Source: Anaerolineae bacterium
GTDB lineage: Bacteria; Chloroflexota; Anaerolineae; Aggregatilineales; Phototrophicaceae
Direction of reading: 5' to 3'
DNA: 64,000 nucleotides
Assembly: GCA_022843745.1 (NCBI GenBank)
Contig: JALHNB010000028.1
Coordinates: 27,604 to 91,603 of the forward strand
Positions 1 to 64,000 of this stretch are shown piece by piece. Each line of letters begins with the position of its first letter. Within the stretch, counting starts at the first letter, position 1. The notes beneath the pieces were generated by a model. That model had not been told where the DNA came from, did not search any database, and saw only the letters and a program-made list of their open reading frames with translations. Made by a program: the position numbers and the translations under genes.

Positions 1-3000
1 ACATCACTATCAACCTGATCGGTATTTGCGATGATCGGGCAATTATCAATTTCATCGGCTACAGTGTCATTGTCGTCGTCGCTGTCACAGGCGTTACCGG
101 CACTGTCACCATCGCTATCAGTCTGATCGTCATTTGGAACAGACGAGCAGTTGTCAACTTCGTTGGCGATGCCGTCATTGTCGCCATCGCCGTCGCAGGC
201 ATCTCCAATGGCATCACCATCGCTATCAGTCTGATCGTCATTTGGAACAGACGAGCAGTTGTCAACTTCGTTGGCGATGCCGTCATTGTCACCATCGTTG
301 TCGCAGGCGTTACCAATGGCATCACCATCACTATCAGCCTGATCGCCATTCGATACCGACGGGCAGTTATCAACGGGGTCGCTGACACCATCGCCATCTG
401 TGTCGCTGGCTGGCGCGGCGATGACGGTTGTTGTGACGCTCGCACTGTTGTTGTTCGGATTGCCTTTGGGGCCTTCAAGTGACGTGATAGAGGCCACATT
501 CGTGATTATGCCTGGTTGAGTCGCGATTACGTCAACCGGGAAGACCGTATGGGATCCACCATTAATGCTACCGATGGGGCAGGTGATAACATTGGCACTA
601 TCGGCGGTACACGTTGGCGGGATTGAAACCAGAGACAGTCCTGCTGGGAGCGCATCCGTGAGGACGACATTCTGTACAGTGGTTGTGCTGGGGTTGCCGA
701 CTGCTAACTCATAGCGGAAGGCCTGACCAACAGTCACCTGGCTGACCGGATTGAAGACCACAACACCCACATCTGCACAAGAACGGAATCTTTCCTTATC
801 GGCTGTTGCGTAGTTCCCGTCCAATTTCCAGAACAGAATATTGCCGTCAAAGTCAACATAGAAGGCATCGAACTGTCGGCCTGGGAGCAGGGTTAAGGGT
901 TGACCGCGATTTTCCGGTGCGGGCTGGATACGATTTTTAATGCCAACCGGAATAGTAACCGGGACGCTGTTGGGGTTATCGTAGCCGAAGTAGGCGCGGT
1001 AAACGCCATTTCCAAAGTTGGTCACGCATTCGGTAATCGGGACAACGGGTAGCAGTTGTATGGCATTGATAGTCGTACCTGCGGCACCACTGTTGTTGGC
1101 ATTATTCGGGTCAGACGTGGTGGATACCACACTGGCCGTATTGTTAATGCTTCCTGCTGTCGCCGGGGCGACGATGACCAGATTGATCGTAACCGTCTGT
1201 CCGGGTGCTACATTACCGAGATTGCAGATCGGGCCAGTGCAGCTACCTTGATTTGTTGAAGCTGATTTGAAGGTTGTTCCTGCTGGAAGCGTGTCGGTGA
1301 CGACGACGTTGTTAGCAATTGATGGGCCGTTGTTCGTAACCGTGAGCGTATAAGCAACATCACCACCCACGTTCACCGGGTCATACACGTCAGCTTTAGT
1401 CAGCACAAGGTCTGCGCTTGCTACGACAGGCTTTGCGCACGCCAATCTTGAAGGAGTTCCCACACGCGAAATCGCGTTGGCATTTTTGGAGGATGCAGCA
1501 GATACTACTGGCGGCAGACCATTGCCATAGGTACAGGCATCCGGGTAAGTCAGCCAGAGCGCCGAGAGCATACTGATAAACGGTGCTGAGAAGGATGTAC
1601 CAGCGCCAATCTGGGTGGGGTTGCCAGCCGCATCAAATGCGAATGGATAACCAGCGCCCGGTGCGGTTAAGTTGCCATCCTGCGATAGAACCCAGAGTGG
1701 CCCGAAGTCGCCCAAAGTCGCAGAGGCGGCAATGCTTTCGGGGAAATTCGCAGGTGAAAGCGCGTTCGCCCCGAACAGATTTCGAGAATTACCGCTTGAA
1801 GCGACGGGGATCACTGCGAAAATCGTATTCGGATTTCCATCGGTGTCTTCGGTGTAGGTTCGTTGTAAAAGGCTTTTAAGCAGCGGTTGCAGTCCATTAA
1901 TCGGGTCTTCTTCAACCGATGTCGCCAGATGCTCCATGTATTCGTCAACGAAGTTTTCGGGAACTCCCAGAGACGACGTGACATAATCGGTGATACCGAA
2001 GCCAACCGGAGCGATAGCACCCAACTGGGTTGGTGGGGTAATCCCCTTGCTCGCGCAGCTCAGGTTGGGGCTTGAACTTGCGGTTGCGGTGCGGATTTTG
2101 TGATCGGGTCCTTTGAGAATCCACGATAGCGGGAAGCCATCGAAATTCACCTTAAACACAAATTCCTGACGACCTGGGCCAAACGTTTCTGGCTGACCAC
2201 GACCATGACCACCAATCAGGAAGAAATTCCTCAAGCCAATGGGTATCTCTACTGAAACAGGATTGTCACTGCGATAGCCGAAGTAAGCGGTGTACGATTT
2301 ATGGCCATTCTTAACGACGCATTCCAAAATCGGTACGACGGCTTTCTTTGAAGCGGTTGGTGCGAGAACCTGGCTTTGGCGATTTTCAAAAGCATCATAA
2401 CTGAAATCGTTGGTCACGTTAAATGTCTGACCAGACTCGCTATCAACCAGTGTGACATTTTCCGTACTGTTGCAGGGGATCACACCGAAGCTCATGTTGA
2501 TGACGAAATGTTTGTAACCCTGACCTGACAGCAGATTAATCCGGTCACGAATGCTCGAGGCGATACCAACAGTCTGGAAGCCAATGACGGGATCGCCAAT
2601 GTTGATATTTTCCAGCCGGATATTGGGGCTGTTGTTTAAGGTGCTATCATCGGCAGTATCAAGGGCGCGGTAAAGATCGTCAAAAACTTTGCGCACCTCG
2701 GAGCCGTGACCGTCTGGCCTGCTGAAATCGTCCACGATCAGCGCGACAGTGGGCGTTCCATTATAACCAGGCCCTCCGTTGACATCCGGCAGCAGGCTTG
2801 TGAGCCATGCGGGTGTCACCGGGTTGTTTACAATGTCGGCGACGATCTGTTCAGGGGTTGTATTCAATCCCGTGATGTTCAGACCCAAACCGGTAATGGA
2901 TAAACCAAGACCCGTAATATTGAGACCCAACCCCGTGATATTCAGGCCGAGACCCGTGATGTTCAGGCCTTGCCCATCTAACTGATCGGGCGTGACAGCG

Positions 3001-3128
3001 CAGCCTGTTTGAACGTTGTTAGTGGCCTCAACTGTTGAGAGGTCAAAATGAGGGGCAAGGATTAAAAAGATAAACAAGAAAATTGGGATTAATAACCCCT
3101 TTTTGAACAGGGCGCTAAGATGGGGCAT
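1..3128 (-). CDS. Secreted subtilase-like (S8) protein with DUF11 and thrombospondin type-3 repeats, C-terminus off the window
   Basis: The frame stays open from the ATG at 3128 (GGAG ribosome site upstream) to the window edge, at least 1042 residues. Residues 10-26 form a signal or anchor helix. Residues 54-88 are five copies of GLNITGL. A divergent subtilisin fold follows: VALIVDD (Asp about 133) and GHGSEV (His 141) sit unusually close together, an SSGNSR oxyanion region lies further on, and GTSFSAP carries Ser 512. Two DUF11-type modules contain DTLPAG and DALPAG near residues 612 and 829. From about residue 906 there are Asp-rich calcium repeats of type DSDGDxxGDxCD with DNCxxxxN. The likely role is an extracellular or surface protease. 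The short Asp-His spacing means activity cannot be taken for granted. The C-terminal anchor, if any, lies outside the window. Confidence 0.8.
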   Translation of the reverse strand, partial: MPHLSALFKKGLLIPIFLFIFLILAPHFDLSTVEATNNVQTGCAVTPDQLDGQGLNITGLGLNITGLGLNITGLGLSITGLGLNITGLNTTPEQIVADIVNNPVTPAWLTSLLPDVNGGPGYNGTPTVALIVDDFSRPDGHGSEVRKVFDDLYRALDTADDSTLNNSPNIRLENINIGDPVIGFQTVGIASSIRDRINLLSGQGYKHFVINMSFGVIPCNSTENVTLVDSESGQTFNVTNDFSYDAFENRQSQVLAPTASKKAVVPILECVVKNGHKSYTAYFGYRSDNPVSVEIPIGLRNFFLIGGHGRGQPETFGPGRQEFVFKVNFDGFPLSWILKGPDHKIRTATASSSPNLSCASKGITPPTQLGAIAPVGFGITDYVTSSLGVPENFVDEYMEHLATSVEEDPINGLQPLLKSLLQRTYTEDTDGNPNTIFAVIPVASSGNSRNLFGANALSPANFPESIAASATLGDFGPLWVLSQDGNLTAPGAGYPFAFDAAGNPTQIGAGTSFSAPFISMLSALWLTYPDACTYGNGLPPVVSAASSKNANAISRVGTPSRLACAKPVVASADLVLTKADVYDPVNVGGDVAYTLTVTNNGPSIANNVVVTDTLPAGTTFKSASTNQGSCTGPICNLGNVAPGQTVTINLVIVAPATAGSINNTASVVSTTSDPNNANNSGAAGTTINAIQLLPVVPITECVTNFGNGVYRAYFGYDNPNSVPVTIPVGIKNRIQPAPENRGQPLTLLPGRQFDAFYVDFDGNILFWKLDGNYATADKERFRSCADVGVVVFNPVSQVTVGQAFRYELAVGNPSTTTVQNVVLTDALPAGLSLVSIPPTCTADSANVITCPIGSINGGSHTVFPVDVIATQPGIITNVASITSLEGPKGNPNNNSASVTTTVIAAPASDTDGDGVSDPVDNCPSVSNGDQADSDGDAIGNACDNDGDNDGIANEVDNCSSVPNDDQTDSDGDAIGDACDGDGDNDGIANEVDNCSSVPNDDQTDSDGDSAGNACDSDDDNDTVADEIDNCPIIANTDQVDSD
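17..420 (-). repeat. 108-bp tandem repeat coding thrombospondin type-3 calcium modules
   Basis: Units begin at 17, 125, 233 and 341, exactly 108 bp (36 codons) apart. The units at 125 and 233 are almost identical over their first 55-60 bases, which indicates recent duplication or gene conversion. Encoded motifs include NDDQTDSDGDAIGDACDGDG and IANEVDNC, the alternating Asp pattern of type-3 calcium-binding repeats. The array continues past the left edge. Confidence 0.85.
2865..2969 (-). repeat. Five tandem 21-bp units encoding GLNITGL
   Basis: Five consecutive 7-residue units, GLNITGL four times and GLSITGL once, lie between the signal segment and the protease domain. Codon choice differs between units, so the peptide repeat has been kept while the DNA has drifted. 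Each NIT is a potential N-glycosylation sequon. The period differs from the five-residue pentapeptide-repeat helix, although the alternating small/hydrophobic pattern could form a short beta-solenoid. No function is known to me. Confidence 0.85.
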
Positions 3129-3338
3129 GTCACGTTTCTCCGATGCTGTTTTGATAAAAATCTATAGATTAGCTAGAATCGTCTTCTATCCTTACCGTAG
3201 ATTATCAAAGCAAGCACCTAACAACATCCTAAATATGTAAAGTAGTTAACGATAAAGTTGGAAAACTTAAATGAAATGTTGCGAAATTAAAACGATTTTT
3301 TAGGAACTATTCGTAAAATCTACCTTTGAAGGCTTTAT

Positions 3339-4154
3339 ATGACGAAATTGGGAATCGGCAGCTATGCTTTTGCGTGGTCGATTGGCATCGCAGGTTATCC
3401 GGTGGAAAAGCGGATGGACGTTTTGTCGTTTGTCCAACGTGCTTCTGAAATGGGCGTAAATCTCGTTCAGATCGCGGATAATCTGCCGCTGGATCGATTA
3501 TCAGCCGCCGAGTTTGACTCGCTGATTCATGAGACTCGACGTTTAGGGATCGCCGTCGAGGTCGGCACGCGCGGGATCGCCCATGACCATCTGCGAACGT
3601 ATTTACAGATCGCGCTGCGTTTTCAATCGCCGATTTTGCGGGTCGTGATTGACACCAAAGATCACCAGCCAGACTCCGACGAAGTTATCCGAAGTATCAA
3701 AGCGATCATGCCAGAATTCGAGCAAGCCGGGGTCACGCTGGCAATTGAGAATCATGATCGTTTCAAGGTGCGGACTCTGGCGCACATTATTGAAGCTATC
3801 GACAGCCCCTCCGTTGGAATATGCCTGGATACGGTTAATTCTCTTGGCGCGATGGAAACATCGGATGTGGTGGTCGATGTGTTAGGCCCTTATGTCGTCA
3901 ATTTACACGTCAAGGATTTTTCAATTCGACGCGCCGATCATAATCTCGGTTTTGTTGTTGAAGGCACTCCAGCCGGAAGTGGAGCGCTGAATATACCAGG
4001 GCTATTGAAACGGCTGAATGATTTTGGTCGCGATTTTAATGCCATTTTGGAGCTATGGCCTTCCCCTGAATCGAATATACAGGCTACTATCGACAAGGAA
4101 GCGGCGTGGGTTAGCCAGAGTATTTCTTATTTACGAACAATCATAAAGGAATGA
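3339..4154 (+). CDS. Sugar phosphate isomerase/epimerase-like TIM-barrel enzyme; candidate 3-oxo-isoapionate decarboxylase (OiaC-like)
   Basis: This is a 271-residue protein of the xylose-isomerase-like TIM-barrel (AP_endonuc_2) superfamily. Visible barrel landmarks are EVGTRG near residue 73, AIENHD near 137, CLDTVNS near 165, NLHVKDF near 190 and LELWPS near 246. These supply the metal-binding Glu, Asp, His and Glu set. GAAGG lies 7 bases before the ATG. The next gene overlaps the stop, so the two are probably translated together. The EVGTRG...HLRTYLQIA stretch resembles, from memory, the OiaC decarboxylase group that turns 3-oxo-isoapionate into L-erythrulose. That would fit apnL and apnO 24 kb away. 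Family is sure; substrate is inference. Confidence 0.8.
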   Translation: MTKLGIGSYAFAWSIGIAGYPVEKRMDVLSFVQRASEMGVNLVQIADNLPLDRLSAAEFDSLIHETRRLGIAVEVGTRGIAHDHLRTYLQIALRFQSPILRVVIDTKDHQPDSDEVIRSIKAIMPEFEQAGVTLAIENHDRFKVRTLAHIIEAIDSPSVGICLDTVNSLGAMETSDVVVDVLGPYVVNLHVKDFSIRRADHNLGFVVEGTPAGSGALNIPGLLKRLNDFGRDFNAILELWPSPESNIQATIDKEAAWVSQSISYLRTIIKE

Positions 4155-4159
4155 TATTG

Positions 4160-5182
4160 ATGAATAAGCTGCGTTTTGCGATGTTCGGGTCGGGCTTCTG
4201 GTCGCGCTATCAGCTTGCAGGGTGGGTGGAAACGGGCGGCGTGGAATGTGTCGCGATCTGCGACCCTATCCGCGAAAAAGCTGAAGCACGGGGGCGTGAC
4301 TACGGAATCACAACGATCTACACGGATCCTGAAGAACTTTTCAAAAAAGAGAAACTCGATTTTGTCGATATTGTCAGCAGTATCGAGACACATACCCAAC
4401 TTACACGTATGGCTGCCGCGCACAAGCTGCCTGTTGTGTGCCAGAAGCCGCTGGCAACGACTCTTGAGGGAGCAAAAGAAATTGTTGCTTTCTGTCAGGA
4501 AGCGGGTGTCCCTTTATTTGTGAACGAAAATTGGCGCTGGCAGCACGCCATTCGCCAGTTCAAGCACATGCTCGACGAGGGACGTATTGGCACACCGTTT
4601 CGTGGACGTATTAATTTTTGCAACAGTTACCCGGTTTTTGACAATCAACCGACGCTTAAAAATCTCGAACAATTTATTCTGAGCGATATGGGCAGCCACA
4701 TTCTCGATATGGCGCGATTCCTGTTTGGAGAAGCCCACAGCGTCTATTGTCAAAATCGACGTATTCATACGGACATCAAAGGCGAAGATGTCTCAACCGT
4801 GATGATGACGATGGGTGAGGCGCACACGACAGTGATTTGCGAGATGAGCTTCGCCAGCCGCATGGAAAATGAACGCTTTCCAGAAACCTATGCGTATGTT
4901 GAAGGCGATAAGGGATTTTTGGAGCTAGGGCCGGATTTCTGGATTCGTGAGACGACTGATGCCGGAACGCTGGCTAAACGCTATGCACCGCCGAACTACC
5001 CCTGGGCAAATCCTGATTATGCCGTTGTTCATTCGAGTATCGTGAATTGCCAGGGAAATTTTGTCGATGCACTGCAAGGTTATGGACAGGCCGAAACGAC
5101 AGGCGCGGATAATCTGAAGACGCTCCAGTTGATTTTCGATGCTTACGAGTCAATGAAAACAGGTCAGGCGATTACTTACTAA
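4160..5182 (+). CDS. Gfo/Idh/MocA family oxidoreductase; candidate D-apiose dehydrogenase
   Basis: An N-terminal Rossmann fold begins FAMFGSGFW and continues to CQKPLATT near residue 92, the conserved dinucleotide and catalytic Lys region. The C-terminal domain contains NENWRWQ and SDMGSHILDMARF, matching the family's substrate-binding half. An ATG at 4151 overlaps the upstream stop (ATGA), but AGGA at 4147-4150 is spaced correctly only for the ATG at 4160, which is chosen here (340 residues). Pairing with a TIM-barrel isomerase is the usual context for sugar oxidation modules. The GSGFW..YQLAGW start and the NENWRWQ motif recall D-apiose dehydrogenases of this family. That assignment is inference; inositol or keto-sugar dehydrogenase is the alternative. 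Confidence 0.8.
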   Translation: MNKLRFAMFGSGFWSRYQLAGWVETGGVECVAICDPIREKAEARGRDYGITTIYTDPEELFKKEKLDFVDIVSSIETHTQLTRMAAAHKLPVVCQKPLATTLEGAKEIVAFCQEAGVPLFVNENWRWQHAIRQFKHMLDEGRIGTPFRGRINFCNSYPVFDNQPTLKNLEQFILSDMGSHILDMARFLFGEAHSVYCQNRRIHTDIKGEDVSTVMMTMGEAHTTVICEMSFASRMENERFPETYAYVEGDKGFLELGPDFWIRETTDAGTLAKRYAPPNYPWANPDYAVVHSSIVNCQGNFVDALQGYGQAETTGADNLKTLQLIFDAYESMKTGQAITY

Positions 5183-5255
5183 CCTGACCCAACAACTGGA
5201 CAACTTGACGCGATAGCAGGATTTTATTGGGCGATTATATACTTACGGCAGGTTC

Positions 5256-5283
5256 GTAGGGGCGAGGCATGCCTCGCCCCTAC
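5256..5283. repeat. 28-bp perfect palindrome between convergent genes
   Basis: The left arm GTAGGGGCGAGGCA is followed at once by its exact reverse complement, with no loop base. It sits between the ends of two convergent genes. The outer GTAGGGGCG/CGCCCCTAC ends resemble a short repeat scattered through many bacterial genomes, including Chloroflexota and cyanobacteria (recollection). A transcribed copy would form a very stable hairpin, but no T-run follows on either strand, so it is not a textbook terminator. Confidence 0.85.
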
Positions 5284-5307
5284 AGAGATGTGATAATCCC
5301 TTTTTAT

Positions 5308-6096
5308 TTATTGCGTGGATGTGATGCCGCCGTCAACATACAAAATCTGCCCGGTGATGAAATCCGAGGCAGGCGAGACGAAATACAGTACCGCGCTCAT
5401 GACTTCCTCGGGTTCGGCGACGCGCCCCAGGGGAATGCGCGCGGTCAATGCGCTGTAAAAATTCGGATCAGCCAGCATATCGGCGACAAGCTCGGTGCGC
5501 GTGAAGGTCGGCGCGACCACATTGACGTTAATTTTGTGGGGTGCCCACTCGGCGGCAAGCTGCTTGCTCATCGTACCCAGGCCGCCTTTTGCAGCGGTAT
5601 ATGCGGCATAACCCCGGCCACGCAGCGCCAGCATCGTCCGCACCGAGCCGATTTGCACCTGCTTGCCGCCATCACCTTGCTCGATCATGTACTTCGCCGA
5701 ACTCTGCGCCAGGAACAGGGCCGATTTCAGATTGGCAGTGTAGACGTAATCGAAATTCTCCTCGGTCACTTCAGTGGCTTTTTCTTCGCGGTTGAGTCCC
5801 ACGCAGTTGACCATAATGTCGATGCGCCCATAATGCTTGGCGACTTCATCAGTCATGCTGCGAATTTCCGCGACGGAGGCTGCATCAAATGTGGCAGCGT
5901 AGGTATCATAGCCTTCGCTTTTCATGCTGTCAGCCAGCGCATGAGCTTTGTCGGTGTTATGTCCGGCGATGGCGACTTTCGCACCGACAGCCGCCAGCCC
6001 TCGGCAAACCGCCTCGCCGATGCCGCCATAACCCCCCGGCACGAGCGCGACTTTGCCGTCTAAACGAAATAATTTTGAAAGTAAGTCAGTTGTCAC
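5308..6096 (-). CDS. Short-chain dehydrogenase/reductase (SDR)
   Basis: A classical SDR with the cofactor motif GGYGGIG near residue 20, an NCVG strand end and the catalytic YTAAKGG (YxxxK) near residue 155. The C-terminal YFVSPASDFITGQILYVDGG is the usual end of the family. The open frame extends to a TTG at 6126, but AAGGA at 6107-6111 fits a TTG at 6099 or the GTG at 6096; GTG is chosen (262 residues). It is the last gene of a minus-strand catabolic block and has its own upstream palindromic site at 6132-6160, so it may be separately controlled. Substrate is unknown; a polyol or sugar acid is most likely from context. Confidence 0.85.
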   Translation of the reverse strand: MTTDLLSKLFRLDGKVALVPGGYGGIGEAVCRGLAAVGAKVAIAGHNTDKAHALADSMKSEGYDTYAATFDAASVAEIRSMTDEVAKHYGRIDIMVNCVGLNREEKATEVTEENFDYVYTANLKSALFLAQSSAKYMIEQGDGGKQVQIGSVRTMLALRGRGYAAYTAAKGGLGTMSKQLAAEWAPHKINVNVVAPTFTRTELVADMLADPNFYSALTARIPLGRVAEPEEVMSAVLYFVSPASDFITGQILYVDGGITSTQ

Positions 6097-6131
6097 CAAT
6101 CCATTATCCTTTTTTAAATAGGCCAATCATA

Positions 6132-6160
6132 AATTGTTCTGGCCCAGAACAATTGTTCTG
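6132..6160. promoter_or_regulatory. Nested palindromic operator-like site upstream of the SDR gene
   Basis: AATTGTTCTGG, one central C, then CCAGAACAATT form an 11-bp inverted repeat (6132-6154). The right half is also the left half of a second perfect palindrome, CAGAACAATTGTTCTG (6145-6160). Three TTGTTCTG half-sites are therefore packed in 29 bp, about 36 bp before the SDR start. There is no T-run, so an operator is likelier than a terminator. The bound regulator is not in view. Confidence 0.6.
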
Positions 6161-6190
6161 TTGATTTGCTTTCTAGCCGCAAGCTGTCAG

Positions 6191-7216
6191 CTATCGAAAT
6201 CGCGGTGCGACCTGCTCGGCGAACAGGCGTAGGCCGTCCTCGCGCGGCATATCCACGAACCACAGCATAAAATGCGTGAAATCCATGTCCAGGTAGCGCT
6301 GAATCTGCGCGCTGACTTCATCTGGCGTGCCGATGATCCAGCTATCAGCAATTTCCGCTGGGAGCGCATCGGTTGCGCCAGATAGGAAGGGACGCAGCAG
6401 TTCAGGCGCTTCACTATTGGCATGAGACAACATTTCGGTGAAGCGCTGCCGTAATCCATCACGAGAGTCCGCGATCAGAATTTGAATTTCCAGCGTCTTT
6501 TCGATCTGGTCGTATGGCCTCCCCACTTCCTGACAAGCCGACTTCAGCGCTTCGAGCCGTTGTTCAAGTTCTTTCATCGGTACAGGCGTGGTATTCCAGC
6601 CCTGCGCATGGCGGGCAGCGGCTTTTAACATCTCCGGGTGCGCTTCGCCAAACCAGATTGGCGGGTGCGGCTTTTGTAGCGGACGCGGCGTACAGACCGC
6701 ATCGACAGCATGATAATGACGCGCATGAAAATTGACAGGTTCGTCACTTTGCCAGAGTTTCAGCGTGAGTTCCAGACCTTCAAGCGTGATCGCAAGCCGT
6801 TCTTCAAACGTGTAAGGATGCGGCAAGCCGTAAGCAAGATGTTCCGAAGCGCGTGTGCCGCCGTCGATAAAATAGATGAAACGCCCACCGGAAATCTGGT
6901 CGAGCGTCGCGATCATTTTAGCGGAGAGGGCAGGGTTGCGGAAAAAGTGAGCCTGATGGATGATGCCCAATTTCGCATGACGAGTCGAACCCGCCAGCGC
7001 CGCCAGTGTTGTCCAGCCTTCCATAATCGCATCATCTTTGCCGAGCATGAGATGGTCAGCGACCCACAGCGAGTCATAGCCAAGATCATCGGCTAAATGC
7101 GACACACGCATGGTGGTCGGCACGTCGAGCGCGGGATAATTCGGCGTTCGAAAGAAGTAATTGCCGGGGGCGGCGAAAATTGGTACACAAAAACCAAATT
7201 GAATCGGATAACTCAT
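6191..7216 (-). CDS. LLM-class flavin-dependent oxidoreductase (luciferase-like)
   Basis: A 341-residue luciferase-like TIM barrel. Family landmarks are HLADDLGYDSLWVADH near residue 40, LDQISGGRF near 125, an insertion-side PHPPIWFGE near 183, and an ending in an IGTPDEV(S/A)AQI segment. Such enzymes use FMNH2 or F420 for monooxygenation or hydride transfer. It ends 95 bases before the SDR start and starts 6 bases after the 2-hydroxyacid dehydrogenase stop, so it is in the same transcript. A flavin enzyme in a sugar-catabolism operon is unusual and suggests oxidation of an odd intermediate. Cofactor (FMN or F420) and substrate cannot be told from sequence. Confidence 0.82.
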   Translation of the reverse strand: MSYPIQFGFCVPIFAAPGNYFFRTPNYPALDVPTTMRVSHLADDLGYDSLWVADHLMLGKDDAIMEGWTTLAALAGSTRHAKLGIIHQAHFFRNPALSAKMIATLDQISGGRFIYFIDGGTRASEHLAYGLPHPYTFEERLAITLEGLELTLKLWQSDEPVNFHARHYHAVDAVCTPRPLQKPHPPIWFGEAHPEMLKAAARHAQGWNTTPVPMKELEQRLEALKSACQEVGRPYDQIEKTLEIQILIADSRDGLRQRFTEMLSHANSEAPELLRPFLSGATDALPAEIADSWIIGTPDEVSAQIQRYLDMDFTHFMLWFVDMPREDGLRLFAEQVAPRFR

Positions 7217-7222
7217 TTTCGC

Positions 7223-8281
7223 CTACCAATCCGAAACTTTATATTCAATCGGTTCACCGCGCAGTGTTCGCAACACGTTGAACCAGATATTTTGCGAATC
7301 GCGTACCCACGTCCAGGGGCCTTGCCACGCGGAATGCGGTGTCAGCGCGACGTTATAGCTCAAATCCTCGTGCAGCGCGTGCAGCGGATCATCAACCGGA
7401 ATCGGTTCTTCGAACATCACATCCAGCCCCGCGCCGCCGATTTTGTGATTTTTGAGCGCTTCTACCAGCGCAGGCTGATCGACCAGTTTGCCACGTGCCG
7501 TATTGACGAAGAACGAATGCGGTTTCATCAGTCCAATTTCACGCGCACCGATAATTTTAGTCGTCTCCGGCTTGATCGGCAGGTGGACGCTCAAAATATC
7601 GGATCGGCTGAAAATTTCATCCCATGAGACATATTCGATGCCATATTCTTTTTCAAGTTCGGGGAAACGAACTGCATCCCAATAGATAGCCTTCATGCCG
7701 AATGCTTGGGCATAACGCGCCATCGGGCGGGCGATCTCACCAAAGCCGAGCAATCCCAGTGTTTGATCCCATGCCAAACGGATGCCTGGTTGGACGATAA
7801 TCGGCCCCCAATTGGTTTTAGCATAGGCACGTGATTCCATATGGACGCGGTACTGCGGAATCTGCTTCATATAATCGAGAATGAGCGCCCAGCTATGTTC
7901 GGCGACAGCGACGTAATTAATCAGCGGCGTGGCGGCGACTGGAATGCCAAGCTCCCGCGCAGCATCCATCGGCACACCACGATAGTCCTGACCAAGATGC
8001 TGCACAAGGCGCAATTTTTTGCCTTTTGCCAGAATTTCCGCTGGCACACGCTCTTTATGAATCACTAGAAAATCGGTATCCTCGATTAGCGGCTCAAGTT
8101 CCTCTAATTTATGGATTTGATGTAATTCTATTTCGTAACCTGCAAAAGCTTCTTCAAAAGTCGGCGCACCTTCGACGGCTGCCGGGTCGTCGTCGGTGAG
8201 CGCATAGGTATCCGTTGCTTTGCCCAGGCGCATACCGAGTAACACATTGCCAATATTGTCCCAAACGACAATTTTTATCAT
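7223..8281 (-). CDS. D-isomer-specific 2-hydroxyacid dehydrogenase
   Basis: A 352-residue NAD-binding protein. The Rossmann motif LLGFGEIARPMARYA lies near residue 175. The catalytic set is visible: Arg in NTARGKLVD, Glu in FEEPIP and His in TPHSAW. The gene overlaps the stop of the upstream TIM-barrel gene by four bases (ATGA type), so translation is probably coupled. The expected reaction is reversible NAD(P)H-dependent reduction of a 2-oxoacid, or oxidation of a sugar-acid-derived 2-hydroxyacid, which fits an operon that also oxidises sugars with Gfo/Idh/MocA and SDR enzymes. It differs from PdxB and SerA in lacking extra C-terminal domains. Confidence 0.85.
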   Translation of the reverse strand: MIKIVVWDNIGNVLLGMRLGKATDTYALTDDDPAAVEGAPTFEEAFAGYEIELHQIHKLEELEPLIEDTDFLVIHKERVPAEILAKGKKLRLVQHLGQDYRGVPMDAARELGIPVAATPLINYVAVAEHSWALILDYMKQIPQYRVHMESRAYAKTNWGPIIVQPGIRLAWDQTLGLLGFGEIARPMARYAQAFGMKAIYWDAVRFPELEKEYGIEYVSWDEIFSRSDILSVHLPIKPETTKIIGAREIGLMKPHSFFVNTARGKLVDQPALVEALKNHKIGGAGLDVMFEEPIPVDDPLHALHEDLSYNVALTPHSAWQGPWTWVRDSQNIWFNVLRTLRGEPIEYKVSDW

Positions 8282-9207
8282 GCCATAACCTCTGCCCAGG
8301 CGCGGGCGAATGTACGTTTGCCGTTGGCGAGGACGGCCTGTGGATTTTCGCCAGTATTCGTTTTTAGCTCCATCGTCAAAATCGGCTTGATGCCCAGACG
8401 TTCACGCGCACGTTCCCAGTAATTGACCGCGTTAAGCTGATGCAGATAGTCGATCACTTCCGGCAGGTCGTTGCGCCCCAGCGGATGACCGAAGCGTGGG
8501 TGGAAATCGCCATACAGCGGCGAGTCCGGGTGGTCGATTACGCAGTTGCCGATGTGGGCATGGATGAGATGCGGCGCGGCGGTTTTCAGAGCATGTTCCG
8601 GCGTTTCATTGATGAGCGGCAGATGGCTCAGGTCAATCGTTAGGCCGAAATTGGTGCGATCAACCGCGTCCGCCATCGCAACGGCTTCGACAGTCGGGCC
8701 AATGACGCGCTTTTTCTCGATATCACGATCAAAGTTTTCGAACGTCAGGTGCAGCAGTTGTTTCGTCGATTTTGCGGATGCGTAGTCACAAAGCTGCTGA
8801 ATATCCTCGACCAGCCGCGCGACCACGCCTTCACGTTGGTCAGCGCCGGGGTCAAGTGGGCCGGTTATCATCGCCATTGGAGAGTTGAAATCAATCGCTT
8901 CGTCAATGAGCGTGCGCAAGCGGGTTTGCGCGGCGGCGCGTTTGGTTTCATCCGCGCTGCCTAAGCCCAGATTTTCGATAATGATCGGCAGAATCGGCAG
9001 GTAAACGACCTGAATCGATGCCGTCGCCAGATACTCTTTTGCCTGCTGACGAATCGCCGGGTCGTTGATGGGCGCAATTTCGATAGCGCCAAAATCTGAG
9101 TCATTGACGATGATGGGCAGCGTTTCCATGATCGGTCCGCCACCACCGCGACATTCAAAATAGATAAGCGGGTGAACCACGCCAAAATCGGTTGTGGCCT
9201 GCCACAT
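8278..9207 (-). CDS. Sugar phosphate isomerase/epimerase-like TIM-barrel protein
   Basis: A 309-residue protein with barrel signposts LTFENFDRD near residue 152, LTIDLSHLPL near 197, HAHIGNC near 216 and MELKTN near 275. These match the metal-binding Glu, Asp, His and Glu of xylose-isomerase-like enzymes. An insertion around residues 220-245 (DHPDSPLYGDFHPRFGH) is not in the shorter paralogues at 3339 and 10427. The start follows the upstream Gfo/Idh/MocA stop by three bases, with GGGGGC as ribosome site. The reaction could be isomerisation, epimerisation, dehydration or decarboxylation. It is clearly divergent from the other two copies, so three different substrates are likely. Confidence 0.78.
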   Translation of the reverse strand: MWQATTDFGVVHPLIYFECRGGGGPIMETLPIIVNDSDFGAIEIAPINDPAIRQQAKEYLATASIQVVYLPILPIIIENLGLGSADETKRAAAQTRLRTLIDEAIDFNSPMAMITGPLDPGADQREGVVARLVEDIQQLCDYASAKSTKQLLHLTFENFDRDIEKKRVIGPTVEAVAMADAVDRTNFGLTIDLSHLPLINETPEHALKTAAPHLIHAHIGNCVIDHPDSPLYGDFHPRFGHPLGRNDLPEVIDYLHQLNAVNYWERARERLGIKPILTMELKTNTGENPQAVLANGKRTFARAWAEVMA

Positions 9208-9210
9208 GAT

Positions 9211-10413
9211 TTAGCCCCCTTGCACGATTTGCGCCTGATAGGGCAAGTCGCTGCTTGTAAGCATTTCATCGGTGGTGACGATGCGCCCCAAAAGCTCGGA
9301 TTCGAGGAAGCCGTAGGTGATTGCCAGGGAGCGCAACCCGTCTTCGCCCGTTACTTCCGGCTCACGATTATTCACAATCGCGTCGGCGAGATCAGCTTGC
9401 TCAATCGCCAGCAAATTGGCATCAATATCTTGCCATGCCAATTCATAGGATGAGAGGCGTTCGCTGCCGAAAAGTGCCGCCGTCACATCATCCAATTTGA
9501 ATTCCGGCAGCAGCGCTAATTGATCGGTCTCGGAAATGGCCTCATCTTTGCCATTTTTGCGGATGCTTAACTTGAGAGGTTTCCCGCTGCGATCACCCGG
9601 AATCGAGAGTGAGCCGGATGTGCCGTAGATCGTTCGAGCGAACATACCCTCGCCACGTCCAGCCATGCTCAGGACATAATTAGCCAGTGCGCCGCTGCGA
9701 TAGCGGGCAACGCCAATTGAGAGGTCTTCAGCGTCGGCAGGATGGGTGTTACCTTGTTGATCGACGCGCTGGGTATCGACGACTGCGTTCATGCCGACCA
9801 CGCTGTCGATGGGGCCGAGATAATATTCGAGCAGATCAGCGTAGTGAATGCCCATATCGACGATAATCCCGCCTCGGCTTTTCAGATGCCGCCAGGGTGT
9901 GATAATCACGTTCTCGCCCGCGCCGGATGACATCTGCACCGCCAGAAAGGGTCGTCCGATAACGCCGTCGTCAATCAGCGCTTTTGCCAGACGGTTGATC
10001 GGATCACGTCGATAATTTTCGGCGACTGCTAACTTGAGTCCGGCATCGCGTCCTGCTTTGACGAGCTTCGCGCCTTCAGGAACGGTAAGCGTCATCGGCT
10101 TTTCGGCGAGGACGTGTATTCCGGCGGCGAAAGCTTCCATCGCGACATCAAGATGCGTTTCCGGCGTGGTCGTGACGACGATGCCGTCCAGATGCAGGGT
10201 GCGGATAGCTGAACCAAGATCGTTAAAAATTTGCGGACGTTTGCCGAGCAGTTCTTCGGCGAGGTTCGCGGCGCGTTCGGCATTTTCGCCAAAAATATCG
10301 CAAACGGCGACCAGATCGAAAGGCAGGCGATTGACAGCCTGCAATTTTTTCATGCCTAAAATATGGCGGCGTCCCATCCCACCGCAGCCAACAAGAGCAA
10401 AACTTAAGGTCAT
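9211..10413 (-). CDS. Gfo/Idh/MocA family oxidoreductase
   Basis: A 400-residue dehydrogenase. The N-terminal Rossmann segment is ALVGCGGMGRRH, and the family's catalytic Lys lies in AEKPMTLTVPEG near residue 99. HLKSRGGIIVDMGIHYADL near residue 183 is the typical entry to the C-terminal beta-sheet domain. AAAGGAAC precedes the ATG at a normal distance, and the gene lies 13 bases after the upstream isomerase. Members oxidise or reduce ring hydroxyls of sugars and inositols with NAD(P). With two TIM-barrel partners in the same operon, a keto-sugar or keto-inositol route is plausible. It is not a close copy of the protein at 4160. Confidence 0.85.
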   Translation of the reverse strand: MTLSFALVGCGGMGRRHILGMKKLQAVNRLPFDLVAVCDIFGENAERAANLAEELLGKRPQIFNDLGSAIRTLHLDGIVVTTTPETHLDVAMEAFAAGIHVLAEKPMTLTVPEGAKLVKAGRDAGLKLAVAENYRRDPINRLAKALIDDGVIGRPFLAVQMSSGAGENVIITPWRHLKSRGGIIVDMGIHYADLLEYYLGPIDSVVGMNAVVDTQRVDQQGNTHPADAEDLSIGVARYRSGALANYVLSMAGRGEGMFARTIYGTSGSLSIPGDRSGKPLKLSIRKNGKDEAISETDQLALLPEFKLDDVTAALFGSERLSSYELAWQDIDANLLAIEQADLADAIVNNREPEVTGEDGLRSLAITYGFLESELLGRIVTTDEMLTSSDLPYQAQIVQGG

Positions 10414-10426
10414 TTTTTAAGTTCCT

Positions 10427-11221
10427 TTATGCCTTTTGCGGCAGTTCGATTGTATAGCCGAGATTGCGTAAATACTGTGCGTTGGCTTCGGCGCTGTGGG
10501 CGGGTGAAATATCGCTACGGCTGTGTTCGATGACGATCCAGCCGGGGAACTGCTGATCGACCAGTTCAGCCAGAATTGCCGCGAAATCCAGTCCAATCGT
10601 CCCCTGACCCAACTCGACAAATTTGCCTCGCGCCCAGTCTTTCATATGAATGTAGCTGGTGCGCTCACGATATTTGCGGAGATGCGCGATGGAGTCTTCG
10701 TCAACGAGGTTGATATGCGATACATCCAGGCAGAGCGACATTACTTTGGTTTCGTTGAGCAGGATGTCGATTTCGTCCTCGGTTTCAATCGTGCAGCCAG
10801 TATGGGGATGATAGCCAATCGCAACGCCTTTGTCCTCACCATAGACTGCCAGTTCCTCGCAGGCAGCGGCGAGATCGGAATATTCGGCGGCAGTTGGCGG
10901 GCGCTGGCGCAGACGGCCTCCCCCGACTAGCCCGTAGGCTTCGGCGTGAAAGAGCGCCGCATAATCAATGCGCTGCTTGTGAATGGCGATTTCGTTGCGG
11001 TCAACAGGCACGGAAATCGAGCCAAAAAATGTAGCCGCTTCCAGGCCGCCGAGCAGGAACTTGAGTCGCTCCGGCGTTCCGAGCCAGTCGAGCGAGTGGT
11101 CAAAAAGCTCAACCGCGCCCCATCCACTCTGGCGGATTTCCGAAAACATTGTTGCAAGATCGCCGCGCGTTCCCCAATTGATCGTGCTGTAGGCAAAACG
11201 TAAAGCGTGTGAGTTAGTCAT
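10427..11221 (-). CDS. TIM-barrel isomerase/dehydratase, IolE-like
   Basis: This is the first gene of the minus-strand block, 264 residues. YHPHTGCTIETEDEIDILL near residue 155 matches the HPHxGTxxET signature of inosose dehydratase (IolE) and hydroxypyruvate-isomerase-like barrels. SLCLDVSH, SYIHMKDW and VIEHSRSD supply the remaining metal ligands. It starts at an ATG beside a 263-bp divergent intergenic region. An IolE-like enzyme next to a Gfo/Idh/MocA dehydrogenase could act on inositols, but no IolG, IolD or IolB neighbours are present, so 2-keto-inositol dehydration is only one option. Confidence 0.8.
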   Translation of the reverse strand: MTNSHALRFAYSTINWGTRGDLATMFSEIRQSGWGAVELFDHSLDWLGTPERLKFLLGGLEAATFFGSISVPVDRNEIAIHKQRIDYAALFHAEAYGLVGGGRLRQRPPTAAEYSDLAAACEELAVYGEDKGVAIGYHPHTGCTIETEDEIDILLNETKVMSLCLDVSHINLVDEDSIAHLRKYRERTSYIHMKDWARGKFVELGQGTIGLDFAAILAELVDQQFPGWIVIEHSRSDISPAHSAEANAQYLRNLGYTIELPQKA

Positions 11222-11406
11222 TATCTTTTCCAGACTGAAACAAAATAAAAGGAATAGAAAGTAAAAATTCCTCGGTGATTATAACACCGGAGTCCGAGCT
11301 TGCCATTGATCGTTGGTCTATACGGATTCCAGAGCTTCGCTCATGAGCGATAGAATTCTATAACCCATCGGTCTTGCAAACATTAAGGCAGCTAAAATTC
11401 CAATTA

Positions 11407-11469
11407 TGCTACAATTTCTGATTGAAGTGGCCTAACGAGGTCTAACACACTGCTGTAACGTGGTCTAAC
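11407..11469 (+). promoter_or_regulatory. Extended -10 and three GTGGYCTAAC direct repeats before the priming transferase gene
   Basis: TGCTACAAT at 11407-11415 is a good extended -10, placing a start site near 11422. The untranslated leader then holds GTGGCCTAAC (11427), GAGGTCTAAC (11437) and GTGGTCTAAC (11460), the last ending just before AAGGA. The 10- and 23-bp phasing suggests a repressor or RNA-binding site that could block initiation of the TTG-started gene. No -35 box was found. Confidence 0.45.
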
Positions 11470-11484
11470 AAGGAATCCTCTCAC

Positions 11485-12510
11485 TTGGCGAATATTATTT
11501 TGCTCATCATTGTTGCTGTGTTCGCATATGGATTTGTATACCTGATTCGCTTGTGGGCATATCGAAAAAAGATGCTGGATATTCCGAATGAGCGCAGTTC
11601 CCATAAGAATCCAACGGTGCGTGGCGGTGGACTGGCAATTTCCGCGCTGACGTTAATGGCCGCCCTGATCTATGTCTTATTTAGCCAAAATGCGAACTTA
11701 CAGGCTGACTTAGCCTATGTGATTGGTGGCGTACTTATTGCTGCGATAGGTTGGCTGGATGACCGATATAACCTCTCCTCAAGACAGCGATTTGCGGTGC
11801 AGTCAGTGAGCGCACTGATCGTCATTGGCGGAATTGGATATTGGCAGCGGGTGGCTTTACCACTTGTTGGGCAAATCGAATTGGGAATTCTTGGCCTGCC
11901 ATTAACCATAATCTGGATTGTGGGCCTCGTGAATGCGTACAATTTTATGGATGGTATTGACGGCATTGCGGGCAGCACTGCCGTAATCGCTGCCTTGTTT
12001 TGGGCGCAAATGAGCGGTTCTAGCGATAATTTTGTAACCCTGTTGGCGATTATGATTGCCGGGAGCAGCCTGGGTTTTTTGGGTCACAACTGGTCGCCCG
12101 CCAAAATTTTTATGGGTGATGTAGGCAGTACGTTTTTAGGCTACTCCTTCGCAGTGATGCCTTTAATGTTTGCGCAGCGCGAACCGACAGCGATAGCGGG
12201 CGCTTTGATTGTATGGCCGTTTATCCTTGATACAAGCTTCACGATTATCCGGCGATGGCGACAAGGTGAAAATATTTTCCAACCGCATCGCTCTCACCTC
12301 TATCAGCGGTTGGTGATCGCAGGATACAGCCATCGTTTCGTGACGATCATCTACATATTTTTTACGTTTATCGGCTGGTTGGCGGCGGCACTTTTTTTGA
12401 ACAATCCAACCAATTACGGGTTTTATGCCTGTGTGGGGGTACTGCTGGCGTTCAGACTGTTTATAGGTTTTGTTCGCCATCAGGAAAATCTGGTTGCCAA
12501 CCGTGTTTAG
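11485..12510 (+). CDS. Undecaprenyl-phosphate sugar-1-phosphate transferase (MraY/WecA family)
   Basis: A polytopic membrane protein of 341 residues with about ten hydrophobic segments. Family motifs are present: YNFMDGIDGIAG near residue 152, the cytoplasmic Asp-rich IFMGDVGSTFLGYS near 210, and PHRSHLYQR near 270. It would load a sugar-1-phosphate (GlcNAc, or a deoxyhexosamine as in WbpL) onto undecaprenyl phosphate and so begin each repeat unit of the glycan made by the cluster. The start is TTG, with AAGGA ten bases upstream and repeats that may regulate it. It converges with, and overlaps by four bases, the glycosyltransferase on the other strand. Confidence 0.85.
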   Translation: MANIILLIIVAVFAYGFVYLIRLWAYRKKMLDIPNERSSHKNPTVRGGGLAISALTLMAALIYVLFSQNANLQADLAYVIGGVLIAAIGWLDDRYNLSSRQRFAVQSVSALIVIGGIGYWQRVALPLVGQIELGILGLPLTIIWIVGLVNAYNFMDGIDGIAGSTAVIAALFWAQMSGSSDNFVTLLAIMIAGSSLGFLGHNWSPAKIFMGDVGSTFLGYSFAVMPLMFAQREPTAIAGALIVWPFILDTSFTIIRRWRQGENIFQPHRSHLYQRLVIAGYSHRFVTIIYIFFTFIGWLAAALFLNNPTNYGFYACVGVLLAFRLFIGFVRHQENLVANRV

Positions 12511-13625
12511 TCGAGATTGACAATCGTCTCACGGATGCGATACCGAAAAATTTCTCGGCTGAACTTTTGAACATGATTTTGCAGCGATTGTCGCAGAGTC
12601 ATGACATCTTCTGCACTTTTCCGCTGTAATTTCTGAAAAATTTCTACCGCTTCATCAATTGACCGAAAGCGCAGATCGCTATCCGGTACGATTTCACGCT
12701 GTCCGCCGGAATCATGCGTAATGGCGATGCAGCCTGCGGCGATAGCCTCAACCGTGCTGATGCCGAAATGCTCATCATGTTTGCTGTGCAAAAAATACAG
12801 TGATTCGTTTAGTGCTGCCTGCAACTGCGCATAAGGCATATCCGGGATCAGGCGCACGTTTCGCAGCCCTTCACGCTCGATAAAGCTTTGACATTGATCG
12901 TAGTATTTTGACGACTTCGCTGCGCCAGCAATCCAGAACTCAATCTCCGGTAGCCGCTTTGCGATTTCCAGTTGATCGATCTGGCGCTTGTCCGAGGTAA
13001 AAGAGCCTGTAGACATGCAGCGGTTGACGCGCTTGGGGTTCGGCTCAAAAGGTTCATAAACCGATGGCGGATAGATAATTTGGATCGTGCTGGCGCTCTC
13101 AGGGTAGGCTCGAACGACAGCATCACGCGAAAATTCGGAGATTGCATAAATATTTCTGGACTCGACTTGTCCACTCAGCGATAGCAATGCGCCTAAAAAT
13201 CGCCCATAGAGATAGCGGGGTAAAGTTTGACGATACTCCTGAAATTTTTCGAGTTCAGTCGAGTTGGTGGCGATCGGATAATAAATGTAGTGGAGATATT
13301 TGACGTTTGGGTTAAGGCCGTGCAGCGTATTGTTGGAGTTCAGTATCCAATCGTAGGCTTCTTGGTGCTGCCACGTCAGACGATTAATGAGCAAAATCTG
13401 CCACAGCCAGCCGCGCGAAAATGGAATCGGCGCGATTTGCTTATAGCCAAAACGAAGATTCTTATATCCCAGAAGATCGCCAGCTTTGCGACCAACTTCT
13501 GGCGGGGTGAATGTCAGAATATCTGGCTCAATGCCCAGCTCGTTGAGCAGATCAATAACTTCACACATCACACGTGTGCGTCCACTCAAGCGAAATTGAT
13601 TCTGTAAAATAGCGATTTTGCTCAT
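12507..13625 (-). CDS. GT4-family glycosyltransferase
   Basis: A 372-residue GT-B enzyme. The C-terminal nucleotide-sugar domain shows HSKHDEHFGISTVEAIAAGC near residue 280, containing the EX7E-type motif of retaining GT4 enzymes (EHFGISTVE), followed by SGGQREIV. The N-terminal KYLHYIYYP recalls ALG11-like mannosyltransferases that use lipid-linked acceptors. It is the last gene of the minus-strand glycan operon, 28 bases after the polymerase-like gene. The sugar transferred cannot be read from sequence. Confidence 0.82.
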   Translation of the reverse strand: MSKIAILQNQFRLSGRTRVMCEVIDLLNELGIEPDILTFTPPEVGRKAGDLLGYKNLRFGYKQIAPIPFSRGWLWQILLINRLTWQHQEAYDWILNSNNTLHGLNPNVKYLHYIYYPIATNSTELEKFQEYRQTLPRYLYGRFLGALLSLSGQVESRNIYAISEFSRDAVVRAYPESASTIQIIYPPSVYEPFEPNPKRVNRCMSTGSFTSDKRQIDQLEIAKRLPEIEFWIAGAAKSSKYYDQCQSFIEREGLRNVRLIPDMPYAQLQAALNESLYFLHSKHDEHFGISTVEAIAAGCIAITHDSGGQREIVPDSDLRFRSIDEAVEIFQKLQRKSAEDVMTLRQSLQNHVQKFSREIFRYRIRETIVNLD

Positions 13626-13653
13626 ATTTCTGCCCGTTGGTTAACGATTTTGT

Positions 13654-15141
13654 TCATATTTCTGGCGTGTTGGCTAACCATGTCATAGCAATGGCGAGGC
13701 CAAAGATCATGAACATGATGGTCTGCATGTGAATTGTGCTCGCGAAAAAATGATCGAATAACCAGGCGGGGAGCATTCCGACGAGGCTGGCTTGCAGGCC
13801 AATTGCCAGCCATCGATACTCACTATCTTTAGCCGAATATTTTCCAGTTAGCGCAAATGCCGATAACCATATGCCGGTGAGAATGGCTGCGCTTATCAAT
13901 CCCCGTTGATAAAAAGTCATGATAATCAGGCTGTGATTCTGGGTTCTGATAATTTCGGATTTGATCAGCTCATTACTCAATAAGCCCCGCAGCCATAAGT
14001 CATAGGTCGCAAAGCCACGCCCGACAAACAACCATTGCGGATTATCGATTAAAAACGCTGGCGCCTGGATATACGCTGCGGTTCGAGCGTTATTTCCATA
14101 GTCAGTCGTAGGTGCTTCAGAAATGGTGGCAAAACGCGCCATGATAAAATCGAAATTGAAGAGTTCGGTGGACATAAAAACGGTCAAGCCTATCACTAGC
14201 GCAATGGCGAAACTGAATAAAATGCGCCCACGCTGGCCGGAGCTTTTGAAAAAATACCACAAAATAATGAGCGCAAAACCGAGATAAACGCTGCGTGTGT
14301 AGGTTGTAATCACGCCCAATGTTGAGACGAACAGCACGATACCCAGCATCAAACGACGCGGTTTGAAATGTCTGGAAATATACATGCTGAAAGCAACACT
14401 CCAACAGATGATGAGCAGCGTCCCCAGGTGATTGGGGCCGCCGATCAGTGCGCGTGCACGTACAACACCTGCGTTTTCCAGATAGTGTGCTTGAAATGTT
14501 TGTAGATCAGCAGGCGTTTGTGAGTCCAGAAAAAGCAGGATGGGATGATTGATGGGCAAGAGCGAATTTATGAGGCTTAGAATGCTGCTCAAAATCATGC
14601 CAATGCAAATGATCCATAGCAAGGTGTATAAGTTTCTTTTATTCTGAATAGTAGCGGGTATCAGGAAACAGATTGAAATACTGAGTAGTGTGCGCACCAA
14701 CATATAGAAGGTTTCCAGCCAGACGTTGGTCAGCGAAACCTCATAGAAGAAACTGAAAATAGAGGATGGTATCCAGAATATGACGACAAGCCAGAACAAT
14801 CTGCGAGCGTAAATCGTATGATTAGAAAAGTTTTCCCGGCTGAAAACCACTGAGATGAATAGAATGCCCAATAAGAGATCAACCAGATAGAGGGGTATGT
14901 TGTTGATGACGATTCGCAGGGTGGGATGAAACAAAAGTACGAACAGGATTGCATTCAGGAGTACAGTACGCGCTTTGGGTGGGGATACCGACATCAGCCA
15001 AACGATGACAAAGAAAACAGCAATCCCCACGAGGATAAGCTCTGGCCTCACCAAGCCGCTGCCCGTAAGAAAGCCAATCGTGACGGCAACACCAATCGCA
15101 ACCAGAATGATCGCTGAAATGCCAGTTAGTCGATTTTCCAA
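13654..15141 (-). CDS. O-antigen ligase/polymerase-like (Wzy/WaaL) membrane protein
   Basis: A 495-residue protein with about 12 hydrophobic segments and a large periplasm-side loop between residues 330 and 400 (TISEAPTTDYGNNARTAAYI, then WLFVGRGFATYD). GNNARTAAY with GRGFATYD has the look of the Arg- and Gly-rich loop in Wzy_C proteins. It would polymerise lipid-linked repeat units or ligate finished chains to an acceptor. Its presence together with a Wzm/Wzt exporter is notable because ABC-exported glycans normally do not need a Wzy polymerase; a ligase role is therefore favoured. It sits 114 bases after the acyltransferase gene. Confidence 0.75.
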   Translation of the reverse strand: MENRLTGISAIILVAIGVAVTIGFLTGSGLVRPELILVGIAVFFVIVWLMSVSPPKARTVLLNAILFVLLFHPTLRIVINNIPLYLVDLLLGILFISVVFSRENFSNHTIYARRLFWLVVIFWIPSSIFSFFYEVSLTNVWLETFYMLVRTLLSISICFLIPATIQNKRNLYTLLWIICIGMILSSILSLINSLLPINHPILLFLDSQTPADLQTFQAHYLENAGVVRARALIGGPNHLGTLLIICWSVAFSMYISRHFKPRRLMLGIVLFVSTLGVITTYTRSVYLGFALIILWYFFKSSGQRGRILFSFAIALVIGLTVFMSTELFNFDFIMARFATISEAPTTDYGNNARTAAYIQAPAFLIDNPQWLFVGRGFATYDLWLRGLLSNELIKSEIIRTQNHSLIIMTFYQRGLISAAILTGIWLSAFALTGKYSAKDSEYRWLAIGLQASLVGMLPAWLFDHFFASTIHMQTIMFMIFGLAIAMTWLANTPEI

Positions 15142-15255
15142 GTCAACCTCATATGCCCTGTCTATTCTGTCATAAAGCCGATGTCAATCGCGGATGGATG
15201 GAATCATGATTTCCATCTTTGAATAAGGATACTCCTGAGTCGCGATTCGAGTCAT

Positions 15256-15831
15256 TTAAACAGATCGCTGGTGAATCACTCTGGCGGGTACACCGACGGC
15301 TACGCTGTAAGGGGGGATAGATTTTGTGACTACCGCACCGATCCCGATTACGCTTCCCTGGCCAATGGTCACGCCAGCCGTGATGCCGACGCGCGAACCA
15401 ATCCATACATCGTCTTCAATTGTTGTCGGTTTAATCTGCGTGGGTGCGTCGCGTATCGACATTGTGGTCTGGCGATAGTCGTGTTCCGTCGTCAAAATCA
15501 CAGCGCCAGACGCAATAGAAACATTGCTGCCGATGCTCAGACCGCCGAGCGCACCAATATCGCAAAACTCGCGAATACTGACGTGGTCACCGATGTCGCA
15601 GTTTTCGAGATAGGTCAGGAAGGTATACGCACCAATAAAAACGTTATTGCCGCAGGAACGCGCAAGGCTGCGAACGCAAATATAGCGTATCCCAACACCG
15701 ATTAAACCCGGTGTGCTTCGAAAAAGTGCCAGTATGCCATAACGAAAGCTGCGTGGGAGGCGCTGGAGCAGCCAGACGGCAGCATCAATAAGCGGTTTTG
15801 CCGCAGCGAAAATATCACGACCTCGTGCCAT
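15256..15831 (-). CDS. Left-handed beta-helix (hexapeptide) O-acyltransferase
   Basis: A 191-residue hexapeptide-repeat protein. Repeats such as VFIGAY, CDIGDHVSI, LSIGSNVSIAS, VWIGSRVGI and SVIGIGAVV build the beta-helix. The loop TTEHDYRQ contains the catalytic His usual for maltose/galactoside acetyltransferase-like enzymes. It would acetylate a sugar of the polymer with acetyl-CoA. The N-terminal 60 residues are hydrophobic and basic and may bind the membrane. The start overlaps the preceding glycosyltransferase stop by 17 bases, so it belongs to the same operon. Confidence 0.82.
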   Translation of the reverse strand: MARGRDIFAAAKPLIDAAVWLLQRLPRSFRYGILALFRSTPGLIGVGIRYICVRSLARSCGNNVFIGAYTFLTYLENCDIGDHVSIREFCDIGALGGLSIGSNVSIASGAVILTTEHDYRQTTMSIRDAPTQIKPTTIEDDVWIGSRVGITAGVTIGQGSVIGIGAVVTKSIPPYSVAVGVPARVIHQRSV

Positions 15832-16966
15832 AAATTTGAACCTGCATCAGATTTTCGTATCGTTTTAAGGTTTGGGCAGCGGTGGAGCGCCATGTAAACT
15901 GACTGGCCCAGGCGCGTGCTGGCTCGATAATGCCAGAGCGATAAACGCTGTCCGTGCTGACCTGTGTCATCATCTGCGCAAAACAGCTCGCATCTATTGG
16001 CTCACACAGCAGCGCATAACCGCCTGCGATTTCGGGTATTGACCCACTGTGCGCAGCGATAACGGGCGTTCCGCATCGCATTGCCTCAAGAACGGGCAGC
16101 CCAAAGCCCTCGTAAAGGCTGGGATAGAGCAGTGCCACCGACCCGGAAATGACCATTGGGAGATCGTTGGCATCCACATATCCCGGCAAAATTACATCAT
16201 CTGTCAATCCCCGTTTTTTAATCTCCATCACTAAAGCGTCGCCGCCGAGTTCCATACGTCCGGCAATGACCAATCGAGTGTTTGTCGTGTCTGAACGTTT
16301 GAAGATTGTGTAGGCTTCGAGCGCTGTCGGCAGATTTTTGCGTTTGTGCATTGAACCGGAATAGAAGAAATATCGTTCAGGGAGTTTATATTTTTCCTGC
16401 ATCTGCTGTTTGCGGGCTGTGTCGCTGGGGGTATAAAAATCGTCATCAACGCCCAGATGAATCGCATATATAGCATTTTTGTCGATAGAAAATAGCTTAT
16501 TGAGATCGTCCGCAGTTTGTTGCGAGATAGTCGTGAAGTGGCTGCCTTGAGCTTTTAAGCACTGTACAGATCGCTGAAAAATCAAACGGCTGTGCCAGGG
16601 GTACATCTCTGGCATCAGCATCGGTGTTACATCGTAAATGGTCGTGAGCAGCGGCTTATCAGTTTGAATCGGCAGGGGCATCATCGCATGTACGAGATCG
16701 ACAGAATCGATCAATTTTGCCAAAGGATTCGGCAGTGGCAGAAATGCCCGCAAGTACAGGCTGCGCCGCGAGGTTGAAAGACCTTTGTGCCGGATATTCG
16801 GCGGGGCATCCGGCAGTTGCAAGTCCGGGTCGCCAAATGAAACAACGGTGAAATTTATCTCCGGCGCGAGGCGCGGCAGCCAGTAGATCATTTTGTCGTA
16901 ATAGAGGTCGATCCCTGTGCGGTGTGAGCGTGTCATGCGATCTGCGATGAGCAGAATATGGGTCAT
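15815..16966 (-). CDS. GT4-family glycosyltransferase
   Basis: A 383-residue GT-B enzyme. Landmarks are TTIYDVTPMLMPEMYPW near residue 100, YFFYSGSMHKRKNL near 205 and PSLYEGFGLPVLEAMRCGTP near 288, the last holding the Glu-X7-Glu of retaining GT4 transferases. SGSxxxRKN is characteristic of the mannosyl- and fucosyl-transferase branch used in O-antigen assembly. It overlaps the FkbM gene by four bases (ATGA) and the acyltransferase by 17, in a tightly packed operon. Confidence 0.84.
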   Translation of the reverse strand: MTHILLIADRMTRSHRTGIDLYYDKMIYWLPRLAPEINFTVVSFGDPDLQLPDAPPNIRHKGLSTSRRSLYLRAFLPLPNPLAKLIDSVDLVHAMMPLPIQTDKPLLTTIYDVTPMLMPEMYPWHSRLIFQRSVQCLKAQGSHFTTISQQTADDLNKLFSIDKNAIYAIHLGVDDDFYTPSDTARKQQMQEKYKLPERYFFYSGSMHKRKNLPTALEAYTIFKRSDTTNTRLVIAGRMELGGDALVMEIKKRGLTDDVILPGYVDANDLPMVISGSVALLYPSLYEGFGLPVLEAMRCGTPVIAAHSGSIPEIAGGYALLCEPIDASCFAQMMTQVSTDSVYRSGIIEPARAWASQFTWRSTAAQTLKRYENLMQVQIYGTRS

Positions 16967-17760
16967 ACTGCTTTACCCGGCCTGTAAATTGCCCGCTGGA
17001 TTATTTTCGATTCGGATTTTGCCTCGTTAAAAATTTCATCGGGACGCGCAAAGTAACCCAGCTTTGCAAAAAATTCTTCGACCTGTTGAGCGCTGTGTCC
17101 AAAAGCAGGCAGCTTATTTGGATGTATCTCGCAGGCGACGATGGTTTTTTGCTGCTTAAGCGTTTCGGCTGCCCCCTGCAAGGCGAGAAGCTCTGCGCCT
17201 TCGATGTCAATCTTAATGACATCCGGGAAGATGCCGGTTTCTGTTACATATTGGTCAATGGAGGTGACATCTACCTCAATGGTTTCGCTTGAGGGCGTAT
17301 CCAATGCTTCTCCACGAAGCGAGCTTACCGAACTGATTCCGGCGACCCACATTTTGAGCTTGCCATTGGGCTGGTCGCTAACGGCTTTGGACACAAGGAT
17401 CATATTCGAAAGATGATTAACCGCAATCGTTTCTTGCAGCAGCCGAACCGTATGGGGATTGGGTTCGAAGGCGATAATTTTGCCTGTATTGCCGACCTTG
17501 CCCAGAAACGCCAGCGAAAAATAGCCGCGATAAACGCCCACATCAAACACCGTCTGACCGGGCTGGATAGCGTCAAGAATATGCTTCAGGTATCCCATCT
17601 CGGCTGGATCATTCAGCGCCGCATCGGATTTGCCGATCATTGTTTTCAGGGAGTAACCTTCCAACGGCAGCAGATATTCATGTCCATTGATGATTTTGCG
17701 CATGTAACGAACGTTCAATACTTTGAGAGCCGAGCGTAATAAAGACTTTAACCCACTCAT
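16963..17760 (-). CDS. FkbM-family methyltransferase
   Basis: A 265-residue SAM-dependent methyltransferase. VFDVGVYRGYFSLAFLGKVG near residue 94 is the SAM-binding loop, followed by IIAFEPNPHTVRLL, with the acidic ribose-binding residue, and IKIDIEGAELLALQGA near residue 190, the hallmark of FkbM proteins. Such enzymes O-methylate sugars in surface glycans and antibiotics. It is fused translationally to both neighbours by four-base overlaps, so it is probably dedicated to the same polymer, either as a decorating or an end-capping enzyme. Confidence 0.84.
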   Translation of the reverse strand: MSGLKSLLRSALKVLNVRYMRKIINGHEYLLPLEGYSLKTMIGKSDAALNDPAEMGYLKHILDAIQPGQTVFDVGVYRGYFSLAFLGKVGNTGKIIAFEPNPHTVRLLQETIAVNHLSNMILVSKAVSDQPNGKLKMWVAGISSVSSLRGEALDTPSSETIEVDVTSIDQYVTETGIFPDVIKIDIEGAELLALQGAAETLKQQKTIVACEIHPNKLPAFGHSAQQVEEFFAKLGYFARPDEIFNEAKSESKIIQRAIYRPGKAV

Positions 17761-18560
17761 CGTTGCTCCTGGGGTGGAAATTCGTCATCCGGCTTGGGGA
17801 AATGACCGAGTTTATAGGCCGACCAGAGTTTAACGTAGCGCACGAAAACGCTGTAAGCACCGTCGAGGGACGAGAATAACCCTAAAACACCATGCTTGTA
17901 AGCGCCGCGATAAAAATAGGCTTTCAAAAATGACCGCGCTGGCTGCCACAGCATATCGCGTACCCGAAAGGGCTGCCCGTTCTGATACCAATGCGCTGCC
18001 ATTGATTCGCTGTAGAGGTTTGTTTTCTCGATGCGCTCATAAATGCTGTCATAAGTGTAGTGATCGATATGACCTTTAAGCGTACCAAGTTCACCCGGTA
18101 CGCTGATCGTCTGGTGAACACTTCCGCCAGGGAACTCGCCAAGCCCGTTACGGAAAAGTCGCAGGTGCTTCGTTGGCGGATGGATGACCTCTCCCAGCGC
18201 GTAATGATGGATCATGACATTCCATCCATTGTAAGCATTGTTGGGATCGCGGACTTTTGTTTGGAGATCAGCGATCAGATCGGGCGTTGGGATTTCGTCG
18301 GCATCCAGTGACAGAATCCACTCACGGCTTGCCAGTGTAAAAGCATAGTTTTTGTTGATGTCAAAATTGAGTTTATTAGTCACCTGATAAACTTTGCCCG
18401 TGTAGCGCCGCGCGATCTCGGATGTCTGATCGGTGCTGCCACTATCGACGACGATAATTTCGTCTGCCCACGACGTGACTGCATCAAACCAGCGCGGCAG
18501 TCGTTGGGCTTCATTACGCGCCAATAAAACGACGGATACACCCGGCTCGAAATGTGTCAT
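17757..18560 (-). CDS. GT2-family glycosyltransferase (WaaE/KdtX-like)
   Basis: An inverting GT-A enzyme of 267 residues. VSVVLLARNEAQRLP starts the fold, VVDSGSTDQT is the nucleotide-binding strand, LSLDADEIP holds the metal-binding DxD, and HPPTKHLRLFRNG with HQTI resembles the WaaE group. The frame runs upstream to 18659, but the ATG at 18560 overlaps the neighbouring stop exactly as ATGA and begins the conserved domain, so it is preferred. The C-terminal hydrophobic and basic segment (FLKAYFYRGAYKHG) may hold it at the membrane. Sugar specificity is unknown. Confidence 0.84.
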   Translation of the reverse strand: MTHFEPGVSVVLLARNEAQRLPRWFDAVTSWADEIIVVDSGSTDQTSEIARRYTGKVYQVTNKLNFDINKNYAFTLASREWILSLDADEIPTPDLIADLQTKVRDPNNAYNGWNVMIHHYALGEVIHPPTKHLRLFRNGLGEFPGGSVHQTISVPGELGTLKGHIDHYTYDSIYERIEKTNLYSESMAAHWYQNGQPFRVRDMLWQPARSFLKAYFYRGAYKHGVLGLFSSLDGAYSVFVRYVKLWSAYKLGHFPKPDDEFPPQEQR

Positions 18561-19732
18561 GATGGGCGCTCCAATAAGGGTTGGATATGCTCCAGCAATC
18601 GTTCGAAAAGATGATCCCAGGAATTTTGCTGGGCAATCTGCCGTCGCTCGAAAGCACATTCGGGATTTTCTGCGTTGGTTAAAGCTGCTTCAACTTGAGC
18701 GACAAAATTGGCACCGGTGGCGATACTGACCAGATGGCGGCAAGGATCAAGCGCAGGCATATCGGTTGAAACAATCGGCTTGCCCGTTGCTAGATATTCC
18801 CACATCTTTAACGGACTCATGGTCGCGGTTCGCTCGTAGATCAGAAATGGGACGATACACACATCCATCGCCTGGATATAGCCTGGGAGACTCGAACGCT
18901 CGACAAAGCCGAGCCAGCGCACATTTTTGTTCTGGTTCGCTCGCGCCGCTTCAGAAGCTTTTACCGGGCCGATCACGACAATCTGACCCGGCCAGCGTTC
19001 GCTCAATGCAGCGAGGATGTCGTGGTCGAACCATTCTGCTACCAGGCCAACATAGCCGATGATGGGTTTGGGCATATCCGCGAGGGCAGGATTGATTTCC
19101 AGATGCCCGTTTCCAACCTGCGCGAATAACTCATAATCGACACCATTGGGGATATGGTGAATATTGGCATTATACGGACAGCGTGCTTCAACCAATATTT
19201 TCGATGCGGCGAAAACGAGATCGACCTGATGTAGCAAATCACGCTCACGCCGTTCCGTTAACTGGCGAAATTTTGGCACAAACAAGCCGTAATCGTCGGT
19301 GATGTCATAAACGTTATGCGATGGGGCAGGTTGCAGACGGGGCAGGATATGCAAATTAAGCGGGACGCGATTCCAGGCGATATAGTTTCTCCAACCGCGC
19401 TTTCGCAGCTCGGCATTCACTGGATGAGCGATTTGAGCACCTACCACACGCGCCATCATTTCGCTGCGCATCGAGCCGGGTAAAACAGGCGGCAGAGTCA
19501 TCACGTCCAGACCTTCGGCAACGGTGCGCACCTGCGGTTTAGCAAACGGCGCACGCCAATCACCGCTTCGGACACTCCCTGCCAGAGAACGCGGCGTTTC
19601 GACATAAAGAATTTCCGCGCCCAATTTTGCCAACCGCAGAGTGAAGTGATTCTGGCGTGTCCATACATGATCCCAGGGGGGCATATTGAGCCATAATAAT
19701 TTTTGCCCTTTGATGAACGCTGAATCGATCAT
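18557..19732 (-). CDS. GT4-like glycosyltransferase
   Basis: A 391-residue GT-B protein. WDHVWTRQNHFTLRLAKLG near the start is the acceptor-side segment. IGYVGLVAEWFDHDIL near residue 217 and VPFLIYERTATMSPLKMWEYLATGKPIVS near 290 form the donor half. The usual first Glu of GT4 is in the ERTATMSPLKMWE stretch, a pattern seen in TuaH-like and related teichuronic-acid or exopolysaccharide transferases. It overlaps both neighbours by four bases. The specific sugar cannot be predicted. Confidence 0.78.
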   Translation of the reverse strand: MIDSAFIKGQKLLWLNMPPWDHVWTRQNHFTLRLAKLGAEILYVETPRSLAGSVRSGDWRAPFAKPQVRTVAEGLDVMTLPPVLPGSMRSEMMARVVGAQIAHPVNAELRKRGWRNYIAWNRVPLNLHILPRLQPAPSHNVYDITDDYGLFVPKFRQLTERRERDLLHQVDLVFAASKILVEARCPYNANIHHIPNGVDYELFAQVGNGHLEINPALADMPKPIIGYVGLVAEWFDHDILAALSERWPGQIVVIGPVKASEAARANQNKNVRWLGFVERSSLPGYIQAMDVCIVPFLIYERTATMSPLKMWEYLATGKPIVSTDMPALDPCRHLVSIATGANFVAQVEAALTNAENPECAFERRQIAQQNSWDHLFERLLEHIQPLLERPS

Positions 19733-20694
19733 TTTTCAACGCCCTCCAAATAGGCTTGCGCCATTTTTTCGATGCCTTCAGCAGCCGTAAAGGGTGGCGA
19801 CCATTTCAGGTCTTTATAGGCCTTACTTGAATCGATGACAAGCGACCCCCAGAGTTGATCGACGATGTTTTCTTTGCCAATGATCTGCGCCAGGAGTCGT
19901 ATCGGTGCTTCCGGCGCTGGAAACAGCCGAGCAGGGCGATTCATGGCGTTGGCGAGTAAGCGGATCAGTTCCGTTGTTGATAAATCCTGCTCATCGCTGA
20001 CGATAAATGTCTGGTTGGCTGCGGCGGGTGAAACGACACAATGGATCAGGAAATCCGCCAGATTATCGACACCGATTAAGCTGCGACGGTTGCCCGTACT
20101 CGCCAACGGGAGTGGAACGCCGCGATAGACCCACTTTAGCAAACGGCGCATGTTCCCCGGTGCGCCCGCGCCATGCACCAGCGGAGGACGCACGATGACG
20201 ATTTCGAATCCTGTTTCTGAGCGAACCTGCTGCAAGGCTTGTTCGGCTTCCCATTTGGCGATGGCATAATGGCTCCTGGGCGCTGGCACGGAATGTGTTG
20301 TGAATGGCTCACCAACTTGCGTACTGCTGCCGAGTACACCAATCGAACTGACGAAAATAAAGCGCTGGATACCAGATTGGGCTGCCTGCTGCGCCAGTTG
20401 TTTTGTACCTTCGACATTGACCGCGCGAAACGCTGCCAGAGGATCAGCGGTTTTATTATCCAGGATGTGCGCTCGTGCCGCCAGATGGATGACGACTTGA
20501 ATCCTCTCCAGTGCGCCTGACCAATCGGTATCGCGTCCAATATCGCCCACTGCGATGACATCGGAATGCGCATCATCGGATTTTCGGATTGCTTCGCGCA
20601 CCCAATAACCAGAATCACGCAGTTCGCGGCAAAGCGTTTTCCCGATAAAGCCGTTTGCGCCTGTGACCAGGACTCGCGCTTTTGCTGGTTTCAT
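19729..20694 (-). CDS. NAD-dependent epimerase/dehydratase (extended SDR)
   Basis: A 321-residue extended SDR. The ATG at 20694 overlaps the upstream stop as ATGA and begins just before the Rossmann motif VTGANGFIG; an earlier in-frame start at 20730 is less likely. Catalytic residues are in SSIGVLG and YAIAKWEAE (YxxxK). VRPPLVHGAGAPGNMRRLL, with NRRSLIGVDNLADFL, matches the UDP-glucose 4-epimerase/WbpK-type reductases. A 4-reductase of this type would pair naturally with the WecA/WbpL-like priming transferase at 11485 by making its deoxy-N-acetyl-sugar donor. That link is inference. Confidence 0.82.
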   Translation of the reverse strand: MKPAKARVLVTGANGFIGKTLCRELRDSGYWVREAIRKSDDAHSDVIAVGDIGRDTDWSGALERIQVVIHLAARAHILDNKTADPLAAFRAVNVEGTKQLAQQAAQSGIQRFIFVSSIGVLGSSTQVGEPFTTHSVPAPRSHYAIAKWEAEQALQQVRSETGFEIVIVRPPLVHGAGAPGNMRRLLKWVYRGVPLPLASTGNRRSLIGVDNLADFLIHCVVSPAAANQTFIVSDEQDLSTTELIRLLANAMNRPARLFPAPEAPIRLLAQIIGKENIVDQLWGSLVIDSSKAYKDLKWSPPFTAAEGIEKMAQAYLEGVEK

Positions 20695-21872
20695 CGAGCT
20701 ACCGCGCCTACAGAATGGACTTGCGCACAAACCGCGAGTGTTTGAGCGATAATGGTGGTGGTCGAAAACTCACTTTCCGCAATTTCTCGGCTGCGTCGTC
20801 CCATTTGGGTGCGCAATTCACGATCTTCGATCAGGCGACGCATTGCATCGGCTAAAGTCTGTGAATCGCGCACACGAACCAGTAAGCCATTTTCGCCATC
20901 ATAGACGATCTCCCGGCAGCCGGGTACATCCGTCGTGACTATTGGACGACCAGAAGCGGCAGCTTCGATAAGCGCTTTGGGAATGCCTTCACGATAAGAC
21001 GGGAGACAGACGATATGCGCCTCTCGAAATATTTTCGGCATATTCTCGCACCACCCCCACCATTCGATCACACCGCTGTCGTGCCAGCGCTGTAATTGAT
21101 CGCGCGAAATAGCCGCCGGGTTATCCGGATCGGTGTCACCCACCAACACAAAACGCGCCTCTATCCCTGCTTCTTTCAACTGTGTGGTGGCTTCGACAAA
21201 TTCGCCAACGCCTTTATCCCAGAGCATTCGCGATGGCAAAACGATGATCGGCACTCCATCGGGTTCGGGCGTGACGGAAAAATTTTGCATATCAACGCCA
21301 GAGCCTTTGATGACGGCGACTATCTCCGATTTAACTAACCCTTGCTCAATAAATACCTTAGAATCATCGCTGTTTTGAAACAACGTGCGCATATTCGGAT
21401 GTCCAAGTGCCAAACGATAGGCTGACTTTACACCTGTGCGCAGCAAAGAGGCCTTGAGACCAGTCGCGAGAAAGACGTATCCCAGCCCTGTGACCGCGCT
21501 AATCACCGCCGGGACATGCGTCACCCGCGCAAGAATGCCACCGTAAAGCACAGGCTTAATCGTGGCGTGATAGACCAGATCGGGCTTGAGTGCTTTGTAA
21601 ATTTGGTATAGCTGGATCATCACGCGCAATTCACCCAGTGGGTCGATGCTGCCGCGTTTGATCGAGATCGGATGGTAGTGAAAACCCAATGAACGAATCG
21701 TGTCCGCAGCGTTGGCGACGACCATTTTTTCAAGCGCGTCTGCTTCGGCGGGAGCAGCGACATGCACTTCATAGCCAGCATCACGTATGGCCTGCATCAC
21801 AGGCAAACGATGTGTCAGAAAATATCCCGCGTGGTTGCCAACATATAAAAAACGAGGTGGATTGTTCAACAT
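20691..21872 (-). CDS. GT4-family glycosyltransferase (PglA/WbpX-like), first gene of the operon
   Basis: A 393-residue GT-B enzyme. FLYVGNHAGYFLTHRLPVM near the start, TGLGYVFLATG near 150, VLPSRMLWDKGVGEF near 215, and PSYREGIPKALIEAAASGRPIV near 305 with the Glu-X7-Glu pair. This resembles transferases that add the second sugar onto an undecaprenyl-linked amino sugar, such as PglA, which is consistent with the priming enzyme nearby. An extended -10 (TGCTATACT, 21904-21912) would start RNA near 21897, which favours the ATG at 21872 over the one at 21899. No clear ribosome site was seen. Confidence 0.82.
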   Translation of the reverse strand: MLNNPPRFLYVGNHAGYFLTHRLPVMQAIRDAGYEVHVAAPAEADALEKMVVANAADTIRSLGFHYHPISIKRGSIDPLGELRVMIQLYQIYKALKPDLVYHATIKPVLYGGILARVTHVPAVISAVTGLGYVFLATGLKASLLRTGVKSAYRLALGHPNMRTLFQNSDDSKVFIEQGLVKSEIVAVIKGSGVDMQNFSVTPEPDGVPIIVLPSRMLWDKGVGEFVEATTQLKEAGIEARFVLVGDTDPDNPAAISRDQLQRWHDSGVIEWWGWCENMPKIFREAHIVCLPSYREGIPKALIEAAASGRPIVTTDVPGCREIVYDGENGLLVRVRDSQTLADAMRRLIEDRELRTQMGRRSREIAESEFSTTTIIAQTLAVCAQVHSVGAVAR

Positions 21873-21903
21873 GGTTGTATATCTGGTGCAATAACCCATC
21901 GGC

Positions 21904-21912
21904 AGTATAGCA
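21904..21912 (-). promoter_or_regulatory. Extended -10 promoter of the minus-strand glycan operon
   Basis: Read on the minus strand this is TGCTATACT, matching the extended -10 consensus in five of six hexamer positions plus the TG. No good -35 lies 17 bases upstream, as expected when the TG element compensates. It would give a leader of about 25 bases to the ATG at 21872. Confidence 0.45.
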
Positions 21913-21937
21913 TCAGGCAGATTTTCAGGATAGCAAT

Positions 21938-22027
21938 TTCACGACAACAAGATAGAGCACAAGATAGAGATCTTCACCACAACAATATAACGCCTTCACG
22001 ACGACAATTAAGGGATTGTGCTATATT
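21938..22027 (+). promoter_or_regulatory. Three TTCACnACnACAA direct repeats and extended -10 upstream of wzm
   Basis: TTCACGACAACAA (21938), TTCACCACAACAA (21973) and TTCACGACGACAA (21995) are direct repeats in the divergent region. TGCTATATT at 22019-22027 is an extended -10 for wzm, and the third repeat occupies the place of its -35. The arrangement suggests activator or repressor binding that serves both divergent glycan transcripts. A shorter CAAGATAGAG repeat also occurs at about 21948 and 21960. Confidence 0.4.
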
Positions 22028-22081
22028 GGTACATGATAGGTGCATATACCAGCAACCGATGCTTGAGGAGATACAACGAGT

Positions 22082-22963
22082 TTGAGCAGCCCGATCCCAG
22101 TTGAGCAGATTATCGAGAAATCCCCTCAGCATTTGCAGGCTAAACCGCGACTGCGTCTAGCACCAACCAAAGGCTGGGTATCTCTCAATTTTCAGGAATT
22201 GAAAGAATATCGCGAGCTGTTGTTTTTTATGACCTGGCGCGACATCAAGGTGCGCTATAAACAGACCGTGATTGGCGCACTCTGGGCGATTATTCAGCCT
22301 TTTCTGACGATGGTCGTTTTTAGCTTGTTTTTTGGTCGTCTTGCGGGCGTACCTTCAGACAATATTCCCTATCCGATTTTTACCTATGCCGCACTTGTGC
22401 CCTGGACTTTTTTCGCGAATGGGCTGACGAATTCTGCGAACAGCCTTGTTTCAAACGCGAATTTGATCAAAAAAGTCTATTTTCCACGCTTAATTCTGCC
22501 TGTATCCGCAATCATGTCCGGCGTGATTGATTTTTTTCTGGCGTTCGTGATTTTACTGGCGATGATGCTTTTTTACGGTATTGTGCCAACGGTCAATGTG
22601 ATATGGCTACCGGCTTTTTTACTGTTAGCAGTGGTCACATCGCTGGGGGTAGGTTTGTGGTTTGCCGCGATGAACGTTCAGTTCCGCGACGTGCGCTATG
22701 CGATTCCGTTTCTGGTGCAGTTCTGGATGTTCGCGACTCCTGTTGCCTATCCAAGCTCGATGATTAAGAATGATCTTTTACGGGCGTTGTATGGGATTAA
22801 TCCGATGGCTGGCGTGATAGAGGGATTCCGCTGGGCGCTGCTTGGCACAGAAACCTCGCCGGGTGCAATTATTGTCGTATCGTCACTCGCAGCGTTATTG
22901 ATGCTGATCGGTGGATTGTACTATTTCAAGCGGCTGGAAAAGACCTTTGCGGATGTGGTGTAG
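22082..22963 (+). CDS. wzm: Polysaccharide ABC exporter permease (Wzm/ABC-2 type)
   Basis: A 293-residue membrane protein with about six hydrophobic helices and the ABC-2 signature region FRDVRYAIPFLVQFWMFATPVAYPSSMI. The N-terminal amphipathic part contains ELLFFMTWRDIKVRYKQTVIGALWAIIQP, the conserved coupling helix of Wzm/TagG proteins. It exports a completed undecaprenyl-linked glycan together with Wzt downstream. The start is TTG at 22082 with GAGGAG about ten bases before it. It is the first gene of the plus-strand half of the cluster and has an extended -10 promoter. Confidence 0.9.
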   Translation: MSSPIPVEQIIEKSPQHLQAKPRLRLAPTKGWVSLNFQELKEYRELLFFMTWRDIKVRYKQTVIGALWAIIQPFLTMVVFSLFFGRLAGVPSDNIPYPIFTYAALVPWTFFANGLTNSANSLVSNANLIKKVYFPRLILPVSAIMSGVIDFFLAFVILLAMMLFYGIVPTVNVIWLPAFLLLAVVTSLGVGLWFAAMNVQFRDVRYAIPFLVQFWMFATPVAYPSSMIKNDLLRALYGINPMAGVIEGFRWALLGTETSPGAIIVVSSLAALLMLIGGLYYFKRLEKTFADVV

Positions 22964-22996
22964 TACGATGGTCGTAACAATCTGGTGTAATCCTTC

Positions 22997-24250
22997 ATGA
23001 GCGATATTGCAATTGATCTGCAAAATATTGGTAAGCAGTACAAGATTGGGGGTGAACGCCAACGCTACCGGGCGCTGCGGGATACGCTCACGGATATTGT
23101 AAAGACCCCTGTGCGACGTGCGCGTAATATTTTGAGGGGACAGGCTTACGCAGCATCCGACATGAATGAGACATTTTGGGCGCTGCGTGATGTGAACCTG
23201 CAAATCAAGGATGGCGAAGTCGTCGGTATTATTGGGCGCAATGGTGCGGGCAAAAGTACGCTGCTGAAAATTTTGTCGCGCATCACCGAGCCGAGTGAAG
23301 GTTATGCGGATATTTATGGGCGGGTCGGTGCGCTTCTCGAAGTCGGCACAGGCTTTCACCCGGAGCTAACCGGACGCGAGAATATTTTTCTCAACGGCGC
23401 GGTTTTGGGGATGCGGCGTGGCGAGATTCTGCGCAAATTTGATGAAATTATTGCCTTTGCTGAAGTCGAAAAATTCATTGACACGCCTGTGAAGCATTAT
23501 TCGAGTGGTATGGCGCTGCGATTGGGCTTTTCGGTGGCGGCACACCTCGAGCCAGAAATTTTGCTGGTCGATGAAGTGCTGGCGGTGGGTGATTTCGCAT
23601 TTCAGAAAAAATGCCTGGGTAAAATGGATGATGTGGCGAAGTCCGGGCGGACGGTGCTGCTGGTCAGCCACAACATGGCGGCGATTGCCAATTTGTGTAC
23701 GGCGACGGTGCTGCTGAATCGCGGTCAACTGGTCAATTATGGCCCGACGGCGGATATTATCGAGCAATATTTAAATATGGGAGATGTCGAAGATGAGATA
23801 GATGAAGTTTTAAGGGATGGTCGATACGTTGAGAAAATAGAATGTCGCGATCATTTAAACAACCCGACACAGACTTACCGTGTTGGTGATCCGCTGGTTA
23901 TTGATGTCACCCTTAAGAATCTGGATCAAATCGCGTCACCCAATTTAGGGCTACTGGTGTGCAATCATTTTGGGGATCGCTTAATCTTATTGTCTCCCCA
24001 TGTTCAGTCAGAACTGGTTTTATCACGACTGGATCGAAAAACGTATCGTGTCATCACCGAACCGCTTAATTTACTGCCCGGATACTATACTTTTGAGATT
24101 AGTATCGGCAGCGGTTATGAGACGGTTGAAAATTTTAAGAGCTTGCCGGGATTCACAATTGAGTACACTGATTACTTCAACACTGGCAAAATGCCAATGG
24201 CTAAACAGGGTATCCTCGCGCAAAAAGCGACCTGGCAGATTATTGACTGA
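22997..24250 (+). CDS. wzt: Polysaccharide ABC exporter ATPase (Wzt) with C-terminal glycan-binding domain
   Basis: A 417-residue protein. Walker A is GRNGAGKST (residues 80-88), signature YSSGMALRLGFSVAAH lies near 173, and Walker B ILLVDEVLAVGD near 193. The ATPase ends near residue 260. The remaining 150 residues form a beta-rich extension like the O-antigen-binding domain of Wzt proteins that recognise a modified chain end. That extension implies that export here depends on a terminal cap, and a methyltransferase gene lies directly downstream. It could instead be a TagH-type exporter of teichoic-acid-like polymers. Confidence 0.9.
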   Translation: MSDIAIDLQNIGKQYKIGGERQRYRALRDTLTDIVKTPVRRARNILRGQAYAASDMNETFWALRDVNLQIKDGEVVGIIGRNGAGKSTLLKILSRITEPSEGYADIYGRVGALLEVGTGFHPELTGRENIFLNGAVLGMRRGEILRKFDEIIAFAEVEKFIDTPVKHYSSGMALRLGFSVAAHLEPEILLVDEVLAVGDFAFQKKCLGKMDDVAKSGRTVLLVSHNMAAIANLCTATVLLNRGQLVNYGPTADIIEQYLNMGDVEDEIDEVLRDGRYVEKIECRDHLNNPTQTYRVGDPLVIDVTLKNLDQIASPNLGLLVCNHFGDRLILLSPHVQSELVLSRLDRKTYRVITEPLNLLPGYYTFEISIGSGYETVENFKSLPGFTIEYTDYFNTGKMPMAKQGILAQKATWQIID

Positions 24251-24285
24251 AGATTACTTCACTGAAGACCAAATGAGACTATTTC

Positions 24286-25014
24286 ATGCGGCTGTTTAAT
24301 CGGAATTGGAAAGAAATTGCACACTATGTCCGTTACAACCTGAAGGGTTTTCCGCTAGCATTTTCAATGTTAGCATCGAATTCTCAGCGAAAACATTTTG
24401 GAGAATGGCTGCGTTCGCATCAAAAAGGTTATCTCCTTAAGCGTCCGATGCCCTGGATTGCCTTTGATGCGTATGATTATCTTGCTGAAATGCTGCCGGA
24501 AAAGGCTCGTGTGTTTGAATATGGCAGCGGTGGCTCAACACTTTTCTGGTTAACTCGCAAAAATTGCCAATGTGTATCCATAGAACATAACCCACAATGG
24601 TTTGCTATCGTCAATAAATACGTGGCTGGCCTGAGTAATCAAAAGGCTCTGGAATATCGTCTGGTCGAACCAGCAGTCTTTAAGAGCGATAGGCTGGATG
24701 TGTACGATCCGACGAAATACCTGGACGATAAAATGCGCAATTTTTCGTTTGAAAAATATGTCAAACAGATTGATGAGTTCCCGGATGCCTACTTCGATCT
24801 GGTCATGGTCGATGGCGAATCGCGTCCGGCGTGTATCGCTCACGGTTGCCGGAAGGTCAGATCAGGCGGTTTTTTGATTGTTGATAATGCTGAACGTCGC
24901 GACTACTTTAACCATGTGAAAGCCCTGCTTGAGCCGTTCGATGAAATTTCGTTTCGTGGCGTTGTTCCAGCGGCGATGATTATGTCGCAGACCAATATTT
25001 ATCGACGGCGATAA
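24286..25014 (+). CDS. Class I SAM-dependent methyltransferase-like protein
   Basis: A 242-residue protein. VFEYGSGGSTLFWLTRK near residue 75 has the glycine-rich SAM loop. CVSIEHNPQWF follows with an acidic ribose ligand, and FDLVMVDGESRPACI near residue 170 is the post-motif strand. It resembles O-methyltransferases more than FkbM. No closer family is recognised. Position immediately after wzt, whose C-terminal domain may read a capped end, makes it a candidate chain-terminating methyltransferase; this is inference. Confidence 0.7.
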   Translation: MRLFNRNWKEIAHYVRYNLKGFPLAFSMLASNSQRKHFGEWLRSHQKGYLLKRPMPWIAFDAYDYLAEMLPEKARVFEYGSGGSTLFWLTRKNCQCVSIEHNPQWFAIVNKYVAGLSNQKALEYRLVEPAVFKSDRLDVYDPTKYLDDKMRNFSFEKYVKQIDEFPDAYFDLVMVDGESRPACIAHGCRKVRSGGFLIVDNAERRDYFNHVKALLEPFDEISFRGVVPAAMIMSQTNIYRRR

Positions 25015-25027
25015 GCGCAGAGGAATC

Positions 25028-25534
25028 ATGCTCAAGTCCATTTTGAGGCCAATCTATCGCCGCTTTTTCCCCGTGCTGGATGCTTTCCAGGTCGCGCAAT
25101 ACTGGCGTGATCGGGGGATGCAGATCGGTGAAGGCACAACGCTTTACAATGTCGTTTTCGGGCGTGGTGGGCGTGATCCCATTATCATCGGCAAAAATTG
25201 CGTTCTCACGGGTTGCACGATTTTGGGACACGATGCTTCCACTAATGCGCGACTGGGTTTCAAAGTCGGCGAAGGCTCGATTATGCAACCAGTCGTTATT
25301 GAGGACGACTGCTTTATTGGCGTAGGGGCGATTGTCCTGATGGGCGTTACGATTGGTAAAGGCTCGATTGTCGGCGCGGGGGCGGTTGTGACCAAAGATG
25401 TACCCGCAGGGGTCGTGGTTGGTGGCAACCCGGCTCAAACGATTTGCAGTGTTGACGAACTGGTCGAAAAACGCCGTCAGCTTTATCGCGAACACCCGGA
25501 ATATTTCCCGAAAAAGCCAACAGGCATTGATTGA
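25028..25534 (+). CDS. Hexapeptide-repeat acyltransferase
   Basis: A 168-residue left-handed beta-helix protein. Isoleucine-patch repeats are visible in MQIGEGTTLYN, IIIGKNCVLTGCTIL, FKVGEGSIMQPVVI, CFIGVGAIVLM and VTIGKGSIVGAGAVVTKDVPAGVVVGGNPA, the last being the usual C-terminal coil of serine acetyltransferase- and NeuD-like enzymes. HDAST carries the probable catalytic His. It begins 13 bases after the methyltransferase stop and is likely part of the wzm-wzt transcript, acetylating a sugar of the polymer or of its precursor. Confidence 0.8.
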   Translation: MLKSILRPIYRRFFPVLDAFQVAQYWRDRGMQIGEGTTLYNVVFGRGGRDPIIIGKNCVLTGCTILGHDASTNARLGFKVGEGSIMQPVVIEDDCFIGVGAIVLMGVTIGKGSIVGAGAVVTKDVPAGVVVGGNPAQTICSVDELVEKRRQLYREHPEYFPKKPTGID

Positions 25535-25550
25535 AAAGTATACTCCGTTT

Positions 25551-26747
25551 ATGAAAATCTTTGCCTATGGCTCAATCCCAAAAGACGGCGGTACGTTCAC
25601 GTTTTATCAGAATTTGCGCGAAGGTTTGCGCCAATATGGTTGGGACATGCGCTGTATCACGGTTGGTCCGCACGAAAATGCGGGATGGGATGATAAATTC
25701 GCTGACGACGGTTGCATAAGAATCGCGCCTCATGAAACGGATCTCAAGAAGCAGTCAACAGCGTTTGTCGAGTGGTGCAGGGATAACCATGTTTCAGTCG
25801 TGATGCCGATTAATTCGCGTGGGATTATCGCCGCGCTGCCGCATCTGCCGCCAGAGTCGCGTATTGTCACACGCTGCGCCGACAGCACCGATGAAGGTTA
25901 TCGTCGCGCGACCTATGCGCAGGAGCGAATTGCACGGGTGGTCGCGGTCACACCCCGACACGTCGAAGATTTGCCCAAAAACTATGGCATCAATCGTGAG
26001 AAAATCACGCTTATTCCGCATGGAATTGACCTCACACCTTATGTGTCAATCCACCGACTGGCAAACGATACCCTGCGAATCGTGTTCGTCGGGCGGCTGC
26101 ATGAGCAAAAAGGCATTCTTTATATCCCTGGAATTTTGCAGATTCTGGAAGAACGCGGAATTTCATATCATCTGACCGTTGCGGGATCGGGTATGCACCA
26201 GGATATTTTGCAAGATAAGATGAAAACCTCGATTCAGGCCGGGCATGTGACGTTTTTGGGGACAATTCCACGCGCAGAGATTCCGACTGTACTGTCAAAG
26301 GCTGATATTTTGCTGTTTTTGTCGCACCATGAAGGTTTTGGTTTTGCGCTGATCGAAGGTATGGCAGCGGGTTGTGTGCCAGTCGCCTCGCTGCTCCCCG
26401 GCGTGACGGATTTTATCGTCGAAAACGGCAAGACGGGTTTTTTGAGTGCGGTGGGCGATGTACAGGGCTTCGCCGCGTCGATTATCGAACTTCATCATGA
26501 TCGCCAACGGTTGCGCGAGATGGGGGAGGCAGCGGCGAAGGCTGTCCGCCAACGTTTTAGCCGGGAGCGCATGGCTGCCGAATACGCGCGTTTGCTTGAT
26601 TCGGTCATGGCGATGCCACCTATCGACCTGCCACCACGCCCCTGGGATCAATTTGTCGAACCATCGCTCGACCCACGCCGCTGGCACAGTTTCGTGCCGC
26701 GTTCATTCAAGCGCTTTGCTCGGCGACTCCTGCATCGACTTACATAA
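25551..26747 (+). CDS. GT4-family glycosyltransferase
   Basis: A 398-residue GT-B enzyme. The open frame extends back into the acyltransferase gene, but the ATG at 25551 begins the characteristic N-terminal strand MKIFAYGSIPKDGGTFTFYQ and is chosen. The donor domain shows VFVGRLHEQKGILYIPGIL near residue 175 and FLSHHEGFGFALIEGMAAGC near 258, with Glu-X7-Glu. A basic tail (FKRFARRLLHRLT) could contact the membrane. It is the last gene of the wzm transcript and runs into the convergent RraA-family gene with an eight-base overlap. Confidence 0.83.
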   Translation: MKIFAYGSIPKDGGTFTFYQNLREGLRQYGWDMRCITVGPHENAGWDDKFADDGCIRIAPHETDLKKQSTAFVEWCRDNHVSVVMPINSRGIIAALPHLPPESRIVTRCADSTDEGYRRATYAQERIARVVAVTPRHVEDLPKNYGINREKITLIPHGIDLTPYVSIHRLANDTLRIVFVGRLHEQKGILYIPGILQILEERGISYHLTVAGSGMHQDILQDKMKTSIQAGHVTFLGTIPRAEIPTVLSKADILLFLSHHEGFGFALIEGMAAGCVPVASLLPGVTDFIVENGKTGFLSAVGDVQGFAASIIELHHDRQRLREMGEAAAKAVRQRFSRERMAAEYARLLDSVMAMPPIDLPPRPWDQFVEPSLDPRRWHSFVPRSFKRFARRLLHRLT

Positions 26748-27441
26748 TTCCAAATTTGGCGAAGGCCTCGACGGTACTCATGCCTTCTTCGATAGCTTTC
26801 CGCACCAGTTTCTCGCCCCGCGCTTTTTCGATAGCCTTGTTAAAAACTTCTTCTTCAGCAGCTTTGGGGATCACACATACGCCGTCGATGTCGCCAAAAA
26901 CGATGTCCCCCGGCAGAATTTTGACACCGCCGATTTCCAACGGTACGCGAAAATCAATCACCTTACCGCGCACGCCCTGATCCTGGGCATAGCGCCCATA
27001 CGAAAATGTCGGAAATTTGAGATCGAGTATGCCTGGAGTATCCCGCGAATAGCCATCCAGAACTGCGCCTGCCGCGCCCAATTTGATCGCGCGGGTACTC
27101 ATTAACTCGCCCCAGAGTGCGTATTTGGGCGAACTGCCTGTGCAAATATAAACCTCATTGGGTTTCAGGTCATCCAGCGCTTCGAGCATGAGGCCAAATG
27201 GCTTATTCATCAGCGGGTTCGCGCTATTGGAAACTTTGTCCGTGAAAACGTCAGCTTCTAACACGGGCATCGCGCGTCCAATCGCGACCATATCCGGCGA
27301 AAGTGCCTGAATTTGCGGCGGTAAGAATTGAAGCTGTAGGCCTAACTTATCCATCACATCGCCCACAACGGCTGTAAAAAGTTCCTGACGTGCCAGCTTG
27401 AAAAGTTCGTCATCTGATTGCCAAAGTTTTGCCAAGATCAT
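26740..27441 (-). CDS. RraA-family enzyme (HMG aldolase / demethylmenaquinone-methyltransferase-like fold)
   Basis: A 233-residue protein of the RraA fold. TAVVGDVMDKLG near the start, KLGAAGAVLDGYSRDTPGI near residue 120, with the Arg-Asp of the metal and oxaloacetate site, and GDIVFGDIDGVCVIP near 185 are the family signatures. Catalytically competent members are aldolases or decarboxylases for 4-hydroxy-4-methyl-2-oxoglutarate or oxaloacetate; the RNase E regulators lack the second of these sites. The gene is divergent from apnL over a 111-bp region and may share its operator, so a role in branched sugar acid catabolism is suggested but unproven. Confidence 0.78.
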   Translation of the reverse strand: MILAKLWQSDDELFKLARQELFTAVVGDVMDKLGLQLQFLPPQIQALSPDMVAIGRAMPVLEADVFTDKVSNSANPLMNKPFGLMLEALDDLKPNEVYICTGSSPKYALWGELMSTRAIKLGAAGAVLDGYSRDTPGILDLKFPTFSYGRYAQDQGVRGKVIDFRVPLEIGGVKILPGDIVFGDIDGVCVIPKAAEEEVFNKAIEKARGEKLVRKAIEEGMSTVEAFAKFGIM

Positions 27442-27497
27442 TTCTCCTGTTGCGATTATCCAAATTTGTAGAAGAGTTTAGCCAGCGATGGTAAAAT

Positions 27498-27525
27498 TTG
27501 ACAGTCCATATGGATTGTATACAAT
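27498..27525 (+). promoter_or_regulatory. Promoter of apnL-apnO with a GntR-type palindrome over the -10
   Basis: TTGACA (27498-27503), a 16-bp spacer and TACAAT (27520-27525) form a strong promoter. ATTGTATACAAT (27514-27525) is a perfect 12-bp palindrome overlapping the -10, the form of site typical of FadR/GntR-family repressors. Binding would block RNA polymerase directly. The divergent RraA-family gene starts about 70 bases away and may be co-regulated. The regulator gene is not in the window. Confidence 0.65.
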
Positions 27526-27552
27526 ATGCAAGCGAAATCAGGAGCAGTTTAG

Positions 27553-29490
27553 ATGTCACTTACATCGCGAGAAATTTATTATGGTCAGGATGTGCCGCTG
27601 CCAGAGCAAATCATGCTGTCTGCTGGGCCGCTGTCACTGGCATTTGAGGACGGCAGTCTGCGGACGATAAAGGCCGGGAATGCGGAAGTCGTGCGGCAGA
27701 TTTACAGTGCTGTACGCGATCAGGGTTGGGCAACAATCATCCCTCAGCTCACCATTCTTGAAAAACAAATTAATTCCGATTCATTTCATCTTCGATTCAA
27801 GGCTGAACACCTGCGCGGAGAAATTCATTTTGCCTGGATCGGAACGATTGACGGTACAGCAGATGGCATCGTGACTTTCGATCTGGATGGCGAAGTGCTT
27901 TCGACCTTCCAGCGCAACCGCATTGGTTTCTGCGTGCTGCATTCGATGGCCTATGGTGGGCAGGAATGTGTGGTTGAGCGAGTCGATGGCACAGAAATCG
28001 TGGGGACATTTCCGCAGTTTATTTCACCCCACCAGCCATTTAAAGATATGCGGGCGATTCGCTATGTCGTCAGCCCCGGCGTGACGGCGGAAGTGCGCTT
28101 TGAAGGCGATACTTTTGAGACAGAAGATCAGCGTAACTGGACGGATGCCTCTTACAAGACCTACTGTACCCCACTTGAAGTTCCTTATCCGGTCACGGTG
28201 GAAAAAGGGACAAAAATTCATCAGCGCATTACCGTGCGATTGATCGAACAAGCGCCACAAGGCAAATCGAAACTGGAAGGTGCAGCGCTGCAATTTGCGG
28301 TTGGTGGGCGTACTTCGCCGCTGCCCAAAATTGGCTTGAGCGTTGCCAGTCATGGTCAGCCGCTTACGAATCTTGAAATCGAACGTTTGAAAGCGCTTAA
28401 CCTATCCCACTTACGTGCGGAACTGCACTTCTCGAAGCCGGACGTAGAGGCCAAGCTGCGGCAGGCTGTCAATGAAGCCCGTGCCCTGAACATCGGTTTG
28501 GAGATCGCACTGTTCCTCTCAACTGACCCTGAGCGCGAATTGCGAATGTTGCGGGCAAGTCTGGATGTTGTAAAACCAACGATTGCCCGCTGGATGATTT
28601 ACCGCGACAAGGAATTTGTAACTTCCGAAAAGTGGATTCGACTCGCGCGTGAAATTCTTGGCGATTATGACTCTTCGGCGGGATTTGGCGGTGGGACGGA
28701 CGGGTTTTTCTCTGAACTGAACCGCAATCGTCCAACGCTCGAGGGCCTCGATACGGTAAATTATTCACTCAATCCCCAGGTTCATGCTTTTGATAACGTG
28801 ACGATGGTCGAAAATCTGGCAGCGCAGGCTGTGACGCTCGACAGCGCCCGACAGTTTTGTGGAGATATTCCGCTTACCGTCAGCCCGATTACACTCAGGA
28901 TACGCTATAACCCTGTCGTTGCTACACCCGAAGCGCCTCCTCCTCCCGGTGAGCCGCCCTCACAGGTGGATGCGCGTCAAATGTCACTCTTCGGGGCTGG
29001 CTGGACGGTTGGCAGCGTCAAATATCTCGCTGAAAATGGCGTTTCAAGCCTGACCTATTACGAAACCACCGGCTGGAAAGGCGTTATGGAAACGACACAG
29101 GGCACACCACTGCCCGAAAAATTCCATTCGATTCCCGGCTCGGTTTTCCCGACGTATCATGCGTTGGCGGATATTGGCGCATTTGCCGGGGGAGAAGTTG
29201 TTGCTAGCCAATCCAGCGCACCGGAACTCGTGGATGGTATTGCGTTGCGCAGGGGTGACAACGTCCGAGTGATTCTCGCGAATTTTGGCCCTGTAACACA
29301 GCGCGTGACACTTGAAGGGCTTGTCGGTGACCTAACGATGCAATCATTGGACGAGACGAATGCAGAAGAGGCGATGGTCAAACCGGAAGCATACCGCACA
29401 CTGGTCGGTGAAAAACATAATACGACTACTATTGAACTCAAGCCGTTCGCTATCGTGCGGCTGGACGGTCAACTAACAGGAGAAAATTAA
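27553..29490 (+). CDS. apnL: D-apionate lactonase (ApnL family)
   Basis: A 645-residue cytosolic protein with no signal peptide. I recognise the ApnL architecture: an N-terminal beta domain with CVLHSMAYGGQECVVERVDG near residue 136 and ETEDQRNWTDASYKTYCTPL near residue 193, a middle TIM-barrel-like part (NLSHLRAELHFSKPDVEAKL onward, residues 285-530), and a C-terminal beta domain. Known members open D-apionolactone to D-apionate in apiose catabolism. The next gene, two bases after the stop, is the pathway's next enzyme, which supports the call. The ATG has AGGAG 11 bases upstream. Confidence 0.68.
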   Translation: MSLTSREIYYGQDVPLPEQIMLSAGPLSLAFEDGSLRTIKAGNAEVVRQIYSAVRDQGWATIIPQLTILEKQINSDSFHLRFKAEHLRGEIHFAWIGTIDGTADGIVTFDLDGEVLSTFQRNRIGFCVLHSMAYGGQECVVERVDGTEIVGTFPQFISPHQPFKDMRAIRYVVSPGVTAEVRFEGDTFETEDQRNWTDASYKTYCTPLEVPYPVTVEKGTKIHQRITVRLIEQAPQGKSKLEGAALQFAVGGRTSPLPKIGLSVASHGQPLTNLEIERLKALNLSHLRAELHFSKPDVEAKLRQAVNEARALNIGLEIALFLSTDPERELRMLRASLDVVKPTIARWMIYRDKEFVTSEKWIRLAREILGDYDSSAGFGGGTDGFFSELNRNRPTLEGLDTVNYSLNPQVHAFDNVTMVENLAAQAVTLDSARQFCGDIPLTVSPITLRIRYNPVVATPEAPPPPGEPPSQVDARQMSLFGAGWTVGSVKYLAENGVSSLTYYETTGWKGVMETTQGTPLPEKFHSIPGSVFPTYHALADIGAFAGGEVVASQSSAPELVDGIALRRGDNVRVILANFGPVTQRVTLEGLVGDLTMQSLDETNAEEAMVKPEAYRTLVGEKHNTTTIELKPFAIVRLDGQLTGEN

Positions 29491-29491
29491 C

Positions 29492-30337
29492 GTGACAAAA
29501 ACAATCGCTCTTTTTGGGGCAGGGGGCAAAATCGGGTCGCGCATCGCCCGCTTACTCAGTCAGGATTCGGCCTATCGGACCTTATTTGTTGAGGGTGGAG
29601 AGGCAGGCAGGGCGCGTCTCCAGGAGATGAATCTGACACCAACACCCGCTGAAGACGCGATTGGCGATGCAGATGTTGTCATTCTGGCGGTGCCGGATTT
29701 ACTGATTGGCAAAATCGCCGGGGAAATTGTCCCGCATCTGAAATCTGGCTCAATGGTTATCGGACTCGACCCCGCTGCGCCATTCAGCGGAAAATTCCCG
29801 CCGCGCGAGGACATCAGCTATTTTGTGACGCACCCCTGTCACCCGCCTGTCTATAACGACGAAACCGACCCGACAGCGCGAATGGATTATTTCGGTGGTA
29901 CGGCAAAACAAAATATTGTCTGTGCGATTATGCAGGGGACTGAATCGGACTATGCTCTGGGTGAGGAGATCGCCCGCAAAATGTTCGCGCCCGTGATGAA
30001 AGCGCACCGCGTGACCGTCGAGCAAATGGCGATTCTGGAGCCAGCGCTGGTCGAGACGATCACGATTACCTGCATGACGGTTATCCGTGAGGCGATGGAT
30101 GAAGCCATCAAGCGTGGCGTACCGCCGGAAGCTGCTCAGGATTTTTTGCTGGGGCATATCAACATTGATATCGCGATTTTGTTCGGGTTTTTAAACGCGC
30201 AGTTTTCCGATGGCGCGAAGATGGCCGTCAAACGGGGCATGGAGCAGATCATTCAGCCGGACTGGAAAAAAGTTTTTGAGCCGGAAAATGTGATGCGCGA
30301 GGTCAAGATCATTACCGAAGGCGTTCAAAACCGATAG
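29492..30337 (+). CDS. apnO: D-apionate oxidoisomerase (ApnO family)
   Basis: A 281-residue NAD-dependent Rossmann enzyme. IALFGAGGKIGSRIA is the cofactor motif. YFVTHPCHPPVYNDETD near residue 110, DYFGGTAKQNIVCAIMQG near 132 and DFLLGHINIDIAILFGF near 215 are characteristic of the ApnO / phosphogluconate-dehydrogenase-C-terminal group. ApnO oxidises and rearranges D-apionate to 3-oxo-isoapionate. Two bases after apnL and ahead of a hairpin terminator, it forms a two-gene operon. The downstream decarboxylase is not adjacent; the best candidate is at 3339. Confidence 0.68.
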   Translation: MTKTIALFGAGGKIGSRIARLLSQDSAYRTLFVEGGEAGRARLQEMNLTPTPAEDAIGDADVVILAVPDLLIGKIAGEIVPHLKSGSMVIGLDPAAPFSGKFPPREDISYFVTHPCHPPVYNDETDPTARMDYFGGTAKQNIVCAIMQGTESDYALGEEIARKMFAPVMKAHRVTVEQMAILEPALVETITITCMTVIREAMDEAIKRGVPPEAAQDFLLGHINIDIAILFGFLNAQFSDGAKMAVKRGMEQIIQPDWKKVFEPENVMREVKIITEGVQNR

Positions 30338-30348
30338 TGACAAGAGAC

Positions 30349-30386
30349 AAGTGCTGAGTTCAGGAACATGTTGACTCAGCACTTTT
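30349..30386 (+). terminator. Rho-independent terminator after apnO
   Basis: AAGTGCTGAGT (30349-30359) and ACTCAGCACTT (30374-30384) pair perfectly over 11 bp around a 14-base loop, followed by a short T-run. The stem begins 12 bases after the apnO stop. Because the flank on the other strand is also T-rich it may serve the convergent gene at 30395 as well. Confidence 0.7.
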
Positions 30387-30394
30387 AGCCAACT

Positions 30395-30646
30395 TTAGGC
30401 TTCTATAATCTCGCATACCACCTCGCGGCGTTTCATCGCAGAAATCACAACCGCATATTTACTGCGGGGTATGGTCATGCGCTGACCAGCACTCAGAAAG
30501 ATATCTTTTCCATCTAGCGTGATCCATGCACGCCCGGATACCACATAGAGAGTCTGCATTGCGCCTTGCAAGCTGAAAACTTCATCGTCACGAAGACGGA
30601 TCTCATATTGAGATAAGACAAAATGATGAGAAGGGATAGAAGTCAT
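30395..30646 (-). CDS. Small cupin-like DUF2917-type protein
   Basis: An 83-residue protein. The core IRLRDDEVFSLQGAMQTLYVVSGRAWITLDGKDIFLSAGQ has the beta-rich pattern of DUF2917, in which a short jelly-roll-like domain carries a VxSGRxWxT motif. No metal-binding His cluster is visible, so an enzymatic role is doubtful. The ATG has AGGA ten bases upstream. It converges on apnO and follows the 86-residue unknown gene on the same strand, 51 bases downstream. Function of the family is unknown. Confidence 0.65.
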   Translation of the reverse strand: MTSIPSHHFVLSQYEIRLRDDEVFSLQGAMQTLYVVSGRAWITLDGKDIFLSAGQRMTIPRSKYAVVISAMKRREVVCEIIEA

Positions 30647-30696
30647 AACTTTAGATTCCTATAGCTGAAAAGTACAGATGGATGCCTGATATGCGC

Positions 30697-30957
30697 TTAC
30701 ACCTTGCTGAAAGTGGCAGTCGCTCTTTTCATAACGGGCTGGCTGATTGGCTCATCAATCATCATGACATCTGGCTGAACGCGGCTTGTCTGCAATAATG
30801 CTGCCAGTGACACGGTCAGTCGTTTGAACAGTGTTGGCTGTGCGTCAATCTGGTAGGCTTGTTTACGCAGACTTGCCAGCTTCGCCTCATGTTGGATTTC
30901 ATGGATACGATAATTGGTTTCGAGAATAAGCGGGTGATTTGGGCCAATACTGTTCAT
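30697..30957 (-). CDS. Small protein of unknown function (86 aa)
   Basis: The ATG at 30957 has GGAG 7 bases upstream and starts MNSIGPNHPLILETNYRI. The frame is open further upstream to 31119, but that extension has no ribosome site and odd composition. The middle is basic and helical (HEAKLASLRKQAYQ), and the C-terminus is mixed hydrophobic. No known domain is recognised. It lies downstream of the large kinase/LuxR regulator on the same strand, with a 179-base gap, so it may be one of its targets. Confidence 0.5.
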   Translation of the reverse strand: MNSIGPNHPLILETNYRIHEIQHEAKLASLRKQAYQIDAQPTLFKRLTVSLAALLQTSRVQPDVMMIDEPISQPVMKRATATFSKV

Positions 30958-31136
30958 TTTGTTTCTCCGACATCTGATTACGATTGACATTACCATATCA
31001 AAAGATCGCATAGGCTGTCGTCCTACCAAAGTGGAATTGGCTAGGAGAATGGGGGTGAATCCACTGGAGTAGCCCAAAATAGGCAAAGAATGACCAGGGG
31101 ATAGCGAAAATAGCCCCAAAAGAGTCGGAAAATGCT

Positions 31137-34100
31137 TTAAACGAGATGCAGTTCCTGAGCGCGGACGATCACCTGGGTGCGACTGGTGACACCGATTTTG
31201 TCGTAGATGTGGGTGATATGTTTTTTGATCGTGCTTTCGGCGACGACAAGGCGCTCGGCAATTTCACGATTGGATAAACCAGCCGCCAACAATACGAGAA
31301 CTTCAAGCTCACGCTCGGAAAGTGGATTCACAAGCTTATTATTGATCGTCAGCGTTTGACTGGGAATTAAAGATGAAGGGGAATCTGCTGCGAGCGTTTT
31401 ATCAATTTCGTTCAGCAGTATCCTTATGGTCGCTTCTAAGTCCAGCGCTTTGCCGCGTTCCCAGGCATCCGCAAATTCATCAAAGCCGAGATCGGCCTCT
31501 AAATCTGCCCGTAAGCGTATCAGCGGCGGCCATTTTTCGATAATCCCTTTAGCGCCGGCAGAGTGATGATATGCCAGAGAAAAAAGCGAAGTCGCACGTT
31601 TTTTGTCATCTCTATGCCCTTGAATGAGCGCAACAATCAGCAAACACCAGGTTTTAATCATCGAACTGCGGTGGGTATGGTGCAGCATGTAGGTCATACG
31701 TTCCCATGCCGCGTCGTAATTTCCTGAGCCACAAACACACATCACCAGGGCAAGCTCACCGATAATGACGGGTACGAAGCCATACGCGCTTTCCGTTGCC
31801 TTACCCTGGTTAAAAAATGACTCCGCATTCGTGTAGTCTTCCTCGATAATACTGATGAGCGCCATGAGCACGAGTGCTGGCATTTTGTCACGCATATGGG
31901 GCATTTGATTGATGAGAGGTACACACTCATCGGCGAGTTTTTTGGCGCGATCCATATCACCCCGCAAAAGAGCCATCACGCCTAGTTGGGCTGTATTCCA
32001 GACGATACCCCAGGCAGTCATCATCTCGCGAGTCAACAAGGCGGCTTCTTGGTACGACAGTTCGGCGACGGTGTATAAGCCTTTGAGGAGTGCGTTTTCG
32101 GCCAGCATCGAGAGCGACGTAGCCGTTCGCAGCGTGTCGCCCATTTCGCGGCTGAGTTCAAGCCCTTTGCGGTAGAACAGGATGGCATCACTCAGTTGTT
32201 CGAGGCGCGTTCGGCACAAGCCGAGATTGGTATAGACATCCGCCATCGCGAAACGGTTATCGAGTTGTTGATAATATTCCAGACTTTGCTCATATAGCTT
32301 GATTGCCGCCGTAAAATTGTGATCGTGGTCATAGGTCAGCCAGCCAAGTGTTTGCAGACTGATGGCGATTCCCAGATGGTCATCATACTGACGGGCAATC
32401 GTGAGCGCTTTCTCAACATTCGCTTTAGGATCAGGTACATAAGGCCAGGTACGTGCTAACAGCCGACCATACACAGGATGGGGTTGCTCATGGTTTTTAG
32501 GAGTAAAGCTTGCCATCGCGCGGAGTGAAATATCTTTTGTTTCGTACCGAATGAAGCCAAACCAATAAAGGCTTTCCAGCATTTGATGAATGAAGTCATA
32601 GTATTTATTGCTGATCGCCCAATCTGCCGCGAGAACAATATTTTTGAAATCCGTTTCGATCTCATCGAGTGCTCCTAACTGGCGGCGGCCTTTCAGATCA
32701 GCTTCGCGTTCGTGCAAAAAGCTGGCGAAATATTGGCTGTGTGCGTGGCGGATGGTTTCACTCTCGCCGGATAATTCCAATTGTTCTTTAGCATACTGCC
32801 GCAGCAGATCGTGGATTTCGTAGCGGCCTTCCGGTGTGCGCGAAAGGAGCGATTTGTTCGCTAGGCCTGTAAGATCGCGCAGGGACGCATTGGCAACTGC
32901 TTGGGCGGCTGGTCGCGTAAACCCATCTCGAAAAACGGACAATCTGGCAAAAACAGCCCGTTCCGCTTCCTTGAGCATATTCCACGAGTGTAAAAATACC
33001 GCCCGGATGCTCCGCTGGCGTTCGGGTACATCACGCATTTCGGTTGCCAGAAAATCAAAGCTGCGGCTGATCTCGTCGGCAATTTCCTCAAGTGAGATCA
33101 TTTCCAGCCAGGCTGCGGCCAGGAGAATGCCGAGGGGCATCCCCTGTACAAGGCGGCAGATGGCGACGATGTGCGGCAAATCTTCATGCCGTGCCTGAAA
33201 ATCGGGCTGAACCCGGCGCGCCCGCTGTGCGAATAATTTGACGGCACTGGAATCGAGCGCTGCATCAATCGTTTCCGGGAAATCCATACCCGTCAGATTG
33301 AAGATGGTTTCGTCACTCAGGTTGAGCCTTTCGCGCGAGGTCGTCACGATTTGTACCTGCGGCGCGGCTTCTAGCATCTCATGCGTAAGAGGGCTGCTGT
33401 CGATCAGATGCTCAAAATTGTCTAATACCAACAGCACCTTTTTGTCGTGAAGGTGATCCATCAAATGCAGCTTTGGCTCACGCTCATCAGACGGGATTTT
33501 ATAGCCAATCGCGTCAGCTATTGCGCTGATAATATTTTCGGCTGAACGTAGTGGCGCAAGGGCGACAAAATAAACCCCTTCGCTGAAATTTTCGATCTGG
33601 CGATTGGCAGCTTCCAGCGCAAGGCGTGTTTTGCCCATACCACCAGGGCCGAGAATCGTAATCAGGCGCGTTTCAGGCTGCTCTAACAACCTATTCAACT
33701 CGATGAGTTCGTTCTCACGCCCGATAAACGCCGTCGTTTGAGCAGGTAAATTGTGTCTGGATGGACTCGTTAAATTCGCCTGACCGCTGATGTTGATCGT
33801 AGAGGATGGTAATCGAGCGGCAGCCTTTGAAGATGTTCCTTGAATCACGGCCTCAAGTTCCGCGCCGACTAACCGCATACTGGGAATCCGAGCGTTACGG
33901 TCTTTTTCGAGCATCCGATAGATCAGGTCGATCAGGCTGATCGGAATATCAGGCCGCAGTTTATCCAGGTCAGGCGGGGGATAGGAAGTGATTGCTAACA
34001 GAATTTGGGCAACGCTGTTCCCTGTAAAGGGAATCTGCCCCGTTAACATCTCGTAGAGGGTAATGCCAAATGCCCAGATGTCGGAGCGTGTATCAACTTG

Positions 34101-34658
34101 TTCCCCGTTTAAGACTTCCGGCGAGATATAACTAAACGTGCCGATGAACGCATTTTCCTGCGTCGTGTCTGTGCCTTTATTCTGGATCGTTGCCACGCCA
34201 AAATCTGTCAATCTTGGCGTACCATCGTCAGCGATCAGGATATTGCTCGGTTTGATGTCACGGTGGATGATTTTGAGATAATGTGCGCGGGTGAGCGCAT
34301 CGGCGAGTTCAATACCGATTGTCAGGACACGCTCTAGTGAAAGATGGGACTCGGCCTCAATCATATCATCCAGCGAGCCACCGCCGATGAATTCCATGAC
34401 GAGGTAATGTTTGTCCGCTTCCTCAAAGGCATCCAATACTCGGACGATATTCGGGTGTTGAAGCTGGCGGAGAATGTCGGCCTCGCGTTTAAAGCGCTTG
34501 AGGATATTGGGGTCTTTGGTAACGATTTCTGGGCGCAATAATTTTACGGCAATCGGCTGCTGGGTTTGTAAATCCAGCCCATCATAGACTGTACCCATGC
34601 TGCCTGAGCCAATTTCGTTGTGAAGTTGATACCGATCACCGATTATGCGCTGAGTCAT
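31137..34658 (-). CDS. Ser/Thr protein kinase - NB-ARC-like ATPase - TPR - LuxR regulator
   Basis: A 1173-residue fusion. Kinase domain (about 5-265): GSGSMGTVY loop, HRDIKPSNIL catalytic loop, DFGVAT and SPEV. ATPase (about 320-620): Walker A GPGGMGKTR, LLVLDNFEH and TTSRERLNLSD, as in AfsR/MalT-type STAND proteins. A TPR-rich region (about 760-1050) follows. The end LSERELEVLVLLAAGLSNREIAERL...STIKKHITHIYDKIGV is a complete LuxR helix-turn-helix. The ATG at 34658 has GGAGGG upstream and is preferred over 34709. One protein could thus sense, phosphorylate and bind DNA. No transmembrane segment is seen, so it is cytosolic. Confidence 0.9.
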   Translation of the reverse strand: MTQRIIGDRYQLHNEIGSGSMGTVYDGLDLQTQQPIAVKLLRPEIVTKDPNILKRFKREADILRQLQHPNIVRVLDAFEEADKHYLVMEFIGGGSLDDMIEAESHLSLERVLTIGIELADALTRAHYLKIIHRDIKPSNILIADDGTPRLTDFGVATIQNKGTDTTQENAFIGTFSYISPEVLNGEQVDTRSDIWAFGITLYEMLTGQIPFTGNSVAQILLAITSYPPPDLDKLRPDIPISLIDLIYRMLEKDRNARIPSMRLVGAELEAVIQGTSSKAAARLPSSTINISGQANLTSPSRHNLPAQTTAFIGRENELIELNRLLEQPETRLITILGPGGMGKTRLALEAANRQIENFSEGVYFVALAPLRSAENIISAIADAIGYKIPSDEREPKLHLMDHLHDKKVLLVLDNFEHLIDSSPLTHEMLEAAPQVQIVTTSRERLNLSDETIFNLTGMDFPETIDAALDSSAVKLFAQRARRVQPDFQARHEDLPHIVAICRLVQGMPLGILLAAAWLEMISLEEIADEISRSFDFLATEMRDVPERQRSIRAVFLHSWNMLKEAERAVFARLSVFRDGFTRPAAQAVANASLRDLTGLANKSLLSRTPEGRYEIHDLLRQYAKEQLELSGESETIRHAHSQYFASFLHEREADLKGRRQLGALDEIETDFKNIVLAADWAISNKYYDFIHQMLESLYWFGFIRYETKDISLRAMASFTPKNHEQPHPVYGRLLARTWPYVPDPKANVEKALTIARQYDDHLGIAISLQTLGWLTYDHDHNFTAAIKLYEQSLEYYQQLDNRFAMADVYTNLGLCRTRLEQLSDAILFYRKGLELSREMGDTLRTATSLSMLAENALLKGLYTVAELSYQEAALLTREMMTAWGIVWNTAQLGVMALLRGDMDRAKKLADECVPLINQMPHMRDKMPALVLMALISIIEEDYTNAESFFNQGKATESAYGFVPVIIGELALVMCVCGSGNYDAAWERMTYMLHHTHRSSMIKTWCLLIVALIQGHRDDKKRATSLFSLAYHHSAGAKGIIEKWPPLIRLRADLEADLGFDEFADAWERGKALDLEATIRILLNEIDKTLAADSPSSLIPSQTLTINNKLVNPLSERELEVLVLLAAGLSNREIAERLVVAESTIKKHITHIYDKIGVTSRTQVIVRAQELHLV

Positions 34659-34740
34659 GCCCCACGCCCTCCGAACGTGATTATGACAAATTTGTCCTAA
34701 TTTGACCAATAACGTCGAAGTGTCAGGCAGAAAATCTATT

Positions 34741-35118
34741 TTAGGTGCTGTTCAAAGCACGCATCGCATAAACGACATAGCCGATAAACACGATCAATAG
34801 TACGAAAGCTAAAAAGATCGGCACGCCGAAATAATTATCCCAGATGAGGTAAAAGATGCCGTGCGCGATGTCAAACAGCAGCGCCCCGAGTGCCAGCGGA
34901 AAGAGCGATTTTGCCCAGGGTTTGCTGTTTTTGAGTCCCCAACCGGAGATAAAGCCAAGCGGCATGACCATCAGAAAATCGCAAATAATATAGGCTAGGC
35001 GTACCGGGCGTGAGACAATTTCGTCCCAGTTGGAGACTACGCCCCAGACCCAGCCCAGTGCTAACAAAATCAGCACGATAAAGAGTATATTGATCGAATT
35101 GTTCAGTTGTTTGCTCAT
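34741..35118 (-). CDS. Small four-helix membrane protein of unknown function
   Basis: 125 residues from the ATG at 35118, which has AAAGG upstream; an open-frame extension to 35151 lies across a repeat and is rejected. About four hydrophobic segments are visible (ILFIVLILLALGWVWGVV, LAYIICDFLMVMPLGFISG, SLFPLALGALLFDIAHGIFYL, VPIFLAFVLLIVFIGYVVYA). No motif is recognised. It is the last of four adjacent small membrane protein genes on this strand. Confidence 0.65.
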   Translation of the reverse strand: MSKQLNNSINILFIVLILLALGWVWGVVSNWDEIVSRPVRLAYIICDFLMVMPLGFISGWGLKNSKPWAKSLFPLALGALLFDIAHGIFYLIWDNYFGVPIFLAFVLLIVFIGYVVYAMRALNST

Positions 35119-35143
35119 ACGTGACCTTTCGCGAAGGGCGTTT

Positions 35144-35166
35144 GGGCGCACGGCTGTGCGCCTCTA
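35144..35166. repeat. Degenerate copy of a GTAGGGGCG-type palindromic element
   Basis: GGCGCAC and GTGCGCC pair over 7 bp around a 4-base loop (35145-35162). The flank reads CTCTAC, resembling the CCCCTAC end of the perfect palindrome at 5256-5283. It sits in the gap between two membrane-protein genes on the same strand, upstream of one ribosome site. Confidence 0.5.
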
Positions 35167-35174
35167 CCGTAATT

Positions 35175-35861
35175 TTATGCAAGGGGTTCGGGCGCGGTCT
35201 TGAGCCGGAGGAGCAGGACACCGATGGCGATAATCCAGATCACCAACGGCAGCAAGCCGACCCCAAAGACAATATCACCCGTGCGCGAATTCAGAACAAT
35301 TTTCCCGATCAGAATACCGGCTGTAGATACGCCGCCGGAAGCAAGGCCGAGATTGCCCAACCAGCGTGGGAAGACATCCTCTTGCAGAATTGCGATCCCG
35401 AAGATAAAGGCGGCGACGAAAATCGCGACCAGATGGGCGACTTCGAGCGCGACACTCCAGGGCCAGAAGCCCTCATAAGTGAAAATAATTATTTGTTGTA
35501 GTGAAGGATCACTCGTCGCGACATACTGGTCAGCCAGATATTTAAAGAGCGTGAGGTGAGTCGAAATTTGCACCGCGCCAATGCCTGCGCCGACGATCAC
35601 CAGAACGGTGCCAATGCGTACCAGCGGCGATTTCCGGTCTTTGAATGCTGCCGACGCGCCGATGATAAACGGGATAAACATGAAATATGAAATGGTAATG
35701 AGGACGTGAATGGCTGTCCAATAGCTTGTGCCACCGATCAGCGTGAGTGCCTCTCCTGTATCAAGTGGGATGGGTGGGTGGAGGCCGTTGCCGACAATTT
35801 GCATCACCGCCACGATCAGGGCGAAATAGCCGCCTACTTTGATTAAACGTGTATCGCTCAT
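35175..35861 (-). CDS. Six-helix membrane protein, DUF4386-like
   Basis: 228 residues with about six transmembrane segments, beginning with RLIKVGGYFALIVAVMQIVGN and ending in LVIWIIAIGVLLLRLKTAPE. The spacing of helices and the AFKDRKSPLVRIGTVL loop are like DUF4386 proteins, but this is a weak resemblance. No catalytic motif is seen. It follows the 132-residue protein by 31 bases and likely shares a transcript with its neighbours. Confidence 0.65.
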   Translation of the reverse strand: MSDTRLIKVGGYFALIVAVMQIVGNGLHPPIPLDTGEALTLIGGTSYWTAIHVLITISYFMFIPFIIGASAAFKDRKSPLVRIGTVLVIVGAGIGAVQISTHLTLFKYLADQYVATSDPSLQQIIIFTYEGFWPWSVALEVAHLVAIFVAAFIFGIAILQEDVFPRWLGNLGLASGGVSTAGILIGKIVLNSRTGDIVFGVGLLPLVIWIIAIGVLLLRLKTAPEPLA

Positions 35862-35892
35862 GTTATTCTCCTATTTTGCCGATACTACAGTA

Positions 35893-36291
35893 TTATTTTT
35901 TCGATACTAAAGCACTATTTTGCCGATACCACAGAATAAACAGGCCAGCGATAAAATCGTAGCCAGCGGCTGCCAGCGCCCCGGATGCCAGTAAGCCGTT
36001 CAACACTGCCAGGACAACAGCCGCTGCGCCGAGCAGTTTTTGCAGGCTTGCCCAGAGCAGAATAATTGGATCGGGTTGATTGGAAAGAGCTGTATGGAGC
36101 AGTGCTGCGCCGAATAAACCTGTGAGAAGACTGACGATTCTGAAAAAATAGATTGTTTCACTGGCTGGGCTGATACCCATCGTGTTCAGGACGGTTTCTG
36201 GCAAGATGATCTGCATCAATCCGCTGAGGATCGTGATAATGGCAATCACGATGAGCAGCCAATCCGCCCAACTTCGACACTTTGTCACCAT
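35893..36291 (-). CDS. Small four-helix membrane protein of unknown function
   Basis: 132 residues with about four hydrophobic helices (WLLIVIAIITILSGLMQII, TIYFFRIVSLLTGLFGAALLH, KLLGAAAVVLAVLNGLL, ALAAAGYDFIAGLFILWY). The layout resembles DUF4345-like proteins. It begins nine bases after the stop of the upstream 175-residue membrane protein, so the two are probably co-translated. Confidence 0.62.
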   Translation of the reverse strand: MVTKCRSWADWLLIVIAIITILSGLMQIILPETVLNTMGISPASETIYFFRIVSLLTGLFGAALLHTALSNQPDPIILLWASLQKLLGAAAVVLAVLNGLLASGALAAAGYDFIAGLFILWYRQNSALVSKK

Positions 36292-36300
36292 GAAGACCTT

Positions 36301-36828
36301 TCAGGTGCTTTCTGTCAGGTTGAGTTTGGGGACGACCAGCCCTTTGATGAAACGTGAAGCGATCATCAACACGATTGCCGAGCCGATTGGGTAGGCGGCA
36401 TCGACCAGACTCCAGCCGATGATATAGGCCAGATTGCCCTCGATAAAGAAAAATCGACCAAATTCCCAGGTGCCGAGGACTTTATTTTCGGTGACTTTGA
36501 CGACGAAGCTGAAGATGGCGAAAAGCACCAGTTGTTCCCACAGAGGACGTTTATAGGATGCGGCATACATGAACCCCAGGCACACGCCAATCCAGATGAG
36601 GGCATGGATGAAGTTATTGAGCCAGGGGAGAAAGCTCATGATGCCCATGAGGTAAAACAAATAATTGCCGACGAAGATGCCGAACGCCCATACCACATAG
36701 AGTATCCAGAATGAGCGTCGAAAGCTGGAATCCATGCGCGGCATAACCGAGATAAATAAACCTGCGTAAACAGCCAGGACAAGGAAGTAGGCCAAAATAC
36801 TGTTTCCTGAACCAAAAATTTGATCCAT
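36301..36828 (-). CDS. Membrane protein of unknown function
   Basis: 175 residues with five or six hydrophobic segments. The ATG has GGGGGA ten bases upstream. Motif-like elements are WVLYV-type aromatic helices (FWILYVVWAFGIFVGNYLFY) and FVVKVTENKVLGTWEFGRF in a polar loop. No family is recognised. It is the first of the four-gene membrane cluster and is divergent from the flavoprotein at 36956 over 127 bp. Confidence 0.65.
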   Translation of the reverse strand: MDQIFGSGNSILAYFLVLAVYAGLFISVMPRMDSSFRRSFWILYVVWAFGIFVGNYLFYLMGIMSFLPWLNNFIHALIWIGVCLGFMYAASYKRPLWEQLVLFAIFSFVVKVTENKVLGTWEFGRFFFIEGNLAYIIGWSLVDAAYPIGSAIVLMIASRFIKGLVVPKLNLTEST

Positions 36829-36892
36829 AAATATTTCCCCCTACATTAATTGCGAAAATTATTTTTTGATGTGCGTATAATGTTATGCTGCT

Positions 36893-36921
36893 TTTACGTT
36901 TTTCGTATTTGCCAGTATACT
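36893..36921 (+). promoter_or_regulatory. Promoter of the flavoprotein/GMC/GT36 genes
   Basis: TTTACG (36893-36898), a 17-bp spacer and TATACT (36916-36921) make a reasonable sigma-70-type promoter, with transcription starting near 36928 and AGGAAAT before the ATG. A second -10-like TATAAT at 36876-36881 lacks a matching -35. Confidence 0.5.
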
Positions 36922-36955
36922 ACGATTTCAAATATGCAACCGGGGCATAGGAAAT

Positions 36956-38284
36956 ATGGGTCAGAACGAGTTTGACGTGATCGTGATCGGCGGTGGACTG
37001 GCCGGGTTAGGCACAGGGGCGCTGCTGGCGCATGGTGGCTTGCGGGTGCTGCTGCTGGAACGTCGCCCGATTCTGGGTGGACGGGCGCTGGTCGTCAAAC
37101 AGCAAGGCTTCACGTTGAATTACGGCTTGCACTATATTGTTGGTGGCAAGAGCAGCCCACACTATCGCATCCTTGAGCGCATCGGGAAATTGAATGCTGC
37201 GCCACTTGCTCCCGTCAACGCGAAGAAACTACACCGGATGCGGGCTGGCAAACTACACATTACGCCAACGGCGACGCTGGATATGCTCACGACGGGTTTG
37301 CTGACTCCTGCCGGGAAAATCGGTTTGGCGAGAGCCGCACTGGCGATTATGACCGCGAACATTGAGTCGCTGTGGAATGTTCCGATTGGCAAATGGCTGG
37401 ATGGTGTAACAAATGAGACGAGCCTGCGGAATTTTTTCCTTGATCTGTGCGGACCGCTGACATTCGAGCCTGTCCCGCAGGAAATATCCGCCGCCCATTT
37501 TATTTTGGCAGTACGCCCATTTCTGATGCCGAAAGCGCCCATTGCCTATTATCCAGTGGGTGGGTGGATAGGCATGTTCGAGGCATTTAAGGCGCGAATT
37601 GAAAAAGCAGGCGGCGAGGTGCGTTTCAAAGCGCAGGCTGAGAAGTTGGCGGTTGAGGAGGGACGTATCGCCGGAGTGTCAGTAGAGGGCGTACTGCTGC
37701 GTAGCAAAGCGGTTGTGGCAGCCATCCCGCCGGGTGAACTGACTGAACTGCTGAAAGAAACGCCTATCGCTGAACTGAGCGCGGAGCGTCTCAAAAATAT
37801 TCGCCCGACAATGGGAGTTGCTGTTGATCTGGGCGTGATGGGTTTGCAGAATGACAAGGTTGCCACGATTGAACTGCCGGAATTAAACGCGACTCTCGGC
37901 ATTCATAACCTGTTTGAACCCTCGCTTGCGCCGGAAGGGGGGCATCTGTTTCAATTTTTGCGTTTTATGACCGCCGAGCAGATGCAGGACAGCGCGGATG
38001 TCGAACGCAGCGAGTCGATGATTGTTGAACTGCTTGAGACGATCTGGCCGGGTATCCGCGAAAAAATCGTCCTGCGGCGGACTCTGATTCGTCCCGTGCT
38101 GACCTCTGCCAGCCATCGTTATGACCAGCCGAGGCCGACGCTGCTGCCACTCGAAATTCCATCGCTGCGCGGATTGTTTTTGGCAGGCGACGCGACAGCT
38201 TCACCGGGGGAACTTTCCAATTCCGCTGGCGAGTCCGCGATTTTGTGCGCGAAACTGATTGAAAACTATCTGGGTCGCTCGTAA
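36956..38284 (+). CDS. FAD-dependent oxidoreductase, phytoene-desaturase/COG1233-like
   Basis: A 442-residue flavoprotein. The N-terminal FAD site is DVIVIGGGLAGLGTGALLAHGG...LLLERR. A C-terminal GLFLAGDATASPGELSNSAGESA is the second FAD contact typical of amine-oxidase/desaturase folds. The YGLHYIVGGKSSPHY substrate-side loop resembles COG1233 proteins that are not carotenoid enzymes. No crt neighbours are present, and the next genes are a GMC oxidoreductase and a phosphorylase-like enzyme, so carotenoid desaturation is not favoured. It begins the three-gene set, 96 bases before the GMC gene. Confidence 0.82.
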   Translation: MGQNEFDVIVIGGGLAGLGTGALLAHGGLRVLLLERRPILGGRALVVKQQGFTLNYGLHYIVGGKSSPHYRILERIGKLNAAPLAPVNAKKLHRMRAGKLHITPTATLDMLTTGLLTPAGKIGLARAALAIMTANIESLWNVPIGKWLDGVTNETSLRNFFLDLCGPLTFEPVPQEISAAHFILAVRPFLMPKAPIAYYPVGGWIGMFEAFKARIEKAGGEVRFKAQAEKLAVEEGRIAGVSVEGVLLRSKAVVAAIPPGELTELLKETPIAELSAERLKNIRPTMGVAVDLGVMGLQNDKVATIELPELNATLGIHNLFEPSLAPEGGHLFQFLRFMTAEQMQDSADVERSESMIVELLETIWPGIREKIVLRRTLIRPVLTSASHRYDQPRPTLLPLEIPSLRGLFLAGDATASPGELSNSAGESAILCAKLIENYLGRS

Positions 38285-38379
38285 GTCGTGCTGAATTTAT
38301 TGACGACCTTTCAGGGTAAATTTCCAAAAAAACATGATTGAATGTATATTGTAATGCTATAGATTGCATGGAGGATTTC

Positions 38380-41300
38380 ATGAATCTCTGGTCTGCTTAT
38401 TCTCCTGAAGAAAACCGTTTAGCTCAGTTTTTGAATAGACTTGCGGCTGCTCTCATTATTTTAAGCCTCTCAATTGTCATTTCACCGTACTTATTTACGA
38501 CAGCACCGCTTTTTATCGCGCCACCATTTTTTGTGACGAATACCATTGCAGGGCAAGCGCTGCTGGCGTTTCTTGCGTGGTGCGCGGCAGCGGATGTTCG
38601 ACGTTTCCGCGCCATGATTTACGTGCTCATCGGTGGCCTGCTCATTGGCGCTGCGGCATTTTTAGCCATGTATCTGAGGCCGATTGACCAGGTTCAGGAA
38701 GCACCGCTGCTGCTCGGCTTCGCGCTGTGCAGTGTGGTTGCGCTGATTCTTGCCGGGTTGATGTATCAGGCAAAAATGGTACAAGCACCCTGGCTGCCCT
38801 GGATTCCCAATAAGCCCATCAATAACTGGGAGCGAATCACTCAAATCGTGTTTGGGTTGTTCGGTCTGGGTTCACTGGGCGCAGCCGCCGGAAGCATTTT
38901 GCTTCCATATCTCGGCATCACTTTGCTGGTGGACGCGAATTTTCTGGTCAATCCGTTTATGATCGCAGGCTCGACCATCAAAATTGGCGTACTTGGGCTG
39001 TGTTCGCTGCTGGTTGCCATCGACATCCGGCGCTATACCCATTACACACAGATGATTACGGCGCTGATCGTGGGTCATAGCGCATCATTTGTCGCGATTG
39101 TGCTGGTCTGGCTGTTCGGTTTTGGGCGATTTGGCAGCTATTCGATTGCCGTCGCGGGCATGACATTTTCGCTGGAACAGATGATGTTCGGTGCGTGGGT
39201 GCTGGATATTGTCATCATCGGCGGGTTCTATTTCCTCAATACGCGCATTAATCGCGTTCTGCTGGACTACCTGGGATTCCTCAATTCGACGCAGTTCCGC
39301 GCGATGGAAGCCATTGCTGAAGCGCTGGTAGCGGGTGGCGAAGCCGAAATCGCGCGACCCTACGAAGTGGTTTTGCGCACCGACAGCTACCTCAAATCGT
39401 TTAATTCCAATCGTCTGTGGCTGGCGAAAATGGCCGTGATGGGGCTGCAAATGTCGCCGCTGATCTGGCTCAAACCGCCTGTGACCTATCTCAACCCTGT
39501 GGCCCGCAAGGATTTTATCGACAAGCGTTTCAAGCAGGACGTGATTAACCCACCCGCCGCTTATCGTATTCTTGACTCAATCGTGCGCTTTGTGAACGTC
39601 ATTTTGCTGCGACTCCGAAATCGCCCCGCAACCGATGCCGATGCTGGCCTCAGTTTTATCGGCCTGTTGGAAGCGATGATGCGCTTCAATATGCAATTGA
39701 CGTATATTGGCTATTACAACAACCCGGCTGTCTGGCCGAAGGAATCGGAAAAAGGGATCGGCTATATACAGTTTTCGCAGCGCGTGAAGGATTTCTCGGT
39801 TGCCCCACGCCGTCCGCATCCGCCGTTGCAGGTTATCACACCGATGACATTGGAGCGCGAAGGCGTTGACGAAATTACCGATGCCGACGTGGTGATTATT
39901 GGATCAGGGGCAGGCGGCGCAATTCTCGCTGAACAGCTTGCCGAGCAAGGCCGCCGAGTCCTGATTCTCGAAAAGGGCTTGTATGTGAAGCCCGATGATT
40001 TCAGCGAAGATGAAGTTGATATGATTAGCCGTCTTTACGCGGACGGCGCACTACAAATCTCGCAAGCGCTACGCTTCACAATTTTGCAGGGAAGCTGTGT
40101 TGGCGGGACGACAGTGGTCAACAATGCCGTGAGTTTCGATACGCCGCGCCGCGTGATGGATGCCTGGAATCTTCGAAATCCCACGCCCGTAATTGACCCT
40201 GATAAATTTTACGCCTCGCAAAAAGCCGTGCGCGAACGGATGCACATCCAGCAGCTAAAAGCTGGAACGCGCCAACCTCTGGACGGCGGTGTGCTCAATC
40301 ATGGCGATGGCTTAATTGGCGAGGGCGTACGCAAATATTTTGACGGGAAACCGGAGAAATATCAGTACGATGTCGTCAGTGCCAATATCGTGGACTGCCT
40401 GGGCTGCGGTTACTGCAATATCGGCTGCAAATATGGACGTAAACTTTCGATGCTGGACGAAGTGCTGCCCGCCGCGCAGAAAAAGTATGGTGCCGAAAAT
40501 TTCCGCATTATGTCCGAAGTGGAAGTGACCAAGCTGGTCGAGAGTGGTGGAAAAGTCACGCAAATTGTCGCCAAAATCCAGGGCAAGCGCCAACTGATTA
40601 TCAAAAATCCGAAAACGGTGATTGTCAGCGCAGGGACGATTGCCTCAAGCTGGTTGCTGATGGAAAGTGGAATCGGCAAGGGAAAACTTCCAGTGGGGCA
40701 GGGGTTGTGCTTCAACATGGGCAGCCCACTGCACGCCTTGTTTAATCGTGAAGTGAACGCTTACGATGGTGTACAGATCGCGCATTATCTGGCGCTGGAA
40801 GATCACCCCGGCTTTGTGTACGAAACGTGGTATAACCCACCTGTCGCTCAGGCGTTGGCAATGCCGGGTTGGTTGGATACTCATTTCCACAACATGCAAA
40901 ATTACAATCGCATGGCTGCCGTCGGTGTGCTGGTCGGCACAGAGTCTAATGCGCATATCGAGCGTGCGCTCGTGACAGGTGGGCCGGATGTCGTGTTTCA
41001 GCCTACGGCGGGGGATCTCAAAAAATTGATAGACGCGCTGGTGATTCTGGGTGACATCATGTTCGCGGCAGGTGCGCAGGAAGTTTATGCCTCAACCCGC
41101 ACCTATCAAAGCTATAAGAACAGCGCGGCGATTTTTACGGCTCAGAGTGAGGTAGATCGCCTGCGAGAGTTGGTCAAGCACGATTACGATATTCTGCTGG
41201 GTACAGGTCATCCACAGGGCGGTAACGCGATTGGCACATCGCCTAAAAACAGCGTGGTCGGCCCGGATTTCAAAGTTTTTGGTTACGACAATTTGTATAT

Positions 41301-41397
41301 CTGTGACGCAAGCGTATTCCCGACGGCGACGACGGTTAATCCACAGTTGAGTGTGATGGCGATGGCACATTATGCGGCACAATTGATGAAGGTTTAA
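38380..41397 (+). CDS. Membrane-anchored GMC oxidoreductase (N-terminal multi-helix domain fused to GMC)
   Basis: 1005 residues from the ATG at 38380, which has GGAGGA 5 bases upstream. Residues 15-290 hold about eight or nine transmembrane helices. Residues 300-480 are soluble and helical and resemble the N-terminal part of FAO-type alcohol oxidases or gluconate dehydrogenase subunit 3. GMC starts near 500: DVVIIGSGAGGAILAEQL, ILQGSCVGGTTVVNNAV, a cysteine patch CLGCGYCNIGC, and the C-terminal LLGTGHPQGGNAIGT with CDASVFPTATTVNPQLSVMA. The His in GTGHPQGG is the likely catalytic base. It would oxidise an alcohol or sugar and pass electrons within the membrane. The fusion is unusual. Confidence 0.85.
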   Translation: MNLWSAYSPEENRLAQFLNRLAAALIILSLSIVISPYLFTTAPLFIAPPFFVTNTIAGQALLAFLAWCAAADVRRFRAMIYVLIGGLLIGAAAFLAMYLRPIDQVQEAPLLLGFALCSVVALILAGLMYQAKMVQAPWLPWIPNKPINNWERITQIVFGLFGLGSLGAAAGSILLPYLGITLLVDANFLVNPFMIAGSTIKIGVLGLCSLLVAIDIRRYTHYTQMITALIVGHSASFVAIVLVWLFGFGRFGSYSIAVAGMTFSLEQMMFGAWVLDIVIIGGFYFLNTRINRVLLDYLGFLNSTQFRAMEAIAEALVAGGEAEIARPYEVVLRTDSYLKSFNSNRLWLAKMAVMGLQMSPLIWLKPPVTYLNPVARKDFIDKRFKQDVINPPAAYRILDSIVRFVNVILLRLRNRPATDADAGLSFIGLLEAMMRFNMQLTYIGYYNNPAVWPKESEKGIGYIQFSQRVKDFSVAPRRPHPPLQVITPMTLEREGVDEITDADVVIIGSGAGGAILAEQLAEQGRRVLILEKGLYVKPDDFSEDEVDMISRLYADGALQISQALRFTILQGSCVGGTTVVNNAVSFDTPRRVMDAWNLRNPTPVIDPDKFYASQKAVRERMHIQQLKAGTRQPLDGGVLNHGDGLIGEGVRKYFDGKPEKYQYDVVSANIVDCLGCGYCNIGCKYGRKLSMLDEVLPAAQKKYGAENFRIMSEVEVTKLVESGGKVTQIVAKIQGKRQLIIKNPKTVIVSAGTIASSWLLMESGIGKGKLPVGQGLCFNMGSPLHALFNREVNAYDGVQIAHYLALEDHPGFVYETWYNPPVAQALAMPGWLDTHFHNMQNYNRMAAVGVLVGTESNAHIERALVTGGPDVVFQPTAGDLKKLIDALVILGDIMFAAGAQEVYASTRTYQSYKNSAAIFTAQSEVDRLRELVKHDYDILLGTGHPQGGNAIGTSPKNSVVGPDFKVFGYDNLYICDASVFPTATTVNPQLSVMAMAHYAAQLMKV

Positions 41398-41401
41398 ATT
41401 T

Positions 41402-44400
41402 ATGTCCGATCAACCGCGCCGCACCCCATTTCTTGAGGCCGCTGATGCCCCGGATATGACGCGAAGCCAGCATTGGGTGCGCTGGTTACTTCGGCGGCGT
41501 TCTTTAAATACCGCAAATACCGCATCATTTGCTGTGCAGGCTGCCGACGACCCGCGTGTGTTCCAGCCGACTGAAGAAGGCAGCGGGAATTTTGGGCGCT
41601 GGATTCTCGATGAAAACGGGCTGCCCGCTTATCAATATGAGATTGACCAGTATACAAATCCGATTGCCGCCTATTCCAATTCGGAGAAATTAGATCGTCG
41701 CGATCACTGGCATCAGATCGGCAATCACCGCATTACCGCGCTGGCCTCAAATGACGGGACGATTCAGGTCTATCTGGGCGATAGGGGAGGCGTTTTTCTC
41801 AATCGTTTTGAGGCGTGGGCCTATCATCGCCCCGGCGGCAACCTGATCCTTGTTCTGACACGGATCGCGCGAATTGTGATTCAATTTGCCATTAAGCTGC
41901 TCCAGCCCCGTTCGCCAGTTAAGCCTTTGACGGTTGCACAGGCTCAGGCCGCGCCCGAAAAAGATCATCCGCGCGGTGCCGTAACGCCAGAAGTTCTGGC
42001 ACAAATCAACCAACCTGCGGCATTTAGCGCTCAAAGTGCGCAGACTGTGCCGCCGAAGCGTACCTCAATCCCGTATGCTTATGCGGGTGGCTTTGGTTAT
42101 CTGGATGATGGTACACGCACATGGGCAACCGCCTACCGTTATCGTCCACTGCTCTCGCAGACGCGGCGCGTTTTTGGAGTCGGTTATTTCGAGACGGAGA
42201 CGACTTATCAAAATATTCGCGTCATACGCCGCGTATATGCACCATACGGTGATATTCCGATGCTGCTGGCGGATGTGCGAATCGAAAATATCGGCGCACA
42301 GGTGGTTGATCTGCGCCATTACGAATATTGGGATGTGAATATTCAGCAGTTGCAGCTTGAGTGGCTGCGCAGCGGTCTGTTCGGGGCAAGCAACGACGAC
42401 GCACGGCGGGCAATCAATGCCCGTTTCAACAGTTTTATCGAGTGGGAAGAATATGCAGCCGCTTTGCGCTTTCGACAAGAGCCGAAAGACTCACCCTCTG
42501 TAACGCTTGATGATTCAAGTGATCTGGATTGGTATCCTTCGCAGGTCTTTTTGGCTGATCTTGGCGGTCAGCCAGACGGCGTTTACGTTGATAAATCTCG
42601 ATTCTTTGGCGCGGGTGGTGCGTATCAACCAGATGCGGTGCGGCAGAATCGACCCGGTGATGCGACAGATAAGTTTGTTGCGAACACGGCTTGCTGTCTG
42701 GTTTTGCGGCATGACCTGCATCTTGCGCCGGGTGAAAAGCGAGATTTGCGCTTTGCATATGGCAGCGCCCGCCCGGAATCGACACTCCAGTTTCTCGACT
42801 CATTCCGGCTGCCGAGCCAAGCACTTCCGGCGACTATTGATAGCTGGAAAGCGAATCTGGTCTATTTCAGCAGCGGGGAGGACGCGGTTCTTCAGCGCGA
42901 AATTGCCTGGCATTCCTATTACTTCCTCTCAGCGACGGTTTACAGCGCTTTTCATAAAACACATCTCGTGCCGCAGGGTTCGGCATATCTGTATCTGCAT
43001 GGTGCAGATGGTGCGCCGCGCGATCAGGCACTTTTTACGCTGCCGATGTCGTATCTCAATCCCGAATTAGCGCGTGATATGCTGCGCCTCATCATGCGTA
43101 TCACCAATGCTAAAACCGGACAGATCAATTATGCGTTCGCGGGACATGGTTTTGTTTCCGATGGGCTGGGCATTCATACCAAGCCGTCGGATTTAGATTT
43201 ATTTTTTCTGTTAGCAATCTGCGAATATTTATCCGCTACAGGAGACATGGCATTCCTAAACGAGGAAGTGCCGTTTTATCCGCCGAGTCAGCCCCCATTA
43301 TTTGCTAATGGAATCAGAGTGCTGGATCATATTCGTGCGGCAGTGAAACACATCTTTGAAGGTATCGGCATCGGTGATAACGATCTGATTAAAGTGGGTT
43401 CGGGCGATTGGTCGGACTCGATTGTTCTGGAAACTTCCTTGCGCGATGGGCCAGGGCCGTTTGGCGTTACTTACACCAATTCGAAAGAACATGGCGAATC
43501 TGTTCCCAATACGCAAATGGCGCTCTACGTGCTGCCCTTGCTGGCGGCGATTATCGAGCCATACGATTCTCAGCTTGTCGATTATATTTACGATAGGCCA
43601 AGTCAGCCGGATCGCCTGGAGCGTTTGCGGGCTGCGGTATCGCGCCAATGGAACGCGAAGGGCTGGTATAATCGCGCTGTTTTACGCGGCTTCAGCAACA
43701 ACGAAATTCCGATTGACCATTTCAGCCTGGAAGCGCAGGTCTGGGCACTTATCAGCGGTGTGGCAGATGAAACGCACATTGAGGATGCGCTGATCGAAAA
43801 AGTTGAACAGTTTTTGGATCGCCCATCGCCCATTGGCGCGAGTCTGATCGAGGGCGGGATGGTCTGGCCTGCCGTTTCGCAGCTCATGACCTGGGCGTAT
43901 GCGCACTGCAATCGTTCGGAACTGGCGTGGCGTTCGCTCAATCGCAACACTTTCGCCATGCACTCGCATGTTTACCCGAATGTATGGTTTAACACGTGGT
44001 CAGGCCCGGACGGAATCAATGGCACTGCGTCGGATGCGCCCGGTGGCACCTGGACAAGCCCAATCACGCCAATGACTGATTTCCCAGTCATGAATGCCAA
44101 TCAGGACGCGATGGCGCTACTTGGCTTGCTTCGTCTTTGTGGTATTGAACCCGCGTCAACAGGTGACGGCCTGATGATCCATCCTCATGTCCCACGCGAA
44201 CATTTTGTGCTTGATATGCCGCTCCTGCGATTGGAAGTCGCGCCTGGAAAAATCGCGGGGGAATATCGTGCCATCGTTAGTGGCAGTCGTACTTTTTATG
44301 TTCACGTGCCTGATAATGCCGCCAATGTGACCGTGACTGTCAATAGTCAGCCTGTAGCCAACCCCCAACTTCAACAAAATCCGATTGCGCTTATGCTCGC

Positions 44401-44449
44401 CTTCGCCAAAGACCAGAAGGTGACATTTGAAATACGGTGGACGCTGTAG
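41402..44449 (+). CDS. GH94/GT36-type glycoside phosphorylase-like protein
   Basis: 1015 residues, starting four bases after the GMC stop with GAAGG in that gene's end. An N-terminal beta-sandwich contains FGYLDDGTRTWATAYRYRPLL and YAPYGDIPMLLADVRIEN. The (alpha/alpha)6 barrel shows DLDLFFLLAICEYLSATGD near residue 600, KVGSGDWSDSI near 665, whose Asp matches the GH94 general acid position, and NTWSGPDGINGT near 865. Known relatives phosphorolyse beta-glucosides or cyclic glucans. Tight coupling to a GMC oxidase suggests that oxidised or lipid-linked glucosides may be substrates. No signal peptide, so cytosolic. Confidence 0.82.
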   Translation: MSDQPRRTPFLEAADAPDMTRSQHWVRWLLRRRSLNTANTASFAVQAADDPRVFQPTEEGSGNFGRWILDENGLPAYQYEIDQYTNPIAAYSNSEKLDRRDHWHQIGNHRITALASNDGTIQVYLGDRGGVFLNRFEAWAYHRPGGNLILVLTRIARIVIQFAIKLLQPRSPVKPLTVAQAQAAPEKDHPRGAVTPEVLAQINQPAAFSAQSAQTVPPKRTSIPYAYAGGFGYLDDGTRTWATAYRYRPLLSQTRRVFGVGYFETETTYQNIRVIRRVYAPYGDIPMLLADVRIENIGAQVVDLRHYEYWDVNIQQLQLEWLRSGLFGASNDDARRAINARFNSFIEWEEYAAALRFRQEPKDSPSVTLDDSSDLDWYPSQVFLADLGGQPDGVYVDKSRFFGAGGAYQPDAVRQNRPGDATDKFVANTACCLVLRHDLHLAPGEKRDLRFAYGSARPESTLQFLDSFRLPSQALPATIDSWKANLVYFSSGEDAVLQREIAWHSYYFLSATVYSAFHKTHLVPQGSAYLYLHGADGAPRDQALFTLPMSYLNPELARDMLRLIMRITNAKTGQINYAFAGHGFVSDGLGIHTKPSDLDLFFLLAICEYLSATGDMAFLNEEVPFYPPSQPPLFANGIRVLDHIRAAVKHIFEGIGIGDNDLIKVGSGDWSDSIVLETSLRDGPGPFGVTYTNSKEHGESVPNTQMALYVLPLLAAIIEPYDSQLVDYIYDRPSQPDRLERLRAAVSRQWNAKGWYNRAVLRGFSNNEIPIDHFSLEAQVWALISGVADETHIEDALIEKVEQFLDRPSPIGASLIEGGMVWPAVSQLMTWAYAHCNRSELAWRSLNRNTFAMHSHVYPNVWFNTWSGPDGINGTASDAPGGTWTSPITPMTDFPVMNANQDAMALLGLLRLCGIEPASTGDGLMIHPHVPREHFVLDMPLLRLEVAPGKIAGEYRAIVSGSRTFYVHVPDNAANVTVTVNSQPVANPQLQQNPIALMLAFAKDQKVTFEIRWTL

Positions 44450-44632
44450 TTAACCTCCTATCTACCCTCAATTTATGGTCGCAATACAGGGATTGCCAGA
44501 AATAAATGTTTTGTAAATCTTAGGAAATCCTATTCGGCTGTTAGTTTTATTCAACGTCTTATCACTACCCTTAAATCATAACGCACATTACACACCTCAT
44601 TGTGCGGGTGTGATTAACGAATGGGGGAAATC

Positions 44633-45610
44633 ATGGCGAAAAACATTGCCAGTCTGTCACTTGATCTTGATAATAAATGGTCGTACATGAAAACACATGG
44701 CGATGCAGGGTGGGAATCTTTCCCTTCATATTTTGACATTCTTATTCCACGTGTATTGCAATTTTTGAAGGAACGCAATCAGACCATCACGTTCTTTATC
44801 GTTGGTCAGGATGCCGATCTCGAAAAAAATCACCGATATCTGAAAATGATTACCGATGCCGGACATGAAATCGGCAACCACTCTTTTAATCACGAACCCT
44901 GGCTGCATCTCTATAGCGAAACCCAGATCGAGGAAGAGCTGGCACGCGCTGAAAAAGCTATTGAAGCCGTGACCGGACAGCGTCCGATTGGATTTCGTGG
45001 GCCGGGTTTCAGCCTCTCACAATCTGTTTTAAAGGTCTTGAAGCGCCGGGGTTATCAATATGATTGCTCTACGTTCCCAACTTTTCTGGGGCCGTTGGCG
45101 CGTGCTTATTACTTTATGACTACGCGGTTGTCTGAGGAAGAAAAGAATCAACGTAAAAAACTCTTTGGAACCCTCGATGAAGGGTTTCGAACAAACAAAT
45201 CCTATCGCTGGCAAATGGACAATGGCGGACTGGTCGAAATCCCTGTAACGACCATGCCTATTTTTAAACTCCCGTTTCATCTGAGCTATATTTTGTATCT
45301 GAGTGTCTATTCGAAAACTCTTGCGTTAACCTATTTCCGAATTGCCCTATGGATGTGCTGGTTAACCGGGATACAGCCATCCATCCTGCTGCACCCGTTA
45401 GACTTTCTGGGTAATGATGATATGCAGGATTTGTCGTTCTTTCCGGCGATGAATATCCCTAGTACCAAGAAGCTGGAAGTGGTGAGCGCGGCTCTAGGCA
45501 TCCTGAGCGCATCTTATAACATTGTACCCATGAAAGAACATGCTCGTCAGCTCGGCCCTGTCAGCGAACTGCCGGTGGTGGAGCCTGTTTTTCGCTCAGG
45601 GGGAGCATAA
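44633..45610 (+). CDS. Polysaccharide deacetylase (NodB homology domain)
   Basis: 325 residues from the ATG at 44633, preceded by GGGGGA; an in-frame ATG at 44621 has none. The metal and catalytic motifs are visible: SLDLDNKW (Asp pair), GHEIGNHSFNHEPW (HxxxH), and GFRGPGFSLS (motif 3, Arg). HPLDFLGNDD near residue 260 carries the later His. It would remove N- or O-acetyl groups from a glycan. No signal peptide is present, so it likely acts on cytosolic lipid-linked intermediates. The long insertion around residues 150-230 is unusual. Confidence 0.85.
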   Translation: MAKNIASLSLDLDNKWSYMKTHGDAGWESFPSYFDILIPRVLQFLKERNQTITFFIVGQDADLEKNHRYLKMITDAGHEIGNHSFNHEPWLHLYSETQIEEELARAEKAIEAVTGQRPIGFRGPGFSLSQSVLKVLKRRGYQYDCSTFPTFLGPLARAYYFMTTRLSEEEKNQRKKLFGTLDEGFRTNKSYRWQMDNGGLVEIPVTTMPIFKLPFHLSYILYLSVYSKTLALTYFRIALWMCWLTGIQPSILLHPLDFLGNDDMQDLSFFPAMNIPSTKKLEVVSAALGILSASYNIVPMKEHARQLGPVSELPVVEPVFRSGGA

Positions 45611-45701
45611 AGAGGATAAATTTTGTGCTTAACCTGCTCTGAGACTTTTATATTGCTCAACTTTATCGTAATCAGTGCGCTGGGTTTATTGGAAGCGTAA
45701 T

Positions 45702-46754
45702 ATGTGGAATTTGCTGAAAAGACTAGCTAACCTGTTTGTGCCTGCGCACATACAAGACCCTGGATTGCTCTTCAGGATGATTGGGTCGAAAGATAAGGCT
45801 GCATGGTTCACGTTGGTGATAACGTTTCTGGGGGTTGTGTGTCTACCTTTGGATTTACTGCTCTACCATTTATCGGAGAAGAAGCGCTACAACCGTGCAT
45901 CCAGGCCGAATCAACCGATTATTTTCATCTGCGGGACTCCCAGAACCGGAACAACCCTGATGGAACAGGTGCTTGCCAAACATCTGCCTGTGACCTATTT
46001 TAATAACCTGACGGCAGTTTTCCCTCGATCACCGATTACCGCGAACTTGCTGTTTCAACGGTTCATGCGCCCGAAGATAGAATTTAAAAGCTATTACAGC
46101 AAGACTTTGGGATTCTCTGGGCCAAATGATGCCTTTTATCTTTGGAATCGGTGGATGACGGAAGATGAAACCGGAATGCAATGTGTTCTGATCGATTCTC
46201 GAGAAGACTCAATGGTCAAGTTCTTTGGCGCTTATCAAGAAGCATTTCACAAGCCTCTCCTCAGTAAAAATAACAGCCTGAACACCCGTGCCAAACGGAT
46301 CGCCGATGTATTCGAAAATGCATATTTCATCTGTATGACGCGCGACCCAGCCTATCTCGCGCAGGCGCTGTTGCAAACTCGAATGGAAATCCAGGGAGAT
46401 GCTCATATCCAATATGGTGTAGACAACCCAGATAAGCCTGAGATTGCTCAGACAAGTTTTGTGGCGAGCATCTGCGATCAAGTGCTCTACCATGAGCAAA
46501 AAAACCATGAGCAGCAGCAGTTAATCGGCTCTGATCGATTCTGGATTGTGCCTTATGAAGAATTCTGTAAATCACCTGCGGCTTATGTTGCCAAAGTTTA
46601 CCAGGAGATGCTTAATCAGCCCGTTGATCGGGAGGCGTTAGAAAAAAATCTACCACCATTCGTGACTTCCAACCAGATAAGAGTAGCTCCAGAGTTATTT
46701 GAAGAAATTCAGCAGACCCTTGCTCACATGCGCGATAGAAGCAAATCAAGCTAA
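45702..46754 (+). CDS. Sulfotransferase family protein
   Basis: 350 residues from the ATG at 45702, which has GGAAG 7 bases upstream; a GTG at 45675 is in frame but has no ribosome site. PIIFICGTPRTGTTLMEQVLAKHLP near residue 80 is the 5'-phosphosulfate-binding loop, and AYFICMTRDPAYLAQALLQTR near 200 contains the 3'-phosphate Arg/Ser region. VPYEEFCKSPAAYVAKVYQEM near residue 290 is the usual C-terminal part. It would move sulfate from PAPS onto a sugar hydroxyl. A hydrophobic segment at residues 35-60 may tether it to the membrane. PAPS synthesis genes are not in the window. Confidence 0.82.
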   Translation: MWNLLKRLANLFVPAHIQDPGLLFRMIGSKDKAAWFTLVITFLGVVCLPLDLLLYHLSEKKRYNRASRPNQPIIFICGTPRTGTTLMEQVLAKHLPVTYFNNLTAVFPRSPITANLLFQRFMRPKIEFKSYYSKTLGFSGPNDAFYLWNRWMTEDETGMQCVLIDSREDSMVKFFGAYQEAFHKPLLSKNNSLNTRAKRIADVFENAYFICMTRDPAYLAQALLQTRMEIQGDAHIQYGVDNPDKPEIAQTSFVASICDQVLYHEQKNHEQQQLIGSDRFWIVPYEEFCKSPAAYVAKVYQEMLNQPVDREALEKNLPPFVTSNQIRVAPELFEEIQQTLAHMRDRSKSS

Positions 46755-46884
46755 TGGAAAATGGCAAAGCGACAGCGAGAGCAAATGAGATGCTTACGAT
46801 AGGAAATGGACGTGCATAAACAGCAAATTCCCCTGGTTGTACAGCCACCCTAATTATTTCATGTAGTTTTATGGCAGGACTGTA

Positions 46885-48609
46885 GTGCAATTCACGAACA
46901 GTAGACTTAGAAAATATTTCATTTGGTTTTCAATACTGGGCATCGGCCTGCTTTACTCAATATTAGTTATTGGCGTTTTAAACGCCCGAAGCTTTATGGT
47001 AAACGATCAGGGAGTTAAATTCATTCAGGTATCCAGCCTTATCAACAATCAATGGCGGTCACTGGCGATTGATTACCCTGGCGAAGTTCTAGACCCGCTT
47101 CACGAGTATGCCCCATTTCCCGATGCTTTCTTTTATCAGAAAGGGCAAGAGACATATGGCATTTACTCAGTTCCGTTTGTGGCAGCAACCAGCTTCTTTT
47201 ATGCCATATTTGGAATTTATGGACTATACATAATCCCAATTGGAGCAACATTAGGGACTATGTTTCTGACATACCATCTCAGTGCGCGTTTTTCGTACAG
47301 GTTCAGCCCTCTAGCGCCACTTATCGTCGGTTTAGCCACACCTATGCTGTATTACAGCTTGGAGTTCTGGGAACATTCGGCATCTGTTTTTCTGACCACC
47401 TCAAGCATCTTTTTATTGTTCGTGTATATTCGTCGCCCGGAGATAAAGTTATTAATACTGGCCGGGCTTATAATGGGCGCTTCGGTCTGGATCAGACAAG
47501 AACTCTACGCCATGCTTCCGGCAAGCTTATTGCTGCTCATTCTGCTGCGTCCTTCCCGTTTTTTGCGCTCCATGTTTGCCTATATTGTTGGCGTGACAAC
47601 CCTGATTATCCCGTTGTGGGTTTTCGCGTGGAGTCAAACAGGCAGTATTCTAGGTCAACATGTTAAACTTGCCTTCGAAAATTCGCCGACTGTCCAGGAA
47701 CATTTAAGCCCTTTGCAGATGATCTTCCCCTGGTCAAGCGAACGCTGGGTATTAGCGATTATCCTGATTCTCGTTAGTCGAGCAGCCTTAAGTCGGGTTA
47801 ATCATAAGCACCAGCGTTCGCTACTGTTTGTTTTAATTGGAGTAGTCATCCTTGTCGTTGGATTTAATATATTTTCCAATCTTCATTTGAGACCTGATGA
47901 CCTCCTGCGATCATTTCCATTGGTTATTTTTCTAGTCTTCCTGGGTACTGGCAGTGTGCCTTTTCCTAAACCGGGTGATGCTGCCCATAGGGAAGGGTGG
48001 GCGATCCTCACCGTAATTGTTGTGTTTTGCGCTGGTGTGATTGCGACATCTCCAGCAGTCGGTGGCCCCGCGCAATGGGGGCCTCGGTTCCTACTCCCGA
48101 TCTACCCATTATTGGTTGTGTTGGTTATCTATACACTGGAACATCTCTCTACGGGAAATTACTTCAGCACTTTGCCCGGCGCGGCGATAATCCTCACATT
48201 TGTCTCGTTGTTGGTGGCTAGCACGGCAGTTGAACTGCGAGGGGTTCGTTTCCTTTGGGAAAATAAGCGTGACTATGAAAGATTGATTGTCGCTACAGAA
48301 GAAGCGAGTCCTGTGATTGTGACCAACATCTGGTGGCTTTCGCAGGTGGATGCCACGATCTTCTACAACAAAACGATGTTTCTGGTGGATAATGATCAAA
48401 ATGGCACATTAAATAATTTGCTATTGAAGCTGCGTCAAAATGGTATTGACTCGTTCACTTTCGTAACCACCGCAGATCTGCCTGAAATACATCAAACTTT
48501 CCCAGACTCTACTCAATGGGTAGAGGAAGCGAAACGAGAGGTTAAGATATGGCTCAACGTCGAATTTATTGATTATCAATTTGCCGACACAGAATCCGCG
48601 ATGCGATGA
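46885..48609 (+). CDS. GT-C superfamily membrane glycosyltransferase
   Basis: 574 residues, GTG start with AGGAC upstream. About 11-13 hydrophobic helices, with a first periplasm-side loop containing IDYPGEVLDPLHEYAPFPDAF, an acidic loop typical of GT-C enzymes (ArnT, PMT, AglB-related), then WEHSASVFLTTSSIFLLF. Such proteins transfer sugars from polyprenyl-phosphate carriers at the outer face of the membrane. A second, different GT-C lies at 51666. The DPM1-like GT2 at 54718 could supply its polyprenyl-phosphate sugar. Confidence 0.75.
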   Translation: MQFTNSRLRKYFIWFSILGIGLLYSILVIGVLNARSFMVNDQGVKFIQVSSLINNQWRSLAIDYPGEVLDPLHEYAPFPDAFFYQKGQETYGIYSVPFVAATSFFYAIFGIYGLYIIPIGATLGTMFLTYHLSARFSYRFSPLAPLIVGLATPMLYYSLEFWEHSASVFLTTSSIFLLFVYIRRPEIKLLILAGLIMGASVWIRQELYAMLPASLLLLILLRPSRFLRSMFAYIVGVTTLIIPLWVFAWSQTGSILGQHVKLAFENSPTVQEHLSPLQMIFPWSSERWVLAIILILVSRAALSRVNHKHQRSLLFVLIGVVILVVGFNIFSNLHLRPDDLLRSFPLVIFLVFLGTGSVPFPKPGDAAHREGWAILTVIVVFCAGVIATSPAVGGPAQWGPRFLLPIYPLLVVLVIYTLEHLSTGNYFSTLPGAAIILTFVSLLVASTAVELRGVRFLWENKRDYERLIVATEEASPVIVTNIWWLSQVDATIFYNKTMFLVDNDQNGTLNNLLLKLRQNGIDSFTFVTTADLPEIHQTFPDSTQWVEEAKREVKIWLNVEFIDYQFADTESAMR

Positions 48610-48756
48610 TCTTTATTTTGTGAGCCAATTGAATGTTCGGTGTCTACCTGCTTCCCATTCTGTTTGCTTCCGGCTTCTAAAATGGGGAGTGCATAAAGTA
48701 GAGCCTATGTCTACGGAAAATGAAGTTGTTTAGTAATTGATGGGGGGCATCATTTC

Positions 48757-49761
48757 ATGAAACGTCCAAGTGTCGGTGTCATCGTGCGTGTCTTGTTAAG
48801 TATTGGACTCCTGGTTGTTTTGCTCATGCTGGTTGACCGCCAGGCGCTTTTACAGGCTTTCGTGGACATGGATGCGCAGTTGTTTGTAATTGGGCTGCTT
48901 GTCTATGCCTTGTCAGTTGGGGTATGGTCGTTCCGATGGCTGCTTATAATCCGCGCTGCGGGTGAAACTGTTGGCTATGTGCGAGTATTTTTGACGACAC
49001 TGGTCGGGCTTTTCTTTTCTCAGTTTTTGCCAGCGACGGTGGGAACCGATGTTGCACGTATGGTTGAGCTTACGGATGGGGAAGGTACAAACGCGAAGGT
49101 CGTTTCAACGGTGCTGCTGGATCGCCTGATCGGGTTAATATCGCTGGTTATTATGGCGTTGGTGGCGCTGGTTTTTAGTTTTGCAGTCGTTGGCGGTCAG
49201 GAATCGGGTATCGTGTTCCTCACGATTGGAGCTTTTTTGGCTTTGGTTATAGGCTGGCTCGTTTTTTTCAATCGAGGATTGATGCGCCGTTTTAATTGGG
49301 TGTTCAAGCTGCCGTTCGCAGGGCGTATCGAATCGGGTATCCGCAATATTTATGATTCGCTGCATCAATTACAGAAGCAACCCCGTATGCTGGTGTTCGC
49401 GCTGTCTGTATCCTTTGTAGCGCAGATCATCGAAATTTTCTCTATCGTTTTTATCGCAAGAGCATTGAACATTCAGATCCCGGTAGTGGATTTCTTTATC
49501 TTCGTTCCATTGGTTTGGATTGTAACGACAATACCCATCTCAATCAGCGGCTTGGGCCTGCGTGAGGGTGCGTTCGCTGTGTTTTTCGCTCAGGTGGGCG
49601 TTTCGTCCTCAGATGCTGTAGCTGTATCGCTCATTTATTACGTTTACCACCTCGTGCTCGGCATTCTGGGCGGCTTCGTGTTTTTGAGATCATCGCTAAG
49701 ACGGTATGCAAAGTCCACTGCTAAAGTAGCTTTAGAGGCAACAGACTCCGTCTCACACTAA
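48757..49761 (+). CDS. Flippase-like / lysylphosphatidylglycerol synthase TM-region protein (UPF0104)
   Basis: 334 residues with about eight hydrophobic helices. LVGLFFSQFLPATVGTDVARMVELT near residue 90 and IPISISGLGLREGAFAVFFAQVG near 260 are the two signatures of the UPF0104/MprF-transmembrane family. Without the MprF synthase domain such proteins are often found beside GT2 and GT-C genes and are thought to move polyprenyl- or lipid-linked sugars across the membrane. It fits this cluster well. GGGGGG precedes the ATG. Specific substrate unknown. Confidence 0.82.
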   Translation: MKRPSVGVIVRVLLSIGLLVVLLMLVDRQALLQAFVDMDAQLFVIGLLVYALSVGVWSFRWLLIIRAAGETVGYVRVFLTTLVGLFFSQFLPATVGTDVARMVELTDGEGTNAKVVSTVLLDRLIGLISLVIMALVALVFSFAVVGGQESGIVFLTIGAFLALVIGWLVFFNRGLMRRFNWVFKLPFAGRIESGIRNIYDSLHQLQKQPRMLVFALSVSFVAQIIEIFSIVFIARALNIQIPVVDFFIFVPLVWIVTTIPISISGLGLREGAFAVFFAQVGVSSSDAVAVSLIYYVYHLVLGILGGFVFLRSSLRRYAKSTAKVALEATDSVSH

Positions 49762-49775
49762 AACTCTGCTGCCTC
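49735..49775. terminator. Possible bidirectional terminator hairpin between convergent genes
   Basis: GAGGCAACAGA (49735-49745) and TCTGCTGCCTC (49765-49775) pair over 11 positions with one mismatch around a 19-base loop. It overlaps the end of the flippase-like gene and faces the convergent ABC transporter gene. No clear T-run follows on either strand. Confidence 0.35.
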
Positions 49776-49782
49776 CAATTGC

Positions 49783-51516
49783 TTAGTTCAGCCTTGCGTG
49801 AGCCTCATGAAGCCGTTGGTAGCGGCCATTTCCGAAAATCAGTTCTTGATGCCGACCTTGTTCAACAATGCGCCCGCGTTCCAGAACAACGATCTGATCG
49901 GCATTCTTGATCGTGGAGAGACGATGGGCGATGACAATTGACGTGCGTCCCTTCATCAACTCATTTAACGCCTCCTGGATTTCGGCTTCTGTTTCCGTAT
50001 CAACGGCTGAAGTTGCCTCGTCCAGAATCAGGATAGGGGCGTTCTTGAGCACAGCACGGGCAATGGCGAGACGCTGTTTTTGACCGCCTGAAAGTTTTAC
50101 GCCGCGTTCACCAATTTGCGTGTCATAACCTTGCGGCAGCGACATGATAAACTCGTGAGCGCGGGCAGCTTTTGAGGCGCGGATAATCGCTTCATCGCTG
50201 GCGGAAAGATCACTGTAGCGAATATTGTCCTTGATCGTTCCATTGAACAAGAACACGTCTTGCAGCACCATACTGATATTCGAACGCAGTCCTCGGATCG
50301 ACATTTTTCGGATGTCGATGCCATCAATGGTGACACTCCCTGACGCGACATCATAAAAACGTGGAAGCAGGCTGGCGATAGTTGTCTTGCCTGCACCGGT
50401 TGGCCCGGCAACCGCCAACATGTGTCCTGGCATGACCTTGAATGAAACGTTATTGAGCGTCGGGATGCGCTCGTTATATTCGAAGCAGACATTTTTGAAT
50501 TCAACTTCCCCATGCAGCCGACCTGGGTCAATCGCATCCGGTGCATCTTCAACATCCGGCTTAAAATCCAGGACTTCGACGACATGATCAGCTCCAGTCA
50601 GCGCCACGTGCAGCGTTTCATTCATCTGCGCCATCTGTGTGATTGGTTGATAAAAAACGCCCAGATAAAGGACAAAGGCGACTAAATCCTCAACCTGCAT
50701 TGTCCCATTGAGCGCTGCCTGCCCTCCGAACAATACGACGATCACCAGACCAACTGCCGTCAGAAAATCGATAGAAGGCACCAGATAAGCGTGCATTTTC
50801 AGCCCATAGAGCAACGTTTTTGTCGCTTGCCCAGAGTATTCATTGATGCGCTCGTGTTCACGTTTCTCCTGGGTAAAAAGCTGGATTTCTCTGATACCTG
50901 TGAGGTTGTCCTGAACCATACCGACCAGCGTTCCGAGTCTTCCAGACGCATCCTTCATCGCCGTTCGCATTCGTTTTCCTAAGAACAGATTGCTGAAAAA
51001 GAGCAGGGGCATAGGCAGGAGCGTGAGGAGCGCCAAAGTCGGATTCAAGGTGAACAAAATAACGCCAACGCCGATCAGCAGCAGGACATTCACCGTCATA
51101 TCGGGTATATAGTGGGCAATCAGCGGCTCCATATCGCGGGTGTCATTAACGACACGTTTAAGGATTTCACCTGTTTGACGGTCAGCAAAGAACCGCGCAG
51201 AAAGCTGCTGCAAGTGGTTATATACGGCGACTCGCAATGTGTCTACGAAACTGTAGGCCATGATGTGCGCGATATAGGAGTAGAGAAAGCGAAAGATGGA
51301 ACGCAGGATAAATACGACAAGTAACAACACCGCCAGAGTGATTACGCGGTTAACGGCTGCATCTCCCGTTTCGGTACGAATAATCTGGACAAGCTCGCGG
51401 ACAAGCCAGGGGTTTACCAGGTTCATCGCGGTGATGACGCCGGATGATAGTATGACAATGACCATGTGCCAACGGTACTGGCGCAGGTAGGGGAGCAGCC
51501 TACGGAAAGAATACAT
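49783..51516 (-). CDS. ABC transporter, fused permease and ATPase (MsbA-like half-transporter)
   Basis: 577 residues. Six transmembrane helices in residues 1-310 are followed by a nucleotide-binding domain. Walker A is GPTGAGKTT near residue 376, Q-loop VLQDVFLFNG near 415, signature LSGGQKQRLAIARA near 478, Walker B ILILDEATSAVD near 500, and the H-loop IAHRLSTI near 535. Homodimeric exporters of this type flip lipids, lipid-linked sugars or peptides. Between a flippase-like protein and a GT-C gene, a lipid-linked glycan is a plausible cargo. MsbA, PglK and drug exporters cannot be told apart by sequence alone. Confidence 0.87.
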   Translation of the reverse strand: MYSFRRLLPYLRQYRWHMVIVILSSGVITAMNLVNPWLVRELVQIIRTETGDAAVNRVITLAVLLLVVFILRSIFRFLYSYIAHIMAYSFVDTLRVAVYNHLQQLSARFFADRQTGEILKRVVNDTRDMEPLIAHYIPDMTVNVLLLIGVGVILFTLNPTLALLTLLPMPLLFFSNLFLGKRMRTAMKDASGRLGTLVGMVQDNLTGIREIQLFTQEKREHERINEYSGQATKTLLYGLKMHAYLVPSIDFLTAVGLVIVVLFGGQAALNGTMQVEDLVAFVLYLGVFYQPITQMAQMNETLHVALTGADHVVEVLDFKPDVEDAPDAIDPGRLHGEVEFKNVCFEYNERIPTLNNVSFKVMPGHMLAVAGPTGAGKTTIASLLPRFYDVASGSVTIDGIDIRKMSIRGLRSNISMVLQDVFLFNGTIKDNIRYSDLSASDEAIIRASKAARAHEFIMSLPQGYDTQIGERGVKLSGGQKQRLAIARAVLKNAPILILDEATSAVDTETEAEIQEALNELMKGRTSIVIAHRLSTIKNADQIVVLERGRIVEQGRHQELIFGNGRYQRLHEAHARLN

Positions 51517-51665
51517 AGAGTCTCAATCCTGTAAAAAGACGTTGAAAATTCAATTTACAGGTTACTCTATGATCGTTTTTCCGTGTAGTACCATTTGGAA
51601 TAGAAGCTCAGTAAGAGGTGATGTCGCTCGGACTGGAGGTTCGAAATAGGTGGTACACCGCCAGA

Positions 51666-53381
51666 CTAATTGCTGGCGGTTGAATAGACGGCTCGGTAGA
51701 TTGTCAGGCTAGGAAATTCCCATGTAGGCTCTAGCTGGCCTTCGTTTTCTAAACCCACAAACTGCGCTAACGACAGAAGATCGGCTGAGTCCTTGGCATA
51801 GATGTAAATCTGACCATTATCCGCGCGATGCAGCTCAAGCTGTTCTTTGAGAATGTTCACAGCTACGTCTTCACTGCCTGTGGCTTCGTTAATCAAATCG
51901 ATTGATATGACGTTGCGATCTGCAAAGTATGTGATGTAAAAGTCGAGATCCATCCGATCTGATACAAAGAGATCATTCGGATTACTGGCGGTGCCGATTG
52001 CTTCTGAGATGGAGATCGAAGTGTCGTTGTCGCTCTGCCCTTCCGGTAGAAACTGGACAGCAAAGTTGATTACGAAAACCGCGATGACAAAAGCGGATGC
52101 CACACTGAAAAATGTACGATACCTGGGCGCATTCTTGAAATGATTCAGAATGAGCGCCACAGCGACCCACCAACACATCACTGGGGTAATCCAATATTTG
52201 ACAGCGCCAGGCTCCCAGTACCAGTTAAAGCCTGCATAAACGACAAACCAGATAATCAGCGTAACCCAGAGCCATCGGTTCTGGAGCTTTCGCCACTGCA
52301 AAAGCAGCGCCACAACGGGAAGGGCAGTAAAGGCTAATACAACTCCGTTGAAGGCAACTAACAGCGCTTTTCCAACACCATCAATGGAGTCCCAATACGC
52401 TTGCATGGAAGCGAGGGAATTTGGCCCACCTGGTAATAGGACTATTGACCGGGCGAAACCCAACACAGCGCGGAAAGCATCTTTAAGAAAATCAATGCCA
52501 TATGCCGTACCGACTGCTTCGGGGGCATCCTGCCACGTGAATGGGTTAGCCGATTCTGGTGCAGCAGGGTTAAGAACGATGAATAGAATAATAAATATGC
52601 CTAAAACGCCGCAGACCACGCTAAATAGGACGAACTCTTTGATTTTGGCGGCGAGTTTCTGATCGGGATGGAGAAAAGCAATTGCTAACCCGATAGGCAA
52701 AAATGAGAAGATGGCTGTGATATTACTTAATGTAGCAAACCATAAAACAGTCGCCAATGCGACTTTCCCACCCCACCCAATTCGTTTTCCGGCTTTGCTA
52801 TAGCGAATCAGAAGATAGAGTACGAGCGCCAGGGCGGTACCCATCGTGATGGTTTGATAAATGCGTGTGCTGTAAGTCCAATAGGCAGCGCTAACGCCAA
52901 ACCCCAGGCTTGCAAGCGCGGCAAGGCGCGGGTCACAGCCTGTCTCGCAAATGGCGAGGTAGACAAAAAGAACACCTAAGCCGCCCGCTAATGCGCGCAG
53001 GACCAGGATTGGTGTGACGACATTGCCTTCCCATCCTAGCGCCTGCCACAACCGACCTACCAATACAGAAATGGGGTACTCCAAATAATAGCGTGTGTTA
53101 ATTTGGATCGCTCTATCTGGATCATTGGGTATAGAGGGCGCATAGATTTGACTGCCAGCGGGGTGAAAGAAATAATGTCCTGTGACACCATGTTCGATCG
53201 ACATCGCGGCCTGGATATCATCGCCCACATAAAAATATTGTGGCAGGAAGAGGTAAAGGCCCGTTGTAACCGCGAAGACCACTATTGCCAAAATGAGACG
53301 GGTATAATTTTGTGCCGCGTGTCTATCCGCCGGGATAGACGGTAACGGCGGATTTAGATGGGGTCTGCCAGTGTGCTGCAT
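51666..53381 (-). CDS. GT39-like membrane glycosyltransferase (GT-C)
   Basis: 571 residues with about ten helices. The start is uncertain: ATG at 53381 is chosen and overlaps the next gene's end by 59 bases; the ATG at 53435 would overlap by 113, and neither has a clear ribosome site. Motif-like YYLEYPISVLVGRLWQALGW in the first large loop and ENGNVVTPILVLRALAGGLG-like arginine-containing segments agree with GT39/ArnT-type enzymes. It would use a polyprenyl-phosphate sugar at the outer membrane face. The C-terminal 110 residues are a soluble domain. Confidence 0.72.
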   Translation of the reverse strand: MQHTGRPHLNPPLPSIPADRHAAQNYTRLILAIVVFAVTTGLYLFLPQYFYVGDDIQAAMSIEHGVTGHYFFHPAGSQIYAPSIPNDPDRAIQINTRYYLEYPISVLVGRLWQALGWEGNVVTPILVLRALAGGLGVLFVYLAICETGCDPRLAALASLGFGVSAAYWTYSTRIYQTITMGTALALVLYLLIRYSKAGKRIGWGGKVALATVLWFATLSNITAIFSFLPIGLAIAFLHPDQKLAAKIKEFVLFSVVCGVLGIFIILFIVLNPAAPESANPFTWQDAPEAVGTAYGIDFLKDAFRAVLGFARSIVLLPGGPNSLASMQAYWDSIDGVGKALLVAFNGVVLAFTALPVVALLLQWRKLQNRWLWVTLIIWFVVYAGFNWYWEPGAVKYWITPVMCWWVAVALILNHFKNAPRYRTFFSVASAFVIAVFVINFAVQFLPEGQSDNDTSISISEAIGTASNPNDLFVSDRMDLDFYITYFADRNVISIDLINEATGSEDVAVNILKEQLELHRADNGQIYIYAKDSADLLSLAQFVGLENEGQLEPTWEFPSLTIYRAVYSTASN

Positions 53382-54690
53382 CTTTAACAACCTGTTCAGT
53401 AATTTCGTAACTAAAACTTGTCGCTGCTTCACCATTGCCGAGGCTGGGGTAAATCATGACGGTGTTGCACATGTACAGACGATCTACAGGTGTTTTGATT
53501 TTTGGGATGTCGTCCAGTGTACCGATAGGACGTATGGGTTCGACATAGCGTGCCCGCTGCACGATGAAATCGACCATATTGGATTCGTCAAAATCCGGGA
53601 ACATGCGCTTGAGATGAACCAGCCATTCACTTTTCACTTTTTCATCTGACCAGCGAGCCATCTCGTTATCTGGTGCAAGATATTTTGGCAGGTAAACCAG
53701 GTGATGTCCTTTGACATATTTCGTATCGACCAGGTTGGTCGTTTCGACGATGGCAGTGAAAGGAATAGACTCGTCGGTAATGTTGAGGACGTAATAGGGA
53801 ATCAGCGATTCTTTTAAAATCATGACCGGGCATAACACACCCAGGTATTCCTGCCGCATCAGTTGATCATGAAATGGGCGGGGGGCATCTGGCAGCAGCG
53901 CACCGAGGATAGGCGATTGTAAGGTGCTGATAACCGCGTCATATGACTGAAAACCTTCCGCAGTTTGCACCCCGGTAGCCTGCCCGTCCTCAATGACAAT
54001 TTCTTCGATGACAGTATTCAATTTGATGGTAACACCGTATTCTTCGCATTTCGCGGCGAGGGCTTCGATGAGGGTGTAATAGCTGTTTTCCAGATAACAC
54101 ATCATTTCTTTGGATGTGACACCCTGGCGTGTACCCATCATGCGTTTCAGACGTGACCAAATGTAAGTGGCAGGCACATCGGTAAATGCCGTATCAAATT
54201 TCGCACGCAGAAGTGGTTTCCAAACTTTATTATACACACCTCGTCCGCTTACTTTGACAAGCCATTCCTCAACCGGGATATTATCAATTTTGCGCCAGTC
54301 GTTTTCGAACTGAGCATAAATAACCTGGAGCGCCAGACGAAAGCGTTGAAAAATATTCAGCGGCGGAAACGTCATAAAGTCGAGAGGTGTATTGAAGGAG
54401 TGGATTTGACCATTGTCATAAAACCCCTGCTTTGTTGCGGTGAAATGGAGCTTGTCCTTGACACCGCTTTCCTCAATAAGCTGTTGCATGGTCATGTCGC
54501 TGCTGAGGATGGTGTGGTAGAAGCGGTCAATTCGAATGCCATCATAGGGCATGTAGCCCGCTAGTCCGCCGAGATTATCTCCACGCTCGTAGAGGGTGAC
54601 ACTCAGACCCTGCTGGGAGAGTCTATAGGCCAGTGTAACACCCATAATTCCCCCACCGATGACCGCGATGTGCTTGCTTGTCTGATTCAT
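53323..54690 (-). CDS. NAD(P)/FAD-dependent oxidoreductase, UDP-galactopyranose-mutase/HemY-like
   Basis: 455 residues from the ATG at 54690; a TTG at 54699 is also in frame. The FAD loop is IAVIGGGIMGVTLAYRLSQQG...LYERGDNLGGLAGY, with the GG-doublet seen in mutases and protoporphyrinogen-oxidase-like enzymes. RARYVEPIRPIGTLDD and NTVMIYPSLGNGEAATSFSYE near the end are the C-terminal FAD contacts. In clusters with a GT2 and a GT-C, relatives are usually annotated as cell-wall or exopolysaccharide flavoproteins. Its reaction is unknown; sugar ring contraction is one possibility. Confidence 0.78.
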   Translation of the reverse strand: MNQTSKHIAVIGGGIMGVTLAYRLSQQGLSVTLYERGDNLGGLAGYMPYDGIRIDRFYHTILSSDMTMQQLIEESGVKDKLHFTATKQGFYDNGQIHSFNTPLDFMTFPPLNIFQRFRLALQVIYAQFENDWRKIDNIPVEEWLVKVSGRGVYNKVWKPLLRAKFDTAFTDVPATYIWSRLKRMMGTRQGVTSKEMMCYLENSYYTLIEALAAKCEEYGVTIKLNTVIEEIVIEDGQATGVQTAEGFQSYDAVISTLQSPILGALLPDAPRPFHDQLMRQEYLGVLCPVMILKESLIPYYVLNITDESIPFTAIVETTNLVDTKYVKGHHLVYLPKYLAPDNEMARWSDEKVKSEWLVHLKRMFPDFDESNMVDFIVQRARYVEPIRPIGTLDDIPKIKTPVDRLYMCNTVMIYPSLGNGEAATSFSYEITEQVVKDAAHWQTPSKSAVTVYPGG

Positions 54691-54717
54691 AAGTTTCAAT
54701 GCTCGATGATGTTTAAG

Positions 54718-55473
54718 TTATAGGTTGCGGCGAACTAAGGCTCGGTTGCGTGGTGCATGACCTGTGATGGCATTCATCAGGAGGTGTGCCTGGTATTTCA
54801 TGTGTGCTTTTGTCACACGGGCGATTTTGATGCTCGATTGCCCAAAAGTGCGGACACGCAGAATGGTGGGATACTCCGAGACGCTGAAACCAGCTTCGAT
54901 TGCGCCGATCAGAAGTTCCGTGCCAGCCAGGAAACCATCACTTTGGAACTGCACTTCTTCGATCACCGGTCTACGATACGCGCGGAACAGTGCTGTCCAG
55001 GTGTGGATGTGGCGGCTGACCAGGATGCGATAAAGGAGCGAGGCACCGAAGCTGAACAGGAGGCGATAGCCGGGTACACCCTCCACCGCGCCTTGAGGAT
55101 GATAGGGGGAGGCCGTCACAATATCGACTTTATCCGCGATCAGCCGTTTGAAAATTTGTGGAATCGTGTCAAACGAATAGGTGCCGTCAAAATCCGTCGT
55201 GATAATAATTTCACCGCAAGCATGGCTGAAACCTGTGCGAATAGCAGCACCGAGGCCGCGATTGACTTCATGTGAAATCACACGCACACCTGTGTCGTCC
55301 GCAAAGGCGGCTTTCAACAGCTTGGCCGTATCATCCCTGCTACCATCGTTAACAAAAACCACTTCAACTTCATGCTCTTTGCGAAGGAGCAGTAACACAT
55401 TTTTCAATGCCTCAGAGGTCTTGGTGACCCCTTCAGCTTCATTATAAGCAGGAATAATCAACGATATTTTCAT
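54718..55473 (-). CDS. Polyprenyl-phosphate glycosyltransferase (GT2, DPM1-like)
   Basis: 251 residues without transmembrane helices. SLIIPAYNEAEGVTKT starts the GT-A fold, VVFVNDGSRDDT is the nucleotide-binding strand, TTDFDGTYSFDTIP near residue 95 holds the DxD-like acidic cluster, and HTWTALFRAYRRPVIEEV is typical of DPM1-like enzymes. The product would be a polyprenyl-phosphate sugar used by the GT-C proteins at 46885 and 51666. GGGGA precedes the ATG. It is the first gene of this minus-strand trio. Confidence 0.84.
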   Translation of the reverse strand: MKISLIIPAYNEAEGVTKTSEALKNVLLLLRKEHEVEVVFVNDGSRDDTAKLLKAAFADDTGVRVISHEVNRGLGAAIRTGFSHACGEIIITTDFDGTYSFDTIPQIFKRLIADKVDIVTASPYHPQGAVEGVPGYRLLFSFGASLLYRILVSRHIHTWTALFRAYRRPVIEEVQFQSDGFLAGTELLIGAIEAGFSVSEYPTILRVRTFGQSSIKIARVTKAHMKYQAHLLMNAITGHAPRNRALVRRNL

Positions 55474-55788
55474 GACATAATCCCCTAACTAAAACTTTAA
55501 TGCCACTTTAATATCTTATCCTTGCCAATGACTAAAAATAGCTGATCTCACCAAATACATCACCTAGTTGGCCTATTTATTTTGTCTATTTGACCTAATT
55601 CTAGTTGTTATACTGAGAAATTAACTTTGACTATGTACATTAATGTAATGAGCGATTTGTATTACGTCTCACTTGGCAGGATAATTTTCGCTATTTATTG
55701 TGTTTTGGCTTCAGACATAATGAACTCATTTAGGTACTCACGTTTGTTGAAAGGTATCTGATATGTTGTTTATTGAGGAGGTAAATTG

Positions 55789-55920
55789 TTGATTGTAAAG
55801 CTCTCGCAAGTTTTAATTGTCGACGCCTAACATGACAAACGCTCGACGTTTTGGGAAATTGATGTGTTTGTGACGCGCGAGGACGGGAAGATGTTTTTGA
55901 GAAAGGTGAACATGGTTTAG
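55789..55920 (+). pseudogene. Possible interrupted small ORF with a perfect ribosome site
   Basis: GAGGAGGT at 55776-55783 is followed by TTG at 55789. The frame encodes a 13-residue peptide ending LSQVLIVDA, then TAA at 55828. The same frame continues HDKRSTFWEIDVFVTREDGK...MV to TAG at 55918, and this second part has protein-like composition. It may be a degraded small gene, or two unrelated short peptides. No family is recognised. Confidence 0.35.
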
Positions 55921-55945
55921 CGTTGCGCCTTACTCATGTTCACCT
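55904..55945. other. Hairpin that contains ribosome-site-plus-ATG on both strands
   Basis: AGGTGAACATG (55904-55914) and CATGTTCACCT (55935-55945) are perfect 11-bp inverted repeats around a 20-base loop. Because each arm reads AGGTGAACATG, both strands carry a Shine-Dalgarno plus start. On the minus strand the full GGAGGTGAACATG opens the six-residue frame MSKAQR. It could end the small plus-strand transcript at 55789-55920, since TTGTTTT follows. Confidence 0.5.
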
Positions 55946-56070
55946 CCTTGTTTTACAAATAGCTGAGATCGTTATAGGGTTTGCCCATCGAACGACAATT
56001 CATCAGCCGTTCACCACGTTTATATTTGAGGTTGATGAACGAATTAAAGCGTACACTTTCGACAGGTGTT

Positions 56071-58089
56071 CTAAGTCAAGACCCCAATACCAGGATGAGA
56101 TGCCGGATTTAAAAGCTGTTCCGCCGCCGCCAATTCGCCGATGTCGCCGATGAGACCGACCATATCGTTTTCCAGGAATTTTGTGTCCGACTTCGGATTT
56201 GGGATAACCTTCTGATCGCGTATGAGTGCGATCACTGATGCACCCACATTCGCCCGCAGATTTGCCTCTGCCAGACTTTGACCGAGGATCGAGCTTGACC
56301 TTGTGACGATCATCCAGGCGATCTCGACTCCACGCACTGCTGTAAACAGCTGCTCCAAAACCCGGATATTTCCATCCTCTGTAAAGGTAGTTCCATAAGC
56401 ATCACGCCGAACGGCATCCACATACTGCTGAATTTGCCCCATCGGATAGCCCAGCGTCAGTAATGTGTGTCGCACGATTTCCAGTCCGCCCTCAAGCTCC
56501 GGGTGGATAATGTGACGTGCGCCGTGCCCAGCTAAACGCTGAACGCCGGATTCTGTACCTGCGCGGGCAATAATAGGCAATGTGGGAGCTAAACCGTGTG
56601 CCGTCGCGACAACCAGTTCCGCTGTTGCCTCACTGGGAACTGTAACGACCAGCGCACGTGCATCCTCTAAACCGGAATGGGTGAGAACTTCAGAATTAGC
56701 GGCATCGCCGAAAAGCGTGGTGACTCCAACTTTCTGGATTTCGGCAGCATGGACAGCATCCTGCTCGACGACCAGATAGGGCAGGTGGAGATGCTCGAGT
56801 ACTCGCCCGATGTGCATCCCAACTCGGCCATAACCGACAATGACAATATGCGCTTTCATGCCTTCGTGCATCGGTTCAGGTGTGGGGCCGCCATGCTCCA
56901 TACGTTTCCACAGGAATGGGATTTTTTGGAGGACACCTTCAACCAGCGGGATCGCACGAAACATAACCGGGTTAATCACAATCGACAGCAACGCGCCTGC
57001 CAGAATGAGTCCATACTGATCCTGGCTGAGAATGCCAAGTGAAACGCCAGCCTGACCCACGATAAATGAAAATTCACCAATCTGGCTGAGTCCGGCTGCG
57101 ACCACGAGTATCGTGCGGGCTGAACCGGGCAGAACAAGGCTCAGAAGAAGCGTAATCACGCCCTTGCCAACGATAATGAGCAGTGTGAGCGCAAGGATAT
57201 GTCCTAAATTGGCGATGACAACGGCTGGATTGACGAGCATACCGACGGAGACAAAAAAGAGGACTGCAAAAATATCACGAAATGGAATGACCTCTGCGCC
57301 AACCTGATGACCGACATCGGATTCGCCCACGACAACACCCGCCAAAAATGCGCCCAACGCCAGTGAAACGCCGAAAAGCTCTGCCGCGCCGAAAGCTGTT
57401 CCTAAAGCAAGCGCGATCACGGCCAGGATGAACAACTCACGAGAGCGTGTGCGGGCAATTTGAGTGAGTATCCAGGGCATGAGCCGTGCGCCGACAAAAA
57501 GCATGATCGCGACGAACAATCCTGTTTTCACAATCGCCAACCCTATATTTGCCAGCGCATTGCCAGAATCGCCGACGAGGGCAGGGAGGATGACGAGAAT
57601 CCCGACAGTTGCCAAATCTTCAAGGACGAGCCAACCGATGGCGACCTTTCCATGCGCCGTATTCAATAGGCCGTTGTCCTCTAATCCACGTAATAAGACA
57701 ACCGTGCTGGCGATGGAAATGGCTAATCCCAGAACAAGCCCGGCGCTGGCTGACCAACCCCAAAGCTGTGTCAGCCCGAAGCCGAGCAGTGTCGCCAATA
57801 CCATTTGTAGAACTGCACCAGGAATAGCAATGCGCCGGACGTTCCATAAATCCTTAAGCGAAAAATGGAGGCCAACGCCAAACATCATGAAAATAACGCC
57901 CATTTCGGCAAGCTGGCTGATGTCACCGCTGTCCCCAACAAAACCTGGCGTGAAAGGCCCAATCGCCAGGCCAGCGAGAAGATAGCCCACGAGTGTGGGG
58001 AGTCCGAGTCTTCGGGCGACATACCCGCCGACAAATGCTGTAAGAATAGCCATCGTGATCGTAGCGAACAGAGCCAAATCGTGATGCAT
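56071..58089 (-). CDS. CPA2-family cation:proton antiporter with TrkA-N domain (KefB-like)
   Basis: 672 residues from the ATG at 58089, preceded by GGAGGTG at the right distance; an upstream ATG at 58101 is inside that ribosome site and is rejected. Residues 5-385 have about 12 helices with GLPTLVGYLLAGLAIGPFTPG near the start, as in CPA2. Near residue 415 IVIVGYGRVGMHIGRVL begins the TrkA-N Rossmann domain (NAD or nucleotide sensing), followed by a TrkA-C-like tail (ENDMVGLIGDIGELAAAEQ). It exchanges K+ or Na+ for H+ at the cytoplasmic membrane. Ends beside an empty intergenic stretch. Confidence 0.88.
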   Translation of the reverse strand: MHHDLALFATITMAILTAFVGGYVARRLGLPTLVGYLLAGLAIGPFTPGFVGDSGDISQLAEMGVIFMMFGVGLHFSLKDLWNVRRIAIPGAVLQMVLATLLGFGLTQLWGWSASAGLVLGLAISIASTVVLLRGLEDNGLLNTAHGKVAIGWLVLEDLATVGILVILPALVGDSGNALANIGLAIVKTGLFVAIMLFVGARLMPWILTQIARTRSRELFILAVIALALGTAFGAAELFGVSLALGAFLAGVVVGESDVGHQVGAEVIPFRDIFAVLFFVSVGMLVNPAVVIANLGHILALTLLIIVGKGVITLLLSLVLPGSARTILVVAAGLSQIGEFSFIVGQAGVSLGILSQDQYGLILAGALLSIVINPVMFRAIPLVEGVLQKIPFLWKRMEHGGPTPEPMHEGMKAHIVIVGYGRVGMHIGRVLEHLHLPYLVVEQDAVHAAEIQKVGVTTLFGDAANSEVLTHSGLEDARALVVTVPSEATAELVVATAHGLAPTLPIIARAGTESGVQRLAGHGARHIIHPELEGGLEIVRHTLLTLGYPMGQIQQYVDAVRRDAYGTTFTEDGNIRVLEQLFTAVRGVEIAWMIVTRSSSILGQSLAEANLRANVGASVIALIRDQKVIPNPKSDTKFLENDMVGLIGDIGELAAAEQLLNPASHPGIGVLT

Positions 58090-58161
58090 TGACACCTCCA
58101 ATAGTCGGATAGGACAGATAGCACGGACATATAAAGTTTTGATCGTGGATTAAAAATCCGT

Positions 58162-58500
58162 TTAGATGGGTTTCGGTGTATCCAGAGAAGGTTTTGATTC
58201 CCCAGACATCTCTGTGAGCGTATGGGAAGCGTTATGCAAGTGGATTTGCGTCAATGTCTCTGATTTGCCCAGATAGGTTTTATAAAGCTTCTTATGCACT
58301 TGACGATAGGCAATCCAATACCACTGACCGCGCTGTTTACGCTCTTTCCGGGCGGTAAACCCACCATCGGAATCTTCAAAATGAAAAGTGTGATGCGCGT
58401 CATCAGCAAGCCAGGCAAACCAATCAGGTGAATCGAGAACTGTCATGCCGTTGGGATCGCGAAGATGACCATCTGAGACAAAGGGGGTCTTACAGGACAT
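58162..58500 (-). CDS. Small protein with a KYLGKS-like motif (112 aa), found in Chloroflexota regulators
   Basis: The middle reads FTARKERKQRGQWYWIAYRQVHKKLYKTYLGKSETLTQIHL. A very similar GxxYWxAYRxxxxKxxKxYLGKSExLT stretch is known, from memory, near the N-terminus of LuxR/MalT-type regulators and in DUF6788-like DNA-associated proteins of Chloroflexota. Here it stands alone with no helix-turn-helix visible, so it may be a truncated regulator or a small DNA-binding module. TATAAT at 58522-58527 and AAGGTG give it its own promoter and ribosome site. The function is unknown. Confidence 0.55.
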   Translation of the reverse strand: MSCKTPFVSDGHLRDPNGMTVLDSPDWFAWLADDAHHTFHFEDSDGGFTARKERKQRGQWYWIAYRQVHKKLYKTYLGKSETLTQIHLHNASHTLTEMSGESKPSLDTPKPI

Positions 58501-58521
58501 TTCGACACACCTTGCTTACGA

Positions 58522-58550
58522 ATTATACCGAAACTTACCCAACAACAGCA
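58522..58550 (-). promoter_or_regulatory. Promoter of the 112-aa gene
   Basis: On the minus strand TATAAT (58522-58527) is a perfect -10; TGCTGT (58545-58550) lies 17 bases upstream as a weak -35. The start site would be near 58515, giving a 15-base leader that includes AAGGTG. The -35 lies in the loop of the 14-bp hairpin at 58531-58571. Confidence 0.5.
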
Positions 58551-58571
58551 TAACCGATGTTGGGTAAGTTT
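58531..58571. terminator. 14-bp perfect stem, possible terminator or operator
   Basis: AAACTTACCCAACA (58531-58544) pairs with TGTTGGGTAAGTTT (58558-58571) around a 13-base loop. It lies downstream of the antiporter gene on the minus strand and overlaps the promoter of the next gene. Only three Ts follow on that strand; five follow on the plus strand. It may end the antiporter transcript. Confidence 0.45.
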
Positions 58572-58606
58572 TTATAGAACCAATTCTGAAATTGGATTCT
58601 GCACTT

Positions 58607-58668
58607 CTATGCAATAGATGACGCGATCATAACCGATCTATGCGATTGACGACGCGATCATAACTGAG
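58607..58668 (-). repeat. 31-bp tandem duplication of the antiporter gene's last codons and stop
   Basis: 58638-58668 encodes the C-terminal VMIASSIA and stop. An adjacent copy, 58607-58637, shares 26 of 31 bases and again reads MIASSIA then TAG. The three coding differences are all at third positions. Because 31 is not a multiple of three the second copy is out of frame with the first. Confidence 0.75.
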
Positions 58669-60248
58669 CCTTTTGGATCAACTCTATGCTGCCCTTTCCA
58701 GGCATTGAAGCCGCCCTTGAGTGCCGATGCCTGAAAGCCTAACGCTTCGAGATGCCGCGAGACACGCCCACTGGCAGCTTCGTCGGGGCAGGTGCAGTAG
58801 GCGACAATGGCGCGATCTTTGGGGGCGCTCGCTGCCCATTCTTCGATCTGGTCGGGAAGAACACGGATACTGCCCGGAATCTGCCCATCATCACTTTCAT
58901 AATGGGCGCGTGAACGCACGTCCAGTACCAGGGGCGGATTTTCTCCCGCTAATTGAGCTGCCAGTTCATCGGCTGTGATACGGTGGATTTCGTTCGCATC
59001 CGGCTCAAACAAGCCAACAAACGAGCTTTCACGCTCTTCAGCCAACGTTGATTTGGCGACGGCGACCTTGCGGGCATACCAGGAAGCAAGCGGCGTGGCG
59101 GATACCCCATGCGCGATAACTGAGACAACAACCACCATGCCTGTAATCCCCATGAGTTTTTCGGAATCGGGTGCGCTTGCCTGAACAGCTAATAATGCCA
59201 GCAGCAGCGAATTTAAGCCGCGCGGCCCGAACCACCCCATAAACAGCCGTGCTGAATTACTCATTTTGGCGCGTTGAAGTACGACCCATAGCGAAAGTGG
59301 CCGGATCAAACCCAGCCCAATCACCGCAAGAATGAACGCTGGAATAATCGCGATTGTTCCCAGCAAGGTCGAGAGCAGTGCGCCGAAGAGGACGAATGCC
59401 AGCAGCATCATCATTTCGGCGGTGACTTCGCCATACTCCAGAAAGCAGTCGCAGAGAGACACATTGAATAAAGTGACGGCTAAACCTGCAAAAAAGGCCG
59501 CCAGAAAGCCATCGCCGTTAATGGCCTGACCCGCAGCGAATGACGCCAGCACGAGGCCGATCCCGTATAGCGCCTGATACTCTTTACGGATGCCGAAGCG
59601 AGCATCCGCCCGACCCATTAAATTCGCGCCGATGCCGCCAACCGCCAGACCAACCAGTGGGCTGAATACCAAAATCCGCAGCAGGAAGCTGCCCCAATCC
59701 ATGCTTTCGCCCGCGCTCGCTGTCAGAAGGGCGATCAAAATCAGGACGATAGGCAGTACCACAATATCGTTCATGCCCGCTTCGACACCCAATGCCCGCC
59801 GTACAGAGCGCGGAATTCGTTCATCGCGAACGATGTCACGCAAAACAACCGGGTCAGTTGAGGCCAAAATCGCGCCTAGCAAGAGGGATTGGAGAGGCGT
59901 TGTGCCGACCAATAAGTAGGCTGCTGCCGCGACACCCAGGATGACCATGATGGTACCCGGCCCTAATGTAAGAAAAGGGACATGCCAATCGCTGCGAAGT
60001 TCATCAACCTGCAACTTCACGGCATCCAGAAAAAGGACGAGTGCCAGACTCACGGTTGCGACCATTTCTAGCAGCGGGTGGTGGAGATCAATTTCGATCA
60101 CTTTTAGGCCGCCACCACCTATTAAAAACCCCAACCCTAGAAAAATGATGGGAAAAGATAACGGTGCGCGCTCCACAAGCCCTGACGCAAGCGCGGACAC
60201 GGTTAATACAATAGCGATGATACCCATGCCGATGACGAGTTCTGACAT
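58638..60248 (-). CDS. CPA1/NhaP-type Na+:H+ antiporter fused to a C-terminal rhodanese domain
   Basis: 536 residues. Residues 1-400 have about 12 helices, with LLLGAILASTDPVVLRDIVRDERIP near residue 122 and AGMNDIVVLPIVLILIALL near 158, the acidic ND-type ion-binding region of NhaP-like antiporters. Residues 425-525 form a rhodanese domain: PPLVLDVRSRAHYESDDGQIPGSIRV and IVAYCTCPDEAASGRVSRHLEALG, with Cys 485 and 487. DedA-type proteins carry a similar CxCPNEA rhodanese. The domain may sense sulfur or redox state and gate transport. AGGGAAAA precedes the ATG. Confidence 0.85.
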   Translation of the reverse strand: MSELVIGMGIIAIVLTVSALASGLVERAPLSFPIIFLGLGFLIGGGGLKVIEIDLHHPLLEMVATVSLALVLFLDAVKLQVDELRSDWHVPFLTLGPGTIMVILGVAAAAYLLVGTTPLQSLLLGAILASTDPVVLRDIVRDERIPRSVRRALGVEAGMNDIVVLPIVLILIALLTASAGESMDWGSFLLRILVFSPLVGLAVGGIGANLMGRADARFGIRKEYQALYGIGLVLASFAAGQAINGDGFLAAFFAGLAVTLFNVSLCDCFLEYGEVTAEMMMLLAFVLFGALLSTLLGTIAIIPAFILAVIGLGLIRPLSLWVVLQRAKMSNSARLFMGWFGPRGLNSLLLALLAVQASAPDSEKLMGITGMVVVVSVIAHGVSATPLASWYARKVAVAKSTLAEERESSFVGLFEPDANEIHRITADELAAQLAGENPPLVLDVRSRAHYESDDGQIPGSIRVLPDQIEEWAASAPKDRAIVAYCTCPDEAASGRVSRHLEALGFQASALKGGFNAWKGQHRVDPKGSVMIASSIA

Positions 60249-60349
60249 ATAGAATTTTCCCTATACTGCTTTGGATAGAGTTTCAGAAGCGATCAATGAA
60301 TTGTTTCTTACGCAGCGGAGCTGGAGAAAAATATGACTGATGTCAGGAA

Positions 60350-60378
60350 ATAAAAATCCAGCCCTATTAAGACTGGAT
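60350..60378 (-). terminator. Terminator of the tRNA-Arg gene
   Basis: On the minus strand ATCCAG, an 11-base loop and CTGGAT are followed by TTTTTATTT, 13 bases after the tRNA 3' end. This is a short but well-formed rho-independent terminator. It also separates the tRNA from the antiporter gene downstream. Confidence 0.65.
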
Positions 60379-60390
60379 GGTTAACATATT

Positions 60391-60462
60391 TGCCCCCGAC
60401 AGGACTCGAACCTGTGCCTCAGCCTCCGGAGGGCCGCGCTCTATCCACTGAGCTACGGGGGC
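60391..60462 (-). tRNA. tRNA-Arg, anticodon CCG
   Basis: All arms fold on the minus strand: acceptor GCCCCCG with CGGGGGC, D-stem GCTC/GAGC, anticodon stem CGGCC/GGCTG with one G-T pair, loop CTCCGGA, and T-stem ACAGG/CCTGT around TTCGAGT. Positions 34-36 are CCG, reading CGG (Arg). The discriminator is A, and the CCA end is not encoded, so it must be added. A GATAAT -10 lies at 60473-60478, about ten bases upstream. Confidence 0.93.
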
Positions 60463-60517
60463 ATTGATACCCATTATCGTAACAGATTTTTGGGTATTGG
60501 ACAAGTGGTATCCCGAC

Positions 60518-60523
60518 TATAAT
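60518..60523 (+). promoter_or_regulatory. -10 box of the lipoprotein gene
   Basis: A perfect TATAAT. TTGGAC at 60497-60502 is a possible -35 with a short 15-bp spacer. It is divergent from the tRNA promoter in the same 100-bp gap. Transcription would start near 60530. Confidence 0.45.
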
Positions 60524-60563
60524 AGAGGCTATCAGTTGGATAGGATTTGGAGTTTAAGGTCGT

Positions 60564-61232
60564 TTGAAGTCGTACCTTTGGATAACTTTATCACTTCTCT
60601 TTTGTGCAGGCTGCGAGGCCATTAGCAGGCCGGATATTCCAGCAACTTTTCAGGCGGAAAGCCGAATCTATGTGGCCGAGGCAACAGCGATAGCCCAGAC
60701 CGCGCAGGCAAATTCGGAGTCTGTGGAAATGACCGCACAGGCTGTTGGGACGAAAATCGCCGAGATTCAAGCTGTCAATTCTGTGCTGCTGGCGACAGTG
60801 CGGGCAGGCGACCCGGCGGGTGGAGTCGTCGTTGATACTATCGCCACACCTGTTGGCCTCGATCCAAACCGCCGCTGGTTTGTCAAGACAGGCACATCTG
60901 AAAGTGTGAGTGAGGTGGATGGCTGTGTCGAAGACCCGCATATTACTTTTTCGGTAGATACACAACAGATTTTTGCAACCGTGCGAGCTTTCAATATTCA
61001 ATCAGGAACATTGATGAGCGTGCAGTGGTATTACGAAGGAAACGAAGTCTGGCAGGATAGCTGGACAGTGCCACAAAACTCGGCGGATTTGTGCATCTGG
61101 TTCGATATTCAGCCGTCTTACCTTGAATTTAAACCGGGCAATTGGTCGGTGCGCCTTTTTGCCGATGGCTTCCAGCTTGAAGACCCGATGGCCTTCGCTA
61201 TGACCGAATCCGATGCAATGTCTGCTGGGTAA
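60564..61232 (+). CDS. Lipoprotein of unknown function
   Basis: 222 residues, TTG start with AAGG five bases upstream. MKSYLWITLSLLFCAGC is a lipoprotein signal with the lipobox at Cys 17. Residues 35-75 are an Ala/Thr/Gln-rich helical linker (AEATAIAQTAQANSESVEMTAQAV) probably forming a coiled coil. The C-terminal half is a beta domain with SVQWYYEGNEVWQDSWT and LEFKPGNWSVRLFADG, resembling surface domains common in Chloroflexota but not assignable. It is the first of three secreted or wall-associated genes and probably co-transcribed with them. Confidence 0.75.
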   Translation: MKSYLWITLSLLFCAGCEAISRPDIPATFQAESRIYVAEATAIAQTAQANSESVEMTAQAVGTKIAEIQAVNSVLLATVRAGDPAGGVVVDTIATPVGLDPNRRWFVKTGTSESVSEVDGCVEDPHITFSVDTQQIFATVRAFNIQSGTLMSVQWYYEGNEVWQDSWTVPQNSADLCIWFDIQPSYLEFKPGNWSVRLFADGFQLEDPMAFAMTESDAMSAG

Positions 61233-61300
61233 TCGCACTTGGTAGAATGCCATGCGCATGTTAATATACGGCGTTTGTGACCCTTCTTAAGGAAGATACT

Positions 61301-63361
61301 TTGAAACGTCGGTTGCTCCTGGCACTTTTGCTGATGACCATGCTGCTTACAAGCGTAGCATTGATGAATGCTCAGTCGGGCATCGTGCCAACGGCTACAC
61401 CGCCGATCAGCCAGATTAATAAACTCGATATTTATGTGCGCGGCGGCCCCGGCGAATCTTATGTGCCTGTTGGTCGTCTGGTGTTGGGAAATGTCCCCGT
61501 ACCTGTTGGTCGAAATTCCGATACAACCTGGATTTTGATTAGCTATAACGATGGCTTTGGCTGGATACGCCAGGATTTGGCCTATTGGGTCGAGGATCTC
61601 GAAGCACTTCCCAATGTAGACCCCAATAACCTCACGCCCAGCCCTATACCGGGGGTAGTAACCAGAACGCCCTTTTTTGTAACAGAAACGCCGGAATCGA
61701 ATTGGGTGAATGTTGGGCCAGAGGCGGCATTTGTACGGGCCGGGCCGGGCCGAGGATATTGGCGGTTGGGGACGCTGGCGAGTGGCGATGCCATTGTTAA
61801 TCCGGTTGGGCGCAATGAAGACACGACTTGGATTATGTTTCGTTACGGTGATGGATTTGGCTGGATTCAGCGCAATATCGTTCGCTGGTCAGTTGACCTT
61901 AACCAATTGCCAGTTTTGTCGGAAGATGCGCTCACGCCATCAGCGACCTACACAAATACAGCGACTAGCACACCAACGTACACCGCGACGGCGACCTGGA
62001 CAGCGACCTATACAGATACACCGAGTGCGACGCCAACGGAAACCCCGACATCAACGCCCACAGTGACACCGAGTTTGACGCCGACGGTTACGCCCACTTT
62101 AACACCAACGCTGACTAATACGGCAACTTTCACTTCAACGCCGAGCGCCACACCAACGGACACACCGACTCAAACCTTAACAGCTACGGAAACGGCTACA
62201 TTAACACAAACCACGACGGCGACATTTACTGATTTGCCGAGCGCTACACCAACCGAAACGCCGACACTGACTCCTTCTGAGGAATTTACGTTTACGCCGA
62301 GTCCGACGTTGACCAGCACCGCAACGGCGACTCAGACACCAACGGAAACAGTGACAGCTACAGAAACAGCGACCGCTACAGAAACAGCGACGTTGACCTC
62401 AACGCCTAGCCCGACTTCAACCTATACGCCAATTCCGCCGACCTTGACCAGTACGTTAACACCAACCGTGACCGTAATCCCAGGCTTGACTGAGACGGCT
62501 GTTCAGGCTGCGCTTGCGCTGACGAGCGAACCGCCAAGGGAAACACCTAACTCAACTCAGACACCTGTGCCGACGGACACGCCGAACCCGACGAATACGC
62601 CAACGAGTACCTCTTCTCCCACGCCGACTCAGACACCTTCGCCAACGAGTACCGAGACACCGACTCTCACGGCGACGAATGTGCCAACGGCGACGCATAC
62701 ATCCTCACCAACATTCACTGAAACGCCAGCACCAACAGAAACGACTGCGCTAATCATAGCGCTCACTGCTACAAATACGCCTTTCGCGCCAACGGAAACG
62801 CTCACTCAAACGCCAGCAGCGGGGGCAGTGATTGCGAATACATCAACGCCAGCGGTGGCAGCGGTTGTGAATACGCCCATTCCCGCGACTTTGACTCCAC
62901 AAACGGTTGCGCCCGCTGAGGATGTCCCCCGCTTCCCGATTGAGGCTGTTGTGGCGGCAGGTATCATACTGATTGTTCTGGGGTATATTGTTGTCTATCT
63001 GCGCGCGGCAGCGGCGATGGATCGTTATAATGCCGGATTCGTCGTCGAGGAATGTCCGGTATGTCGGCGTGGACATTTGATCGTTGAGTCGCGCTCGGAA
63101 CGTTTGTTAGGCATTCCCAGGCCGCGCCGGATCGTGCGATGCAGCGTATGCCGTTCGGTTTTGCGCGAAACAGGTGATCGGCGTTGGCGGTACGCCGTTG
63201 ATCGAGCCGAAAACGTGGCGTTGTATGAACGCTATAATGGTCAGGAAATCGATGAGGAAGTGCTAAAGGAATTGGCTAATCAATCGCCCACAGATGATGT
63301 TCCGATGCGCCCCAAACCGCCTGTTACGCCGCCGTCATTTATTGATGATGAAGAGAATTAG
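61301..63361 (+). CDS. SH3-like, Thr/Pro-rich, membrane-anchored zinc-ribbon protein
   Basis: 686 residues from the TTG at 61301, which has AAGGA 7 bases before it; a GTG at 61277 is in frame but would put eight extra residues before a clean signal, [20 protein letters not shown]. Two SH3b-like modules (residues 37-100 and 139-202) share VGRNxDTTW and DGFGWI, as used to bind peptidoglycan. Residues 210-540 are TPT-type repeats, probably a glycosylated stalk. One transmembrane helix is at about 547-570. The cytosolic end has CPVC (585) and CSVC (614), a zinc ribbon. The arrangement looks like a wall-sensing protein. Confidence 0.82.
61930..62920 (+). repeat. Low-complexity TPT/ETPT coding repeat
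   Basis: About 330 residues of TPTx[12 protein letters not shown] and TxTxT-type runs, with DNA of short ACACCGAC-like units. It encodes the stalk of the SH3/zinc-ribbon protein. Stretches of TATETATAT occur near 62350-62395. No open reading frame is missed here. Confidence 0.9.
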
Positions 63362-63368
63362 CCTCGTG

Positions 63369-64000
63369 ATGGTTCGTATTCGACTTCTATTATTGATCGT
63401 AATCGGTGTTTTGGCGGGTTGTGAACCTACACAGCCTAAACAAACGCCATTTTCTGTGACTCTTGAGACGACACCTGTGGCACAAGCTGCTCAAATTGTC
63501 TCGACGCTCGTGCCGACAGCGCATCCCGCCTCCAGCAGAACACCCACGCTGCCACCGACAGAGACGCTAACCCCAACCATAACACCGACGCTGACCCCAA
63601 CTCCTACATTGACACCTATACCCACCAATACGCGGAAACCAACGATCACGAAAACGCCAACGATCACGCCTTCGGCCACGATCACCGATACGCCGCAGCC
63701 TATTGCTTCTGCGACACCTGGAGGGGCTGCTAACGGTACACTTGCTCCGACATGGACTCCGCCTCCCGCTGACCCGGCATCGCAGATTGCCGATCATTTT
63801 TATTTGCGCCGCCCGATTGCAGACGGTGGTGTCAATTGGGTAGATCGAACCTATCCTTATGGCGGTACATCTGGTGGGCGTTTGCAGGTGCATCATGGTG
63901 TGGAATTTGTGAATCCGCGCGGCACCCCGATCCTGGCTGCCGCTGATGGGGTGGTGATTCATGCAGGGGATGATCTTTCGACCCTCTTTGGGCCACAGCC
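63369..64000 (+). CDS. M23 peptidase (LytM) lipoprotein with TPT linker, C-terminus off the window
   Basis: At least 210 residues. The ATG at 63369 gives a lipoprotein signal MVRIRLLLLIVIGVLAGC; in-frame ATGs at 63345 and 63348 overlap the previous gene and are alternatives. Residues 50-115 form a TPT linker. From about residue 140, DHFYLRRPI, TYPYGGTSGG and HHGVEFVNPRGTPILAAADGVVIHAGDD begin an M23 metallopeptidase domain. The motif normally reads HxGxD; here Asp is Glu, which may affect zinc binding but is common in this lineage, from memory. It would cut peptidoglycan cross-bridges or serve as a divisome activator. Confidence 0.78.
   Translation, partial: MVRIRLLLLIVIGVLAGCEPTQPKQTPFSVTLETTPVAQAAQIVSTLVPTAHPASSRTPTLPPTETLTPTITPTLTPTPTLTPIPTNTRKPTITKTPTITPSATITDTPQPIASATPGGAANGTLAPTWTPPPADPASQIADHFYLRRPIADGGVNWVDRTYPYGGTSGGRLQVHHGVEFVNPRGTPILAAADGVVIHAGDDLSTLFGPQ

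Follow-up and report, generated by a model that had tools for sequence, protein, structure and literature searches.

Plant cell walls and flavonoid glycosides contain the sugar apiose. An oxidative route for D-apiose with an OiaK/OiaX branch, in which OiaK and OiaX perform the decarboxylation, was reportedly described in Carter et al. 2018, together with characterised OiaC proteins. Strain LCG007 is described as having the oxidative D-apiose route with the OiaK/OiaX branch (PMC11747546). Two plasmid loci, of Erwinia E602 (L007) and Pantoea At-9b (L099), we read as OiaC loci; they hold genes for a Dak kinase, a TPI-type isomerase and RpiB, none of which was found beside the genes described here. 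A third set of loci, in Alphaproteobacteria, combines TRAP, SDR, transketolase and TIM barrel genes (L003, L006, L096, L098 and L101). In L096 and L098 a Dak gene lies 3′ of the TIM gene, as it does in L008, where the transketolase pair is missing from the stretch read.

We analysed a 64,000-nt stretch (hereafter referred to as the window) of the Anaerolineae bacterium assembly GCA_022843745.1 (contig JALHNB010000028.1, 27,604–91,603), which has a completeness of 98.6% and a contamination of 4%. Its features relevant to the analysis are as follows:

3339..4154, + strand: xylose-isomerase-like TIM barrel protein, OiaC-like, a proposed 3-oxo-isoapionate decarboxylase (PF01261; kin near ApnO)
4151..5182, + strand: Gfo/Idh/MocA oxidoreductase, ApsD-type, a proposed D-apiose 1-dehydrogenase (PF01408/PF22725; 5uhw; tree)
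5308..11221, − strand: six-gene run convergent with TIM-Gfo, encoding an SDR, a luciferase-like protein, a 2-hydroxyacid dehydrogenase, a TIM barrel, a Gfo protein and a TIM barrel
11485..26747, strand not assigned: genes for glycosyltransferases and polysaccharide export, located between the pairs (PF00953, PF00534, PF04932 slightly below cut-off, PF01061, PF00005)
26740..27441, − strand: RraA-like protein, its gene pointing away from that of the ApnL-like protein, with a doubtful role in the route (PF03737, 109.5 bits)
27498..27525, + strand: promoter-like site upstream of the ApnL-like gene, TTGACA-16-TACAAT, 11/12 (motif search)
27553..29490, + strand: ApnL-like protein, a proposed apionolactonase (NF049900 below cut-off; kin in apiose loci)
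29492..30337, + strand: ApnO, a proposed D-apionate oxidoisomerase (PF16896; 5t57)

An ORF check of the window found all four candidate frames open. The TIM barrel and Gfo genes overlap by 4 bases, and the ApnL-like and ApnO genes are separated by a 1-base gap on the same strand, which suggests that the latter two form one operon and are probably cotranscribed. Both pairs had been described in the original prediction, and their layout and domain assignments stood. So did the statement that polysaccharide genes separate them: the pairs lie ~22 kb apart, and the proteins tested in between include glycosyltransferase, O-antigen-ligase-like (slightly below cut-off) and ABC-2/ABC ATPase families. 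The two-pair arrangement itself is real and far beyond what chance would give.

The window has ApsD-type, ApnL-type and ApnO genes in common with the OiaK/OiaX loci of R. acidisoli (L002) and LCG007. It differs from them in that OiaK and OiaX found no match in this genome, no importer was found beside the genes, the genes are split into two pairs, and a TIM barrel gene is added, whereas relatives in the order of this genome likewise have OiaK and OiaX. With the Erwinia and Pantoea loci it shares a TIM protein of the same superfamily, encoded beside ApnO there and near ApnO in the order relatives, with 29 invariant positions in common, although identity is only 29% for the TIM protein and 36–37% for ApnO. 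The TIM proteins of the alphaproteobacterial TRAP-SDR-transketolase-TIM loci, among the nearest plasmid relatives, are 32–36% identical; unlike the window, those loci have no ApnO, ApnL or ApsD recognised in their annotation.

Among the four proteins, ApnO (281 aa) has a clear family assignment. It combines an NAD-binding N-terminus with the PF16896 C-terminal domain (Pfam, 210 bits) and, over nearly its full length, matched the solved chains 5t57 (303 bits) and 3c24 (267 bits). It is 50–55% identical to the ApnO of four alphaproteobacterial loci, of genome G365 and of eight order relatives, and from its sequence it is predicted to convert D-apionate to 3-oxo-isoapionate. The identity to the order relatives (51–54%) contrasts with that to nine environmental sequences (68–95%); in one environmental clade (P0242–P0316) ApnO is 74–94% identical. 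Because the window ApnO sits in a different Chloroflexota ApnO clade than that of the order relatives, the ApnL-ApnO pair may have been acquired.

The Gfo protein has 343 aa from the start at 4151, or 340 aa from an alternative start at 4160. Among solved chains it matched 5uhw, which we take to be ApsD, at 258 bits, with the runner-up at 73. In the tree it falls in a 23-row clade with ApsD and the Gfo proteins of the loci (support 91/89), set against three outgroup rows on long branches. K99, D179 and H183, presumably the catalytic residues, are invariant in 23/23 clade rows, and a related Gfo gene lies directly 5′ of the gene in the ApnL position in all five annotated plasmid loci examined. 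The protein groups with ApsD of apiose loci, apart from other Gfo families, as the original prediction had suggested, at 37–40% identity to the reference ApsD proteins.

The ApnL-like protein (645 aa) is a member of a broad family. No Pfam domain matched; its single NCBIfam match was the predicted one, D-apionate lactonase NF049900 (308 bits, E 1e-91), but the score missed the 750-bit cut-off. R. acidisoli ApnL scored 1043.5 against this profile, and the ApnL-like protein encoded in the full G365 cluster, at 338, was also under 750. Relatives at 46–55% identity are encoded in the apiose loci of the order. The tree, from which the partial row L024 was left out for its long branch, placed the protein in a 30-row clade that includes locus members and lies apart from three alphaproteobacterial ApnL proteins (100/100), with no resolution inside the clade. 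ApnL similarity alone is no marker of an apiose locus, because just one of the 27 ApnL-like loci examined (L034, in G365) has ApsD, OiaX, OiaK and ApnO alongside, and the closest named relative (L050, 55%) adjoins epimerase and 2-oxoacid dehydrogenase genes. Neighbour genes were for the same reasons dropped as a guide to the specificity of the ApnL-like protein.

The breadth of this family bears on the reading that the four proteins make up one route acting on a different substrate, a sugar or sugar acid akin to apiose. Fifteen of the 17 other genomes in the phylum sample that carry an ApnL-like gene have no full-length ApnO match; some ApnL-like genes of that sample and of the named-genome scan adjoin genes for 2-hydroxyacid dehydrogenase, aldolase, sulfatase or 2-oxoacid dehydrogenase; and the modest identity of Gfo to reference ApsD would fit. 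Against it, OiaK and OiaX are also encoded in the loci of the relatives, and the substrates for which these two are named are 3-oxo-isoapionate and its phosphate; OiaK of three relatives scored 503–536 bits against NF042436, above the alphaproteobacterial OiaK (467), though all lie below the cut-off of 700. We consider another substrate distinctly unlikely.

The TIM protein (271 aa; Pfam PF01261, 82.5 bits) is distantly similar (29%) to the one encoded beside ApnO in Erwinia. E137, D164, H190 and E238, which we take to be the metal tetrad, and 25 further positions are invariant across 14 TIM proteins, including the ApnO-adjacent ones of Erwinia and Pantoea; these pocket residues are largely common to other superfamily members too. 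In the TIM tree a long branch (2.62) leads to the Erwinia and Pantoea OiaC-context rows, and their placement is not fixed by the tree. The proposed OiaC role is based on this distant similarity, the shared pocket and gene context. Since the Dak-type kinase family PF02733 was unmatched in this genome, we call the protein OiaC-like only.

We examined the co-occurrence of TIM and ApnO in 121 genomes of the order, this genome included. TIM was present in 11 and ApnO in nine: eight had both, three TIM only, one ApnO only and 109 neither (Fisher p 1.6e-9, or 1.6e-8 without this genome; kinship ignored). In six of the seven relatives with both, the genes are 0.2–1.2 kb apart, and in five of those relatives a DUF6786 gene lies between ApnO and TIM, with Gfo adjoining TIM. 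The locus order is importer-ApnO-DUF6786-TIM-Gfo in G426, G469, G513 and G476, and importer-ApnL-OiaX-OiaK-ApnO-DUF6786-TIM-Gfo in G407; the fetched stretches of 6/8 ApnO-bearing relatives include ApnL. Among the best environmental homologues listed, an identical contig size above 2 kb recurred 12 times for TIM and ApnO and 14 times for TIM and Gfo, against shifted-size control means of 0.46 and 0.44, respectively. The wide spread of the TIM-Gfo pair, with thousands of environmental homologues, had been considered as a sign of a non-apiose pair, and this was dropped once the TIM-ApnO linkage was found.

These results bear on a further reading, in which nothing ties the two pairs together and their 22-kb spacing is a coincidence. 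In its favour, glycan genes separate the pairs on the contig, and TIM occurs without ApnO in three genomes of the order: G487, whose TIM is 50% identical and within the locus clade of the TIM tree, and G467 and G452, whose TIM proteins are 38–41% identical. The common loci, the co-occurrence within the order and the same-size environmental contigs largely refute a chance arrangement, which we regard as highly improbable. The guessed link between the two pairs is instead supported by these comparisons: the pairs belong together because their counterparts are linked in genomes of the order, Gfo clusters with ApsD, the assignment of ApnO is clear and the ApnL-like gene lies directly before ApnO.

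On balance we think it probable that the two separated pairs encode one oxidative D-apiose route, with the activities, the substrate and the role of TIM all predicted. Gfo would catalyse the oxidation of D-apiose, yielding apionolactone, whose ring would be opened by the ApnL-like protein to give D-apionate; ApnO would form 3-oxo-isoapionate by oxidation and rearrangement, and the TIM barrel would decarboxylate this to L-erythrulose. To this extent the original prediction of one apiose route gained support; its suggestion that the route is complete did not. No match to OiaK, OiaX or Dak1 (PF02733) was found in this 98.6% complete genome. A complete oxidative D-apiose pathway, which would need OiaK together with OiaX or else OiaC together with an L-erythrulose kinase, was therefore not found by these searches, in which the kinase type covered was Dak. 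Nothing detected here consumes L-erythrulose, as none of these three was matched, and the final steps would need to differ from those of the relatives since the kinase and the RuBisCO-like enzyme were not detected.

All eight order relatives carrying ApnO have OiaK and OiaX matches, and seven of them have TIM as well. The expected L-erythrulose kinase and isomerase were mostly not found in these relatives either, with a Dak1 match in 1/8 and a second TPI-type match in 0/8. TIM could then act there after OiaX, isomerising or epimerising erythrulose phosphate as a stand-in for LerI or in the manner of EryC; in this genome, the route would be truncated after 3-oxo-isoapionate or completed by another enzyme. 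Ketose epimerases of the PF01261 family do enediolate chemistry, and TIM has a weak match (20 bits) to L-ribulose-5-phosphate 3-epimerase. Because TIM accompanies OiaK and OiaX in the loci or genomes of seven relatives, where Dak1 and a second TPI-type gene were mostly not found, this is a serious rival, if a minority possibility. Yet this genome keeps TIM without an OiaK, OiaX or Dak1 match to supply a phosphorylated tetrulose, and the pocket is shared by the Erwinia and Pantoea TIM proteins, in whose loci Dak and TPI-type genes are present and no OiaX is annotated in the stretches read.

For the favoured D-apiose route to operate here, decarboxylation of 3-oxo-isoapionate must fall to TIM, and L-erythrulose must be used by something other than the enzymes searched. 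This genome, or the donor of the genes, probably dropped the OiaK/OiaX branch and retained a direct decarboxylase, leaving the four genes in two transcripts. A rather unlikely, speculative extension is that a Chloroflexota lineage without the RuBisCO-like branch releases free L-erythrulose by the TIM decarboxylase and consumes it via an undescribed Dak-free route. Conserved loci of this Chloroflexota order carry both the TIM barrel and the RuBisCO-like branch, and one genome is at hand where the latter was not found; the contrast is a natural experiment on the enzyme that takes off the carboxyl group and on the fate of L-erythrulose.

As for the neighbouring genes, the RraA-like protein came into view as a substitute decarboxylase because its gene is divergent from the ApnL-like one. 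It was set aside as the main reading, although it may still act so in this genome: at E 1e-3 it had no homologue in the 49 stretches fetched from other genomes (ApnL-like, ApnO, OiaX/OiaK or TIM loci, some overlapping) or in L028 of this genome, its sole match in the locus search being itself. Neither a sugar importer nor a GntR-type regulator was found among the neighbours tested by Pfam. The six-gene run is treated as context, no connection to apiose having come to light. The promoter-like site before the ApnL-like gene is weak, because the region has six such sites, compared with an average of 3.4 after shuffling. For the most part, the loci of the relatives also encode an ABC importer together with a DUF6786 protein; the latter, which was not found in the window or in L028, we flag as a candidate pathway member.

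The original prediction proposed a possibly complete D-apiose catabolic route in this genome, split around a glycan cluster. The pathway module is real and is split as proposed, but it is reduced here, with no match to OiaK or OiaX. A reading-frame check of the window recovered all four predicted open frames in place: a TIM-barrel gene (TIM; 3339-4154) overlapping a Gfo gene (4151-5182) by 4 bases, and an ApnL-like gene (27553-29490) separated by one base from ApnO (29492-30337), with a promoter-like site upstream of the latter pair. The window covers positions 27604-91603 of contig C28 in an assembly of 7.96 Mb and 117 contigs (completeness 98.6%, contamination 4.0%). Plausibly, these genes encode the first three reactions of the route: D-apiose to apionolactone (Gfo), D-apionate (ApnL-like) and 3-oxo-isoapionate (ApnO). 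In published excerpts, a cluster of ApnL, ApsD, ApnO, OiaK and OiaX is described together with the ability to grow when D-apiose is the only source of carbon (PMC11747546), and 3-oxo-isoapionate-4-phosphate is given as a substrate of RuBisCO-like proteins from both Agrobacterium radiobacter K84 and Xanthobacter (PMC6302742). A different D-apiose pathway appears in an excerpt on E. coli (PMC13001218), and those of PMC10103415 and PMC8139981 name apiose only in connection with form IV RuBisCO.

ApnO was 50-55% identical to its counterparts in R. acidisoli, S. meliloti, SC52, Shinella, the phylum genome G365 and eight relatives in the order, and 36-37% identical to those of Erwinia and Pantoea; the solved chains 5t57 and 3c24 were also matched. 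Full-length matches occurred in 3 of 400 phylum genomes (this one, G365 and G273), the remaining 56 matches in that sample being weak and partial. An OiaX-type gene was present in the R. acidisoli, SC52 and Shinella stretches and was not found in that of S. meliloti.

Among PDB chains, Gfo matched 5uhw at 258 bits across its length, the next chain scoring 73; 5uhw, titled only 'Oxidoreductase protein', is presumably ApsD of Agrobacterium. The predicted ApsD affiliation was supported by a tree of 26 proteins, in which the window protein grouped with the order's locus genes (54-64% identity), and these together with ApsD (37-40%) were set apart from three outgroup rows (support 91/89; long outgroup branches flagged by the tool). 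A related Gfo gene lay immediately 5′ of the ApnL-position gene in all five annotated plasmid loci (L002, L004, L005, L092 and L094; the unannotated L091, L093 and L095 were left out), that gene being annotated 'hypothetical protein' in L092 and L094.

The ApnL-like protein matched the ApnL profile NF049900, as predicted, at 308 bits, but missed the cut-off of 750. This cut-off also shuts out a Chloroflexota gene in a clear apiose context, since the homologue in the full G365 cluster (ApnL, a nucleoside-hydrolase-like gene, ApsD, OiaX, OiaK, ApnO) scored 338. The family is wider than the apiose pathway, because it occurred in 18 of the 400 phylum genomes, as against three with full-length ApnO. 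The names of matched organisms assign the window to Chloroflexota: the top match of its ApnL-like protein in the named-genome scan was to a 'Chloroflexi bacterium' (55%). Another context of the family is the locus L050, where an ApnL-like gene precedes genes for an epimerase and for the E1 alpha, E1 beta and E2 components of a 2-oxoacid dehydrogenase complex (L050:466-6687).

In 121 genomes of the order, TIM (E at most 1e-20) was found in 11, ApnO in nine and both in eight. TIM occurred without ApnO in G452, G467 and G487, and ApnO without TIM only in G450, where ApnO forms the end of a 4.1-kb contig. The two genes lay 0.2-1.2 kb apart in G407, G426, G469, G473, G476 and G513; in G517 they shared a contig at a distance of about 87 kb. 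G426, G469, G513 and G476 share the order GntR regulator, binding protein, ABC permease, ATPase, permease, ApnO, DUF6786, TIM, Gfo; in G407 this run also holds ApnL, OiaX and OiaK, after the importer and before ApnO; in G473, at the end of a contig, TIM comes immediately after ApnO and OiaK; and the G517 run reads GntR, ApnL, OiaX, OiaK, hydrolase, ApnO, Gfo. ApnL, OiaX and OiaK were near the locus in G426 and G513; G469 had OiaK and OiaX there, and in G476 the three genes were on a separate contig. The fetched stretches of six of the eight ApnO relatives contained ApnL, which was not found in those of G469 and G473. Five of the eight had a DUF6786-type gene between ApnO and TIM (three by Pfam, two by similarity):

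L114:8823-9881, DUF6786-type protein
L115:10546-11604, DUF6786-type protein
L116:8848-9927, DUF6786-type protein
L117:8837-9922, DUF6786-type protein
L118:10789-11853, DUF6786-type protein

This protein is a candidate member of the pathway, perhaps, at a guess, a mutarotase. Among the best environmental homologues listed (120, 119 and 119 rows), pairs on contigs of exactly equal size numbered 12 for TIM-ApnO, 14 for TIM-Gfo and 3 for Gfo-ApnO, against means of 0.46, 0.44 and 0.38 with shifted lengths.

We searched 13 genomes for OiaK and OiaX. Both were matched in all eight ApnO relatives (the OiaX of G473 partially, at a contig end) and in G365, and neither in our genome or the three TIM-only genomes. 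As our contig is assembled across both gene pairs, OiaK and OiaX are not beside either; they could lie in a stretch of the genome that is missing from the assembly. The OiaK homologue of G513 (C12:1082606-1083958) has an internal TAG stop and is possibly broken. Across the 13 genomes, Dak1 was found only in G469, G487 and G452, and a TPI-type match in 11 (one each, two in G487), with none in G469 and G450.

The chances are about even that TIM is the 3-oxo-isoapionate decarboxylase (the OiaC role) or something else, such as an erythrulose-phosphate isomerase or epimerase. An enediolate intermediate is common to the decarboxylation of a 3-oxo acid and the isomerisation of a tetrulose phosphate, and thus both roles fit. 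We compared 14 TIM proteins (the window protein, seven Chloroflexota relatives, Erwinia, Pantoea and four from alphaproteobacteria); 29 positions were invariant, including E137, D164, H190 and E238. Since Roseibium keeps 28 of the 29 and other proteins most of them, the pocket is characteristic of the superfamily as a whole and does not single out OiaC. In the TIM tree the locus proteins fell to one side, with support of 59/0 and one change in 98% of bootstraps; the tree did not settle the Erwinia and Pantoea rows. At 1e-30, TIM was found in 2 of 400 phylum genomes, the second at 32% identity. That of G517, a member of the same family as our genome, was identical in aligned columns to P0041, whose name ('Anaerolineaceae bacterium') likewise points to Chloroflexota. 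In the alphaproteobacterial plasmid loci L096, L098, L008, L003, L006 and L101, the gene for an OiaC-like TIM barrel occurs with a Dak kinase gene, with genes for TRAP, SDR and a transketolase pair, or with both. Functions of LerI, DerI, LerK and EryC are given in an excerpt of PMC10733421.

Other genes of the window were as follows:

3-3128, minus strand, open frame of 1042 aa extending past the window edge
5308-11221, minus strand, six-gene run: SDR, luciferase-like monooxygenase, 2-hydroxyacid dehydrogenase, TIM barrel, Gfo, TIM barrel
26740-27441, minus strand, RraA-like gene, 111 bases from the ApnL-like gene and divergent to it
31137-34709, minus strand, 1190-aa protein with N-terminal Ser/Thr kinase, NB-ARC/AAA, TPR repeats and C-terminal LuxR-type DNA-binding domain

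No counterpart of the RraA-like gene turned up in the stretches fetched from other genomes. The six-gene run, which adjoins the TIM-Gfo pair and contains one further Gfo gene and two further PF01261 barrels, may represent another sugar or glycoside route. The frame at 3-3128 has N-terminal NITGLGL repeats, acidic DSDGD repeats towards its end and a GTSFSAPF motif, which we take to be subtilase-like.
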